Source of the DNA: Nereocystis luetkeana
Taxonomy: Eukaryota; Sar; Phaeophyceae; Laminariales; Laminariaceae
DNA length: 64,000 bases
Direction: 5' to 3'
NCBI GenBank assembly: GCA_031213475.1
Contig: JARUPZ010000029.1
Coordinates: forward strand, 7,431,290 to 7,495,289
The notes beneath the pieces are model-generated. The model saw only the letters and a program-made list of their open reading frames with translations. It ran no database searches and was not told where the DNA came from. This document shows, piece by piece, positions 1-64,000 of this stretch (the first letter of the stretch is position 1; each line of letters opens with the position of its first letter). Position numbers and translations under genes: made by a program.

Positions 1-83
1 CCCTTTTAAGACTGCAGCCCCGTTTTGGGGGCATACTGGTTGGAATTACACTGATTTTGTCCCGAAAACGGGACTGCGGCCCA
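1..83. repeat. M2 palindromic element, copy 1 (left part cut by window edge)
   Basis: Begins CCCTTTTAAGACTGCAG and continues to an inverted copy of the same CCCGTTTTGGGG stem around position 50-80. Same palindromic family as the copies at 32.4, 38.8, 40.3, 41.1, 42.5 and 54.8 kb. The left flank is outside the window. Confidence 0.7.
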
Positions 84-372
84 AAACGAGTTGTACATCC
101 CCGACGAGAAGAAAATCTCCCGTGGCCTGTTTGTAGGCTTACACGAAAACGTACCACCAGGGTATAAGAATAAAGTATTGCTGACACAAATCATAGGCAG
201 GTACAGTCTGGCCGCGAATATAAGCCCCGTTTGGGCTCTGATGTTCACATGTAGCGGGGCTTGTGTTCACGGTCAGCGTGCGACTTCGTTGAGAAGCCCC
301 TGTCATTGCGTGGGTTCGCACAATAAGACGCCAGTCAACAAGGGGAAAAACGATGCTGAGTTGCTTCCCCCC

Positions 373-868
373 CCAATGGACTTCGCGAAAACGCTGAAGC
401 TGCGGTTTCGTGTAGGCGACCTGGACTTGCCAGAAAGAAGAAAGAGGTATACCAGTAGCCGGGAGGAGGAGGAGGAAATAGATGCACAGATGTGCCCGTG
501 TGGCAAAGCGATAGAGAGTAGAACTCACATGGTAGGAGAATGTGAAATATACAAGGAGGAACGGGATGTGTTAGAAGAGGAGATGAGGGAAATAGAAGAA
601 TGTTACATGGAGGAGTTTGACACACTAGATAGCAGCGAGAAAACGATCGCTATCCTAGGAGATAGATGGTGGCCACAGGCGGCCAAACAGGAAGGGGATA
701 AGATTAGCAAAAAGTTTATATGTAATATATGGAAACAACGTAATGAGCGCCCAACTGTTGGAGGTGTCTCTGTTAGGAGTAGGAACGGTGCTCCGTCTCG
801 AAAGGGATGCGTGGTCAGTGGTCAAATGACTAAGGCAAGCAACAAATGAGTACCCCCCCCCCAATGAG
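373..868 (+). mobile_element. Non-LTR retrotransposon ORF, 3' fragment with C-tail
   Basis: The frame ending at 849 encodes a charged protein whose middle has a C-x-C-x8-H-x4-C cluster (CPCG ... RTH ... GEC) followed by a Glu/Lys-rich helix and a conserved-looking tryptophan-rich end (DRWWPQA). This is the usual C-terminal layout of LINE-type polyproteins downstream of the reverse transcriptase. No reverse transcriptase is present, so the copy is 5'-truncated, as is normal for LINEs. The frame is open upstream to 91, but codons 91-360 look unrelated. After the stop, the element ends GAGTAC followed by a run of C, the same ending as the PCT repeats. A degraded second copy of the last ~70 bp lies at 63618-63685. 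Confidence 0.7.
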
Positions 869-883
869 AATGAAGGGCACGTG

Positions 884-910
884 TGGGGGGGGGGGGGGGG
901 GGAGGAGGAG
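884..910. repeat. Poly-G tract
   Basis: Near-pure G run just after the retrotransposon tail; opposite polarity to the C tail at 853-861. Confidence 0.8.
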
Positions 911-1105
911 CGCCCGATATATGTGTGACCTCGAATCTGAGCTACTGCTGAGAGGGAGCGGGAGAGTGGGGCGGGGATTTAGTTAAAATAGTAGATGGGA
1001 TGGAGACCAGAACAAGAGCAAAAAAGGGTCATGAATAATTCTGCCGCAAAGAAAACAACAGAGTGGTCGTACCACCCAGAAGGAGACCAGGGCCACGGTA
1101 GGGGT

Positions 1106-1371
1106 CGGTGTTGTGAACCGAAGATGGAAAATCGCCTCGGTCGGTTTTCGGTATTTTCGGTCGAAAAGTCGGTTTCATTTTTTTTTTTTTAAGGTTTGCA
1201 AGATGAAAGGAAACCGAAACCGAAACCAACCTTTTTTTCGGTGAAAAACAGAAAATGTCGGTCGGGAATTGGAAAAAAAAAAAAAAAAAAACGGTTTTCG
1301 GTCTTAAATCATCCGAAAAAAAAAACGACCGAAAAAAGGGAGTTTCGGTTTTCGGTCGGTTCACAACACTG
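1106..1371. mobile_element. hAT-like foldback MITE
   Basis: The left end reads CGGTGTTGTGAACCGA and the right end is its inverted repeat (TCGGTTCACAACACTG), a 14-bp perfect match inside. The CAGTGTTG-type terminus resembles hAT elements. Flanks GTAGGGGT (1098-1105) and GTAAGGGC (1372-1379) match at 6 of 8 bases, which fits an 8-bp target duplication. The interior is made of CGGTTTTCGGT units and A/T runs, forming a long imperfect hairpin. No coding capacity. Confidence 0.6.
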
Positions 1372-1579
1372 GTAAGGGCGCACTTTTTTTCCGGGGCTCC
1401 TGAGTGGAAGTGCGATATTCCTCACCTCGATGAGCTCTCACTCCCATGGCCTACGTACATATCATACAATATGTATAGGCTATGACCTTTGTGGGTATAA
1501 TATGATGAACAGTACCAGGGTTTTGTTAGGTTTGTCTGGGTGTGGAAAGCGGGACGGGGTCTCGGCGGAAGGATATTTA

Positions 1580-1684
1580 TTACGGGGGGCCATAGTTAAC
1601 AGGACCTATGGTATACATAAAAACCTATATATTTAACCATTTTTACTAACAAAATTTGGTCCTATTAACTATGGTCCCCCGTAG
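1580..1684 (-). mobile_element. M1 MITE (105 bp, TA target duplication)
   Basis: Terminal inverted repeats TTACGGGGG(A/G)CCATAGTTAA. Family definition: about 105 bp, ~30-bp inverted repeats, TA duplicated on both sides as in Tc1/mariner-type MITEs, and a non-palindromic centre that gives orientation (plus = GGACCAAATATTGTTAG reads on the plus strand). This copy lies in the Sec3 intron or 5' region; its right end is GTAG instead of GTAA. Confidence 0.9.
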
Positions 1685-1821
1685 TAGTAATTAAAGAAGT
1701 CGAGGGTTGTCAGCATTGGCCTTGTAGCCACTGAAAACTTTGAGGCGAACATGTAGCAATGAAAAAACCACGAAGGGCTTGATCAAATACCATTCGTTGC
1801 GGGGACTGTGCGGGTCGGCAG

Positions 1822-4265
1822 GTGCGGAAGCTGGATAAGGTCGGGGGGAGGCGGAGCGCCGAGCTACAGCGGACGTACGCAAACGACCTTGGACAGGGGC
1901 TGCTCAAGGTGTAATCGATTTGGATGTTGTCGTGGGTTTAGGTGGTGTCCTTGGAAATGCGCTGCGCTGGGCTGTGTTGTGCTGTGTTGTGCCGTGCTTT
2001 ATTGCTCCGAGGTCCTGTCCCGTCCTGTCCTATCCTGTCCTGTCCTGTCCTGTCCTGTCCTGTCTTGTCCTATGCTGTGCGAGATGGGGGAGGAGGGTCG
2101 TCCCGCGTCGGCAGACAGGCGATTAGTTTGGATTTTAGAGGGGGGTCTGACCGTTCAGCGACAGCACCTCACCACGCGTCTCCGTCCAACCCCACGCATC
2201 CCCGGTCCCCCCCTCCCTGCATGCCGCCTCCTTGATGGAGACAATGATTAGAAATGAAGAACCGAACAGAGATTGGTTCGTGGAATTGTCCGTGGTACTG
2301 TTGTGAGAGAGGTCAATTTACCGTGCGGCTTCGCCTGTATGCCCTCATACCCCCCCCCCCACCCCCCCGCCAAACAATGCCTGCCTGGACGGCGAAAACC
2401 CGACGTACCCCCAGCCTTGTAGAGATGCGAGGGTCTATGGTCTTTCGCGACTACGTTCATGCATGATGTCGAGTACACCCCTCCCGGATGGTTTACTCGC
2501 GATTTTCATGAGGCTCGCCGAACATCTCACAAGAGCTTGGCGCTTGGTGCAGGCAATGTCTGCCTGGTCGGTGAAAACCCGACGTGCTCCGTCCCGGCAT
2601 TGTTGGGATGCGCGGGTCTATGGTCATACGACTACGGCCATGTATGACATGAGTACCCCCCCCCCCCCCCCCGCCCCCCCTCCCTTATTTTCTTTTCGTC
2701 TGGCGGTCACCATGGCTGGTGGTCGAGTTCGATCATTTCTGCAGGGTGGAAAACCTTAAGTCCGCACAAGGGAAATGATCGTATGACGTATCGTGTACCA
2801 GGTATATATATACCGATATATGGTAAAGGCACCCACGAGGCAGTTGCATAGTACAGCCATGCCTGCCTCTGGAAGTGCATACGACGGGGGGGGGGGGGGA
2901 GTATGTCGGCAAGACGCCAGCTCGCCCTTTATGTCACTCGCCCAACACCTCACGGCGTTTCGTGCTTGGTGCAGACAATCAATGCCTGCCTGGCCGGTTT
3001 ATATCGGACGCGCTCCGTCCCGGTATTGTAGGGGTGCGAAGGTTTATTATGGTCATACGGCTACGGCCATGCGTGACAGTGAACCCCCCCACCCCCCCCC
3101 CCCATTCCCTCCTGCTTACCGCCTCCTCGATGCCGATATTTTTAGGCGCGCATCAAAGCGTACTTCAGCGAGCTCATCCCGCGAATTGTTTTCCAGCACA
3201 GCCACCCCGGGCTGGCGTCTATGGAGCGGGCCTCGATAGGGGAGGCCCCAGAGCCGCCGTCCAAGGCTCCTGGGAGCATGCTGCTCCAACAGCAGCTGAC
3301 ACCGGTATGGTTTACTGTGTGCCAGGTATTTTTGTTAGAAGTAGGCTATTTACAGCAGTAGTCTCGTCTTAACAGTAGAGCAGCTATTGTAGTGTATTTA
3401 CCTACAGTAGTCTCACAGTCGCAGTTATTGTGTACCAGGTAGTGGGTGTCTTACAGCAGTAGTCTACGCTTACAGCAGCAGGTGTTGTAGTAGGTGTCTT
3501 GCAGGAGTTATACCGGGGATGTTAATATATAACCTAAGCCTTCATGTGTTTATATCGCGGTAGACGTACCTGTAGTAAGGCGCTCTTGCGTCAAAATCAT
3601 TGCATCGGTGTTGTTACTGGAGTGGTCTTGTACTCGAGCTTCAGAAACAAAACTCTGAGCTGTGATGTTGGATTTTCCCCCCAAAACTCATCTAAAAACT
3701 GCACTCCTCGGAGAGATCATCTACAGATATATTTTCATTTAGATAATCTAGTTCCTTAACTGCCGTGGTCACAAGCTCTGATTGAACCCGGGAAACATGC
3801 GGCAAATCATGCAGAATACACGGGTCCCAACCGGCAATGTCGGGAATTGATCTGCCTTGAAAATCTAAGTCATGAAGTGGGAATGATCTGTGGATGATCT
3901 GTAGATAATCCGTTCATGATCTGTAAGTGATCTGAAGATGATCTGTAGATGTTTCAGTAGATCTTCTGAAGATGATCCGTAGAGTATATGTAGGTGATCT
4001 GTAGATTTTCTGTAGATTATCTGTCCGAGGTGTTGAATAGGGCATATAGTAGTCTTTCCTTGTATATAGTCTTACGTCCGTCTTTCGGTAGCCTTGACAA
4101 GCAGCCTTTCAGTAGTCTGACAGTAGTCTGAATAATATCTGTGCAGTATCACTGAAGTTGGCCTTTCGGTAGCAGTGGATTAGTCCACTCAGCACACTGT
4201 TGTATGTCCCTTTTTGGATACTATCCCAAAGTGATGCAGCAGGGGTACACGACAATATATATATG

Positions 4266-4318
<53 letters not shown>

Positions 4319-7300
4319 TTATATATATAATATTATATACATATATTACGGGGGACCATAATAAGGACCAAATATTGTTAGTAAAAACAGGGAAATAGAT
4401 TTTTGTGTGTACCATAGATCCTATTTAATATGGCCCCATGTAATCGCCGGTTGGGATTTTTGTCATAAAATTAATCAAACATACCAGGTACATATGTTTT
4501 TTCAGAAATGTTCAACCATTTTCTGGGGCCAAAAAAAAAAGTGGGGCGTCAATTTGTTTTTTCGTTTACCTCGAGGCGTTAAGGTGCACAGTTCGGACAT
4601 ATCATTATCTATCTGTCTGCAGCAGATCATCTACAGATCAGACAGATCATCTACAGATCAAACAGATCATCTACATATCAGACAGATCATATACAGATCA
4701 GACAGGTCATATACAGATCAGACAGATCATCTACATATCAGACAGATCATCTACAGATCAGACAGATCATCTAGAACCTGACCTGTCTTTGTGGTATGCG
4801 GTGCGTGCGTTCTTCAGGGTCTGTGTAGTGCAGATCCACCCGAGGAAACCCGTGCTACATGTCACTCACTTTCTACAGCTCCCTCCCACCCGTCAGCATG
4901 AGCTACGGTAGATAATGCATACTACTGTAGTGCTGTTAGGAGTGTCCATCTACCCCAAGCACGAGTATCTACTGTAGATCATGCTGTAGGGATATGATGT
5001 ACCAGGTGTCAGATTTGTTGTCCGAGATGTGAGAAGGGTACGGTTCTTGAAAGCGATCGATGTCGTGGTTAATCGATCAACCCGGTGTTTGATGGGTTGT
5101 TTTTGTTTTTTTTTTTCGACGCGTGTTCTGGAAAAAAGAAGAAGCGTGACCTCGTCCCCTTTCGCCCTCTTTCCTGTCTCGCACCGTTCTCGGGGTTGCC
5201 GTGCTCTCTCGATCGAAGCTCTATGTTGACCTGCGTTTTGCCTTGCTGCTGCTGCTGCTTCCTGTTGGTGATGCCCTCGGGTGGTGGTGCTGCTGCTGCT
5301 GCTGTTTGCTGTGCTGCTGTTGCTGCTTGCTCTGCTGCTTGTGCTCTTGACAGGTTTCGGCATTGCGGCAATGCCTGGAGCACACCATGCCTGCCGTGGC
5401 AAGAGAGCAGGCGTTTTTCATCACGCTGTTCGGCCTGGATCCGATCAAAAGTCCGCAAGACAGGGAATCCGTTCACAAGTGAGAAAAGTGGAAAATACCG
5501 CCAAAGACCAAGGGAATATTATATGCTCAATATTCCTAAAAACGTGCCGTACGGCTTTCGCCGTACTACGAACAAGACGCCAGGACGGAGGGTAAAACAC
5601 ATTGCCATGTGCTGTACGGCTTTCGCCGCACTCGAAAACAGCATCAAGACGGAGCGTAAAACATACCAGGTATATACGTATGTGCTGTACGGCTTTCGCC
5701 GTACTCCTCGAAAACGTCAACAGAGGTTAGTTATTTGTATGTTCTGTCCGGCTTTATCGCCGTACAAGACGGACGAGGGAGCGGGAATGATGACCGCGAT
5801 AAAGCGAAATTGGTTTCGTCGAGAGCTCGATACGCCCTGCTTTTTTTATCATATTTTCTGGCCGTTATTTCGCGAATCAAAAATATTCGACCAGGATGCT
5901 GGAGATCGGCTTCGCGGAGCTCAAGTCCAGCTACAAGCGCCTCGCGGGGGACCTTGGAGACAACCCTTTCGACACCCTGGGAGTGCTGGCGCTCGTGGAA
6001 GACGCTCAGTGCAAGCAGCCGCAGCTGGTTACTCTGGGTATCTTGGTCGAGTTCAAGGGGCTGCTCATGCATCGCTTCAGCAAGTTTATCTCGGAACAGG
6101 TACGCGTACGACGCTATTGTAACAGACCGCGGTTTGGCTACCTTGACCGCGGCTTGACGACCTTGACGACGGTTTGACTGCTTGACTGGCCGCCCACCTC
6201 GACTACATACAGTTTGACAAAGTCGAAAAAGGTCTTGACGGTGACGATGCTGTCATGCAGTGCTTCAGCAGAATAATAAAGGGGCAGTCGATGCTATCTA
6301 ACGCAGTTGGACCGATTGGACGGCCTTGACCTCGGTTTGACCGACTTGACCGCGGCTTGGCGCCCTCGACCGCGGCTTGACCGCCTTGACTTGGATTTGA
6401 CCGACTTGACCGCGGTTTTGTCCCCTTGACCTCGATTTGACCCCCATCGATCGCGGTTTGACTCTTTGGCTGCCGTTCAACCTACACTAACAACAGTATG
6501 ATAAGGTCGAAAGAGGTCTCGACGGTGACGATAATGTCAATATGCACATGTCTTTAGTGCTCATGCACCGCTTCACCGAGTTCATCAAGGAGCAGGTGTG
6601 GCGTGTGGTGTGGCCATGTGCAGCAGTGAAGTTATTGCTATGATTGTGCAGAATGTAGGTTTTTGCTTTTCGCGCCCCGGCGGGTTTAATGCATGTAGTT
6701 CTGCCGTGTTATTTTGGTTGGTGTGTGCTTCGGTAAGCTTTCTTTTTCTTTCTTGCTTTGTTGTTGCTCTGTTTGGATTCGAAATATACCTGGCAGTGCG
6801 CACTGCTTGCTCCTTGTTTTTGCTGTTAGCCGGGTGGTAAAGCCGGGTGGTAATTATGCGTTGCTTTTTTCTTGCTGTTTTTGCTCTTGTTGCGTTATGC
6901 TCTCGCCGTCCTGTCCTTTTGGTACGTGCAAGGACGTGGCCGGTGCGTGTGTCCCTCTTGCCAAAACGTCAGTGTGTGCTTTGTAGGATGTACACGATGC
7001 CCGAGTGCCTACCCGAGTAGGACCACAAGAGCTGAGTGTAGTACCCGGGTACCTCTGAGTAAGATGTGCCCTGGGCGTAAATAGAAAGACCGTTCGGACA
7101 TCAATATGAAGACCAAGCGATACTTTTATTTACGCCGAGAGTGGTGTGTGCACCGTTATCCTTTCGGTGGTCGCTATGCCTTCCGATTTTTGAGCTGTAT
7201 GGAACTCAAAATTCAACGAACGGTGGGCGGGCGTTCTGTCCTTTTTCGGCTGCACAGAACGTCATCGGGTTTTGCCTCGAGTTACCCCTCACCCCGTGTC

Positions 7301-10300
7301 TGAACGCCTCCGAAGGGATACCTTGCACCTTGTAAAACCCCTACTGCATGGACATTAAACGACAAAACACACAAAAAAAAATGGCGAACCATAATTTTTC
7401 CGGGGGACCATAGTTAATAGGACCAAATATTGTCAGTAAAAATGGTCAAATATATAGGTTTTTATGTATACCATAGGCCCTATTAACTGTGGTCCCCCGT
7501 AATAGGCATACTTTGTAGAAGTAGAAGACCGCTGGGCGCCGGTTGAGCGAAGTTCCCGCTTCTTCTTGGTTCCCAAGGGCGGCTTTCTTTATCCGATCCG
7601 TGAGGCGGTTGAGTTAGAGACCGTTTTACCGGGCCGAGCTGGGCGATCTGACATTTGTTTTTCGTTGGTTGTGTGTCAAGTGAGACTCACGGTTCTTTGT
7701 CCCCGCTTTGAACTGCAACGTTTGTACCTAGAACAGCTACTTAGACTTATGTGTGGGGTAATTTGCGCGGTATGAAGCGAAACGGTTACAGGAGCGTTTT
7801 GTGGGGTTTCGATTTTGAGTTGTTGGGGTTGTCGACGATAACTTTTTAGTAGTGTTTCAGCTCGATTTTTTCAGACGCGTACAACAGCGCACCGTACCGT
7901 GTACCCTGCTGGGTGTATATAGCGGCCCGCGTGTCGTATCGCGTACCGTACCGTGTACTGTGTCGTGTCGTGTCGTGTATCGAACCGCTTGCCGCCGTGC
8001 CTTGTCTGTCGTTCACCGTAGGACGAAGTGCGCTTAGAGCGCCGAGTGCGTCACCGTGTGGATTACCGTTTTACCCCACCGTGCGATTTACCGTTTTGAG
8101 CAACCGTGCGATTTATTTACCGTTTTGAGCAACCGTTTTTCGTCTCGTTTGCAACCTTATGGATGTGCGCGGGACAGGTGACTTGGATATCAGGACAGAA
8201 GGGGGACGCGAAAAGGGCGGGCATCCTCGCTGCCGTCGCCAAGCTTCCGACGCTGCTCAAGAAACTAGAGGCGGCGGCTATCGCTGCAGTCGGTGCCAAG
8301 GGGAAGGAGGAGGTGAAAGTTGAAACATAAATTCACACCTATTACGGGGGACCATAGTTAACAGGACCTATGCTATACATAAAAACCTATATATTTAACC
8401 ATTTGTACTAACAATATTTGGTCCTGTTAACTATGGCCCCCCGTAATAGGACAGATCACGATCTAGATCATCTGGATCCTTTTTTACAGATACGTAAAAG
8501 TTGAGCACATGATCTAGATCATACATATCCCACCCAGGCAAACGTGTACATAGGATCTAGATCGCACAGATCCTTTACAGCAAACATGATCTACCGTAGA
8601 TCCCGCAGATCCCTGTAGATCAGGGATCTATCTGCCCCAAACGATCTAGATCCCAAAAATGGGATCTGATATGTCCTAGGTGTGAAGTTATTGCACTATT
8701 TGGCGATGGTACCTGGTAATGTGTACCAGGTATGGCTGTAGGAGATTAAGCCCTAACAGTACGGTACTTTGGTGATTAATTCGTCCAGTCCAGTAGAGCA
8801 CAGAAGAGTATGGTAGGTGGTTGGGCTGTACAGCAGTCCAGCATAGCACTTGTAGTGCACTGTCAATGGCGGTCGATCGCAAGAGGAAGGAGGGGGTAGA
8901 GTTGAAACATATTGCACTCAGTGATGCTCGCCGTAACAAGTACCTGGCGGAGTTTGAGGCAGTAGGCGATTGACCACCCTATTCGACATGTGGCTACAAT
9001 TCGGTTACGCCCTCCAACAAGTGCCTGGAAACCCTTTGGTTGTTTCTCGTCGCTGCTGGTAGTGCCCCCCCCCCCCCCCCCCCTCATTTAAGCTGTCATC
9101 CATATACCAGTCTGCCTCGCAAGTGGTTCTTAGCAGGACGCAGTTCACCCTTCCTGCGACTGGCCGAGCACCACACGGCGCTTTGTGCTTGGTGCAAGTA
9201 AATGTCTGTCTGGTCGGTGAAAACCCGACATGTTCCGTCCCGGCATTGTAGAGATGCGAGGGTCTATGGTCACACGACTACGGCCATGCATGAGATCGAG
9301 TACCCCCCCCCCCCCCCCCGCCCCCCCCCCGCCCCCGGCCTCCCCGCGATGTGCCGAGTGATATATTTTTTTGCAAGCGTAACGGATATGTTCGTGATTA
9401 TTAAACACGTTGGGTTGCGTTGGGATTGGTTGGGTTGGGCTGGATTGGTGTCGCGTAGGGATGCAAATCACGGATGTTGGGTGTTTGGGTGTTTATGTGT
9501 TGGGTGGGTGAAGCACCGGTGGCTTCCATGGGGTAGGTTTGGGTTGTTGCCGTTTGTATGGTATGTTCTCTGGTTGTGTTGGCCTTGATTTATTGTACGC
9601 GTTTGTTTGTTTTTTGTTGTTGTTTGCGCACTTTGTTCAGACGGAGGCGCAGAAGTTCTACCAGAGGCTGGTCCTGCTGCTGTTCAAGCACATCGAGGAC
9701 GTCGCCGCCAGCAACCCCAAGTACGAACACATGGTTCGTCTCGAGAACTACCACTTTTTCTCGGCCACGGTTCGGCCGTTGAAGGTTAGTCAATCGGCAC
9801 ACGGGGAAGAGAGCCAGACAGGCAAGAGAGCCAACCAGGCAGAGAGACACCATGGTAGACAGAAAGGCAGGCAGGCAGGCGGGCAGACAGATAAAAGAGC
9901 CGAGCAGGAAGCAAGCATATCGTCTGTCTTCCCCTCCGCCCCCCCCCACCCGCTTGAGCGTCGCGAGATCTCGGCCTCATCACAATAGTAAAGACACGAC
10001 ACTTCGCGTCGCGGTCGTCGTCTCCCGCAATCAAAGCTGACGAGCCGCAGACCTAAGTGCTATGTTGAGCATTGCTTCTCGCTCGTCCTCCGCCCCGAAA
10101 AAACAATCCTCGTGCCGCGGTAGACAGACAGGCAGGCAGCACAAACGTAGCATGGACAGGCAATAAACAGGCAGAGGCCGGCGCTCAAACAGCCAGGCGC
10201 GTATTCCAGGAAACAGGTGGACAGAACAGTGGATCGTTACCTCTTTTTTTTTTTACAGGAATGCACGCACACGCAGGTAATATATATGTCGCGATTTGAG

Positions 10301-13300
10301 ATGACACACCGTCGTTCATCTGCTGCTGTCGACGAATTTCACTGGAATTACTACACGTTTTTTTTACTTTTGTTAATTATACGTATCGAGCAACGTATTG
10401 CTGTCCAAAAACGCGTTGCTGCGATTCTCGATACAACACGCTACCGCCGTTATGTTGCCGTGCTCTCGACGACTTTGTTTTCTTTTGTCGTTTTCCGTGC
10501 TCTATTTTCTCGATCGGTTTCTACCCTCAGCTCTGGATCCCGTCTACCCCTTCGCCTTTCCCTGAGGGTTAGGGTTATACCCCCCCGCCTTACAAGCGGT
10601 TCTTAGTAGGATGCAGCTCACCTTTCATGCGACACGCCGAACACCTCACGTTTCGCGTCGCGCTCGGTGCCAAGCAAATGTCTGTCTGGTCGGTGAAAAG
10701 CCGACATGCTCCGTCCCGGCATTGTAGGGATGCGAGTGTCTATGGTCACATGACTACGGCCATGCATGAGATCGAGTACATCTCTCCTATCGATTACACC
10801 CCCCCCGTCCGCTTCAGTTCCATGTCATTTTCCCTTTCATTTTCACGTTCATGGCCACCGTCATTTTCGCGTTCTCTTTTACATTCACAATTTTCGCTTT
10901 AACTTAACCTCCGCTGTCCCCCTTTTCACTCTGGTTCTCCCCTTCACTTTTATCTTCGCTTCCATTTTCACATGCTGTTCCTTTCACTTCCACCTTCGTC
11001 CCTCAATTTCACTTCCGCTTTCACCGTCAGCGCCACCCTCGCGTACCGGTTTCCCGTTCACTTTCTAATTTTCATTCCCCACCTTCCCTCTCCCTTTCTC
11101 TTTCATCTTCGCTTTCACTCAACCATTTTTCGCTCTGACTTGTCACTTTCACTTTTGGCTTCGTTTTTTTTTTTTTTTTTTTTTTTTTTTCCAGTTTCGA
11201 CGTACTTTCACATTCTCCTTCACGTTCCACCTCACCTCCACGCCCACTTTTGCTTTCAGTTTTACCCTGCACTGCTGGGCCACCCTCCATTTTCGCTCTG
11301 ATTTTCATTTCTACCTTCCTTTTTCGTTTTCGTTTTCGCTTTCAGTTTTGCACATCGTCACCGTCGTTTTCACGTCCTCTTTCTCCCCCTCCTTCGCTTC
11401 ATTATTCACCTTTTTTTACTTTCACCTCAACATTCGCTTTGTTTTTCACTTTTCACCATCAGTTTTCCCCAGTTTCTCCTTCACTGGAGACTTCCAGGGG
11501 CAGCCCTCGTTATCGCTGCCGCCGTCGGTTTCGTCAAATGATTTTGATCGATTTGGTTTCAATCTTCACTTTTCACTTTTCGACTTATTCTTCGTTCGGT
11601 TTCTTCTTTACTTTTGAGACTTTCAGTGTCAATTTCGTTTTCCACTGGTCCCCTCCACTTTCGTCATTCATTTTGAATAGTTTTGGTTTCGATGCTCACC
11701 GTCACTTGAGAAAATTGTGTGTTACTATTACGGGGGACCATAGTTAATAGGACCTATGGTATACATAAAAACCTATATATTACACCATTTTTACTAACAA
11801 TATTTGGTCCTATTAACTATGGTCCCCCGTAATAAAAGCTTCGTTTTCACCGTCGCCTTCACTTTCGTCCTACTACGGGGGGCCATAGTTAATAGGACCA
11901 AATATTGTTAGTAAAAATGATTAAATATATAGGGTTTTATGTATACCATAGGTCCTATTAACTATGGCCCCCCGTAATAGATGTGAATCCCCCTCGATCG
12001 TTTGGTTTTCCGTCCAGACTGGTACACCTTTAGAATTGTATTACGGGGGACCATAGTTAATAGGACCAAATATTGTTAGTAAAAATGGTTAAATATATAG
12101 GATTTTATGTATACCATAGGTCCTATTAACTATGGCCCCCCGTAATAGATGTGAATCCCCCTCGATCGTTTGGTTTTCCGTCCAGACTGGTACACCTTTA
12201 GAATTGTATTACGGGGGACCATAGTTAATAGGACCAAATATTGTTAGTAAAAATGGTTAAATATAGAGGGTTTTATGTATACCATAGGTCCTATTAACTA
12301 TGGTCCCCCGTAATAATCATTTGATGAGTTTGGTTTCACGTTTCAAACCTTCTTCGCTATTTTTTTCACGCTCTCCTTTGCTCGAGAGACTTACAGCGTG
12401 AGTTTCTTTTTCGCTCTCGCCTTCACGTTCGTCACAATCATTTTGATCATTTTGATCACTTTGGTTTCACTTTTCACCTTCGCTTTTTACTGTTTTTTCT
12501 TTTTACTTGAGACTTTCACCGTCGGCTTCCTTTCCCACTTCCGGCAATCTTTTCGATGGTTTTGGTTTTCAGGTCCACGTGCTGGACGAGTACATCGCTC
12601 AGGCAGAGGCACTTGAGGAGGTCGCCACGACGAGGTGCTTTCTACGGCTAGGCCCACTAGAGTAGTTTGGGAGTACTTGTGAGAGTACACGCATCCAAAC
12701 ATTATTGTTTGTGTATACCCTGAGGTACATACTTTGTGCCAAACCTGACTGTTTGGCTTGTTCAGCCTTCGGGTATGTACCGGGGAACCTCCCCGGAGTA
12801 TACACGGGGTTACCCCTGAGTATACATACCCGGGTATCCCCAAAGTAAATATCCTCGGGTACCCCCAGAGCGATATACCCGGGTATCCCCAGGGCATTAT
12901 ACCCGGGTACCCCCAGAGCAATATACCCGGGTACCCCCAGAGTACGTATAACCGGGTATCCCGAGAGTAATAATACCCGGGTGCCCCCAGAGCGATATAC
13001 CCGGGTACCCACAGAGTGATATACCCGGGTATCCCCAGAGTAATATACCCGGGTACCCCCAGAGAATTACACCCGGGTACCCCCAGAGTATATATACCCT
13101 GGTACCTCCAGAGTCTATTTACCTGGGCACCCCGCAGAGCGCGTCACCCGGGTACCCCGTGGGTACATGGTTTACGATTTACCCAATCAAAAACATCCAT
13201 GTTGCAGTTGTAGACCGATGATACAATAGACTACTGGTAATGCTGTGTGATTTCTGTTGCACCACGCCGGCATGAGCGAGTTGGTAAAACTCGATTAAAA

Positions 13301-16300
13301 ACCACGAGGAGCAGTTGGAATGCTGCACCCCCTAAAAGAATGGAAACACGTATACACCTAGGGGGGAGAAGGGAAGACACCTGTAACAAGCGGCTTGTTG
13401 CGCAGAAGGCCCCCAAGGGTAAAACCTCCCATATCGATGTTACGTCAAAACAAGGAAAACAAAATATTACGGGGGACCATAGTTAACAGGACCTATGGTA
13501 TACATAAAAACCTATATGTTTAACCATTTTTACTAACAATATTTGGTCCTGTTAACTATGGCCCCCCGTAATAGCATAAACTAAAAAACTTCAAGAGCGA
13601 TCGTTAAAGAATGGGAAAAAAACAAATTGCCATCGAAACCGTCTGAACTGCTGTGCTTTGCGAAGCCGCCGTACACCGGTACTCGATTGGAGACGCCTTA
13701 CCGTTGTGTCATTCCATGCTCGGCTGAAAATGGTGTTCCGCGTGAATACTCGGCTGAAAATGGTGTTTGGCGTCTATACTCGGCTGAAAATGGTGTTTTG
13801 CGTGAATACTCGGCTGAGAATGGTGTTTTTGCGTCAATACTCGGCTGGAAACGTTGTTTGGCGTCAATATTCGGCTGGAAATGGTGTTTTGCGTCAATAT
13901 TCGGCTGAAAATGGTGTTTTGCGTCAGTAGTCGGCTGAAAATGGTGTTTTGCGTCAATACTCGGCTGAAAATGGTGTTTCGCCTCCGCTTCCTTGGGTCC
14001 CGAATCGTTGTTGGCGCGGGGCCCCGTGTTTCTGTCTTCCGTCTTGCTATTACGGGGGGCCGTACTAAGTAGGACCTAAGGTACAGACAAAAACCTCTAT
14101 ATTTCGCTATTTTTTCTTAGAATGTTTGGTCCTATTTACTATCGTCCCCCCATAATAGCACTCCGGTAATCTTGTCCTCATCTATTTGGTCGTCCTCTGG
14201 TCATCATCGGGTCGTCGAATCATCTGATCACCGTCTCGTCATCCATGTCGTCTACAGTAGTCATCATCTGATCATATTCTGGTCATCACGTGTTCATCAT
14301 TTGATCATAGCGTCTTGTCGCCCTCTAGCCGTCGTCTGATCATCGTCATCCAAACCGTCGTCTGATCATCGTCATCCGATCGTCGTCTGATCATCGTCAT
14401 CGGATCGTCGTCTGATCATCGTCTCGTAATCATCTCATGATCATCTATCTCATCCAACGTTCTTTTTTTTAATCACATGGTCATAATCTGATCAACCATC
14501 TGATGCGCAGGTACCTGCAGTGGCTCGTAGGCTATCAATTCCCGACGCTCACCCAGTTCTTCGTCAGAGTGGAGGAGCTCGTTTCATCGGTGAGGAGAGT
14601 GCCCACCTTCGTTGCCTGTTGATCCTCCCCCCCCCCCCCCCCCCCCCCCGCCTCCCTCCCGTTTTCATCTATAGGTTGGGTTGGTGTCGGTTGGCAACGA
14701 CACTGTAAAACATGCCGTTCACTACGTGCGCTAGGCGCTAGGCAACCGGGGTACCGATTTTTCTGTTTTTTTTTTCTTTTTTCTTTTTTTCTTGTTTGGC
14801 GGTCGGTCACAGCTGGTTTTTTTGTCGAGTTAGATCGCTTGTGCATAGGTGAACAACCTTTTTACTCCGCACAAGTGGGAATGATCGTATCACGTTGTGT
14901 TTATGGTGAGGCACCCCCAAGGCAATTACATTGAACTCCCCGTTGCTGTCTCTGGAAGTGGCTTCACCGGAAATTAAATTGACTCTTTGAAGCTGTCATC
15001 CATATGCAAGTCCGCCTCACAAGCGGTTCTTAGTAGGATGCAGCTCGCCCTTCATGCGACTCACCGGACACCTCACGGCTCTTCGCGCTTGGTGCAAGCA
15101 ATGTCTGTCTGGTCGGTGAAAACCCGATACTCCGTCCCGGCGATTGTAGGGATGCGAGGGTCTATGATCATACGACTACGGCCATGCATGAGATCGAGTA
15201 CATTTCTCCTATCGAGTACACCCCCCCCCCCTTCCCCATATTTTTTTCCCCTTGCTTTTGCCCCTCCAATAGCCTCATGTACGGCCATGGCAGTGAAGCG
15301 TGTAATAGCGTTTACCCTATCCGCGGATGTTGGGTGGTTGTTGACCAATTTATCAACGCATGCAACCGGCGCGGGCGACACATATACATGATGAACGTAC
15401 CCCTGACCTGCCGTCTTGTTTTGATACCATCCTCGAATCAGGGCTCTGTATGTTGTTGTGTCCACACTATAACTTACCAACGCTGAATAGGTTGTATTTT
15501 ACGGGGGGCCATGGTTAATAGGACCTGTGGGATACATGAAAACCTATATATTTAACCATTTCTACTGACAATATTTGGTCCTATTAACCATGGCCCCCCG
15601 TAACAGTAGCAGTAGCAGTAGCAGTTTTTGGTGTCGATGTTGACGTTGCTGGTGCTAGCTGTCACGTTAAACCACTACAGACAATGGTTTCCAACCCCCC
15701 ACGCTATGTAGCGGCCCTAGGGCCCATCAGACACGAAGAAGCACTGATCAGTCTTCCCTCGGCAAGAAGCGCGGTTGCCCTTGTGGCAGGCTGCAATAAA
15801 ACATCGCCAAAACGTTGTGTGGCATTTTATAAGTTTATCGTTGAATTTATCCTTGTGCTGTTGGTTTGGACCGCGTCACGAAGGTTGGGGCCTCGGACGT
15901 CACGTACCACGAGCCAAGACGGAACCTGGAGACCACGTTGAAAAAGCAGGGGGACATGAAGGTGAGTTCGTTTTTTTTTTATTATTTCCTTGTTCCGCAT
16001 TTTTTTTTTTTTTTCAAAACTTCCCTTCAGTACTGTTACGGGGGACCATAGTTAATAGGACCTATGGTACACACAAAAACCCATACATGTATCTATTTTT
16101 ACTGACAACATTTGGTCCTATTTACTATGGTCCACCGTAACTGCTGAAACTGTTACTGGTAGGTTGGAACATGGATGGAACCTGAACGCGTCGTCCGGGT
16201 TCTCCAGCGCAGACAGAGGCGGGCCGGTCTTGCCTATGATAGACGTGGAACATGTTAATGCGATGTCGTTGTCACCAACCGCACGGAGAGCTAAAGGGTA

Positions 16301-18878
16301 GGTGGGCCAATTTTTACCCCCAGAAATGTTATCAACAGTATACCTGGTGATGTGTTACTGCCCTCCTTCCCCCCCCCCCCCCCCCCCCCCCCCGGTAACT
16401 CCCCCCCTCGTCGGTACGCAGGTGTTGTCCGAAGGTCTCCGCGCGACACACCACCGGATGCTGAAGCACGTCACTCGTGAAGGCCAGCTCCTGGGACCGC
16501 TGTGGGACAAGCTCTCCGACACGATGTTTGCCATGTTTTCTAGGTGCAGCGCTAGCAATAAACGTGTCGTGTCACACCCTCTCGCCTTTTTTTTTCCCCT
16601 TGTTGCTCGGGGCGTGATGGGTGTACTATAGATACGATGGCGTGCTCTTGTGGTTTGCCGCCTCTACCTGACTTGACCAATCGCTGCCTCGCTTTTTTTT
16701 TCTCTCCTGCTCGGCGCTTGATGGATGTACTGTAGATGTGATGGCGTGTTTCTGTGTTTGCTGCCTCTACCTGACTTCGATCATCGCTGTTTGACGTGTC
16801 CTAAAGAGATGGCCGTGCTTGCAGCACGTATCATACTTTATGCAATACCTCTCTTGTTGCAATACTGCACGCACGATACCAATCCTCTCGCGTTTTCTAC
16901 CAATCATCTCCTCGGGTTTGATTGGTGTAACTGTAGTACGTACGGTGGCGTGTTTTTAGTGCTCCGCGTCTCTGCCTGGCATCAACAGTATCTCACATCT
17001 CGCGTGTTTATGATCGTTTCCTTTCGCCCCTCTCTCTCTACCCCCCCGCCCTCTCACCATAGGGACCCCTCTCTCTCCCCCCCCCCCCCCCGCCCTCTCA
17101 CCATACGGATTGCAATTAGGGGCATAACACGAGGGGGTTTGCAAATAGGGGCATAGGGCTCCCCCCCTCCCCCCCCCCCCGCCCACTCGCGATAGAGATT
17201 GCAATTATTACGGGGGACCATAGTTAATAGGACCAAATATTGTTGGGTAAAATGGTTAAATACATACCTGGTAGGTTTTTATGTATACCATAGGCCCCAT
17301 TAACTATGGTCCCCCGTAATAGAGGCATAATACGATGGTGTTTGCAATTAGGGGTATGGTACACAGTAGCCCATTTTGCTATTTTTGACGTAAAGAGCTT
17401 TTTGACTTCGCACAACAGGGGTACGAGTGTTCTCTCTCGATCCTTTTAGGAGTGCAGTCCCGTTTTCGGAACAATCTACTTGAAATTTGACTGGTTTGTC
17501 CCCAAGTTGAGACTGCTGCAGTACCGAAGGGGTCCACCGCAAGGGCGACTATACAAAGTCGAAAATCGTATCTTTCCGGAAGGCTCTCTCGCTCTCTCGC
17601 TCTCTTATAGTAGATATTTCCGCGGGAGCACCCTTTCTTGCTCGGCACTACTAGCCCAACCTTCCCGTTCTCTGGAAAAAGATGGGGCACTGAATGAAAC
17701 GATCGCACCCCACCCTGTGCGGCGAACTCGTCGCTATTTACGGTGGTTCTGAATCCTGGCTAGGACGAAATGCCCAACGATTGTGATCGTTTAGATTTTG
17801 AACGATAGTATTCGTTACATTCCATGGGAGTGCTTGCTCAGATCGGGTTAAGCTCGCAGTTGCTCCTTTGAAAGCCTCGAATTTGTGGGTTTTAACAACA
17901 TGTGTCGGCCTCCTTAAACGATAAGCACCCCATAAACCCATGAAATGTAGGTGCACCCCTAGCGTAGTAAGAGCCCTCCCCTCCCCCCCCCTCCGTCCCG
18001 GCATTGTAGGGATGCGAGGGTCTATGGTCATACGACTACGGCCATGCATGAGATCTAGTACATATCTCCTATCGAGTACCCCCTCCCCCCCCCCGCCCCC
18101 GCCGCCGCCGCCGCCGTTGTCTGGGGTTCTCCCTTCTCTGTCTCCCCCCTCCTGCCCTCGTTCCCTCTACCACCCCCCCCCCCCCCCCTCTCCGCTCTAT
18201 CTTCATCACGCCCCCTCCCCCCTCCCCTTCCTCTCCTCTATATCCATTACCCTACCACCACCGCTGCCATCGCCGCGGCTTGCTCCCCCCCCCCCCCCCC
18301 TCCCCCCTCCCTCTCCCTGTCCAGGTACGAGGAGCTCTGCACCCTGTGCTACCAGCACACGCTCAGCCCAGGGGCGGTCGACATCAAGCGAGCCGCCACA
18401 GAAATAGGCGGGGGCGGGCCCCCCTCCCGAGGCCGGTCCCACAACCCCACGGGGACCGCCGGCCGCGATGACGACGATGAGGACGGAGACGGGGACCTCG
18501 CCCCTTCTTCTCCCCCTTCCTCTGCTGGAGGCTTTGGGGGGGGCAGGTTCGGCTCGTTCTCGAGCTTAGCTTCCCCGTCGAACACGGGGGGTCGCGATAG
18601 CGGCGGCGGAGGAGGAGGCGGTGGTGGGGGGGGGGGGCGGGGGCGGGGGCGGGGGCGGGGCATACTTTGGTAGAAGTGGAGGCGGTTCCGGATCCGTTGG
18701 GAAGCTGAACGGCTCTCAGACTAGTGGCGCTTCCCCCCCCCCTGCGGAGGCGTGGACATCTCCTAGAGGGGGTGGCGGTGGTGGTGGTGGTGGTGGGGGT
18801 GGTGGGGGTGGGGGTGGGAATTCTCCCGTGAACCGCGGCAAGCAGTTTTTCGCCAAGCATCTGCGTATGAACCCGTGA
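1822..18878 (+). CDS. SEC3: Exocyst complex component Sec3/EXOC1, C-terminal part (11 exons)
   Basis: Subunit of the exocyst, which tethers secretory vesicles to the plasma membrane before fusion. Exons: 1822-1908, 3146-3304, 5354-5478, 5895-6099, 8178-8312, 9641-9784, 12573-12634, 14511-14589, 15884-15961, 16422-16543, 18325-18878. All have AG/GT borders and every phase is compatible. They give about 582 residues matching the order of motifs in the Sec3 C-terminal helical region: RSAELQRTYANDL, the segment FITLFGLDP, KYEHMVRLENYHFF, YLQWLVGYQFP, LLGPLWDKLSDTMFAMF and YEELCTLCYQ. The usual Sec3 end is followed by a 130-residue acidic and glycine/serine-rich tail ending FFAKHLRMNP. The N-terminal membrane-binding domain is not in the window. 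The final exon needs one G removed from the run at 18625-18636 to stay open; otherwise it stops at 18672. The exon at 15884 has a weak acceptor (GAAG) and its start is less sure. Confidence 0.88.
2000..2070 (+). repeat. (CCTGT)n pentanucleotide repeat
   Basis: About ten CCTGT units with few changes, in a Sec3 intron. The three open frames across it are a consequence of the repeat. Confidence 0.85.
2372..2482 (+). repeat. PCT element, partial
   Basis: Contains the family core CCTGCCTGG...GAAAACCCGACG, GATGCGAGGGTCTATGG and CATGCATGATGTCGAGTACACCC. Poly-C with interruptions precedes it (2350-2368). First of three successive copies in the same orientation. Confidence 0.75.
2503..2681 (+). repeat. 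PCT element, 3' half
   Basis: Family 3' half from the GAACATCTCAC segment to GAGTAC and a 16-C tail. Confidence 0.8.
2699..3102 (+). repeat. PCT element, nearly full length
   Basis: Starts at the GGCGGTCACCATGGCTGG segment and runs through the CCGCACAAG and GGCACCCACGAGGCAG blocks to a C-rich tail. A G-run replaces part of the middle (2885-2898). Carries a TACCAGGTA site at 2796. It ends 44 bp before Sec3 exon 2. Confidence 0.75.
3330..3560 (+). repeat. Degenerate GTAGTCTTACAGCAG repeat
   Basis: Several diverged copies of a TACAGCAGTAGTCT unit directly after Sec3 exon 2. No coding signal. Confidence 0.5.
3870..4030 (+). repeat. GATC-rich array: GATCTGTAGATGATC units
   Basis: Irregular units of GATCTGTAGATGATCTG, about 10-18 bp apart, in a Sec3 intron. 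The unit is nearly its own reverse complement. Related arrays lie at 4620-4775, 8450-8660, 20930-20965, 57280-57520 and 60410-60740. Confidence 0.7.
4254..4336. repeat. (TA)n microsatellite
   Basis: About 80 bp of almost pure TA/TATATAA directly before an M1 copy. Confidence 0.9.
4346..4443 (+). mobile_element. M1 MITE, diverged
   Basis: Left end TTACGGGGGACCATA; right end decayed to GGCCCCATGTAA; 98 bp. Confidence 0.8.
4620..4775 (+). repeat. 20-bp tandem array (CAGATCATCTACAGATCAGA)
   Basis: About eight head-to-tail copies of a 20-bp unit with GATC twice per unit, in a Sec3 intron. Minor changes (CATATC for CAGATC) alternate. Confidence 0.9.
5238..5342 (+). repeat. (TGC)n imperfect trinucleotide repeat
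   Basis: Stretches of TGCTGCTGC just upstream of Sec3 exon 3; long apparent frames on both strands here (Leu/Cys or Gln/Ala/Ser) come from the repeat. Confidence 0.85.
5540..5770 (+). repeat. Tandem copies of a GCTGTACGGCTTTCGCCGTACT unit
   Basis: Four spaced copies of a short palindrome-like segment, TACGGCTTTCGCCGTA, at about 5549, 5614, 5688 and 5748 (last one degenerate), each followed by CGAAAACA and a C/A-rich stretch. They sit in the intron between Sec3 exons 3 and 4. Confidence 0.7.
6115..6480 (+). repeat. TTGACCGCGG tandem repeat
   Basis: Degenerate units of about 19 bp built on CTTGACCGCGGTTTGACCG, in the intron after Sec3 exon 4. Apparent minus-strand frames (SRGQVGQ type) reflect the repeat. 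Confidence 0.8.
6558..6594 (+). pseudogene. Duplicated copy of the 3' end of Sec3 exon 4 (relic exon)
   Basis: An AG-bounded 37-bp segment followed by GTGTGG encodes LMHRFTEFIKEQ, almost the same as LMHRFSKFISEQ at the end of exon 4 (6062-6099). At 37 bp it would shift the frame if added. Its upstream flank (6500-6550, GATAAGGTCGAAAGAGGTCT) is itself a second copy of 6205-6250. It looks like a partial tandem duplication that kept an exon end, not a working exon. Confidence 0.6.
7060..7150 (+). repeat. Dispersed repeat shared with 18905-18985
   Basis: Both places have a GGCGTAA(A/G)TA block, then ATGAAGACCA(A/G)GCG, then ATACT(T)TTAT/TTCGCC and AGTGG. The copy at 18.9 kb lies just 3' of the Sec3 stop codon. 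Confidence 0.55.
7398..7502 (+). mobile_element. M1 MITE
   Basis: 105 bp; left terminus mutated to TTCCGGGGG; right end CCCCCGTAA followed by TA. Confidence 0.85.
8342..8446 (-). mobile_element. M1 MITE
   Basis: 105 bp, intact ends, TA on both sides; lies 29 bp after the donor of Sec3 exon 5. Confidence 0.92.
8449..8665 (+). repeat. GATCTAGATC-rich array
   Basis: Many AGATCTAGATC/GATCATCTGGATCC segments; GATC occurs every 8-25 bp. Starts at the right border of the M1 copy. Confidence 0.7.
8710..8732. repeat. Paired inverted scar motif TACCTGGTA / TACCAGGTA
   Basis: The nine-base motif and its reverse complement are separated by only ATGTG. See the scar finding. Confidence 0.6.
9085..9345 (+). 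repeat. PCT element, 3' part with C-tail
   Basis: Runs from TTTAAGCTGTCATCCATATACC through the GGTTCTTAG...GACGCAG block to GATCGAGTAC and an interrupted C run (9302-9340). A second C run (9064-9082) directly precedes it. Lies in the intron before Sec3 exon 6. Confidence 0.85.
10572..10806 (+). repeat. PCT element, 3' part
   Basis: Family sequence from CGCCTTACAAGCGGTTCTTAG to the doubled end GATCGAGTACATCTCTCCTATCGATTACACCCCCC. Confidence 0.85.
11728..11832 (-). mobile_element. M1 MITE
   Basis: 105 bp, intact inverted repeats, inserted in the pyrimidine tract. Confidence 0.93.
11873..11977 (+). mobile_element. M1 MITE, first of a tandem group
   Basis: 105 bp; left end CTACGGGGGG. Followed by a 63-bp spacer that recurs. 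Confidence 0.92.
12041..12145 (+). mobile_element. M1 MITE, in tandem unit 1
   Basis: 105 bp within the 168-bp duplicated unit. Confidence 0.92.
12209..12313 (+). mobile_element. M1 MITE, in tandem unit 2
   Basis: 105 bp within the second 168-bp unit; ends CCCCCGTAA. Confidence 0.92.
12776..13165 (+). repeat. 24-bp minisatellite with CCCGGGTACC core
   Basis: About 15 copies of a ~24-bp unit, ATACCCGGGTACCCCCAGAG plus 4 variable bases. The core contains CCCGGG and GGTACC, both palindromic. The period is a multiple of three, so open frames appear in several frames on both strands (GYPQS, GVPGY types) without being genes. Intronic to Sec3. Confidence 0.93.
13467..13571 (-). mobile_element. M1 MITE
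   Basis: 105 bp, intact ends, TA on both sides. Confidence 0.93.
13720..13990 (+). repeat. 30-bp tandem repeat
   Basis: Nine copies of CTCGGCTGAAAATGGTGTTT plus GCGTCAATA (about 30 bp). The open frames over it on both strands are explained by a period divisible by three. Confidence 0.92.
14050..14155 (-). mobile_element. M1 MITE, older subfamily
   Basis: 106 bp; inner part of the inverted repeat diverged (ACTAAGTAGG / CCTATTTACT). Confidence 0.85.
14160..14505 (+). repeat. TGATCATCGTC degenerate repeat
   Basis: Diverged 9-14 bp units with TGATCATCGTC or ATCGTCATCCGATCG. Lies just upstream of Sec3 exon 8 at 14511. Confidence 0.7.
14673..15231 (+). repeat. PCT element, full-length reference copy
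   Basis: About 560 bp, the most complete copy. 5' start GGTTGGGTTGGTGTCGGTTG; blocks in order: GGCGGTCGGTCACAGCTGG, CTCCGCACAAGTGGGAATG, GGTGAGGCACCCCCAAGG, GGCTTCACCGGAAATTAA, GCTGTCATCCATATGCAAG, GGTTCTTAGTAGGATGCAG, CTTGGTGCAAGCAATGTC, GATGCGAGGGTCTATG, GCCATGCATGAGATCGAG; ends GAGTACAC plus poly-C. No open frame. No tRNA-like boxes recognised. A poly-C run at 14629-14649 sits just before it. Confidence 0.85.
15499..15603 (-). mobile_element. M1 MITE
   Basis: 105 bp; inner repeat AACCATGG variant. Confidence 0.92.
16036..16140 (-). mobile_element. M1 MITE, slightly diverged
   Basis: 105 bp; right end TCCACCGTAA. Starts 75 bp after the donor of Sec3 exon 9. Confidence 0.9.
16371..16393 (+). 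repeat. Poly-C tract at a splice acceptor
   Basis: C run 28 bp upstream of the acceptor (16420-16421) of Sec3 exon 10; it may serve as part of the polypyrimidine tract. Confidence 0.7.
16560..17015 (+). repeat. Three diverged ~130-bp tandem copies
   Basis: Each copy contains CTCG(G)(C/T)(G/T)TGATGG(G/A)TGTACT(A/G)TAG, GATGGCGTG(C/T)T and GCCTCTACCTGACTT or a decayed form. Starts at about 16580, 16690 and 16900. Intronic to Sec3. Confidence 0.65.
17040..17350 (+). repeat. CCCTCTCACCATA / GCAATTAGGGGCATA tandem repeat, split by M1
   Basis: Three units with C runs, CCGCC(C/A)(T/C)TC and GATTGCAATTAGGGGCATAA. An M1 copy (17208-17319) interrupts one unit. Confidence 0.7.
17208..17319 (+). mobile_element. 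M1 MITE with a 7-bp TACCTGGTA-type insertion
   Basis: 112 bp instead of 105: at the internal ATATATA the sequence reads TACCTGGTA (17265-17273). Everything else matches the family. Confidence 0.92.
17442..17531. mobile_element. M2 palindromic element
   Basis: CCTTTTAGGAGTGCAGTCCCG, then the AATCTACTTGAAATTTGACTGG centre and a decayed inverted half ending GAAGGGGT. Confidence 0.75.
17991..18098 (+). repeat. PCT element, 3' end
   Basis: From CTCCGTCCCGGCATTGTAGG to GAGTACCCCCTCCCC; followed by (CCG)n and C-rich sequence up to the last Sec3 exon. Confidence 0.8.
18080..18324 (+). repeat. C-rich tract leading into the last Sec3 acceptor
   Basis: About 240 bp of C-rich sequence with (CCG)5 and several C runs; the acceptor TGTCCAG lies at 18318-18324. 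Confidence 0.75.
18600..18660 (+). repeat. G-rich run with (GGGGGC)n inside the Sec3 coding exon
   Basis: Codes for polyglycine. The two halves of the exon are open in different frames that meet here. Removing one G from 18625-18636 makes the whole tract glycine and joins them. Confidence 0.85.
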
Positions 18879-19058
18879 GGGGTGCCATCAATAGTAAAAA
18901 TACTGCTCTAGGCGTAAGTAAATATAAGGGCCGTAGAGTCTTTTCTTATGAAGACCAGGCGGTCATACTATTTTCGCCCATAGTGGGACTAGGTATATAC
19001 ATTATAGTAGACGCGCGCTTTGGGGTATAGTGGAAGGCGGGGGGGGGGGGGAGGGGAA

Positions 19059-19098
<40 letters not shown>

Positions 19099-19200
19099 CG
19101 AAAGGAAACGCTGATGTCGAACCGACGGAGAAAGCTTAAGTGATGCGCGCGGACTTGTTGTTGTTGTTGCTGTTGTTGCTTTCGTTAGCGTTGGATGAGA
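18879..19200. other. Sec3 3' flank
   Basis: Contains the dispersed repeat related to 7060-7150 (18905-18985), then interrupted poly-G runs (19037-19098, over 50 G in all) and a (TTG)n stretch at 19157-19177. No polyadenylation signal that can be trusted. Confidence 0.5.
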
Positions 19201-19309
19201 TTAGGGCTGGGCCCTTGCCTGTGTACTGCCGCGGCTTCTTGCGCGGGTGCCCTGCAAGGGAGGGGGTGATCGAGGCTGTTTTATGACTCGAGGCATGACC
19301 TTTTTATGG

Positions 19310-19390
19310 TGGCTTGTTCTGGCGGCTTGTGGCTTGTTCTGGCCTGGTGGTTTGTGGCTTGTTCTGGCGGCTTGTGGCATGGCGTACGAC
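19310..19390 (+). repeat. GGCTTGTTCTGGC tandem repeat
   Basis: Four to five diverged GGCTTGTTCTGGCGGCTTGTG units. Confidence 0.7.
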
Positions 19391-19535
19391 GCATGCATGT
19401 AGGTATGCCGTGGGGGGGTGGACGGCCGGCGCTCTGGGGCTAGTGGGTCCGAGCACTCCCGCTCGAAAGGTATTTTGGTGGTAGTTTTCGTGTCGGAGGT
19501 GTGGGCGTGTGTTCGGAGCGATGGTGTCATAAATG

Positions 19536-19581
19536 AGGACCCTTTAGGACCCTTTAGGACCCTTTAGGACCCTTTAGGGGC
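19536..19581 (+). repeat. 11-bp tandem repeat GGACCCTTTA
   Basis: Four perfect head-to-tail copies of AGGACCCTTTA. Confidence 0.9.
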
Positions 19582-19802
19582 CGGTTGATGTACGAGCCTA
19601 ATGGTAATAGCGTGTTGAAACAAATCATGGAGGTGGGGGGGGCTTGCGTCCGTCTACCACTACCTCCATGACGGTAAGTCCTCTTTATCCCATTTTGTAG
19701 TCTCGGCGGAAGGGGCCATTTTTGTTTTTTCACCATATGTCTTCGTGCGTGCGCAGGTGGGATAGATACCAGGCCTTTAATACATTAGTGAAAAGAGGCC
19801 GG

Positions 19803-19836
19803 TGTTTTGTTTGTTTGTTTGTTTGTTTGTTTGTTT
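19803..19836 (+). repeat. (TTTG)n microsatellite
   Basis: Eight GTTT units. Confidence 0.95.
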
Positions 19837-19942
19837 CTCTCTCAGTTCTGTGTCAGTTTCTTTTTTTTGTGGTAGCCTGCTGGGCGAGACGTTTGTGGTT
19901 TGCCCAGCATAGCGCCTTGCACGCAAGTTGTGGGCTCTGCAG

Positions 19943-22423
19943 GTACGTGACGGCCGACCCCAAGATGTATCATCCAGGTTTGCACATTCATAATATAACG
20001 GGGGGTCATAGTTAATGGGACCTATGGTATACATAAAAACCTATATATTTAACCATTTTTACTAAGAATATTTGGTCCTATTAACTATGGTCCCCCGTAA
20101 TAGTTATCGACAAGAACTCGCGCAGCAGGCTATTTGCGTGTGTCGTCAGCTTGTGTTCGTTGGGGGAGGTGATAACTTTCGAAAAAAGAAGGGCAATGAA
20201 AAACAATCCTTATTTCCTTCTGTTAAGAGGTCGGTCGCGTATTTCTTTAAGTACACATCATGCTCGGACTCATCAATTGTCGTTAGGATCAACCGACTCA
20301 TCGAAGGGCTGTACCTCGTACGATGTTGGTGTGTCTCAGGTTTCGTAATTCTTTCGGACGAACTGCTATTACGGGGGACCATAGTTAACAGGACCAAACA
20401 TTGTTATTAATAGTAAAAATGGTGCAATATATAGATTTTTATGTATAGCATCGGTCCTATTAACTATGGTCCCCCGTAATAAATCCAAATTTTTAAAAAC
20501 CCCACCATCGAGGCGGAGAGGCCCCTTACAATCCCGGTATACCAGGGTATAACTCGCACGTTCGTACACCAGTCCCAGGCATTAGATTTGTTTTGCGCTC
20601 CACGTCATAAAAAACTGGCCCAGTCACAGCTAGTAGTAGTAGTACAGTAGTGCTCCCGTGCATGTCGATCACACATTCCCAGGGCTAACTGGCGCCATGC
20701 TACGCCCGCGAAAGGGGGGTGTGCGTGGAGGGGAGGGGTGGGAGGTATATACATATCGGATTGGAGGGCTAGCTCGTCGTTGCGTGCGTGCGTTCGTTCG
20801 TGTCGGTTTAGATTGCTTTTGGCGTTAGACCCCGCGTGCCCGCCTTCAAGCTTTTTTTTTTTTTGTGGGCTGCTCAGAATCCGCTACCAAAGTGAGTGGT
20901 GCACATTCTCGAACAGACAAGACTACCAACAGATAGATCATCTACAGATCATTCCCACTTCTTGATGATGTGGATAAATCGGAGACATATACACAGAGTC
21001 CTGATCTGTTGTGATCTACATACAGTGGCTCGCGCTTCCGGGGGGGAGGAGTAAATAAAATCTGCATGAATCTTACCAAGGTGGGGTGGATATTTTCTTG
21101 AAGCACAGATCCCGTACAACGTTTTCCTAACGGCAGGATATGTAAAAGGGTCTATAGATGATCTTCACTACATACAGTGCATCGTGACCTGTCCGGCGGG
21201 TGGAATGTTGGCGGAGGGCGAGCGATTTACGGCAGTATTAGTGCGAGGAACGATGCGAGTCGTGCCAGGCTGCGAGCGAATTGCGTTGCACAGCTTCCTT
21301 CCTTACAGGAGGTATCGAATTACCCCCCGACCCCCTAACCCTGCCGGGCTGCTATCCATATCCCGGTCCCTCAGGTGGTTGCGTCTACCCTCGAATGTTG
21401 AAAGCGTGAGTTCCTGGAGTTCGAATCCCACAGTGCTGAGCTGGTGAAGATATTTGCGAAACATCGGCGGGGGGGGGAAGCAACTGCCAAGGGGACCTAT
21501 TTTACGGGGCACCGATGAGTAAATAGGACCTACGGTACACAAAAAAACTATATAATTCCGTATTTATTCATATTAATACCTATTATTACCAACATAATTT
21601 ATCTGGTCCTTTTTACTATGGTCCCCCCGTAATAGCGTGGGCAAGAGTCGCAGATTAGGGGAGAGAAAATAGGGCTGAAGTCTTCTCGCGATGAAAAAAA
21701 AGCAAGGCACTACTGCTGCATCAGCTAGCAGCAGCAAGAGTAGCAGGGAGGGGGAGGGAGGGAGGAGGGCCTGTTGCTTGCCCCCGGATCTGAGTTACAA
21801 CTGCGAGGGCGAGCGGCGAAAATATGGGCGAATAAAATGAATGGGACGGAAAAAAATGCCAAAAATGCAGTACGAGGTGGTTGGTCCCTGTACGGTGCCG
21901 GTATGCGCCAGCCAACAATAATATCGAAACTTCGTGTAGCGGCAACGGGCATTATATACTCCGCACACTGCCACGTTGGTTGGGGGTCCCGCCTGCGGTG
22001 CCGCCAAGAGATTCCACAGGCACCACGGAGGCACCACGCACTGCAAACAGAAAATAATATGTACCTGTGGCCGGTGCTCAGACGTCGTTGATGTCGTTTC
22101 CTTTTTGTCCCGCAGGGGCTTTGTTTGTCGTGTGTTTCATCGACCAGCCATCCGACACCTCATGGCTTATTGTCTACACCAGCACCAACAACAGGTGGGG
22201 CCCTAGCCCCTACCATGAAGCTTTCCCTGTCTCTTTCCTACCCCGCTCTGCCTTGCCGCGTTATCCATACTGTACTCCGTACAGAACTACGTACGGTGGA
22301 GCTGAACCCAAAGCCTGTGCTCTCGAGGCCCCTCTCGTCTTCTCCCAAGCAAATAGAGATCGGGTAATACAATTATGTTGTCTGGTGTACAGCAATGAAG
22401 TATGGCGCCTAAATCGCCTCTGA
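19943..22423 (+). CDS. Weak candidate small gene, 2-3 exons, unknown function
   Basis: Exon 19943-19977 (TGCAG acceptor, CAG/GTTTGC donor) encodes YVTADPKMYHP. The next candidate, 22116-22194 (pyrimidine-rich acceptor CCTTTTTGTCCCGCAG, donor CAG/GTGGGG), is phase-compatible and encodes ALFVVCFIDQPSDTS and WLIVYTSTNNR. A third possible exon from 22286 keeps the frame to a stop at 22421-22423. The candidate exons look protein-like, but the upstream exon is not found: joining to the only good donor nearby (19676, CATGACG/GTAAGT) brings in a stop. It may be an incomplete gene, a decayed one, or chance. Confidence 0.25.
19996..20100 (-). mobile_element. M1 MITE
   Basis: 105 bp; left end TAACGGGGGG. 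Confidence 0.9.
20369..20479 (+). mobile_element. M1 MITE with a 6-bp TTAATA insertion
   Basis: 111 bp. Where other copies read TTGTTAGTAAAA, this copy reads TTGTTATTAATAGTAAAA, giving TATTAATA at 20405-20412. That is TA + TTAA + TA. Confidence 0.92.
21502..21632 (-). mobile_element. M1 MITE, diverged and expanded
   Basis: 131 bp; extra AT-rich sequence in the centre includes TATTAATA (21571-21578). Confidence 0.8.
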
Positions 22424-22436
22424 CCCCCCCCCCCCG

Positions 22437-22500
22437 CTCAAGATGCCCATACAACTACGGTCATGCATGATAATGAGTACACCCCCCCCTCCCCCCCCCC
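22437..22500 (+). repeat. PCT element, 3' end only
   Basis: Short piece, GCCCATACAACTACGGTCATGC to GAGTACACC plus C tail. Confidence 0.75.
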
Positions 22501-22501
22501 T

Positions 22502-22660
22502 CGACAACTCGCCCAACCCCCCTTCGTGCAACCAATGCCTGCCTGGTGGGTGAAAACCAGACGTGCTCCATCCCGGCACTGTAGGGGTGCGGACGTCCAT
22601 GTTCGTACGACTACGGCCATCCATGACATGGGTACCCCCCCCTCTCCCCCCCCCTCCTCC
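22502..22660 (+). repeat. PCT element, 3' part
   Basis: CCAATGCCTGCCTGG to CATCCATGACATGGGTACCCCCCC. Confidence 0.8.
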
Positions 22661-22791
22661 CCCTCCTTGGACGGTAACGGATTCCATTCGCGCGCTGTAT
22701 CCTCGGGTCATGCGTGCTCGTCGTACGCACAGCAACATCAACAAGAACAGCAACCAACTACTGCTACACCGCCTACCCTGGTACCGACCGC

Positions 22792-22814
22792 AGCAGCAGC
22801 AGCAGCAGCAGCAC
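22792..22814 (+). repeat. (CAG)n microsatellite
   Basis: Seven CAG/AGC units. Confidence 0.9.
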
Positions 22815-23639
22815 GTGTGGGTTTCATTTATTTCCCCGTCGACGAAAACAACTGGAACATACGCGAGCGGTGCCAAATAATCACTCCCCCAACCACCTCT
22901 TCGTATACGTACATACGTCAACGCGCACCCCTGTAGGGTCGCGCTAGGTAAACGCCTTACCAAGCAAAACTCGAGAATGTTTGCATCGCGTGTGCCGTTT
23001 CTCGAGTGTATACCATATACATACACGTACGTTTGGTACGTAAGGCCCATCAAATTCGGCAGGGCTATACGAAACCTCTCTCCCATGCCATGTGCCGGGG
23101 TGCATGTATGTGGCGCGTAGGGAGATCTATCAAAATTCGGCAGCTATACGACCCCCCTCCCCCACGTTACGCCCCACCAATCGGCCAGCACGTGTATATT
23201 TATAGCACTCACACAGGAACATCAAAGAATACATATATAATAAGCACGTCGTATATACGTGTGGCACGCATCATATGAAAGCACACACTATTTTTTCCCC
23301 TCCGCTCCCGTTTGAGTGGCAACCCTTCATCATCCCCAAATCACCCCCCCCCCCCCTCCCCCCCTGAAAACGCCAAATACACGGCGAAACCCTACTACTC
23401 TGCAGTAGGCGCGTGACTTCCTTCACCCTCCAGAAGGCGTACTGTACTGTCAACGTGGCTTTCAATGTCGTACTGTTGTGAGCTACCGTATAAGTTTATG
23501 GAGTGTTGTTGTACTGCTGACGTGTGATTTTATGAAACACTTGCCAAGCTCGCAAATATCTGGGATTGGAACTCCCGTTCGTATCGTACGGCCGGCACGG
23601 CATCTCGTCACACCCCGACGCCATATACGCATCCTTCGG

Positions 23640-24275
23640 TTAGCACCCGGTGATGCAATCACACAACCTTCTGCAGCACTGGCAGCTGGTACTGTTCGTA
23701 CTCGAGGCGCAGAAGGAAGAAAAGAGCACGATCAGCAGCAGCAGCAGCAGCAGGAGCAGCAGCCACCCCACCCCACCCCACGCCGTGCGTCGCGATCTCT
23801 CATCCATCCACCCCGACCTGAAAAAAAAAGGAGAAACATGTCCAACCGCCTCCACAATCCCCACCGAAACCCTGACGGCAAAAAAAAAAACACGCTACGT
23901 GTCCCCCAAGGCTCGAGACCGACGCAAGCGCACCACCACGAACAGAGAGCACCAACGTAGCCATTACAAAGACCTACTCGAGTAACACCGGTTCAGCAAA
24001 CGCGCCGGACACAGACATTGATCTCGCCCCCCCCCCCCCCCCCCCCCCCGCCCCCCCTTGCCCCACGTGCGCATATAACCCCCCCCCCCTCCACGGCTCC
24101 GCGCTAGGTTACGCGTTGGAACTCCCAGGGGCAATCGGGCAGAGCTCATGAAACAAAGAAATATGAAACAAAAAGTGAACGAACGAATAGATTCATGAAA
24201 TGAAGCAACAGCGGTACATTCATATACAGCGAGCCGCTGTCATCAAAACAACACGAAAACACTAACAAAACAATG
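23640..24275. other. Low-complexity intergenic stretch
   Basis: (CAG)n at 23733-23760, CCACCCCA units, A runs, then a long C run at 24027-24050 with neighbours. Open frames on both strands are compositional. No gene recognised. Confidence 0.5.
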
Positions 24276-24604
24276 TAGGCAACGGTTGTCCGGCCGGGGA
24301 GCGGGGGGGGCTGTTGAGCCCCCCCCTCCCTCCCTCCCCCCCCCCCCCCCCCTCTCCGCTTGCAGGGGGGGAATCCCAGACACTACGCACTCAATCTCCG
24401 CAAAAATTCTGCAATTCCTATATCGACATCAGACACGGATGGCGTCGTGCGGCGCATCCTGCCGCCCAAGGGTGCCTCCACTACCTGGCAGTATGCCCAA
24501 CCATCGTGTAGGTTCTGATACACGTATCAAGTGGTACGCTGCTGTACGTACTCTGGGGGTACCCATGTACCAACAAAAAAAAATGGTTGTAAACACTCCG
24601 GCCG

Positions 24605-24920
24605 GCACGATACCCGGGTACCCTGAGAGTACATATACCCCGGTACCCCCAGAGTACATACACCCGGGTACCCAGAGAGTACTTACACCCAGGTACCCCC
24701 AGAGTACATACACCCGGGTACCCTCAGAGTACCCGGGTACCCCCAGAGCGATATACCCGGGTACCCTCAGAGTGTATATACCCGGGTACCCCCCCCAGAG
24801 CACATATACCCGGGTACCCTCAGAGTTTACATACCCGGGTACCCCCAGAGTGTACATACCCGGGTACCCCCAGAGTGTACATACCCGGGTACCCCCAAAA
24901 CATACTACTCCCAGAGCACA
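24605..24920 (+). repeat. Second CCCGGGTACC minisatellite array
   Basis: About 12 copies of the same ~24-bp unit as at 12776-13165 (ATACCCGGGTACCCCCAGAGT), more variable in length. The open frames here (GYPQS, RVPSEY) are repeat artefacts. Confidence 0.93.
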
Positions 24921-25603
24921 CATGTTTTATTTATTTATTTTCCATGCCATCTACTATCTTCGCCCCTCTGTTCTCTGTCCTCCCTATTAATGGTCGTGAC
25001 TCAGAAACCGGAGTCACACAGCAGGCTTTTCTCCCACTACGGTTCTTGCCTCGGAAGGCATTTTTATCGCGAGGGGACTTCAGCCTGTTCTCCCCTCGTC
25101 GACTCCTAACAGCACCCAACACATAAAACCCTACCGAATCACCCTTGATGCCGGCATATTTTTTTCCCCCCGAGAGTAGCTTTCTTTCCTGTTTCACCTC
25201 TACTCAGCTCGGCTTCGTCCAAAAAGCGTTGAAGGCGGCGAGAGCATCATACACCTGTCAGACTCTATACCTCCCCCCCCCTCCAAACCCTTTGATTCCG
25301 TCTCTGCCTTCCCCCGAACGCGGCTACGCCGTTTGTGTGTGCTTTCGCTCGAACAATAGCTAGCGGTAGGCGCGTGCGGAAAGCAGCGGAACGCGGGCGT
25401 CCGCGAGGTTGTCGCGGTGGCTCATCTCCACAGAGGCCTCATCCGATACCATATAGTCGCTGTTTAAGGTGGCGGTGCCCGAAGTGGCCTGGCGGAAAAA
25501 AAAAAAAAGGACCGGGGGGGGGGGGGGGGGTGAATATTAACACCAAACAACAAATTCGTGTTTTTAATGTTTTGTTTTTAGGAAAGGGGGGGGGGGGGGG
25601 GGG

Positions 25604-25660
25604 GGGCACTCATGTCACGCATGGCCGTAGTCGCATGACCATTGACCCTCGCGTCCCTAC
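25604..25660 (-). repeat. PCT element, 3' end
   Basis: G run (25586-25606), then ACTCATGTCACGCATGGCCG and GACCCTCGCGTCCCTACA, minus orientation. Confidence 0.75.
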
Positions 25661-25668
25661 AGCGAAGC

Positions 25669-26340
25669 GGGGGGGGGGGGGGGGGGGGTACTCGATCTCA
25701 TGCATGGCCGTACTGTAGTCGTATGACCATAGGCCCTCGCATCCCTACAATGCCGGTACGGGGGACGTCGGGTTTTCACCGACCAGGCAGACATTGCTTG
25801 CACCAAGCGCGAAGCGCCGTGAGGTGTTGGGCGAGTCGCACGAAGGGTGAGCTGCATCCTACTATTACGGGGGACCTTAGTTAATAGGACCAAATATTGT
25901 CAGTAAGAATGGTCAAATATATACCTGGTAGGTTTTTAAGTATAACATAGGTCCTATTAACTATGGTCCCCCGTAATAACAACCGCCTTTGAGACGGGTT
26001 ATCTTGCACATGGGTGACAGCGTAAATTATACCTGGTATGATTTATTTTCTGGTGTGGTCACTTCCAGAGGCAGGAATGGGAGTACTGTGTAACTGCCCC
26101 TTGGGTGCCTCACCATAAACACTACGTGGTACGTGATACGATCATCCCCCTTGTGCGGAGTAAAAGGTTCTCCCCGCACGAGAAAACAAATCTCAACTCG
26201 ACCGCCAGCCGTGGTGACCGCCAAAACAAAACAAGAATAAAACGGTACTCTGGTTAACTAGCTGACGCAGTGAGAGGCGTGTTTAACAGCGTCGCAGCCA
26301 ACCGGCGCCAACACAACCTATTTATATAATACATATATAG
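25669..26340 (-). repeat. PCT element, full length, minus strand, split by M1
   Basis: Starts with a G run, then GTACTCGATCTCATGCATGG; runs through all family blocks in reverse to GCCAACCGGCGCCAACACAACC and a TATATA stretch. An M1 copy (25865-25976) interrupts it at AGGATGCAG, so the M1 arrived later. Carries TACCTGGTA at 26030. Confidence 0.85.
25865..25976 (+). mobile_element. M1 MITE with 7-bp TACCTGGTA-type insertion
   Basis: 112 bp; motif at 25922-25930 at the same internal TA as in the copy at 17208. Confidence 0.92.
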
Positions 26341-26374
26341 ACCAGGCATATAATACGGGGGCCGAAGAAACCTA

Positions 26375-26479
26375 TTACGGGGAACCATACTTGATAGGAC
26401 CTACGGTACACACAAAAACCAATATGTTTCCCTATCTTTACCAACAATAGTTGGTCCTATTAACCATGGTCCCCCGTAA
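26375..26479 (-). mobile_element. M1 MITE, older subfamily
   Basis: 105 bp, left end TTACGGGGAACC. A short half-end, TAATACGGGGGCC, lies 25 bp upstream (26350-26362). Confidence 0.88.
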
Positions 26480-26691
26480 CAGTACGCACGATCAAAGCAT
26501 CACACCCATTCCTGAGCTTCGACGCAATCCCCGACCACACCAGACCCACCAACCCCGATTCAATTTCTATATATGTATTCGTACAAGGTGCGCCGTGTGT
26601 CAGTTCAACCATCTTGTAAAAACGTGAGAAGTATTAATAGTACACAACCATTGTGGGAGTATCCAAGCCATTACCGCGGACGCGTGAGATG

Positions 26692-27658
26692 TCACTCCCT
26701 TCGTTTTCGAGGCGGAGCGCAACGCACCTGGAAACGTCCGCTCGGAACCGCCTCGGCTTGACGCGCGCCCACTGACTTTCGGCTTCGCTGACGCGTCCAG
26801 CTGCGCTTCGTCGGCACCGACGTCGATGGTGTTTCCTGCGCCTGCTGCAGCAATGAAGGTAACCACACGAAGCAACGACAACGAATAAGAACCCCAATTC
26901 GAACCCACTTCACACCGCAACCCTAACACAACCCGATGCATCCCAACCCGACCGAAGCCTTATCCGACACAACCCGACACAACCAAACCCATCCCAACCC
27001 AACCCAAAACGACACAACCCCAAGACGTTCGTTGTGGAAGAGATGTGGCACGAGAGGCTAGAATTAGACGCGGTCACTTACACCTTTTCAGGAGCTCTCA
27101 CACCGCCAAATAGCCAAATAGTAGATTAGTGCATTGACTCTGGACCGCCGTCCGTCACAGGTATAAACGTCCGCCTCCAGACCACGACAAATCCAACCCA
27201 GCCCAACCCAACCCAGCGCAACTCCAATTACACCCCATTCTACCCTGCATCCCACCCTACCCCCAACCCAGCCCACCTCACCCCTACCCAACCAACGCAA
27301 CCCAACCTATCTCGACCCAACCTATCTCGACCCACCCTACCATACCCCCCAGCCCAACCGGGCCCACCCGACCCCAATTAACCAAAGCAATATCGCCTCC
27401 TAACAACAACAACAACAACAACAACAAACCTGCTGAGACTCCCAGGTCTTTTCATCGCGCCATTCCTTGAGCGCCTTCGTCAGGTCCCAATTGTTCGCCT
27501 CAAGATAGTACTTGGCCTCCGATGTGCCCAGCCGAGAAGACACGCTAAAGCTCTGGAGCAGCTCGGGCTCGGTGAGCGGCTGCTGCCCGATAGTGTCCTG
27601 TTTAGGCTGAACGGTAGTGGTGGGAGAAAGTGGGGTTGGGTGGGGGGATGGTAAGGGT

Positions 27659-27700
<42 letters not shown>

Positions 27701-30700
27701 GTACTCGATAGGAGATGTGTACTCGATTTCATGCATGCTTACAATCCCGGGACGGAGCATGTCGGGTTTTCACCGACCAGGCAGACATTGCTTGCACCAA
27801 GCGCGAAGCGCCGTGAGGTGTTTGGCGAGTCGCATGAAGGGTCAGCCGCATGCATTCTACTAAGAACCGTTCATGAGGCGGACTTTAATATGGATTACAG
27901 CTTCAATGAGTTGATTTAATTTCCGGTGTAGGCATGTCCAGAGACAACAATGGGAGTACTATGTAACTGCCTCTTGGGGGGGCGGGGGGGTCGCATTACA
28001 GCTGGCCCATTACAAGACCAACCGGTCCAAGGCCCTAGCAGAGGTAAGACCAGGTAAAATCGGCGCGTCACGAGGGGAAAAAAAAACACTACTCGTACTT
28101 GGGAATAGTATGGGGATATTGTTTTCAGTAGCAAAAGGTAACACCACTGCCGTAACTCATATCCGCAGTCAATTTACGGGAGAACCAAAATGTAAAGACC
28201 GCTTAGTATTCATGTTCATGTATGAACGGTCTCTATATTTCCGGCCAGGTGGTAGGGGGGGGAATGCCTGATTTTAGGGTCCATCGAGTATGAACGGTCT
28301 CTATATTTCCGGCCGGGTGGTAGGGGGGGGAACGCCTGATTTTAGGGTCCATCGTGTGGGTTCCGATGACAACATACCGCTCTGTTCCCGAATATACTAA
28401 CTGTAGTTCGGAATACAGCATATCACTCTATCCCCGAATATATTTCCGATTACAACATAACACACCACTCGGTCCCCGAATTTAGTTCCGATTACAACAT
28501 GACACACCACTCTGTCCCCGAATATACTGTAGTACCGAATACAACATACCAATCTGTCCCCGAACATAGTTCCGATTACAACATAACACACCACGCTGTC
28601 CCCGAATTGAGTCCCCGTTACAGCTCACTTGTAACACGCCACTCTGTCCCCGCATACAATTCCGAACACAGCATGACTACACCACTCTGTCCCCGCATAC
28701 AATTCCGAACACAGCATGACTACACCACTCTGTCCCCGCATACAATTCCGAACACAGCATGACTACACTCTGTCCCCGCATACAATTCCGAACACAGCAT
28801 GACTACACCACTCTGTCCCCGCATACAATTCCGAACACAGCATGACTACACCACTCTGTCCCCGAGTATACTGTAGTTCCGACTGCAACATACCACTCTG
28901 TCCCCGAATATGGTTCCGATTACAACATAACACACAACTCTGTCCCCGAATATAGTTCCGACTGTTACGGGGGGGGCATAGTCAATAGGACCTACGGTAT
29001 ACATAAAAACCTATACCAGGTATATTTGACCATTTTTACCGACAATATTTGATCGTACTAACTATGGTCCCCCGTAAGACAACATGACTCCGTAATACAA
29101 CATGCCTACAACACTCTGTTATACTATTACGGGGGGCCACAGTTAACAGGACCAAATGTTGTTAGTAAAAATGGTTAAACATATAGGTTTTTATGTATAC
29201 CATAGGTCCTGTTAACTATGGTCCCCCGTAATATTAATACTGCTTACTCCACGACTCCGTCGTCTTGTGACGGGAGCCCTAACAGTCCAACAGCGCAGCG
29301 CCCTGGAGATGAAAAATACCCCAGGAAACAAAACACACACTACTCAAGGCACGGGCGGGGTACACCTCACACCTCAAACAAAGGTGAAATGAGCATACCA
29401 AATACATGCGTGGTACGACTTCTAGGTAGGCGGTGGAGGTGGGGGGGGGGGGGGGGGGGGGGGTACTCGATAGGAGAGATGTACTCGATCTCATGCCTGG
29501 CCGTAGTCCTATGACCATAGACCCTCGCATCCCGGATAGGAGATGGGAGATGGGAGGGGAGGAGCGTGGCGCGGGTGGACTGGCGGAGGCTGAGACACCG
29601 CCTCTGATTTGAGTCTAACCCTAGTTCCGTAGGAAACCGAAAAGCCTCCTAAAAGGCAATAATCCCAGGTACCTGGCATACGCTACGCCGGACGCTAGGC
29701 CGCAGGCCGTCACACAACGCCGCACGCACGCTTAGGCCAGCGCGCTAGCAACCCTGCCCTCAAAACCGTGCGGTCGCCATCTACAGCTCAACTAAAACCC
29801 AATAAAGCTCCCGGCGCTCATACACCACATACAGTCCAGATAGATGATACAGCTCCCGCAGAGCACACCATGTTGAGAAAAAAAAAAAACATCAGCTGTG
29901 AGATCGAGAATTACGTCGAAACTCATCAAAACATGTCATACAAATCCTACAGCGCATACAAATCCTACAGCGCATACAACTCATACAGCGCATACAACGA
30001 AAGGGCGGGCGCGCTGTCTACATACAAAGCCGAGGAAATCACCCACGTGCTGTCTGACTGCGTGCTCACCTCTTGGCCTGCAGCGAATCTGTTGGGGACG
30101 ATCAGGGAGTCGCACATCCGGAAGTGGTTTCCCACGAAACCGTTCAGGCGCCGCACCTCGCGATCCTTAACCTGACGACAGCAATTCGAATGTTGATTCA
30201 ATGGTCCCATCGCTGTTTTAGTGACTCTTATTACGGCTGTTATTTTGGTACCGTAGTTGTTCTTGTGACTGCCATATCGACTTTTATTTGTGGTTTGTCA
30301 TCGCGATGGCTGCTGGGACACGAAGCCGTTCAGACGCCTTCGCGTGGCGATGTAATCTTCGGCTGTGGTGGTCTTTCTGCTGTCGCTGTGATCGTTCTGT
30401 GGCTCTTATTCCCACTATTATCGCTGTCTGTACTGCTGTTGATGCTGCTGTTGCTGCTACCAATAGTGTTACTGTTCAGTCGCCGTCGCCGTGCTTGGTG
30501 TTGTTACAACTGCCGCTCATGCTGCTCTTTAGGCTCTCGTCATAGCTTTAACCGACTGCAGTTGTGACCATGGTTATGTTGTTGCTGTGATACTGCCACT
30601 GGCTGTCGTCTTCGCTGCTGCTGCTGCTGCTGCTGCTGCCACTGCTACTGTTGCACCAGACCGTTCAGTCGCCGCCGCACCTCGCGAGCCTTGACCTGGC

Positions 30701-33700
30701 AATTCAATGCCAGACGTGTTGATCTTCCGTTTATTCTTGTCTAGTGGCTGCTGCTATTGATACTGTGGCGCCTACTATCGCAAGCAAGAACGCAAGCGAA
30801 GAAGCAAGCAAACAAGCAAGCAAACAAGCAAGCAAACAAGCAAGCAAGCAAGCAAACAAGCAAACAAGCAGGCAAGCAAACAAACAAGCAAAGCAAGCAC
30901 ATAAACAAGCAAAAAAAAACAAAAAAAAACAAAAAAAACAAAAAACAAGAGAAGACTCGGGACTGCGACGTATTGCGACGGTTGTCACCCGGATAGCAAC
31001 GAAATCAACAAACCATACCCAGGGTATCGCCGAGTATTCGCCTTTTCTTCTTCTTTTTTCCCCCCCCATTGCCTTAAAAATGCTACGTTCGCCCTGCTGT
31101 CCCCTGCTCCCTCCCTATTACGGGGCACCAAATTAAATAGGGCCTACGGAACGCACAAAAAACCTACATATTTCGCTGTTTTTACTCACAATATTTGGTC
31201 CTATTTGCTACGGTCCCCCGTAATAGTCGTCTCTCAGATCCGGGGTCAGTCACATACAGCAGTCAGTACCTACTACGGTGCGCGCCTTCAATTTTCAACA
31301 CGACAAGAGTCCAGCAATTTCTTCCCTAGTCAAACTCGCCTCGAATCAGCCCCCACCACCTGCTACCTCTATCCAACAAATCTTACGCAGGTGTACCCTA
31401 TCCGCTACCACGCTTTTTCGTCCCAACGAATTTACGGACCGTTCCGAACCTGTACCAATAAAAAAACGGTGTTCCCGTTTACGTAAACGTAGCGCTATAA
31501 ACCAACCAAGCCTCCAACATCAAGATTGTTTACTACGCCGCTCCTCCGCACCGCTTATTGTTTCAGTTTTTGCTGTTACGGGGGGGCATAGTTAACAGGA
31601 CCAAATATTGTTAGTAAAAATGGTTACACATATAGGTTTTTATGTATACCATAGGTCCTGTTAACTATGGTCCCCCGTAATAATAGATTAATAGTGACTA
31701 GCTACTTGAATTAATATTACGGGGGGCCATAGTTAACAGGACCAAATATTGTTAGTAAAAATGGTTAAACATATAGGTTTTTACGTATACCATAGGTCCT
31801 GTTAACTATGGTCCCCCGTAATAATAGATTAATAGTGACTAGCTACTTGAATTAATATTACGGGGGGCCATAGTTAACAGGACCAAATATTGTTAGTAAA
31901 AATGGTTAAACATATAGGTTTTTATGTATACCATAGGTCCTGTTAACTATGGTCCCCCGTAATAATAGATTAATAGTGACTAGCTACTTGAATTAATATT
32001 ACGGGAGGCCATAGTTAACAGGACCAAATGTTGTTAGTAAAAATGGTTAAACATGTAGGTTTTTATGTATACCCTCGGTCCTGTTAACCGACGGTCCCTC
32101 CCTTCTTTGCAACAACAAAAAAGACTTCCTTGTTGAACTTTTTTTTTTTTTTTTTTGAAACGTTCAACGATATAGAGGTGGCGCATTTCCGCTGGTTTTG
32201 TTTCTGAATGACGGGGCTCACTAACCCAAAAACGTCGGGATAATGCCAATCTTGTTTCGAAAAATGGCTTTTTGGTATGCTTGGGCCATGGTATTATTCA
32301 TCGGGATGCAATTTGATTTTGGCTGAAGTCAGCTTACGGATGAGGTATGGAGCCCCTTGGGGTCAGGTATGGAGCCCCTTAACCCTTTTAGAACTACAGT
32401 CCCATTTTGGGGACAAACCACTCAAATTTCAAGTAGTTTGTCCCCAAAACGGGACTGCGGTCCTAAAGGGGTTAAGCTCAAGTGAGGAGCCTCAGAAAAT
32501 TTAGGGTGAACCTGTATCGTAGAACGCCTCTTTTATCAATTTTTCCTCCACCCTTTCAGGGCCAGAAAAAAAAACACCCCACACTTCAAGTAATTTTCCT
32601 CCCAAAAAAATGTGTGCGCAGTCATAAAGGACCGAAAAAAAAAATCCCACACAAAATCCCACACAAAATCTCGGAATGCATTTCTTAAGGGATGAAAAAA
32701 AAACATCCCACCAAAGATCCCGAGGCATGGTTCCCAAAACGCGAGTCAGGGCGGTTGATGGGTTGGCTTGTCTTTAGAAAGTCACGGGTCGGGTCGGGTC
32801 GGGTCGGGTCGGGTCGGGTCGGGTCGGGTTGGGTCGGGTCAGGAGATATTTCGACATCTCACGGGTCGGGTCGGGTTGAGTCGGGTCGGGTAAGGTTAGA
32901 CCCCATCCGATCCCATCTCAAACCATTTCCAAGTAGTTTATCGCGCAAATAAAAAAAACAAAAACCATGGCGCACCTTGTATCGCATGCAGATGCCGGTC
33001 AGCGTGTCCTCGGGCATTACTATGTGCTCCAGGAACTCTGGAACGTGGATTTTCTTCGGGGCGTCTATAGAACGCCGGAAACAAAAAAAAAATGTGGAAA
33101 ACGTTGAGCGTAAAAAGGCCGAGCACGTCGGTAAGTAAAAAAACGGTTGTGTTCATGCAGCGAGGGAGAGGAGGTGGTTGAGGCAGGGAGGGTACTCCAT
33201 ATCATGCATGGCCTCAGCGGTATGCCGATAGACCCTCGCATCCCTACAACGCCGGGACGGAGCACGTCGGGTTTAAACCGTATTGTCACACCCACAGCCT
33301 TGACTACAACCACAACCTTGACTGCAACCTCAGCCATGACCATAAGCATAACCTTGCTACGAGTATTAGCCGTAACTAAAACCTCAGCCTAAACCCTAAC
33401 CTTGACCATAGCCGTAGCCATAACCTTAAAGCACAATGTCACCCTCACACCAAAACATTGTGTTAAGCTACAAAACGTACAGCCTTGACCACAGTCTTGA
33501 CCTTGACCACACCCGGAACCTTGACTGTAGTCTCACCATTAGCCTGACCTTAGTCTAAACCATAGCCTCCACCATGATCTTAGCCTTAACCATAATTTCA
33601 GCCTTAAACCACAACCTTGTACCTAGCCGAAAACCTTAGCCATAACCACAGCCCCAAGACTCGACCTTACGCATTACATTAAACCTAACCTCAGCATCAC

Positions 33701-34024
33701 CTGTAACCTAAGCCTTCCTAGGTGTATCTGTATATTTACCAACCTTACTCCTACTCATAACCTAAGCATTCACCATGACTTGAGCTTTAGCCTTAACCTA
33801 AACCTTTTACCTTACACCTGACATCCCCCACACCCTAAACCCTAGCCTTAACCTCCAACCCTCACCTGGGTCTGTCGCTTCTTCCTCCTCCTCTATCGCC
33901 GCCTCATTTTGCACGACTAGGGATGCCTTCCTCACGGTTCTCAACTCCCACGCCCCGTCCGGCAAACGCCGCCACTCCAGCCCGTGGGGTGGCGGCTTCA
34001 AAGGCTTGGCCAGCTCCTTGTAGT
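26692..34024 (-). CDS. LysM domain protein with UBA-like C-terminal segment (five exons seen, 5' end missing)
   Basis: Exons in coding order: 34024-33866, 33064-32976, 30171-30070, 27606-27430, 26844-26692 (stop TGA). All borders are AG/GT and phases agree (1, 0, 0, 0). About 225 residues are visible. Exon 1 has an HGLEWRRLPDGAWEL motif and an acidic run (EEEEE). Exons 2 and 3 form one LysM domain: HIVMPEDTLTGICMRYK, then EVRRLNGF and SLIVPN, the usual LysM pattern with the intron in the middle. LysM domains bind N-acetylglucosamine polymers, or are intracellular adaptors in eukaryotes. Exon 4 has AKYYLEANNWDLTKALKEW, a UBA-like helical pattern found after LysM in plant and algal proteins. 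Exon 5 is basic and Ser/Arg-rich. No signal peptide is seen, since the start is not found, so an intracellular site is likely but unproven. Confidence 0.82.
26930..27380 (+). repeat. Degenerate AACCC / CAACCCAACC tract
   Basis: About 450 bp of CCCAACCCAA-type pentamers with exceptions, in the last LysM intron. Telomere-like only by composition. Confidence 0.75.
27403..27427 (+). repeat. (AAC)n at an exon border
   Basis: Eight AAC units end 3 bp before the LysM exon 4 donor; on the minus strand they read through as polycysteine. Confidence 0.9.
27661..27978 (-). repeat. PCT element, minus strand
   Basis: Begins with a 39-base G run (27661-27699), then TGTACTCGATAGGAGATGTG and the reverse of the family to the GGCAGTTACATAGTACTCC region. 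Its G run starts 55 bp from LysM exon 4. Confidence 0.85.
28218..28362 (+). repeat. Two ~73-bp direct repeats
   Basis: TATGAACGGTCTCTATATTT...GGTGGTAGGGGGGG and CCTGATTTTAGGGTCCATCG occur twice in a row. Confidence 0.85.
28370..28965 (+). repeat. 43-bp tandem array
   Basis: About 14 copies. The central five (28636-28860) are near-perfect 43-bp units with CCACTCTGTCCCCGCATACA and ATTCCGAACACAGCATGACT; the outer ones are diverged (GTTCCGATTACAACATAACA). An M1 copy abuts the right end at a unit boundary. Confidence 0.92.
28965..29077 (-). mobile_element. M1 MITE with 7-bp TACCAGGTA-type insertion
   Basis: 113 bp; motif at 29014-29022 at a neighbouring TA, one repeat unit away from the site used in the other copies. 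Confidence 0.9.
29127..29231 (+). mobile_element. M1 MITE followed by TATTAATA
   Basis: 105 bp; the right target TA is part of TATTAATA (29232-29239). Confidence 0.92.
29441..29534 (-). repeat. PCT element, 3' end, minus strand
   Basis: G run, then TACTCGATAGGAGAGATGTACTCGATCTC and CCATAGACCCTCGCATCCC. Confidence 0.82.
30600..30645 (+). repeat. (CTG)n in a CTG-rich region
   Basis: 30400-30660 is rich in GCTGTTG/CTGCTG; the hydrophobic plus-strand frame here is compositional. Confidence 0.75.
30779..30900 (+). repeat. (AAGC)n microsatellite
   Basis: About 28 AAGC/AAAC tetramers, followed by A-rich AAACAAAA to 30950. Frames Lys/Gln/Ala-Ser on plus and Leu/Cys/Ala-Phe on minus are artefacts. 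Confidence 0.93.
31118..31223 (-). mobile_element. M1 MITE, older subfamily
   Basis: 106 bp, left end TTACGGGGCACC; inner repeat diverged. Confidence 0.85.
31576..31680 (+). mobile_element. M1 MITE, array copy 1
   Basis: 105 bp, left end TTACGGGGGGGCATAG. Confidence 0.92.
31717..31821 (+). mobile_element. M1 MITE, array copy 2
   Basis: 105 bp, differs from copy 3 at few bases (TTTTTACG). Confidence 0.93.
31858..31962 (+). mobile_element. M1 MITE, array copy 3
   Basis: 105 bp, intact ends. Confidence 0.93.
31999..32102 (+). mobile_element. M1 MITE, array copy 4, decayed right end
   Basis: Left end TTACGGGAGGCC, the same variant as the copy at 49976; right end reads AACCGACGGTCCCTCCC. Confidence 0.85.
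32379..32475. mobile_element. M2 palindromic element flanked by TTAA
   Basis: TTAA + CCCTTTTAGAACTACAGTCCC ... GGGACTGCGGTCCTAAAGGGG + TTAA. Arms of about 35 bp around AAACCACTCAAATTTCAAG. TTAA on both sides with CCC/GGG ends resembles piggyBac-type MITEs. Confidence 0.85.
32551..32634. repeat. Diverged M2-like copy
   Basis: CCCTTTCAGGGCCAG ... ACTTCAAGTAATTTTCCTCC ... GCGCAGTCATAAAGGACC; A runs replace part of the stems. Confidence 0.5.
32785..32897 (+). repeat. (GGGTC)n pentanucleotide repeat
   Basis: Two blocks of CGGGT units, 32785-32840 and 32862-32892, just 3' of LysM exon 2 on the coding strand. Confidence 0.93.
33188..33280 (-). repeat. PCT element, internal piece, minus strand
   Basis: GGTACTCCATATCATGCATGG to GGAGCACGTCGGGTT; no G run. 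Confidence 0.75.
33290..33860 (+). repeat. Degenerate CCTTGACCACAACC / AACCTTAGCC tract
   Basis: 570 bp of diverged ~6-bp units (CCTTGA, CCACAA, AACCTA, AGCCTT). Fills the intron between LysM exons 1 and 2. Probably a decayed hexamer repeat. Confidence 0.75.
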
Positions 34025-35540
34025 CTGTTCGTCACGGTATACCACGTTGAGTGCAGACAGCAGAGCGAACGGGGGGGCGGGGTGACGGCCACGCCTGCAC
34101 ACCACATGCGTCTTAAAAAATCGGTGTGAATTACGCAACGGTGTGTAGTGGGGAATGTGCTCTGGATACCCTGGTAAATACCCGGGTATGTACCCGGGTA
34201 TTACCCCCACAATCAGGGTTGGTACCCGCGTACACGAGACTACAAACATATACAAGGTTCCCCTTCGGGTTTGTGGTTGACTTGAAAGCCCAAAGGCTGT
34301 CGCAGGCTGAAAAGGGGCAATAAAAGGGGCAGCTACGTAGCGACCGGGCGAAAACGAGAAACAGAAAAGAAAGAAACAAAAGCAAGAAACAAAAGAGCCT
34401 TGAAAAAGCTACCAGGAAAAAACATAAAATAGTAATTAAACTCGTGGTAGCTGAAGAAAGATTGGCCAACCAACGAACCGTGGCGAGTAACCTGACAAGT
34501 GACACCGACCAGCCCAAACGAGTTAATAAACTCGAAATATGACCAGCATAGACTGACACGTCGTTCGAATCATCACCCATGACGTGTCGACAGTTGTATA
34601 CGAAAATCTACGAGTAAATCGAGCGAGGTCAGCAGCAAGACCTACCGCCGTATCTAGAACACTTTGTCAACGGTTATCAAGACATGTCCATTCAACGCTT
34701 ATCGTAACTCGCAACTCCACACCAGGCGCGCGCTCGAATGGACCTCGTAGTTTCTACTGGGTATTGTACGTAGTGCTCTGTGTGGCTGGCGCATCCCAAG
34801 CGAATGCCCTGCGTAGTCGCCACATTATTGCACAGACAATTACTACTGCTGTAGAACAACTGTAGAACAACATCACATCAAGCTTTTTCCACGTTATTTA
34901 CACACCAACACACCACTGCAACAGCAAGGGCGTTCCGACGCACAGTAAAGAAGTACCATAAATGCATACCTGGTACAAAAGATTATACATAGAAAACGGT
35001 AAAAAAGAGTACCATCCATGGGTACAACGTAAGTTGGGCAATTTCAGAAATTCCTAATTTTGGGAAATTCCCTGTTAAATAGTTGGAGCACCTACTCGTA
35101 CGTGCCGCATTTGCATACTCGTATGTCAAAAGTATACCTGAAAAGTATGTACAATTGCCCGTAGGACCACACCAGTTAAGAAATAGCTATACACGCAGTA
35201 TACTGGTATACTGGTACGCACACAACGAAAAAGAAAAATCCCGGAAAAAAAAAAAAAAGTAAGCGGAGAAATCGAAGGTTTCCACGAAACTCATCGTTTC
35301 CCAAGCTGTTGTGTGATATACACTGCCATCATTGGCGGGGGGGGGGAGGGAACTGACGTTGTCCGGCGCAAAAAGGAGCGTGTGCAATGTGTGAGAGGAG
35401 AGAGGTTGCTGTGGAGGCATCTATAAACACGGCAGTGGATAGTGCCGGCTGCTCCGTATAGTGCCTGTGGAATCGCTTGGCATAGATAGTATGCGGAGTA
35501 GAGCCGGTATTGTCGCCTGGCGCATACACTGTCTACCGGC
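34025..35540. other. Upstream of LysM exon 1, no gene recognised
   Basis: Contains a short CCCGGGTA cluster (34180-34215), TACCCTGGTA at 34167 and TACCTGGTA at 34967, A-rich sequence and AT-rich spacers. The missing 5' exons of the LysM gene may be here or beyond, but none could be supported. Confidence 0.5.
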
Positions 35541-35544
35541 ACTA

Positions 35545-35650
35545 CTACGGGGGACCATAGTTAATAGGACCAAATATTGTTAGTAAAAATGGTTAGATAT
35601 ATAGGTTTTTTGTGTATACCATACGTCCTATTAACTATGGTCCCCCGTAA
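35545..35650 (+). mobile_element. M1 MITE
   Basis: 106 bp, left end CTACGGGGGACC. Confidence 0.92.
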
Positions 35651-36118
35651 ATAACAACAGAGAGGCAACTGGCACTGCTACTGCCATCCAATCTGTTAAC
35701 TGCCTCGTCGATCGGCTAACTTATCCTTCTATTGAAGATACTAACTCTGTAGTGACACCATGCCATAGAAGGTACATGCCGCGGTGAATGCGACGCGAAC
35801 GCACGTGAAACCTGAAAAAAAAAAAGAAAAAGAAGACCAACACCCTCACGTAGCATCCTGGCCGGAGGGACTACAAGCTACCCCACGGTGCCTGGTACGT
35901 GATACCGCCGTATACCCCCCTTGTCCGGAAAATTAAGTGACCTTTGGATGAAACATCAATACAAACATGCTCCTCGCATTTTGGGACACATTGGTGCGAC
36001 ATGAGAAACCCCCCCCGTGGGAATATAAATCCTAAATTGCGTTTTTGATTAATATTTTTTAATAACCCCCCGCGGTGGTTTAACGTTCCCCGGTGATCCC
36101 GGACACCATATATAAATA

Positions 36119-36223
36119 TTACGGAGGACCATAGTTAATAGGACCTATGGTATACATAAAAACCTATACATTTAACCATTCTTACCAACAATATTGGGTC
36201 CTATTAACTATGGTCCCCCGTAA
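36119..36223 (-). mobile_element. M1 MITE
   Basis: 105 bp, left end TTACGGAGGACC. Confidence 0.92.
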
Positions 36224-36261
36224 CATTAATAGATTTTTTTGCAACATCTACCACCGAGGGT

Positions 36262-36383
36262 TGAAACGGCGGGGGGGTTGTAGGAGTACAATCGATAGTA
36301 TTTGGCACACGTGGTAAAACCAGTCCGGCCGCAGGGGGGTGACAGCGAGGGGGGGCGGCCGCTGCTGCGTTCAGTTGGCCTGG

Positions 36384-36414
<31 letters not shown>

Positions 36415-36758
36415 ACTGCCGCTGCCGGGGGGGGGGTCGGCGCTGCCGAGGCCGGGGCTTGAGGCGCGACGAGCTGCGCCGGGACCGCAGACACTAGTGG
36501 CTGGCGGCGGGCGCGTGTTGCCGCGGCCGGCTTGTCCAGCGCCGCTGCCGGAACTTGTGGCGCAGGTGCAGCAGGTGTGGTCTGCGGACGGACGAAGCAC
36601 GAAGCGATCGTCGCCCCCCTCGTGGCTACAGACGCGCCAGCAGATCACCGTGCCGGGGCAGCTGGCTTCTCCGGGACCACAGCCGCGTTCTGCTGTCGGG
36701 AATGGGCCACCCGCACGGAAGAGCTCTGCGCCTGTTCGACGTTGTCGTCGTTCTCCAT
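36262..36758 (-). CDS. Possible first exon: Pro/Ala-rich reading frame with in-frame stop
   Basis: From ATG at 36758 the frame gives MENDDNVEQAQSSSVRVAHS and a Pro/Ala-rich sequence, meets a single TGA near 36648, then continues in the same frame as Pro/Ala-rich sequence (VPAQLVAPQAPASAAP, a polyalanine run from (CAG/GCA)n) to a possible donor near 36262. It could be the start of the LysM gene on the same strand. However, the phase does not join directly to exon 34024-33866, so another exon would be needed. The other plus and minus frames here are GC-rich shadows. Confidence 0.3.
36382..36418 (+). repeat. (CTG)n microsatellite
   Basis: Eleven CTG units; polyalanine/polyserine/polyleucine depending on frame. 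Confidence 0.92.
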
Positions 36759-37744
36759 GGTGTGCGCTGCCAAAAAATATCGAAACTACAGCAGAAGTAC
36801 GTACAGCATTTTAGTGTGGGTCACCCGGGGGTGATATTTTCGTTTATTGCTTGGAAGGCGTATCGGCCCAGGAGGGGATGGTATCTGACGTACCCCCGTG
36901 ATGAGCTTGCCCTTCTTATTGTACTTCTTCCCTTTCATCACCGGGGGGTGATTTTCTGTGCTTCGGTGGAACCACCTATCTGAGCGTCAAGGAGACGGGT
37001 GGTATCGTACGTCATGGCTGGTATATGTTAACTTCATCTCAGACTTCAAGGGTAGTTCTAGCTCGGAAGCGCGACTCATACGTCAAACCCCAACTCATTT
37101 GCGGAATGGAATAGCCAGCCACGTCATCTGCCGGAGGCATGTGATAGAGTACCAGGTACCCTGGTATGCGACATCACTTTCAAGACATGCCTGACGTAAG
37201 GCCAGGCTCGAATCATTACGTAACGACGGGGTAGTGCGTGTCCCACTCTAATTACAGTATCGTTCAGAAATACAGCCTGAAATGATCAACTCCCAAAAAT
37301 CTCAACAGCTACTGGTACGAGTACCGCGTACTATTAATACAGCAGCAGTAACTACTGCAGTGCTAGTCGAGATATCCCAGCAAAAAAACGTACCATGGTA
37401 CAAAAACAAACGGGGCCGCTACACCCCGGGCAAGCAGACGCGACCTACCTCGTCCTCCACATGCTTCGGTAGCATGGGCAACGACTGTACCTCGCCCGAA
37501 GTGCAGTCAGAGACCTTCACTGCCGTGCTCTCCCCTTTTCGGCATCATAGGGAGCTAAGGTCACCAAAGGGGCAGCCAAGCACCTTCACTGCGGTGCATC
37601 GTCTCGAGGGATGCTCGGAAGCGAAGAAGGTGTTTGGCTGCACCTTGGGCATAGGTTTCCATGCTACCCGAAACATGTGGGCGACGATGCGCTGCTGTGT
37701 AGGCCGCGTCTAATTGCCCGGGGTACTCGTATGATAGGTACCGG

Positions 37745-37835
37745 TGCGTGTGTTCCTCACGTTAAACCGCTCTTTTCTACCCGTCGACATCCAGCGCAAC
37801 CAGTGTCCGTGCCGACTCTTCAATCCTAGAGGGAT
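37745..37835 (+). repeat. Dispersed repeat, inverted copy at 40175-40265
   Basis: GTTCCTCACGTTAAACCGC and CGTGCCGACTCTTCAATCCTAGAG match the reverse complement of 40175-40265 at most bases. The next ~60 bp (TGTGGTCACAAAACTACATC) match 44668-44700 in direct orientation. Confidence 0.75.
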
Positions 37836-38391
37836 ACAAGTTATGTGGTCACAAAACTACATCACAGAGATACTTGATTGTTACGCAGTAAGCAGAGCAG
37901 ACAACGCAATGCCATGCCGTACTGGGATACGACAGGCACTGAATACAAATCCTGTGAAAGAGAGAAGACAGAAGTAAAAAGAATAAAACAAAAGGAAAAA
38001 ACAAAAACAAATCCAGAGTACGTACGGTACGTAGTGGCCTCGTTTTTACGTGCCATTTACTGAATATCCGACTGACGACACACCGCAGTATACAACGTGT
38101 GTTGTCTTCACATGAACTCGTCCTTTCCACCCAGCAAAGACATACCTCGGGAAAACGAGTGATGATACCGAACTACGTACCTTGTACGTTTTCACATAAA
38201 TACCAGGTATGATAGACCTGTATCTGTTGATAATTGGAAAAAAATGGCTGCTTGAACCTTGAACGAAGCAAATGTTTTCGTTAACTGCTGTGAGAGTATC
38301 ACAGCAGCCTTGATGGAGTCGGAGTCGGTATTGGACGGAGCCGGGCCTGTACCTATGAAATATCTGTGTACATAGAGGAAGTAATGTGAAG

Positions 38392-38411
38392 ACAACACAA
38401 ACAACAACAAT

Positions 38412-38475
<64 letters not shown>
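38392..38475 (+). repeat. (AAC)n microsatellite
   Basis: About 26 AAC units, nearly perfect. Confidence 0.97.
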
Positions 38476-38781
38476 TACCGGAAGTGCTTGGCCAAATAGC
38501 AGCAGTAGTGCCTTCATTCAGGCCACGAAATGTTAGCTTACCCGCTACATACGCTGAATACAGCTATCAGCCGGTTAGTAGCAAAACAATCAACCACCGC
38601 CGTGCGTGGGGGGTGCATCGTGGCGTACGTGGTACCGTGATACCAGGTACTTTTGGGACACGTGGTGCTTCGAACCTGCCTTGAACGGCACCGCCTACAT
38701 ACCACGTATTCGATAAAATGGTTGGCACAGTTACGAAGGGACCCATGATAACCAATGGTTGATTGGGTGTGATTAGATTAG

Positions 38782-38880
38782 CCCTCTTAGGACTGCAGTC
38801 CCGTTTTGGGGACAATTGGGGACAAATTACTTGGAATTTGAGTGCCTTGTCCCCAAAACGGGACTGGAGTTCTAAAGGGG
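38782..38880. mobile_element. M2 palindromic element
   Basis: CCCTCTTAGGACTGCAGTCCCG ... CGGGACTGGAGTTCTAAAGGGG followed by TTAA (left TTAG). Confidence 0.85.
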
Positions 38881-39819
38881 TTAAGGTTGGGGTTAGGGTT
38901 ATTTACAATGAGGCGCGCGAGGGCAAAGCGCGAGCCTTTTTTTATTGCTTTTTTTCCAAGGGTCGAGAAGCCTTCTTCATTTACGGATCGAAGGAAAGGA
39001 CGAGGACGACTTGTTTTTATTTTCCCTGTGAGTGTGTGTGTGTGATTCAATATTTGTTTCGGCTATGTTTGTCCACCGCGCTCAACGCACACAGCACCAA
39101 TGCCAGTCGCGGCGGGCTCAGTGCAAGCACACACTAACATAACGAAGCCTTCTCGTGTTGGCGCCGTTGTAAGTCATTCAGAGTTGGTCGAGCTGGGTGC
39201 GACAACGTGTGTAGGCACATGGCTGGACCATAGTCTGAAAAAAAAACAGAAACGAAAAATGTCACAATAACGTTTTTTTTTGCTAGTTCTACCGGACGAA
39301 ACCCAAACTCCACAAGTACTCGTGGGCGGAAAGAGTCTGCCCACAGCATGTTGCAGCGCTCAGGCCGTGTCCCCAAGACATGCTGCAGGTGCTACTGTCA
39401 GGTCCGCCCTCCTACTACTGATCATGGGACAGAGAAGCAAGAGAAGCCCTGCCGTAGATGTCGTAGAACAGCAGTAGCAGTGGTGGCACCTTCTACGAGA
39501 AGCTCCTGCTTTTGGTCAGGTGTAGGTGATTCGTTTTCAAATGATGCCGACTTTCGAGTTGGGAACCAGGAAACACGCAGCAAATCGAGCACGCTATTAA
39601 AGGGCCCAAGGGTTAGACCCACAAGCCGAGCGTACAGAGACGCTGACCCTGGCCTCGTGTGCCCTACTGCTGATGCTGCTGCTGTTGCCGCAGATTTTTT
39701 TCTTGAAAGAATGAACCCAAACGACCGCGTACGTACGTAGATGTTCGTTGGCGTGGGTTCAGAACAACAATCAGTATCCGCCCAGCTTGATGCATCGCAG
39801 AACTAGTCTCCTGCAGGTG

Positions 39820-39920
39820 CTAAGGTCGCGCGTCATTTCCACCAATTACTCCAGCGGCAGTTTTCTCCTGCAGGTGCTGAGGTCGCGCGTCATTTCCGCC
39901 AATTACTCCAGCGGTAGTTT
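39820..39920 (+). repeat. Two ~50-bp direct repeats
   Basis: CTCCTGCAGGTGCT(A/G)AGGTCGCG then CGTCATTTCC(A/G)CCAATTACTCC occurs twice in tandem. Confidence 0.9.
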
Positions 39921-39984
39921 TCGTCTCGTACGTACACGAGCGACACTCAACCATTATTTTTTTTTACGAAGTGGTCGGCTCCTA

Positions 39985-40097
39985 TTACGGGGAACCATAG
40001 TAAGTAGGACCTACGGTGCACACAAAAACCTACCAGGTATATATTTACCCATTTTTACCAACAACATTTGGTCCTATTTACTACGGCCCCCCCGTAA
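39985..40097 (-). mobile_element. M1 MITE, older subfamily, with TACCAGGTA insertion
   Basis: 113 bp; motif at 40031-40039. Confidence 0.9.
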
Positions 40098-40174
40098 TAG
40101 CACGACCGGTAGTCGTACCAGCCTCGCGGTCGAAATGTTGTGACCACATACCCCAACAGAGCTGGTACCTACCT

Positions 40175-40265
40175 GGTATCTCTCTAGGATGAAGAATCGG
40201 CACGGAGACTGGGTGTCATGGATGTCAACGGGTGAAAAGGACGGTTTAATGCGAGGAACACAACA
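40175..40265 (-). repeat. Dispersed repeat, inverted copy of 37745-37835
   Basis: See the other copy. A TACCTGGTA scar motif (40170-40178) overlaps its border. Confidence 0.75.
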
Positions 40266-40327
40266 CATGTATCATCTGCCATAGATCATGGATCCTCGAG
40301 CGGTCGCTCCGCCGAGGGAGGCCTTAG

Positions 40328-40416
40328 CCCCTTTAGAACCGCAGTCCCGTTGTGGGGACAAGCTCCTCAAATCCCAAGTAATTTTTCCCCAAAACGCGAC
40401 TGCGATCCTAAAAGGG
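40328..40416. mobile_element. M2 palindromic element
   Basis: CCCCTTTAGAACCGCAGTCCCG ... CGACTGCGATCCTAAAAGGG followed by TTAA. Confidence 0.85.
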
Positions 40417-41140
40417 TTAACCCTACAGACCCTACACTGGGAGGAACATTCCTGGAAGATTCTTCTGGCCAATGATGATACTTACACAATTTCGCATCGG
40501 TCCCGACAGAGGGCGGCCACAGGTGGCGACAACTATCGGGAAAGTCCAGTTCGATGTTCGTTGAAATTGTCAGCGGCGGCAAGGAGGGTGGACGCTGTGC
40601 CGCCTCCAACCGAGGAGAAGGCGGATGAGAATAACCGGCTACGCGGCCTCCATACCGTACGAACGCCTCCTCTATCGGACGCGCTCTTAATGCAGGACGG
40701 GTGTATTAAGACATGCAACCAAATTGTTGTGACGAACGGACGTCTGTGTGTGGCTAATTTCAGTATTGCACGTGGGCACAGGCCGATCGGACCCCAGCCC
40801 AGGCCGCAACCCTAACCTATCTCCGACCCTTTGCGGGGCTCGAGGTCGGCGTGGGATTTGTGCCGTTTTTCCGCCAAAAAAAAAACGGGCATCAATCAGT
40901 CAGCCGTATTCCGGGAAAGGTTTACTATTAGTAATAGCAAGAATAATAGGAACAACAAGCGGCGGCGGCTGGTGGCTGACGGCAGACAGATGGTATTCAT
41001 AGCCGTGTGGGCAGGTGGATACTGTGAATAGTAGTGGGGGGGTACAGGACCAGTTCGTACCTGCTGTACTGCTCTGACTGTGTAACCCTGCTGTTCCCTG
41101 CTGTACCACCTCGATTAGACGCAAGGTGGTACTCTTTTAA

Positions 41141-41230
41141 CCCTTTTAGAACCGCAGTCCCGTTTTTGGGAACAAACCAGTCAAATTCCGAGTAGTTTGT
41201 CCCCAAAACGGGACTGCGGTTCTAAAGGGG
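41141..41230. mobile_element. M2 palindromic element
   Basis: TTAA + CCCTTTTAGAACCGCAG ... GGTTCTAAAGGGG; immediately followed by TACCTGGTA (41234-41242). Confidence 0.88.
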
Positions 41231-41560
41231 TTGTACCTGGTAGAGGCTACGACGTACAGAGTACGTATTTACACGTGTGCTGTTTGTATCTGTTCGTAGA
41301 CATATTAGCCGTGGTTGCACCCTGATATTAATAGTGAATGTGCTTGGATGTTGTGGCTTGTAGGTTGATTCGGCCGGCTCGGGATGCTGTGGCTCGGAAA
41401 AACTCTACCAGGGTGTGTTGGTTGGGCCGCCTCACAAAACACCCCTTAGCCAATCAGAGTGCGTGAATAGCCTACCTTGGGAAGATCCACTATCTGGGGG
41501 CAACCACCACTGAGATATCTTTTTTTTCTTTTTTCTTTATTACCATTACTGTTACTTTCC

Positions 41561-41765
41561 AGCCTAGCTCGTGTAACAGGAGGTTTTACCCTCGACGACC
41601 TTCTGGACAAGCCGTGGTCACAGGTGTCCCCACCCTTCTCCCCCCCGGTACTTGCCTTTATTTTTTGTCGCGCATAGGGTTCAGCATTCCCACACTGCTA
41701 GTCGGTTTTCATCGAATGTAGCTAACTCACGCTCTCGCGCTTTCCGCTGATCAATTTCTTTCATC
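41561..41765 (+). repeat. Dispersed 200-bp repeat, copy A
   Basis: GGAGGTTTTACCCTCGACGA, TCTGGACAAGCCGTGGTCAC, TGTCGCGCATAGGGTTCAG and CATCGAATGTAGCTAACTC match 58846-59041 nearly base for base. Copy A reads GCTAGTCGG where copy B has TTAATG added after the TA. Confidence 0.88.
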
Positions 41766-42045
41766 TACACGGAATGAATGGCGTTCGTTGGGATAAGATA
41801 GGTCGACAAGCCAACAAGGCGGCCTATGTAAATAAAATACGCCGTACCAGTGCACAGCAATACCAGGTACTTCTTATAGCACTCAACGTCGAATTGATTG
41901 AGGAGGCGAATGGGGCGGTGGGGTGCGGGGGTTATCGGGAAGGGGGGGGGGGGGCTCTGATTTGAGTCCATAATTCCGTCCGAAACATAAATGCCTCCAG
42001 TATGTACAGTAGCAGCAGTGTATCACAGGTGGGACAGAACATGGC

Positions 42046-42077
42046 AGCAACAGCAGCAACAGCAGCAGCAGCAGCAG
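42046..42077 (+). repeat. (CAG)n microsatellite
   Basis: About ten CAG/CAA units. Confidence 0.9.
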
Positions 42078-42129
42078 TGGAGCAGTCTCTCGAACAGCCA
42101 GCGAGCAACAGATACCTGGTAGTCAGATA

Positions 42130-42234
42130 TTACGGGGGACCATAGTTAATAGGACCCAATATTGTTCGTAAAAATGGTTAAATGTATAGGTTTGTATGTA
42201 CACCATAGGTCCTCTTAACTGTGGTCCCCCGTAA
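42130..42234 (+). mobile_element. M1 MITE
   Basis: 105 bp; a TACCTGGTA motif (42113-42121) lies 9 bp upstream. Confidence 0.92.
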
Positions 42235-42236
42235 TA

Positions 42237-42320
42237 GTCACAAGTCACAAGTCACAAGTCACGAGGGGCGGCGCAACTGCTCGTTGCCCTGCCCCTTCCC
42301 GCAACTGCTCGTTGCCCCGC
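42237..42320 (+). repeat. CACAAGT and GCAACTGCTCGTTGCC short tandem repeats
   Basis: Three CACAAGT units, then GCAACTGCTCGTTGCCC(T/C)GCCCC twice. Confidence 0.8.
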
Positions 42321-42473
42321 CCCTCCTCACTACGACGTACATACGAATTCGAAGACTGCTGTTCTGAGTCACGGCAGTCGACATAAATTCAATTGCGGCG
42401 TTGCGATCCGTTACAGCACCCACAGCACCCATGAGTCCCATGGTCAGTCAGGGGCCATCATCGTCGCTATTAA

Positions 42474-42561
42474 CCCTTTTAGAACCGCAGTGCCATTTTG
42501 GGGACAAACTACTTGGAATTTGACTGGTTTGTCCCCAAAACGGGACTGCAGTTCTAAAAGT
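42474..42561. mobile_element. M2 palindromic element
   Basis: TTAA + CCCTTTTAGAACCGCAG ... GGGACTGCAGTTCTAAAAG. Confidence 0.87.
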
Positions 42562-43188
42562 GGCGGAAGAAGCGTGGAAACGTGCCGCCTTACAGGGAGG
42601 AATGAAATCGCGAAATGTCGAAACTCCCCTGCTCTCAAAATATTACGATATTGTTATCTTTGGTCACCCACTCACAGACTACTCCTGGACTACTCGTGGG
42701 GCGGCAAAACTCAAAATAGGTTACGGGTCACGGTTCGGTGTCATGGTTCACGGTTCATGGTTCATGGTTCATACTCGCATGGTATAATTTTGTGGTATAA
42801 TTTGTCCGCAAATAGAAGGAACGATCTGATATTAACATGGATATCGAAACGATCATTATTTTTACGTCAACGATGCTGATAGGGGGCCGGGAGCATGCGG
42901 TTTATTTGTTTCCTACTGGTATAAAAAAAATTGTTGCTCCCATCCCATGTAATTATCCTCGCCCTATGATATGCTACTCCCCGGCTCTCCTGCAGTAACG
43001 CAAAAATCCGGGGTCGCATAGGTGGCGTTCCTCTCCCCTCTTCCCCACGCACCATGTACGAGTACGGTACGTGCCGTGATTGCCAACGCGGCGGTATGCG
43101 GGTGGATGTATACGGAAAATAACCCGACGGAAAGCCCGAGGAACAAACAAACAACACATACATCCTTGTGTTGGTGGGACGGGGAGGA

Positions 43189-43539
43189 TGGCGATCGAGG
43201 TGGCCGGTAGAGCAACGCAACGATGCTATCACGCACACAGGCGGGAGAAGCGCTGGCACGCGTCGTGCTGGGTCAGGCTACGGGAGATGCGGGATGAAGC
43301 CTGCAAGATGGTGCGCACGGTCTCATGAGCCAGCTGGAAGATGCCCCCAGGGGATGCGAGAGGTCGATTCAAAACTTTAAACTCAACTCCCTCGCCTCTG
43401 CTGTCTCTGTGATGCGTAGCCCATCGTCAGAAAAACACACAGCAGCAGCAGCGTCTTTATATAAGTTGTTAAAACAAGCGCTCCAATCTCCTCCACAACT
43501 TCCGCCCAGAGAATGGACCAGCCGATTGAAAACTACCAG
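43189..43539 (+). CDS. Possible coding sequence, two adjacent frames, unknown function
   Basis: From ATG 43189 one frame gives RREKRWHASCWVRLREM and a basic, helical stretch to a stop at 43328. A second frame starting at ATG 43325 (overlapping ATGA) gives SIQNFKLNSLASAVSV and LYKLLKQALQSPP. Both look protein-like in composition. They could be one exon broken by a frameshift, or part of the gene that starts at 45.3 kb. No family recognised. Confidence 0.25.
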
Positions 43540-44029
43540 TGGCTAAAGGCCTACTGGCCTACCTGTCTATCCGAGCACCGCAGTACCAGCCTTCGGAGGC
43601 AAGACAGCCAGCCAAGCCCGCGAACGCGAAGGAGGTCGGAAAAAAAAAATGAAAAACAGAAAAGATCTAGACTACAGAGAGGGCCGCCAGAGCGACATGA
43701 GGCATGATGAAAAAAAAGGCACCCTCTCTCACCGGGGAATGGGCGGATGTCCATCTTCTGCTCCTTCCACGGTAGCCATCTTCCCTCTGCCATGATTGCG
43801 CCTAAGTCGAGAGTATTCCCACCTCGCTCGCTTTGAGTCAGCTGGTCAGGAAAGGTGGTGAGTGATGACACGCACGTTTGGGGTTCGTATTTCGGAACCT
43901 CGGACGAAAAAGCGAAAAATGTGAAATGTGTGAAATGTGGGAGAAAAAGAAACAAAAAAACGTAGTTCGGGAGTTGTAGGGTACCGATAAACGGGAGGCC
44001 TTGGAATGCGGGGATACTTTATCCGCGAA

Positions 44030-44250
44030 CCGCAACAAAACTATCCGCCATCGCCAACAGTCCAGGATCCAGGATATGATATCAGGTATCAGCTGTACTA
44101 TCTGTGTACATGGTACAGCTACACGTACGAGTACGAGTGCGCAGTAGCTGGTACGTTGGTACGTACAGCATGCTGGATTTTCAGGATATAGGATACAGGA
44201 TGCAGGATTCTCAGGATGCAGGGTTCTCAGGATACAGGATAGGATTAGTA
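44030..44250 (+). repeat. GGATACAGGAT(G)CAG repeat
   Basis: At 44170-44245, several GGATATAGGATACAGGATGC units; related GGAGACAGGATAC at 44930-44965. Confidence 0.75.
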
Positions 44251-44639
44251 ATAGATAGGGTACAGAAAACATGGGATGTGTGTGACGTTCTTTCTACCCC
44301 TCCACATCTCTGATCCAACACAACCTTTGCTGCTGCTGCTGCTGCTGTTCGTAGCGATTCTTCAAGGAAATTACACATAGAATACGCGCGAACGGCTTAT
44401 CATACAACTAACTGAACTCGTAAGATTCAGTAAAAATGGCGTACCTGGTACAGAGACTATTTAATACTCGTAGGCGTATTACGCAGCCTGCAAAGTTGAG
44501 TACCACGGCGGTGGTATGTACCAACTATTTATTCAGTCGAACTCACAGCTGACACAGCTGAAGTATACCACTCTGACCCAAAATATAAGGACGGTTTAGG
44601 TACTATTAATTGCATCAACAAATACGAAGAGATGTATAC

Positions 44640-44910
44640 CCTGGTACAAGACACAAACAAGCTCTGTGGTCACAAAACTACGCCGGAGAGACACTATAGT
44701 ACAACAACAATCAGTAGTACGAGTACTGTGCTATGGTGCGTGTGTTCTCCACTACAAGGTATACCAAACAGAGTAAGACAAAATGCAATCTTAGATGTCC
44801 TCGTACTGGATACGACAGGCACGACATACACATTCTATAAATTAGAAAACAAGAGACACAAAAGAGAACGAAAGAGAACAGGAAAAAAAAAACTGCTGTC
44901 TGTCTGTCGT
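44640..44910 (+). repeat. Dispersed repeat related to 37837-37990
   Basis: Shared blocks TGTGGTCACAAAACTAC, GATACGACAGGCAC and AGAGA(A/G)C.A in the same order. Confidence 0.55.
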
Positions 44911-45122
44911 GAGTCGTGATATATACGAGGAGCAGGAGACAGGATGCACAGGAGACAGGATACGAGGAACGAGAAGTCGAAACATCGAGAAGTACCAAGT
45001 GCATCGAATGCAGAGATCGCTCGATTGACTGAGAGCATCCGTCATCAACAGAGCACGTGCCATTATAGTAGGCATACCGCCGATCAGAGCAAAGCTCGGC
45101 GAGCATGTGCCGAAGGTTAGTA

Positions 45123-45227
45123 TTACGGGGGGCCAAAGTTAATAGGACCTATGGTAAATACAAACACCTATACATTTACATATTTTTAGTGACAGTATTT
45201 GGTCCTTTTTACTATGGCCCCCCGAAA
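45123..45227 (-). mobile_element. M1 MITE, diverged
   Basis: 105 bp; right end CCCCCGAAA. Confidence 0.87.
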
Positions 45228-45315
45228 TAGCAGCAGTATCCGTTGGTGGTGTATGTATACCAGGTACGTACGGTGTCCTACAGCATCTGTACTCGCCCCA
45301 TCTACTGTATTACAG

Positions 45316-48300
45316 ATAATAATGGCAATTCTGTCTCCTGATGAGCTGCTGTGGTCGGAGTTCGAGGAAGAGCTTGACGCTCTGATCGAGGCAACAGACG
45401 CGGCGGATAAGAGCTATGCGGGAGCCCGGGGGATGTCGCTGGCCTCGGTGGCGGTGGGCTCGGCGGCTACACGTCTATCCAAGGTGATGATTGATGATGA
45501 GTGACGGTGGGCGTGGCTAATATGTCGCACGTATGGACGCGGCGCGGCGCATTGCGTTGCAGTTCGTTGAGGTGCGGTACACGATGATACTGCTGAGATC
45601 TACGTCGTATACCGAAATCCCAGGTGGTTGCCGAGTGCGTCGGCATGATGAGGCGACGGCCACCACCACTGCTTCTGCTATTATGCCGTGAAGAGGGCCT
45701 AAATCCACCCCCGCTATACATGTACGAGTGGCAGGGGGGGGCGATGGTTCTTGGCCTGGGTGGGGTACTGTCTGTATACCGGTGGTAGCTACGGTATACA
45801 CTGGGCCGAACTTCGTACAAAGTACTCTGCCGTAACCCTTCATATACGAGTACGCGAGCACGAGTCGGTCTGACAGCAGCAGTGTCGCGGTTTTTTCGGT
45901 ATACGATACCCTCTCTTTCGCATACAGTGTTTTATGCCGCGGAGTACGTCGTATTCCCACCGTGGACGAGCATGCGACGCGGAGTGAAAATTGGTGTTGT
46001 AGGAGGTGATTGAACTATCCGACACTGGGCTCCGACCAAAAATCCACGTCAACGTCGGTCGCACGCTCTATGCTCGTACTCGTAATACAAGTGACTCATG
46101 TATGCGTTGTATGTGCGGTTCGTTGTCGGAGAAGCGCTTGTAGGCACTTTATCTCGCCCGCGCACTCCTCTTCCTTTTGGCTGCGCTCTCGTACTCTGGC
46201 GGATACGAATCGGCCCGCTATACCGCGGCAGGTCCAAGCTGCGACAGAAAGCAGAGACCTGCACAGGACGAAGGCAGCTGTCGACAAGGCCATTCCCAAG
46301 ATTCGGGAGGCGGCATTTGCGTCTTCGGGGTGCGTGATGCCACAAAAGAAGAAGAGAGTTGACGGAAGATTTGCCGTATTTATGGTGGATAAGAGTGAAC
46401 AGAACCCACGATTGGCCGAAATAACATGGCTTCCGCTATGTGCAGGACTGGTCAGCACAAAACTTCGTGCAGACCTTGTGTCGCCAATTTCATATTTGCA
46501 CGTCGGCCCAGACCAACCCGACCCCAGGCCTCACCCCAACCCGAACCCGAACCCAAACCCCAACCCCGACCCTAACCGTATCCTCAACCCTAACCCTTAC
46601 CCGAACCCTTACCCGAACCCTTACCCGAAATCTAACCCAAGCGCCCGAAACCTAACCCGAACCCCAACCCTTAGGGGGGTTCGAGGTCGGCAGGGGCAGT
46701 CACGCGGTTCCGCCGCGTGCTTTGGTTGTGTGTGTGTTTGTTTTCAAACATCCGGGTGGCCGAAAGGCTACCGTAGCCTTGACAAATAAGACCCGCATCC
46801 TGTTTGGTGCCGACCCGTCCTGCACAAAGGCCGAGTAAAATGTCGTCTACAGCCTCACCCCCTATGTTGACAACCATGTTTGGTCCTGATTTAACCTCGT
46901 ACTATTTCGGGGGGTAGCAGCTATCAGAACTCACGATTGTGACTCAAAAACCGCATATCCCCCTATGCTTGCACACTACGTTTGGTCCTGATCTATCTGT
47001 TCCCCGTTAATGGTGCATTTACGTATTATTGTCACACCAATATGTACATCACTGACTACGTAAGAACCTCGGTACCAGAGCTTACAACTTACTCGAGAAA
47101 GTGGTCGGTACATACCGGTGCGAGGCAAAAATAAGGGGCTATTGATAATACTAGCCAATGGGTGGTTGATTGTGTCTGGTTGGCTTAGGATGAGGGTTAG
47201 GGTTAGGGTTAGGTTTAGTTCTTATTAATAGTGGTCTCGTACACAATGACCCGCAACCATTTTCTCGGACTAAGTGGCAGGCTCCCCTCCCGAGCCTCCT
47301 ACCTCATCGGTGATACCTCATCCGCACATACACTGGCACATACCACATGATACGCGTGCAGTCTCCGGCTTGGTGATGAACCGTATCACTGCATGGTGTT
47401 GCTCGAGCCAAATGAGGCATGGTAGGTAAACATTGGGGGATACATGTTTTATTGGGCACGTCGTGGGTTCGGGTTTCTATTAACCTCTCGTAACAGTATT
47501 AACAGTATGCCGTTCGGTCGCGCGCGGAATCGAACGATCCTTGTTCCGCTCACCACGTGCGTGCGTGATCGTCTTTCGCGGTGCTCGTTCCCTTCTTTAT
47601 GCTACGAGTACTGGTGGGTAACCAACCGTCTACGGTCGTGAAGCTCTCCGGTACTGCTGTGTCGCGTGCGATGCCCTAGGGTATCGGCCACGGGATGAGC
47701 CTGGTATACGTCGGGTATCGGCAGGGTCGGCGAGATTGATACCCGCGGCGCACCCGGACTATTTTCCTCCACACCCCCAACGGTTTCTCCAAACCATCGT
47801 TATTGTGTGTTATCGGTGTACTTGAAGCATGCACATAATGGTGGTTGCCATGAGACGCCTTGCTGGTCAAAAATCGCAAAAATAAAATGGTCAAAAGAAT
47901 ATCTGTATCTTGATCTCCCAAGGTATGACATTCTTCCCTCTCGTTCTATCCTGGCCCACATGCCACACGCGCGACTCAAGTTTATGTTCCCGACCACGAA
48001 CGACGTCGACGTTCGAAGTACCCCTGCGCTGACCTCCGCACGAAACGATCGTGGTCGATATATCATCTTCTCCACCAGGGATCCCGAAAATGCTGGCCTG
48101 GAGGGAAAGCTTGCCACTCTATCGACCCTGCTTGCCGTGCTCAAGGAAATCGAAAGCTCTGTAGGCGAAGCGGGGAAGGCAGAGGTAGGGAACAACAACG
48201 GGAGCAGCATCACTCGTGCTGACTTAGTCATGAGACCGCCGGCATTTATGTCGCACCTCGCCTAGGGTCCCCACGTTTGTTGGAAATATTGAAGCAGCGA

Positions 48301-51300
48301 AGTCACAGCCGTGGGTGGCCCCATCAGGGGGGGGTGTCATCGAGTTTTACAGGGTTGGTAAACGGATACAGGTGACAAAACAATATTGCACGGGTTTTTG
48401 GCGATAGTACTGTTGTTGTGCTTCGATGCGAGCAACAGGGCCGATGCTTTTGTGGGTAGCATGCTGTTGTTGGGCCGCGACTCGAGCAGTCGGGCCGATG
48501 CGCTATGGAAGACGCTGCTGCGGTTGTGCTGCGCTGTCGAGCAAACGTGACGATGTACCTGGCTTGGGAGTACGCTTCGCGTTCATTGTGGAGCTTCACT
48601 GCATCAGCATATGTTGGCGAAACCTAAACCGGCCCCTGTTTTTCGTCCCGGTTTACAAGGACGGTGTGGCTGAAGAACAGCGAAAAAAAAAACAAGAATC
48701 AGCGCAAGAACCACGCCGCCAAGGGCCAAGGCAAGAATCCAGGCAAGAAATACCGCAAGAAACAACACAAGGAACAAGGCAAAGTAACCAAGGCAATAGT
48801 CAATACAAAGAACCCAAGAAAGAAACGACTCGAGAAACCAGGCAAGACACAATGCCAGAGACGACACAACGAGTCATCCAAGAATTGCGGCAACAACCAA
48901 GCGACGAGGACCGCGCTCGGCCCCAGACGGTTGGAGGGCTGATTGGTGATTTCGACGTCGTGGAGCCCGACGAGGACCCTCTGTCTTGCTTGAAGGAGGA
49001 AGAAGGGGAGGCGGGAGGTGGCCGGGGTGGCAGACCGTCAATGCGTCGTCTGGTGGCACCGGTCGATCCCAACTTAGCTGTGAGTTCCCAAGCTAGTGCT
49101 ATTTGTTGTTTATTATTACTATTGCGGCTAATATTATTATTTTTATTATTATTATTATTATTTATTTATATATTTTTATTATTATTATTGTTGTTATTGT
49201 TATTATCATCATCACTTTTGTACTAGTATGTTTTCCACCCGACGATGTTTAGCATGGTGAGCTTCAACGTTGATCTCTCAAAAACCTTCCCTCCCCGAAA
49301 AAAAGCATCAACACCAAGAGGCCTACTACTTTTACGGGGGGCCATAGTTAACAGGACCAAATATTGTTAGTAAAAATGGTTAAACATATAGTTTTTTATG
49401 TGTACCATAGGTCCTGTTAACTATGGTCCCCCGTAATAGGTGCTAGTCTTGCCTGTGTGGCGTGAATGCTCGAAAGGGGGACGAAGCAGGTGACGATTCA
49501 AAGCGTCGGCTACATTTATCAATAGCAAACCCCGCGCCACCCGTCGTTCTTGGGGCTTAGGGGAGGCAAGCCATTTTTAGTGGAAACCGGAAAGACAGGC
49601 GGGAACTACAGTAGTAGGGACGGCAGACTCGCCCAGTTCGCCGTCTGGTACCCCAGGTCGACCCCCCCCGCCTCGCTGTGAGTTTCGGTTGTGCCACCAT
49701 TGTTTTAGTTTTTTCGACGTAATTTTTATTCTCCAGCTTAACGCCTCGCAGGAGGAGGCTTTACTTGAAACGCGGGAAGGAGAGGGAAAGCCCCCCCGAT
49801 GACTACGAAGGCGAAGGAGGTAGACTTCGTGCACCCCAGCACAGTAGTGGCTTCCCTGTTTTGGTTTCCCCGGGGTTTCCATGTTTGTTGTTTTCCTACG
49901 GGAATGGTCAAAGACGTTGCAGGTACTGCTGTAAAAGACGCAGGAACTGTCCTATTATTAATACTTGAATTAATATTACGGGAGGCCATAGTTAACAGGA
50001 CCAAATATTGTTAGTAAAAATGGATAAACATATACCTGGTAGGTTTTTTATGTATACCATAGGTCCTCTTAACTATGATCCCCCGTAATAGTAGTGTTAC
50101 CAGGTGCCAATGCCTTCCGCAGGTACCAGGTACGTGGGCAATGATGTTGAACTAGGAGTTGCTGCGATGAACAAGACGCCAATATGCCACCTCGAGACCG
50201 TGGCGCCGGACTGAAGCTCGGGTGGCAAGACATAGACAGAGCAGCAGTTATGGCTGGAGTTTCGTCCAGGCCTGGCAAGCTACCTACGCAAGAGGGGTTT
50301 GATAAATTTTAGCACGTGCCGGAACTACGCCGCGAGGAGCTGTGCAACACCCCCAAAGCACGATGTGCTATGGCATGGAACACTCGTGCTGCAGTGCGCT
50401 CGCCCTTTTATCAGACGGGTCATATATAATATGATCGCATTTTGTTTTGGGGGAGAGGGTGCTGATCGTGGTATCTGGGTCCCTCCCCCCCGAAAAAACA
50501 AATGCCGACGTTACGACTGGGGGTCGCAAGTAATTAGGGCATATCTCCACGGGAGGATGTCTATTTCAAGGCCAAGAGAGGGAGAGACGTGCGGAGATTG
50601 CGACGATAAGGACATAATGTTATCGAGACAGGCGCGTCTTTCCCGCGAGGTTATCACAGCTTTGGTCGAGGATGCATATTAATAAAGAAGCAGCTTGCTC
50701 GGGGTGGGTGGGATTTACTCAAGCCATGCATGGCCGTGGTCGTACAACCATAGACCCTCGCATCCCTACAAAATTTCCGGGACGGAACACGTCGGGTTTT
50801 CACCAACCAGGCAGTCCTTGTTTGCGCTAAGCGCGAAGCGCGGCGTGGGGGGGGGTACAAGCACCAGTATCCCCTTTTCGAACACGCCCACAGAGTTACA
50901 CTCTCGGGACAAACAAGTTGGAATCGAAGAAATGAAGAGTTGGATAGCATTCAGAAACAGTAGCAAAATAGTTACTTTACAGTACGAAAAATGCATGATC
51001 ACTTTGTCATTCGGAAGATCCACCCTCCGTTGGTCCTTACCTCACCTGGGGCTGAGAAACGCCGCCCCTGCGGAAAATTTCGAGCAGGTTGTACCCGGAA
51101 GATAGATGCCGAAAACGCACCAGGTACATAGAAACCCCCACATTCCAGACGTGATCCTAAGCCCTGTCTGTGTTTTTTTTCGACGTCCCCTCGCGCAACT
51201 CTCTGCCTTTTGGGTGATCTACCGCGGCAGGAGAAGGAGAGGAAGCTGTACTGGGGGAAGAAGAAAACGTGGGCACGTGATGTGAGCCTGCCTGACTATG

Positions 51301-54300
51301 TCAACAAGAGCCCAAGAGTACCGTCACCCCTTCGTTATTTCGTTCTCGCTCCGGCCTTAACCCCCTTCACCCCTGGCTGCCCCTGTCACGTTTTGGGAGT
51401 AAAATTGCTTGGAGTCAAGTGTAGGTTCAGTTTTGGGGTAACCAATGGCTCAGCCCTTCTAAGACCGCAGTCCCGGTCTGGGGGGGCAAATTACTTACCA
51501 GGTACCTGGTAGCATTTATTTATGTGGTTTGCCCCCAAAACGGGACTATAGTTTGCCGTAAAACTTTTTTGTCTCCCCTCACATCGCTACGGAAACGATC
51601 CCACACTAATTCCGGGTAATTAGCCTAAAAAATCCGTGTGGGCGCATAGTGACGCCTCACGCCGGCAGGGTGTTCCCATCGTGAGGCGTTTGGTTTACGA
51701 GCGTTGGTTTGTGGCACCCCGGGAAGATCTTACGTCGTATTGCGGGGGGGCATAGTAAACAGGACCTACGACACGCATAAAAACATACATATATATCGCT
51801 ATTTTTACTAAGAACGTTTGGTCCTATTTACTTTTTTCTAAGAGTATTCTGCCCTATTTACTATGGTCCCCCGTACTACTTCAAACCGAAAAAAAAAAAA
51901 ATCGGCTCGTAAATGATGGTGGTACCTGACTTCGGGCCTCTCTCCAAGGCTTTCAGGGTAGGGTGTGTGTGTGTGCTCATTATCATGCATGGCCGTAGTT
52001 GTATGACTAGATAGACCCTCGCATCATACCAACAACGCCGGGACGACAGACAAGGCTTGCACCAAGCGCGAAGCGCAACATGAAGTATTCGGCGGGTCGC
52101 ATGAAGGGGGTGAGCTGCATCCTGCTAAGAACCGCTTTTGAGGCTGATTTTCCTACATATATATGGATGACAGCGTGAATTGATTTATTTTCTGGTGAGG
52201 CCGCTTCCAGAGGCAGCAATGGGTTTACTATGTGACCGCCTCTTGGGTGCCTTAACGCATACACACTACGTGATACGATCATCCCCCTTGTGTGGAGTTA
52301 AGGTTCTCCCCGCACAAAACTGAGGTGTGTTTCACGGCGTCGTCGCTAACCGAGGCCAACCCAACCTACGTATATAGATATATATATATATATGTGTATG
52401 AACATATGGGGGGGGGGGGATATTATTGTGCGTCTGCTGCAAACGGTAAGTAAGGACGTTCTTTGCCACGCATACACCGGTTCCAAGAGCGGGGGTGCTT
52501 ATGTTGTGCTTGCCTAGTATGATACATGGCTGCATTTATCGTCATGAAACATGTACTGTACCTGGTACCTGTACGAACGCGTCGCCTGGTGCCCGGCAGT
52601 ATACGTAGGTAGCGTTTGCCTTATCGTCAAACGCACAGCAACAATCACCATCACGCATACCCGTAGGATGTACCGCACGGTGGGTAGTCAGTCGGGAGAT
52701 CGGACGCAGGCCCGTGGAGACCGCGTTTGGGGCATAATACCGCCTACTACCGAGTACCTCCCGGCGGATATCCTCTTGGTATGCGTGCCGTAGCCCGCTC
52801 CCTCGAACTGCTATACGCTACGTAGCTGCTGGTTGTGTCAGACATCAACTTTGAAGCCACTAGCCGCGATGCCGCAGAAATAGCGACGCGTGTTTACCCC
52901 ACAGGGGAAGCGTCTACTTTTCCAGAGACTCCTAACCTGATTATGGTATAGGGGCTCTATACTAGAAGTATGTCACCCAAGCTTCAGAAATGCCACCCGA
53001 CGAAATAGCAAACCCCTGCGGGGCAAGCCTGTATTGGTAACATATCCCGATTGACATTGTTAAATTATTGTAGTTGGTGTTCCAGGAAATATTCGGTCAA
53101 CCCATGTAGAACCGCAGTCCCGTTGTGGGGACAAAGCAGCAATTTGTCCCCAAAATGGGACTGCAGTCCTAAAATGGCGAACGAAACGATGGTTGGCATC
53201 TTTGGTGTCAGCAACCATCTGCGCACGAGCAGCGCGAGAGCCCGGGGGCACGGATAGGAGAGGGTCGTGTAGGGCGCGTGCCGTGCCATGCGACTGCCTT
53301 GCTTTTGCTTCTCGGAGACCAAGGTGTACGTACCACCAACCAATCACGCAATGGCGCCGTTCCTGTAACCGTCGTAACCGTCGTTTTATTTAATGTTTTG
53401 CTCGTCAGTTTCCCCCCTCTTCTGAAGTTCAGGGAGGGTTTAAGGAGTCCGTCCGGTCCGTCGGAAATGTTTGGTCCTATACGTGATTACAATGTTAATA
53501 GTATATCCTCATCTTGACCCTTTTAGGGCAAAACTGCAGGCCCGTATTGAGGACAAACCACTCAATTTCTAAGCAATTTGTCCTCCCAAAAAGGTACTAG
53601 AGTTTGCCCTAAAAGGGTCAACACGCCTCCATTACAATAACTCCCGTGTCAAGCCCTGCGACGCAATACCTACCTGGTATGCATTCTATTTCGCATTGTG
53701 GGCCGGAAACAGGTAAGGAATGCTGCTGGCTCTGCTGGCTCAAAATACGCCCTCGCTTCAAGAAGCCTCATCGGGGAAGGCCGCCAGTACATCCGAGCTC
53801 TGAACGAGGCACTCCTCCTGCTACTCGAGGGTTGTTCCAAGAAGCCAGGGGATGAAAACGTGGCCGGAACGGAAGAAGCAGCAGCAGCAGCAGAAGTAGC
53901 AGCAGCAGCAGCCACCACGACTTCTGCCCGCGACGAAACGATGGAGAGTGGAAAACCAAACGAGGCAGTCGTGGGCACAAGAACTCAAGGTACAGCACGG
54001 AGAACTATTTTCGCTAGGCTTTCGCTAGGGTTGCTATTTCGTAGCTGTACGTAGGATTCGTCGATGGAAGCATGTAGGGATGGCGATCGCGCGCGACCCA
54101 TGGTGTGCCTTGGCTTTTTGTCTCTGTTTTTTTTACCGTCCGTGTGACTTTCCAGTCCGATTCGAAAGTCCGATTCGAAAGATTATTTCTATTCTCGGCA
54201 GCGCTTTGGAACAAGGCAAATGTCGCAAGTTTCTCCCCCCGCCCCCCCCCCCCCTTCCCCCGAGAATTCATTCGAGGCGTCATCCTTATGCAAGCTCGCC

Positions 54301-57300
54301 TCACAAAAGGTTCTCGGTAGGATGCAGCTCATTCTTCATGCACGCACCGGATACCTCATGTTTCGCTTCGCGCTTGGTGCAAGCAATGTCTGCCTGATCG
54401 GTGAAAACTCGACGTGCGCCACCCCGGCATTGTAGAGATGCCAGGGCCTATGACAATACGACTACGCCCCCCCCCCCCCCCCCCCTCCCAGCCCGGTACA
54501 AGCTTTGGTTTTCATCGCACGCTGGGGCTCCGCTCTACTATTGCACGTCGATTTTTCATCGGATGAATTTTCCACTCACGCTCCCGCGATTTCAACGCCG
54601 GAGTAATAGTTACGTCAGCAGGGGTGACGACAGTCTATACCTTATCGGTCTAGACTATCAGATCCCGACCCCACTTTTCGCTTTAGGCATAGGACAGGCA
54701 AGGCTTTCGGGCTTGTAAATGGGCATTCTATCGCCGTGCGTCCCTACCTCCCGTTCTCGCGTACTATCTTTAATCCTTTTAGGGCTGCAGTCCCGTTTTG
54801 GGGGCAAACTACTTAGACTTTGAGTGGATTGTTTCCACATGTGGGACTGCGGCCCTAAAAGGGTTGAGGGCGTTTCTTCTACCCACCTCGTGCCTTAAAT
54901 GTTTCAATCCTCCTGTGAGTTGGTGCAACTTTGCCCCTGAATATAAGCACCTTTTCTTTTGAATACTGTTGTATAAATATCTAAACAAAAGTACCTTTTC
55001 TACTAAATGTTGGTTCATAAATATCTAAAAAGGAGTGTACCTTTTCTTTTGAAAATTGATACATGAATGTTCCTTACATTAGAACCGTTCGTTTGGATGT
55101 TGATGTACAAATATTTAAACTTGAAAACCTTTTCTATTGAATATTGACGTATGAATCTCTTGAAATATGTTCTTTTCTACTGAATCTTGTTATATAAGTC
55201 CTTGTGTAAGTATCTTTCCTGTTGGATTATTAGTTTTTTTTAATATTTTGTACCGATATTTAGAGACAGAGTGGTATGGAATACGTGTCTTGCGTTGAAA
55301 TTTACCCGTCGCTCCCGGCGCAAACAAGAGAACCAGCTGCTGATGTTATATTCCTCGGAGCGTGTATACGTATGTTGACCCCGACTTGCTCAATCGATCA
55401 ACGGTATACGGTATCGTTGCAAACACGAAAATACGTTCAATGACTCTACAAGATTGGCATAACACAAGAAAAAGCTCACCGAGTGAAGAGTTGACGCCAA
55501 ACATATTCGTTGACGGTCTTTTTGACAGATTTGACGCGTCAGCAAGGCCTCATTGTATCTACTCGATGCATTTTTGGTGTTGGATTACTTGACGCCTCTC
55601 CTTGACGGATATCCTTGACGGCCGTCCTTGACGGCTATTTCTGACGGCTGCGTGTCGCCGACCAAGTGAGGTGACGGGTGCAGCATATCACCCTAGGACG
55701 AATTTCCGGGGCCGTGTTTATCAAAACCATGCCTTAGGGGTGCACAAACAATAAAAAATGGTGGCTCCGGAAATACATCGTTCGATATATTTCCATGGGC
55801 GCATCATCGCTCGGCGTTTGCACCTTCCCCCTTTGTCGATGACGAAATTTGTCCGAGGGGGTGTGTTATCACGCCATGCGTGTCACACGTCTTACACGGC
55901 GTTACCGGTCACCCATCAACAATCTTGTGGTTCTTGTAGACTACATAGATAGCAGAGAAAAGCAACGACTCGAAGCACCAGAGCAAACCGGACAGCGGGC
56001 GGCGTTTAACCTACGATACCTCCTTCTTTAATAGGTCTCCTACAGATGTACGATGACAGGACATCAGCACAAACAGCTGCAGTGCTTTTAGAGATGTTGC
56101 GACATTTCGAGAATTTTCAAGACCTTTCAGGATATGATAAATGTCAAGACCTACTATTAATAACAGACCTTGTAAGATCTGGTGAGATTTTTGGAGACTT
56201 TTGAAGACAACTCAAGACCTTCTAAGACCTATCTCAAGAACTTTGAAGACCTCTTGAGGCCTTTTCAGACCTATCTCAAGATGTTTGAAGACCTTGTAAG
56301 ACCTTTGAAGGCCTTTTAAAGTATTCTCAATATATTTCAAAACATATCTTCCACAGCGGCAAAAGATACATATATTTGTTTCGTGTATTTTTAGTTTACT
56401 GCGAACCGACCTGACCAGCTCGACTCACGTGATCGCGCACACTGCCCTCTCCACGAAAACGTGAAAGGCAAACAACACGGCCGAGGTGTCCAAGCGGAAC
56501 AAGTTCCACCCCCGCCAAGCACGGAGGTAGTGGAGACCCTGCGAATGCATGTGTGGCAGGCCTCCAAGGACGCTATATGGCCAAGGTACGCTGGCCGTAG
56601 TCACGGGGGGGAGACGCGTTGCACAGTACGGTGCTTTACGGGGTAGTATCACCAAAATTGCTGAGGCTCGTCGATTTGAGAAGCTCCATTGATTCCTCAC
56701 TCCACAACAACTTTGGACGCGTGTTGCGTTATGGGGCCAGCTTCGTAGGGCCTGCCTTGTATCTGGCGGCACGTTTTAGCCAAAATATTGCTGACGCGGC
56801 CAGGGTACATCGTCGGAATTCCATTGACGAAATAGCTGTTATATTTACTCAATTATTGGCGCTATACCTATCCTGTAGGCTTTGAGATGGCCCATCTATG
56901 GTTGGGGTGGACTTACTATTACGGGGAACCATAGTTAGTAGGACCTATGGTACCCGCAAAAACCTATGTATTCATCTATTTTAACTAACAATATTTGATC
57001 CTACTTACTATGGTCCCCCGTAATAACAGTTTAGAGCTCTTCAAGCCCGGAGCTTCAGAAAGATGATGTGCTATCCCTATTAGGTGCTGCCCCTCAAAGG
57101 CAAGCACGCGTTAAAAAAAGAGAAGGAAAAACTTATACGCCATGAAGGTCCCGATGCACAAACCCACGGGCTATATATAGCACAGGTAGTCAATGTAGGA
57201 TATTGTTGGAATACGCATTGAAACACAAAGCAGAAGAATGAAGTAGTTCCTCACTTGAAATGGTCCACACCTCAGACAGGCAGATCATCTGCAGATAATC

Positions 57301-60300
57301 GGTTTCCACTTGATGATCTAAATCCTTCAGGACAGATGGATAGTATACGGAGTGTGCTTCCGGGTGGAAGGGAGGCGTCCAATCAGAATGACTTAATGTT
57401 GTAGCACCTTGTCCCCTGGGTTAGATTTGTACTGCGCGGATCCGGCACGACCTCGCAGCAACGGTAGGCGAGGGGGGAAGATAATCTAGATCATGATCTA
57501 TCTGTACATGATCTGCCCGATCTGTTCGAGGTGGTGTGCAAAGCTCTATTGCACTGGTTCAGGAGCCTTGAAAGTGGGAAATGGGTTGAGCTCAACACGG
57601 TCACGGTATTCCAATACCTATCATACCGCGAGTGAGTGAATGAGTGCATCCACACGGAAGAGCACGTTGTTTCTGAGAGTTTGCTTTGTCGCGTGGGCGA
57701 TTGGGGATCCACGTCGAAAATGGAGCGCGCGCGCGGCGGGGGGGGGGGGGGGGGGGGCGAAGGGGCTCATGCCATGCATGGCCGTAGCCGTATGGCCGCA
57801 GGTCCTCGCATCCCTGAAGTGCCGGTACGAAGCACACTGAAGGGTTTTCACCGACCGACCAGGCAGACATTGGTTGCTTGCATCAAGCGCGAAGCGAAAG
57901 GTCGGGTGTTCAGCGAGTCGCATGAAGGCTTGAAGGGTGAACTGCATGCTACCAGGGGGGAGGGGGGGGGGGTGTACTCGATTTCATGGGTAGCCGTAGT
58001 CGTATGACCATAGACCCTCGCATCCCTACAATGCCGGGGCGGAGCACGTCGGCTTTTCACCGACCAGGCGGGGAGGGGGGCGGGTCGTTTGACACCTCTG
58101 TCTCGGGACTGCGCACGCCATGCACGTCAAAGCGGTTTGGTTTAGTGTAGATTTATTCCGGCAGCAAGATAAAGGTTTACTCTGCGCCTGCCCCGTTTGA
58201 TCGCCAGAGGTGGGTAGCCCCATCAAAAAATAGACCCCCCCCCCCTGCTGTCTCACGTCTGGCTCACGCGCCGGCGCGGTTGGGGCATGCTACGGCGGTA
58301 GAAGGTGATGCTGGCAGCTACTGCATCTTTTTCTGAGGCCCCTCCTGGCGTGATTGTACCATGGGGGCTCGATATACCGGACCCAAAACCTGACTTTTGA
58401 GACAAAATGGGACTAATATTGGCACCACTTAACCCCAACAGCATAATCCCATTGACACTGTGAAACCCAAATGTGATTCCAACGACAAGACATGCCTCAT
58501 TGGATGATATGAGGCTTTCCCAGCGACAAGTTAACATTGGGTAGTTCTTCAGCTGTGAGGAACCTATTATTGAGTCATTCAGAAACGTTTTTGGGTCAGG
58601 ACGTGCTGCTTTACCCTCTGCTGTATACAGCACCCTACCAGTTGGTGGCGCCTAAATTGCACATACATTTAGTATAACAGCTCCTCCTGACTTGATGGTA
58701 GTATGGCAGCTCCATGTCTCACCCAATCACCCTATCTCGTAGAGAAAAACTAAAGAAAGTAAAGCTCTACTAACAATGCCAAGACCATATATATATATAT
58801 ATTTATTTTTCAACATCACTTTTACTTGCGAGCCTTACGTACTCGTGGGAGGTTTTACCCTCAACGAGCTTCTGGACAAGCCGTGGTCACAGGTTCCCAC
58901 CCTTCTCCCCCCCCGTACGTGCCTTTATTTTTTGTCGCGCATAGGGTTCAGCATTCCCACGCTGCTATTAATGGTCGATTTTCATCGAATGTAGCTAACT
59001 CACGCTCTCGCGCTTTCCGCCAATCAATTTATTTTCTGAAAGAAAAAGCCACGAGCATGCACTCGGTGAGACTTGGACCCACGAAATTGATCTTGATAGG
59101 CACGCGGACCACTTACCAAGCCACCGGGGACGCCGGTATGTACATACGTGTATACTTGTGTTGCGAATACTGTTTTTAAAACAATACCAGGCATATAGTA
59201 ATGGCATCCCAACGATATCGGGCTAGGGGGGCCGGCTAATCTCAGTGACGTGTTTTGGTCCAAAAGTACTAACACACTGAACGGGAATATAAGGTCCATT
59301 TGATGTTCATGACAGATTCAAACTGGTGCTTCTATTGCAGGTCAGAGGGATATAAGGCATGCCCTATCACAGCGCGCGCCAGGTGTTTTGTGTGATGTGA
59401 GCAACGCGTTCATGGTCGGAACCCGTAAAAAGGCTGGCCGGGGGGAAAATCACATAGAAACCTTTATTTTACGCCCCCCCCCCCTCCTTTTTTACGCCCC
59501 CCTCTATGGTCTTACGACTACGGCCATGCATGATAATGAGTACACCCCCCCCCCCCTCTCCCGTGCCCGCCCTCTATACCTCTGATCGAAAACAATCGGT
59601 TGCGTGACCGCCCGGCGAAAGGCTAAGCTTGGCGTACGCTCTCGAGGAGCAGGGAGAGAGCCTCGAGGCGGCGGGGAGGTTTTCGGCGAGCTGCTCTGTC
59701 TACTCGGAGGCGTCCGCGCTGTTTCAGAGGTGTGCGGTGATACTTCCGTCGCAGCCGGAGTATCTCCTGCGGCAGTGGATCACCGCGCGAAGGGCGCTTG
59801 AGGTACTCCATGCCTAGGTAGATCTGTCGATAGACCTATCGCTAGACCTGTCGACGAGCGAGGGGCCATGCCTAGCTAGACCTATCGGTAGACCTGCCGA
59901 CGAGCGAGGGAAGGTGGCACAACGGTTGCCCAAAAAACATTTTTTGAGGAACTGCCCAATAGGGCATCCCTTCCTTGTCGATGGAAACCCCTTCTGTGTT
60001 TCACAGTAGTAATCGTTTTACTGCTGTACAGCTAGCTACCTGGGGTTTTACCCCATGGGATTGCTGACGAGGTCAAGCGTACGAATTGTCTCGGAGTCAT
60101 TTTTTAGATGAGGCTATATGGCGCTCCTCAACATTCAGGTGCATCCGTATCGTCGGTTGCGTCCACCGAACGAAATGAGCCCCGCCCTGTGGTACTACTT
60201 CGGGCGAAGGGAAAATCATTTCTACGGTGCGCTTGCGCCGCCTGCAAACATTAAGATTTGTCTCTTGTGGTACCTAATCAACGGAGGGGTACGGCAACGT

Positions 60301-62398
60301 GTGTTTCATACCATGGGATCGCACACTGGCCATCGATATCGGTGCATGCCTCGATGGAGTTGTCCACAAGCCGTATACACATGTCGTGCATGTATATATA
60401 TCAGATCCCCACCAGATCATCTTTTACAGTACAGATAGATCTCCCTGAGATATATTTATGGTCTGTATGGTTTGTGTGGTCTTTATGATCTGTGTGATAT
60501 GTATGATCTGCACGATCTGTATAATCTGTGTGATCTGTACGATCTGTATGCTCAGAATGGCCTGTATAATCTGAACGATCTGTAGAATCTGTATGATCTG
60601 TATGATCTGCATGATCTGTGTGATCTGTATGATCTGTATGATCTGTATCCGCACATGTTTTTCCAGGTGGGATCTGTATGGCACGGGGTTCTTGCACATC
60701 ACCTTATCCCGGCAAACGTAGGATGTGTGATAGATGATCTAGATCGTGATCTGTTCGATATGTAAAACTGTTAGCGCAGCCGGTGTCATACAGACGGCGC
60801 TTTCAGCGGGTCACTTTAACGTTCAATTCAAGGTTCAATTCAACGCTCACTTCAACGCTCAATTCAATGGTGGTTTCATTGGGAAAGACTGTCGCCGAAG
60901 TCGGTGGCACGAACAATGGCAAAAAAAAAAACGCTGCCCCAAGTTCCGTAACGGTTTTTCTGTTGCCGTTACCAAGGACTCCAAATCAGCGGTGATTATG
61001 TCCAACCTTGCTGTCATTACTCCCCAAGTCCGTCAGACCTACCCCCTACCCACCCCTTGATGCGACACACCTAAGCGCCGTTTTGTTTACGAAACTGGGC
61101 AGGCGGGAAGCACGGGAGCGAAGCCGGACCTGAAAGCGCTGCGGCGATGCGTTAAGGTGTGAGAAAACGAGGCAGCGGCGGCGGCGGTTTACCCATGACT
61201 CCCTTCTACTCGCTCTCGTTGCCCTAGCCGTATCGCGCTATACGATAGGGAGTTGCATGATTCACTTTTTGGCCTTTTTCTTGTCTGCAGTGAGGATTTA
61301 CATGCCCAATATCGTTGGAATACTAATAATCTCAACGGTAATATAGGGACCCTATGAACACCTAGCGGTCCTTGCATTTCCGTTTAGAGCGGGTGCACCT
61401 CAAGGCCACGCGATTTTTTCGTCGGCCTTAAGGTCTCACGTCATCTATCAAAATCAGTTGAGGGTGGGGCACCAGGTATATGCAGGCACATACGAAGGTC
61501 CACAAGCGAGGGGCCTCGCAAAAAAAATATGGTGCAACCCCACCTACGTAGAACGCCTGCGGGGCACCTGTCTCAGCAACTCCCGCCAAAAATGGTGCTT
61601 ACTCCAGGCGTACACCTGTATCACTTATGACGCCGACACAATCGAAATCAGGCGGAAGCGCGGCGGGGTGTGCGCGTCTGCAGGCTTGAGCAGCACCTGC
61701 GCCCGAGCTCAAATAGCGTACAGTAGTTAGTTTCGACGGCAATAAGTAACGACACCGTTCCCGCACTCTAATTTAGTGTGACTGCGGCTGCTGGTCGTCA
61801 AAAACTGCTGCTGGGTCTGTTACCCTACTTCCAATCTTCAAACGTGTGTTGTGTCGGTGCCGGTTGTTGCAAGTGCTGGGTTCATCTCATTTGTTTTTGC
61901 GCGGCGTATCGAGCTACCGTCAACCATTAAACGCGAATCTCGGGGATCGGTTTGTGTAACTACGGCTGCTGCTGATCTTGAAAACACTGCAGCTGTGGTT
62001 TGCTTCCTTCTTACTACTAGTTTCGTCCGTCCCGGGTGCAAGTGCAGATCAGAAGATCTCATGTGCGGTTTTGTTGGTGCTTCTGTGTCAACGTTAACGC
62101 CAACCCTGTCGCTTCTCGGCCCCCCTGACCCAAGAACGGGGCTTGCGCGGGAGCAACTGCTTCAGGAGCAGTTTCGATGAGGGGGTACAGTCTCCCTACT
62201 TTGCTGAGCAAACGCGCCGAACAAAGAACCGGTGCCATTCGCCCGAGCGCTTTTTGGAGACGTTGCCACTGCTTGACGGCAGTACGTACTGTAGCAGCTA
62301 TTGTTCATCCCTTTTTTTTTACTTGTTTACAGTACATCGACCGAATCCGTGTCTGGTATGAGTCTTACCAACCACCTATCGGGACCTCGAAGCAGTAA
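45316..62398 (+). CDS. Multi-exon gene of unknown function with MIT/TPR-like C-terminal region
   Basis: Exons: 45316-45483, 46232-46329, 48079-48184, 48660-49079, 49737-49809, 51231-51281, 53713-53989, 56486-56585, 59628-59802, 62333-62398 (TAA). Borders are AG/GT and phases agree throughout, except that exon 5 needs one extra C in the run 49791-49797. Without it the frame stops at 49802. About 510 residues. Order: helical N-terminus (SPDELLWSEFEEELDALIEA); helix AAVDKAIPKIREAAFA; helix LATLSTLLAVLKEIESSV; a Gln/Lys/Glu-rich repeat; acidic GDFDVVEPDEDPLS; LNASQEEALLE; basic KERKLYWGKKKTWARD; helix GEGRQYIRALNEALLLLLEG; acid/Ala stretch; a hairpin LAYALEEQGESLEAAGRF then SVYSEASALFQRCAVILP, like MIT or TPR domains; end YIDRIRVWYESYQPPIG. 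No enzyme motif. The start may be ATG 45322 or lie upstream. The donor of exon 5 (49809-49819) is uncertain. It could be two genes, with the first ending at 49802. Confidence 0.5.
46505..46675 (+). repeat. Degenerate AACCC / CCTAACC tract
   Basis: 170 bp of ACCCGAACCC-type units, telomere-like in composition. Confidence 0.8.
47190..47216 (+). repeat. Interstitial (TTAGGG)n
   Basis: GAGGGTTAGGGTTAGGGTTAGG, three perfect TTAGGG units plus decayed ones. Shorter GGGTTAGGGTTA pieces at 10565 and 38890. Confidence 0.85.
48680..48850 (+). repeat. CAAGGCAAGAAACC degenerate repeat inside exon 4 of the unknown gene
   Basis: CAAGAA/CAAGGC units; codes for a Gln/Glu/Arg-rich stretch (ESRQEIPQETTQGTRQ). 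It could be partly intronic, since an AG-bounded alternative start at 48842 also keeps phase with exon 2. Confidence 0.6.
49127..49215 (+). repeat. (TTA)n microsatellite
   Basis: About 25 TTA/TTG units right after a donor site. Confidence 0.93.
49332..49436 (+). mobile_element. M1 MITE
   Basis: 105 bp, intact ends. Confidence 0.92.
49976..50088 (+). mobile_element. M1 MITE with TACCTGGTA insertion and array-type flank
   Basis: 113 bp; motif at 50033-50041. Left flank ACTTGAATTAATA and the TTACGGGAGGCC variant end match array copy 4 at 31999. TATTAATA (49956-49963) lies just upstream. Confidence 0.92.
50706..50846 (-). repeat. PCT element, internal part, minus strand
   Basis: GGGATTTACTCAAGCCATGC through CATAGACCCTCGCATCCC to GCGCTAAGCGCGAAGCGC. 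Confidence 0.8.
51454..51557. mobile_element. M2 palindromic element carrying a 16-bp palindrome
   Basis: CCCTTCTAAGACCGCAGTCCCG ... CCCCAAAACGGGACTATAG. Where other copies have TTACTTGG, this one contains TACCAGGTACCTGGTA (51496-51511). Confidence 0.8.
51740..51876 (-). mobile_element. M1 MITE with internal duplication
   Basis: 137 bp; the CCTATTTACT segment near the right end is duplicated. Confidence 0.85.
51966..52384 (-). repeat. PCT element, nearly full length, minus strand
   Basis: GTGTGCTCATTATCATGCATGG to CGTCGTCGCTAACCGAGGCCAACCCAACC and (TA)n. No G run at its 3' end; a (GT)n run stands in its place (51963-51974). Confidence 0.82.
53101..53175. mobile_element. M2 palindromic element, short
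   Basis: TAGAACCGCAGTCCCGTTGTGGGG ... CCCCAAAATGGGACTGCAGTCCTAAAA; loop shortened. Confidence 0.82.
53518..53617. mobile_element. M2-related palindromic element, variant
   Basis: CCCTTTTAGGGCAAAACTGC ... AGTTTGCCCTAAAAGGG, flanked by TTGA and TCAA instead of TTAA. Confidence 0.75.
54239..54488 (+). repeat. PCT element, 3' part
   Basis: C-rich start, TCATCCTTATGCAAGCTCGCC to GACTACGCCCCCCC; the GCATGAGATCGAGTAC end is replaced by the C run. Confidence 0.8.
54775..54863. mobile_element. M2 palindromic element
   Basis: TTAA + TCCTTTTAGGGCTGCAGTCCCG ... GGGACTGCGGCCCTAAAAGGG + TTGA. Confidence 0.86.
54900..55280 (+). repeat. Degenerate ATATTGATGTATAAATATCT repeat
   Basis: About eight diverged ~45-bp units: CCTTTTCT(A/T)(C/T)TGAA(T/A)ATTG then ATAAATATCT. 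Confidence 0.7.
55495..55660 (+). repeat. TTGACGG short repeat
   Basis: TTGACGGTCTTTTTGACAG, CTTGACGGATATCCTTGACG and similar units; resembles the TTGACCGCGG repeat at 6.1-6.5 kb. Confidence 0.6.
56080..56345 (+). repeat. AAGACCTTTTGAAGACCT degenerate repeat
   Basis: About 14 diverged AAGACCTTT(G/C) units in the intron before the 56486 exon. Confidence 0.7.
56919..57023 (-). mobile_element. M1 MITE, older subfamily
   Basis: 105 bp, left end TTACGGGGAACC. Confidence 0.88.
57275..57525 (+). repeat. GATC-rich stretch
   Basis: CAGATCATCTGCAGATAATC and AATCTAGATCATGATCTATC clusters separated by unique sequence. Confidence 0.6.
57738..57955 (-). repeat. PCT element, minus strand
   Basis: G run (57738-57757) followed by GCTCATGCCATGCATGGCCG to GGGTGAACTGCATGC. 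Confidence 0.83.
57957..58072 (-). repeat. PCT element, 3' part, minus strand
   Basis: G run, GTGTACTCGATTTCATGGG to TTTTCACCGACCAGGCGG; sits directly behind the previous copy in the same orientation. Confidence 0.83.
58080..58770. other. Intronic stretch without recognised genes
   Basis: Open minus-strand frame 58253-58633 has no supporting borders or motifs. Nothing else recognised. Confidence 0.4.
58846..59041 (+). repeat. Dispersed 200-bp repeat, copy B
   Basis: Matches 41561-41765. Has TATTAATG after GC where copy A has only TA. Confidence 0.88.
59505..59556 (+). repeat. PCT element, 3' end
   Basis: CTATGGTCTTACGACTACGG, CATGCATGATAATGAGTACACC plus C run. Confidence 0.8.
60410..60745 (+). 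repeat. 10-bp TGATCTGTAT tandem array
   Basis: About 25 diverged units of TGATCTGTAT/TGATCTGTGTG. Minus-strand frames (HTDHTDH and IIQIIQ types) come from the period. Confidence 0.92.
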
Positions 62399-62504
62399 AG
62401 CCACGTGAGCATTTTGGTTAGTGGACACACCGTAGCACCCCGGGGCGGTGTTGCAAACGGCACTAGCTTTCGACCTTCTCTCCCTTGCCCCCCCCCCTTA
62501 AGAG

Positions 62505-62621
62505 ATGGTCATACGACTACGGCCATGCCCGATAATGAGTACCCCCCCCCCCCCCCCCGCCTAAGAGATAGATAGATCTATGGTCGTACGACTACGTCCA
62601 TGCATGAGATCGAGTACATGT
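62505..62621 (+). repeat. Two PCT 3' ends in tandem
   Basis: 62505-62558: GGTCATACGACTACGGCC to GAGTACCCC plus C run; 62575-62621: GATCTATGGTCGTACGAC to GATCGAGTACATG, followed by (TTG)n instead of C. Confidence 0.8.
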
Positions 62622-62699
62622 TGTTGTTGTTGTTCTCACATTAACTCACAATTCAATGCAGTCCGTGGTCGCAGGACAGGCTCCAATAACTCTGGAGTG

Positions 62700-63015
62700 G
62701 AAGAAATACCTCAAGTAAAAACAGAGGCAAAAAAAAACAAAAAACAGGCATACGCACTCCACCACTGCGGACACCAGGGAAGCAAAAAGGAGACTATTAA
62801 TAGAAGACAAAAACCTAAAAAAAGAAGATGAAGCTAAGCAAAACAAAAACAAAAACAAAACTAAAACAGACGCAGATAGCAAAACGCGAAAAAAAGGCAA
62901 GGCAAAACGGACCATACTAACAAAGACACAAAGAGGTACAAACGGGAATGAAAGAAAAATGAAAACAAAGAAGGGACAAAAAAGCGATAATCACGGGCGG
63001 GGGGGAAAGAAAATA
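62700..63015 (+). repeat. A-rich low-complexity stretch
   Basis: About 60% A with AAACAAAAAC and AGACAAAA units after the last exon of the unknown gene. No coding signal. Confidence 0.6.
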
Positions 63016-63102
63016 CCAAAGGCAGGCACTGGAGCATACAGACACGCAAAGTTGCCCAGATGGCACCATGCTAGTTACTTGGGTCCCAAAGAAAGGAGTG
63101 CA

Positions 63103-63460
63103 TCATGACGATGATGGCCATAACCAGGCTTCAGTCTGTTGGGCAGACCGCCTCCCCTCCCCCCCCCCGCCATTCCCCCTCGTCCCCCTTTCGCCCCCCC
63201 CCTCTTCCCTGCCATTCTGCACACTCGCGTTGGCGTCAACGGCTGTGGTCGTGGTCGCAGCTATTCTATGCCGTTCTGCCGATGCCTCCTTCTCATCTGT
63301 ATGCCATTTCCGCATGAAGGCCTCCGCCCCTTCCTCGACCCGTTGGAACCATCTGCCGGCTTTCTGTGCTGTCTCGCGCCACCCTTCGAGCTTGATGCCG
63401 AACTCCTTGAGGTCCTCCTCAAGGTACCTCATCCAGTCCCACTCCTGTCCTCCGGAGTAA
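63103..63460 (-). mobile_element. Non-LTR retrotransposon C-terminal fragment, minus strand
   Basis: The frame reads GQEWDWMRYLEEDLKEFG, then GWRETAQKAGRWFQRVEEG and MRKWHTDEKEASAERH. The DL..FG....W...A..R..W pattern is the typical C-terminal end of LINE polyproteins just past the endonuclease/RT part. No RT seen. It is joined at 63474 to a PCT 3' end in the opposite orientation. Confidence 0.65.
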
Positions 63461-63473
63461 CCCTTACCCCCAA

Positions 63474-63510
63474 TGTCTCCTATCGAGTACACCGCCCCCC
63501 CCCCCCCCGC
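63474..63510 (+). repeat. PCT element, terminal piece
   Basis: TGTCTCCTATCGAGTACACCG plus a C run. Confidence 0.75.
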
Positions 63511-63617
63511 CTAAGAGATAGACGGTGGCCGCAAAAGGAAAACCAGGAAGCAGACAAGGTGTGTAGGCATTTTGCATATGAAATACCAGTATAGGGTAAA
63601 AAAAAAGGAGCAGTGAG

Positions 63618-63685
63618 CGTCCAAATGTTAGAGGGGTGGTGCTCCTGCTCGAAAGGGCTGCGTGGTCAATTGCCAAAACGTCGGA
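63618..63685 (+). mobile_element. Degraded 3' end of the 373-868 retrotransposon
   Basis: GAGCGTCCAAATGTTAGAGG and CTCGAAAGGGCTGCGTGGTC match 749-830 at most positions. Confidence 0.6.
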
Positions 63686-63927
63686 GGCAATCAGGGGAGC
63701 ATGAAAACAAGAGCAAATGGCGTAACAAAAAAAAAAATACAGAGCCACACTTCTGGAGAGTCCGAAAAAACAAATTGTCGCAGCGTTAGGAGTTTTGTAC
63801 GAATCGAACAAAAAATCACTTGGTAAAAAAGAAGTATTCTTTAACTTGATTTTAGTATATCCCCTTGTCGGGCTCTCTCCCCTATGTGATATACCTGGTA
63901 GATACATATATGTATATATACACGTGA

Positions 63928-64000
63928 GTTGGGTCGGCATCGGTTAGCGAAAACCGCTATAGAACACGCCTCTCACTGCGCGAGCTGCTGTAGGTAACCA
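63928..64000 (+). repeat. PCT element, 5' start, cut by window edge
   Basis: GAGTTGGGTCGGCATCGGTTAGC, then ACACGCCTCTCACTGCGCG, as in the 14673 copy. Preceded by TATATATA and TACCTGGTA (63892-63900). Confidence 0.75.

What the first reader, a model, noticed from the sequence alone, without database searches (positions are those of the whole stretch)
2796..63900. TACCAGGTA: a massively over-represented 9-mer that behaves like a transposon excision scar (TA-CCAGG-TA)
Seen directly: TACCAGGTA or its reverse complement starts at 2796, 3433, 4482, 5664, 8710, 8724, 17265, 25922, 26030, 29014, 34967, 37150, 38201, 38641, 40031, 40170, 41234, 41861, 42113, 44442, 45258, 50033, 50124, 51496, 51503, 52559, 53671 and 63892. 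That is at least 28 hits, where about 0.5 is expected for a 9-mer on both strands of 64 kb with equal base use. None lies in an exon called here. Five M1 MITE copies (17208, 25865, 28965, 39985, 49976) are 112-113 bp instead of 105-106 purely because this motif has been added at a TA in their AT-rich centre, at two different TA positions. So the event is insertion of CCAGG plus a duplicated TA. Established: TA-targeting (IS630/Tc1/mariner) transposons leave the duplicated TA plus a few terminal bases on excision. Inference: an unseen, very active TA-targeting element with termini 5'-CC...GG-3' has cut itself out of dozens of sites. The variant TACCCTGGTA/TACCAGGGTA (20540, 34167, 37157, 44637) could be a 6-base version.
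Basis: partly seen in the sequence, partly recalled or inferred. Interest (0 to 1): 0.87.

Follow-up and report, generated by a model that had tools for sequence, protein, structure and literature searches.

The report
Brown alga littered with transposon scars
One short DNA word is scattered through this seaweed genome about a hundred times more often than chance allows, and it looks like the scar left each time a jumping gene, itself not found in this study, cut itself out of the chromosome.

Summary
All 28 TACCWGGTA sites are at the stated places (0.54 expected). Genome-wide there are 182,395 copies against 1,744 for the backwards control. The host is probably a brown alga.

The word behaves as an excision scar. 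It is a CCWGG+TA insertion at a TA, present in 7 of 45 aligned M1 MITE copies that are no closer to one another than to scarless copies. A target-site preference learned from scars elsewhere recurs around the window's scars (p=2e-9). Minor words (CCAG, CCGG, CCAGGG/CCCTGG, CCATGG) share it and fit one end, 5'-TA-CCAG(G).

A built-in control supports the idea: TATTAATA, with the target preference of MITE M1 (ends TTACGG…CGTAA), looks like M1's own scar.

The element behind CCWGG was not found in about 0.28 Mb of sample, at 12 of 99 candidate M1 junctions read, or in 17 loci with DDE_1-type transposases; those yielded another family (CAGTACCGG… ends, 2.0-2.2 kb). A five-base scar is longer than the 2-3-nt overhangs usual for Tc1/mariner.

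The parts
2796..2804 (+). scar TACCAGGTA
3433..3441 (+). scar TACCAGGTA
4482..4490 (+). scar TACCAGGTA
5664..5672 (+). scar TACCAGGTA
8710..8718 (-). scar (TACCTGGTA on +)
8724..8732 (+). scar TACCAGGTA, 14 bp from its neighbour
17265..17273 (-). scar inside M1 copy 17208
25922..25930 (-). scar inside M1 copy 25860
26030..26038 (-). scar
29014..29022 (+). scar inside M1 copy 28961, at the next TA along
34967..34975 (-). scar
37150..37158 (+). scar, sharing its right TA with a 6-base variant at 37157
38201..38209 (+). scar
38641..38649 (+). scar
40031..40039 (+). scar inside M1 copy 39982
40170..40178 (-). scar
41234..41242 (-). scar
41861..41869 (+). scar
42113..42121 (-). scar next to an M1 copy
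44442..44450 (-). scar
45258..45266 (+). scar
50033..50041 (-). scar inside M1 copy 49976
50124..50132 (+). scar
51496..51504 (+). first of two scars sharing one TA
51503..51511 (-). second of two scars sharing one TA
52559..52567 (-). scar
53671..53679 (-). scar
63892..63900 (-). scar
13095..13104 (-). 6-base variant TACCAGGGTA/TACCCTGGTA (near a tandem repeat, so uncertain)
20540..20549 (+). 6-base variant TACCAGGGTA
22774..22783 (-). 6-base variant (TACCCTGGTA on +)
34167..34176 (-). 6-base variant (TACCCTGGTA on +)
37157..37166 (-). 6-base variant, nested on the scar at 37150
44637..44646 (-). 6-base variant (TACCCTGGTA on +)
17208..17322 (.). M1 MITE copy carrying a scar
25860..25976 (.). 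M1 MITE copy carrying a scar
28961..29078 (.). M1 MITE copy carrying a scar
39982..40097 (.). M1 MITE copy carrying a scar
49976..50093 (.). M1 MITE copy carrying a scar
20405..20412 (.). TATTAATA (putative M1 scar) inside an M1 copy: 6-bp TTAA+TA insert that the other aligned copies lack

Best explanation
TACCWGGTA is the footprint left when a cut-and-paste DNA transposon leaves a TA target site. The element (call it X) inserts at TA and duplicates it. On excision a few bases of its two ends stay behind between the two TAs, and end joining seals the break. The flank-matched variants fit an element whose ends begin 5'-CCAG, probably 5'-CCAGG. My preferred detail is a mainly 5-nt 3' overhang, CCAGG: the two flanks anneal through four G:C pairs with one A:A or T:T mismatch in the middle, which repair turns into A or T. 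Shorter and longer overhangs would give CCAG/CCGG and CCAGGG/CCCTGG/CCATGG. Shown: the excess, the insertion at TA, independent events, the target preference and the variants. Inferred: that a transposase did it, the overhang length, and that X was once widespread and is now rare or gone.
For: Genome-wide excess of about 105-fold. In a 264-kb sample (window plus 20 ten-kb pieces) CCWGG is the commonest TA-N5-TA word: 105 sites, next word 25. The excess is tied to the TA frame: CCWGG without regard to context counts 1,224 against 975 expected, and 210 of these counts are the scars. Empty sites: M1 copies, and for the scar in L001 six of nine spanning repeat copies read TA in the same flanks where it reads TACCAGGTA; 7 of 45 aligned M1 copies carry the insert and are not a subfamily. 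Target preference (W at -7, A at -6, A at -3, R at -1 before the TA, with its mirror after it): a model from 77 scars elsewhere ranks the 28 window scars at mean percentile 0.82, p=1.9e-9. Same preference in TACCAGTA (30 sites, p=5e-6), TACCGGTA (10, p=6e-5), CCAGGG/CCCTGG (14, p=0.009), CCATGG (3, p=0.004) and one-mismatch scars (110, p=1e-9), but not in TACCTGTA (12, p=0.38). Scars cluster: 14 neighbour pairs within 50 bp, 2.3 expected, so some places were hit repeatedly. Positive control: TATTAATA is predicted by M1's own insertion flanks (57 sites away from M1, p=5e-19), while CCWGG is not (p=0.98).
Against: No copy of X was found: not in about 0.28 Mb with inverted repeats up to 6 kb apart, not as convincing shared termini among 328 candidate ends (the best pairs with differing outer flanks match 18-19 of 24 and were not followed), not at the 12 M1 junctions read out of 99, not in 17 loci with DDE_1-type transposases. 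PF13358 (DDE_3) has no match in the genome. The target model is partly AT-richness: plain AT words (TATA, TATAA) also score high, and so does GGWCC, an internal M1 word. TACCSGGTA (11 sites) is about four times its Markov expectation yet lacks the preference (p=0.40), and I have no explanation for it. CTAG, which a 4-nt overhang could also give, does not stand out (mean score -1.28, not among the 45 best words). A five-base footprint is longer than the 2-3-nt overhangs usual for Tc1/mariner (PMC3878927, passages) and the 0-4 bp reported for the pogo-type element Passer (PMC9976928, passages).
Confidence: 0.85

Rival explanations
1. Excision scar, but with a shorter (2-3-nt) overhang: three bases from one end (CCA or TGG) plus two from the other (CC or GG) are kept, as in the 1-4-bp terminal fragments reported for Osmar5 and Stowaway footprints.
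For: Gives CCAGG and CCTGG equally and also allows CCATGG (nothing lost), CCGG (two lost) and CCAG. Wheat-tribe Stowaway and rice Osmar5 footprints keep 1-4 bp of the ends (PMC1925063, passages).
Against: Does not explain why one 5-base product outnumbers all others (105 of 162 sites among CCWGG, CCAG, CCGG, CCAGGG and CCATGG); 6- and 7-base CCAGGG and CCAGGGG need a longer overhang or added bases.
Confidence: 0.3
2. The elements are absent because the sequenced tissue has eliminated them: programmed or developmental excision, with full copies kept in another cell type.
For: Very many scars and no element seen.
Against: Scars are about 6% diverged on a rough estimate, so many are inherited old events; programmed systems usually restore the site and nothing like it is known to me in brown algae (both recalled).
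Confidence: 0.04
3. TACCWGGTA is a selected protein-binding or modification site (CCWGG is the Dcm/EcoRII site, recalled), not a scar.
For: Palindromic apart from its middle base; dispersed.
Against: CCWGG outside the TA frame is close to expectation; M1 copies show the word as a 7-bp insertion; scars stack on shared TAs.
Confidence: 0.04
4. The word is part of an ordinary repeat family and its copies multiplied with that family.
For: Some M1 copies with scars seem to share descent: L030, L034 and L035 look like one scar-bearing lineage (by eye).
Against: 99 of 105 sampled sites have distinct flanks; scar-bearing M1 copies are no closer to each other than to scarless ones.
Confidence: 0.03

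Closest known systems
Tc1/mariner excision footprints (Sleeping Beauty, Frog Prince: C(A/T)GTA; Hsmar1: T(T/A)A; PMC3878927, passages)
   Same: Duplicated TA around a few terminal bases, palindromic except for an A/T middle base.
   Different: Five bases instead of one to three; about 182,000 copies in one genome; source element not found.
Stowaway MITE and Osmar5 footprints in grasses (PMC1925063, passages)
   Same: TA duplication with short fragments of both ends; repeated loss at one place.
   Different: Those are inferred at single gene sites beside known elements; here the scars come first.
Pogo-like DDE_1 family found here (L046, L048, L051)
   Same: TA-flanked, same genome, DDE_1 transposase domain.
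   Different: Ends CAGTACCGG..., which would predict TACAGTA/TACTGTA, not CCWGG.
MITE M1 and its putative scar TATTAATA
   Same: TA target duplication, abundant dispersed scars.
   Different: Element still present (45 aligned copies); different target preference; scar TTAA.

Membership tests
IS630/Tc1/mariner superfamily | insertion at TA with TA duplication | tested here: met
   scars add CCWGG plus one TA at a TA in M1 and another repeat
IS630/Tc1/mariner superfamily | end-joining footprint made of terminal bases with an ambiguous middle base | tested here: inconclusive
   form met: CCAGG and CCTGG, 14 and 14 in the window; that the bases are terminal bases of an element is inferred, as no element was found
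IS630/Tc1/mariner superfamily | 2-3-nt staggered cut | tested here: inconclusive
   five-base scar; 3-nt and 5-nt models both possible
IS630/Tc1/mariner superfamily | element with terminal inverted repeats | tested here: inconclusive
   none with CC...GG ends found in the sample; about 0.3 Mb of 465 Mb read
IS630/Tc1/mariner superfamily | DDE/D transposase in the element | tested here: inconclusive
   PF13358 no match; PF03184 28 matches, none tied to the CCWGG scar in the 17 loci read

The most novel reading that the evidence does not exclude
A 'ghost' transposon: a TA-targeting element with 5'-CCAGG ends, cutting about five bases inside its ends, moved often enough to leave about 182,000 intact scars (roughly 300,000 counting decayed ones, a rough estimate) and is now nearly or wholly gone from the genome, so that excision far outran retention. 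The scars form a datable record of excision events rather than of insertions.
Probability: 0.45. Interest if true: 0.87.

Novelty: new variant of a known kind. Interest (0 to 1): 0.74.

Why it matters
Transposon histories are normally read from the copies that remain. Here the abundant record is of copies that left, dense enough (one per 2.55 kb) to measure target preference, repair outcomes and excision age without the element. It would show how far excision can reshape a genome (7 bp added each time) and would provide presence/absence markers between strains. A five-base stagger would widen the known range of Tc1/mariner-like cleavage. A repair spectrum written by one transposase in one algal lineage could be read directly from sequence.

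Tried and rejected
Whole-element search: inverted repeats after TACC up to 6 kb apart (hits were M1, other repeats or chance), TA-flanked inverted repeats up to 2.5 kb, repeated words starting TACC (those examined are internal to larger repeats, since the bases before the TA were also conserved), shared termini, interrupted repeats. TACCCGTCGACATCC and TACCGTAGCGGGA were rejected for that reason. TACCCGGGTA was rejected as a repeat word of the window. M1 was rejected as the source of CCWGG: ends TTACGG, different target preference. The DDE_1 family with CAGTACCGG ends was rejected as the source by its ends. In one search, M1 hits whose extracted length fell outside 100-170 bases were dropped from the alignment (49 merged hits; 45 rows used after also dropping the overlapping locus L006). 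Loci L002, L003 and L006 overlap others and were dropped from several later counts. The genome-wide counts of TACCATGGTA, TATTAATA and TACCAGTA were asked for and never answered. A search for relatives of the L046 protein in the large protein database could not be made.
Full report
WHAT WAS CHECKED. The window is G000:C29:7431290-7495289 of a 465-Mb, 1,987-contig genome, in which TACCAGGTA occurs 91,240 + 91,155 times and its backwards control 861 + 883 times. The species was not identified.

IT IS A TA-FRAMED INSERT. In a 264-kb sample (the window plus 20 ten-kb pieces) the commonest TA-N5-TA word is CCWGG with 105 sites; the next has 25. CCWGG outside the frame is close to expectation. In M1, scarless copies read ...AAAAACC-TA-TATATT... 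and scarred copies ...AAAAACC-TACCAGGTA-TATATT.... Seven of 45 aligned copies carry the insert, two from outside the window, one of them decayed (TACCTGGTT); six are at one TA and one at the next. Mean distance among scarred copies equals that to scarless copies (0.158 and 0.158), so these are recurrent hits, not one subfamily. A few M1 copies elsewhere do seem to share a scar by descent (L030, L034, L035; by eye). Another repeat shows the same: of nine relatives spanning the L001 site, six read TA in the same flanks where it reads TACCAGGTA.

TARGET PREFERENCE. With the scar removed, the flanks show W at -7, A at -6, A at -3 and R at -1 before the TA, with the mirror image after it (the tables are symmetrised). 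A model trained on 77 scars outside the window places the window's 28 at mean percentile 0.82 of all TA sites (p=1.9e-9). Part of this is AT-richness: plain AT words and the M1-internal word GGWCC score high too. Scars gather: 14 neighbour pairs lie within 50 bp against 2.3 expected, several sharing one TA (for example 51496/51503).

VARIANTS POINT TO THE END SEQUENCE. TACCAGTA (30 sites), TACCGGTA (10), TACCAGGGTA/TACCCTGGTA (14) and TACCATGGTA (3) share the preference; TACCTGTA (12) does not, and TACTAGTA does not stand out. TACCSGGTA (11) is about four-fold over expectation without the preference and stays unexplained. At the M1 hot spot a genome search for CCWGG followed by V then B gave 99 places: 87 CCAGGGT, 7 CCAGGGG and 5 others. 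The 12 places other than the 87 were read: seven are 7-base scars CCAGGGG, four are scars CCTGGG or decayed scars, and one (L038) is a composite, a longer insert CCAGGAGGG followed by a second scar; none holds an element. All this fits an element end 5'-CCAG, probably CCAGG or longer. A 5-nt 3' overhang CCAGG would anneal with itself except for the middle base, giving CCAGG or CCTGG; Sleeping Beauty's C(A/T)GTA follows the same logic with 3 nt (PMC7827188, PMC3878927, passages). A 3-nt model with partial loss remains possible, as grass footprints keep 1-4 bp of the ends (PMC1925063, passages).

A BUILT-IN CONTROL. TATTAATA occurs 63 times in the sample, and 11 times in the window against 1.15 in shuffles. 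M1 is a TA-flanked element with ends TTACGG...CGTAA. A model built only from M1's insertion flanks (37 distinct) predicts the 57 TATTAATA sites away from M1 (p=5e-19) and not the CCWGG scars (p=0.98). Cautions from the same call: a mixed class of other AT words scored slightly above background (mean percentile 0.57, p=6e-6), so did TAC[AT]GTA (0.57, p=2e-4), and words of TAC-type simple repeats (CTAC) scored high. One M1 copy (window 20366) carries TTAA+TA as an insert. So an element that is present appears to leave such scars, in keeping with the same process for CCWGG.

THE MISSING ELEMENT. No convincing TA-CCWGG-ended element turned up in about 0.28 Mb; zero in that sample allows up to about 5,000 copies genome-wide (rule of three, my arithmetic), and elements over 6 kb or with short repeats would be missed. 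PF13358 has no match. PF03184 has 28, and a protein query from L046 has 155 (lower bounds, not all listed). Seventeen such loci were read (L041-L055, L057, L058): L046, L048 and L051 hold a 2.0-2.2-kb family with 15-27-bp matching ends TACAGTACCGGC...; the L046 copy sits on the right TA of a CCWGG scar, so that scar is older. No CCWGG-ended inverted repeats were seen in the 17.

AGE. One-mismatch relatives of the scar exceed expectation in a ratio that suggests about 6.4% divergence per base and about 59% intact. This is rough; on it the original number would be about 310,000.

VERDICT. The excision-scar reading is strongly supported, the source element is unseen, and the overhang length is open. 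Five paper searches were answered and, judged by titles and abstract starts, listed nothing on scars at this scale; seven failed. The passages seen of the Ectocarpus transposon paper (PMC12477816) mention Tc1/mariner families and MITEs but no scars. I therefore do not claim that it is unpublished.

Noticed in passing
window 20405, 21571, 26632, 29232, 37332, 41326, 47223, 49956, 50677, 56155, 62795: TATTAATA, 11 in the window and 63 in the 264-kb sample: putative excision scar of MITE M1 (TT+AA between TAs), sharing M1's target preference.
   Followed up: yes
264-kb sample; in the window e.g. 33358, 34609, 37316, 43057: TACGAGTA/TACTCGTA: 39 dispersed sites against about 9 expected, all with distinct flanks but without the CCWGG or M1 target preference; perhaps another scar.
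   Followed up: partly
L046:509-2486, L048:537-2724, L051:423-2654: TA-flanked elements with ends CAGTACCGGC and a DDE_1 domain; relatives among 155 matches genome-wide. TACAGTA/TACTGTA (102 sites against 41 expected) may be their scar.
   Followed up: partly
L052:518-2524: Candidate element with 61-bp inverted ends (58 matching) starting TATTTTTTGTGTAC, part of a large inverted duplication.
   Followed up: no
window 24571-24922 and around 12500-13140: Tandem repeats with TACCCGGGTA-like units (25-bp period at 24571; the second place judged from repeated peptides), unrelated to the scars.
   Followed up: partly
window 40334, 41147; L013:387: A second short inverted-repeat family, (TA)ACCCTTTTAGAACCGCAGTCCCG.
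   Followed up: no
L041-L055: Scars are scarce in the DDE_1 loci: 8 in 60,978 bases against about 24 at the genome mean; one locus is an inverted duplication, so the count is not independent.
   Followed up: no
264-kb sample: TACCCGGTA/TACCGGGTA: 11 sites, about four-fold over expectation, without the scar target preference.
   Followed up: no
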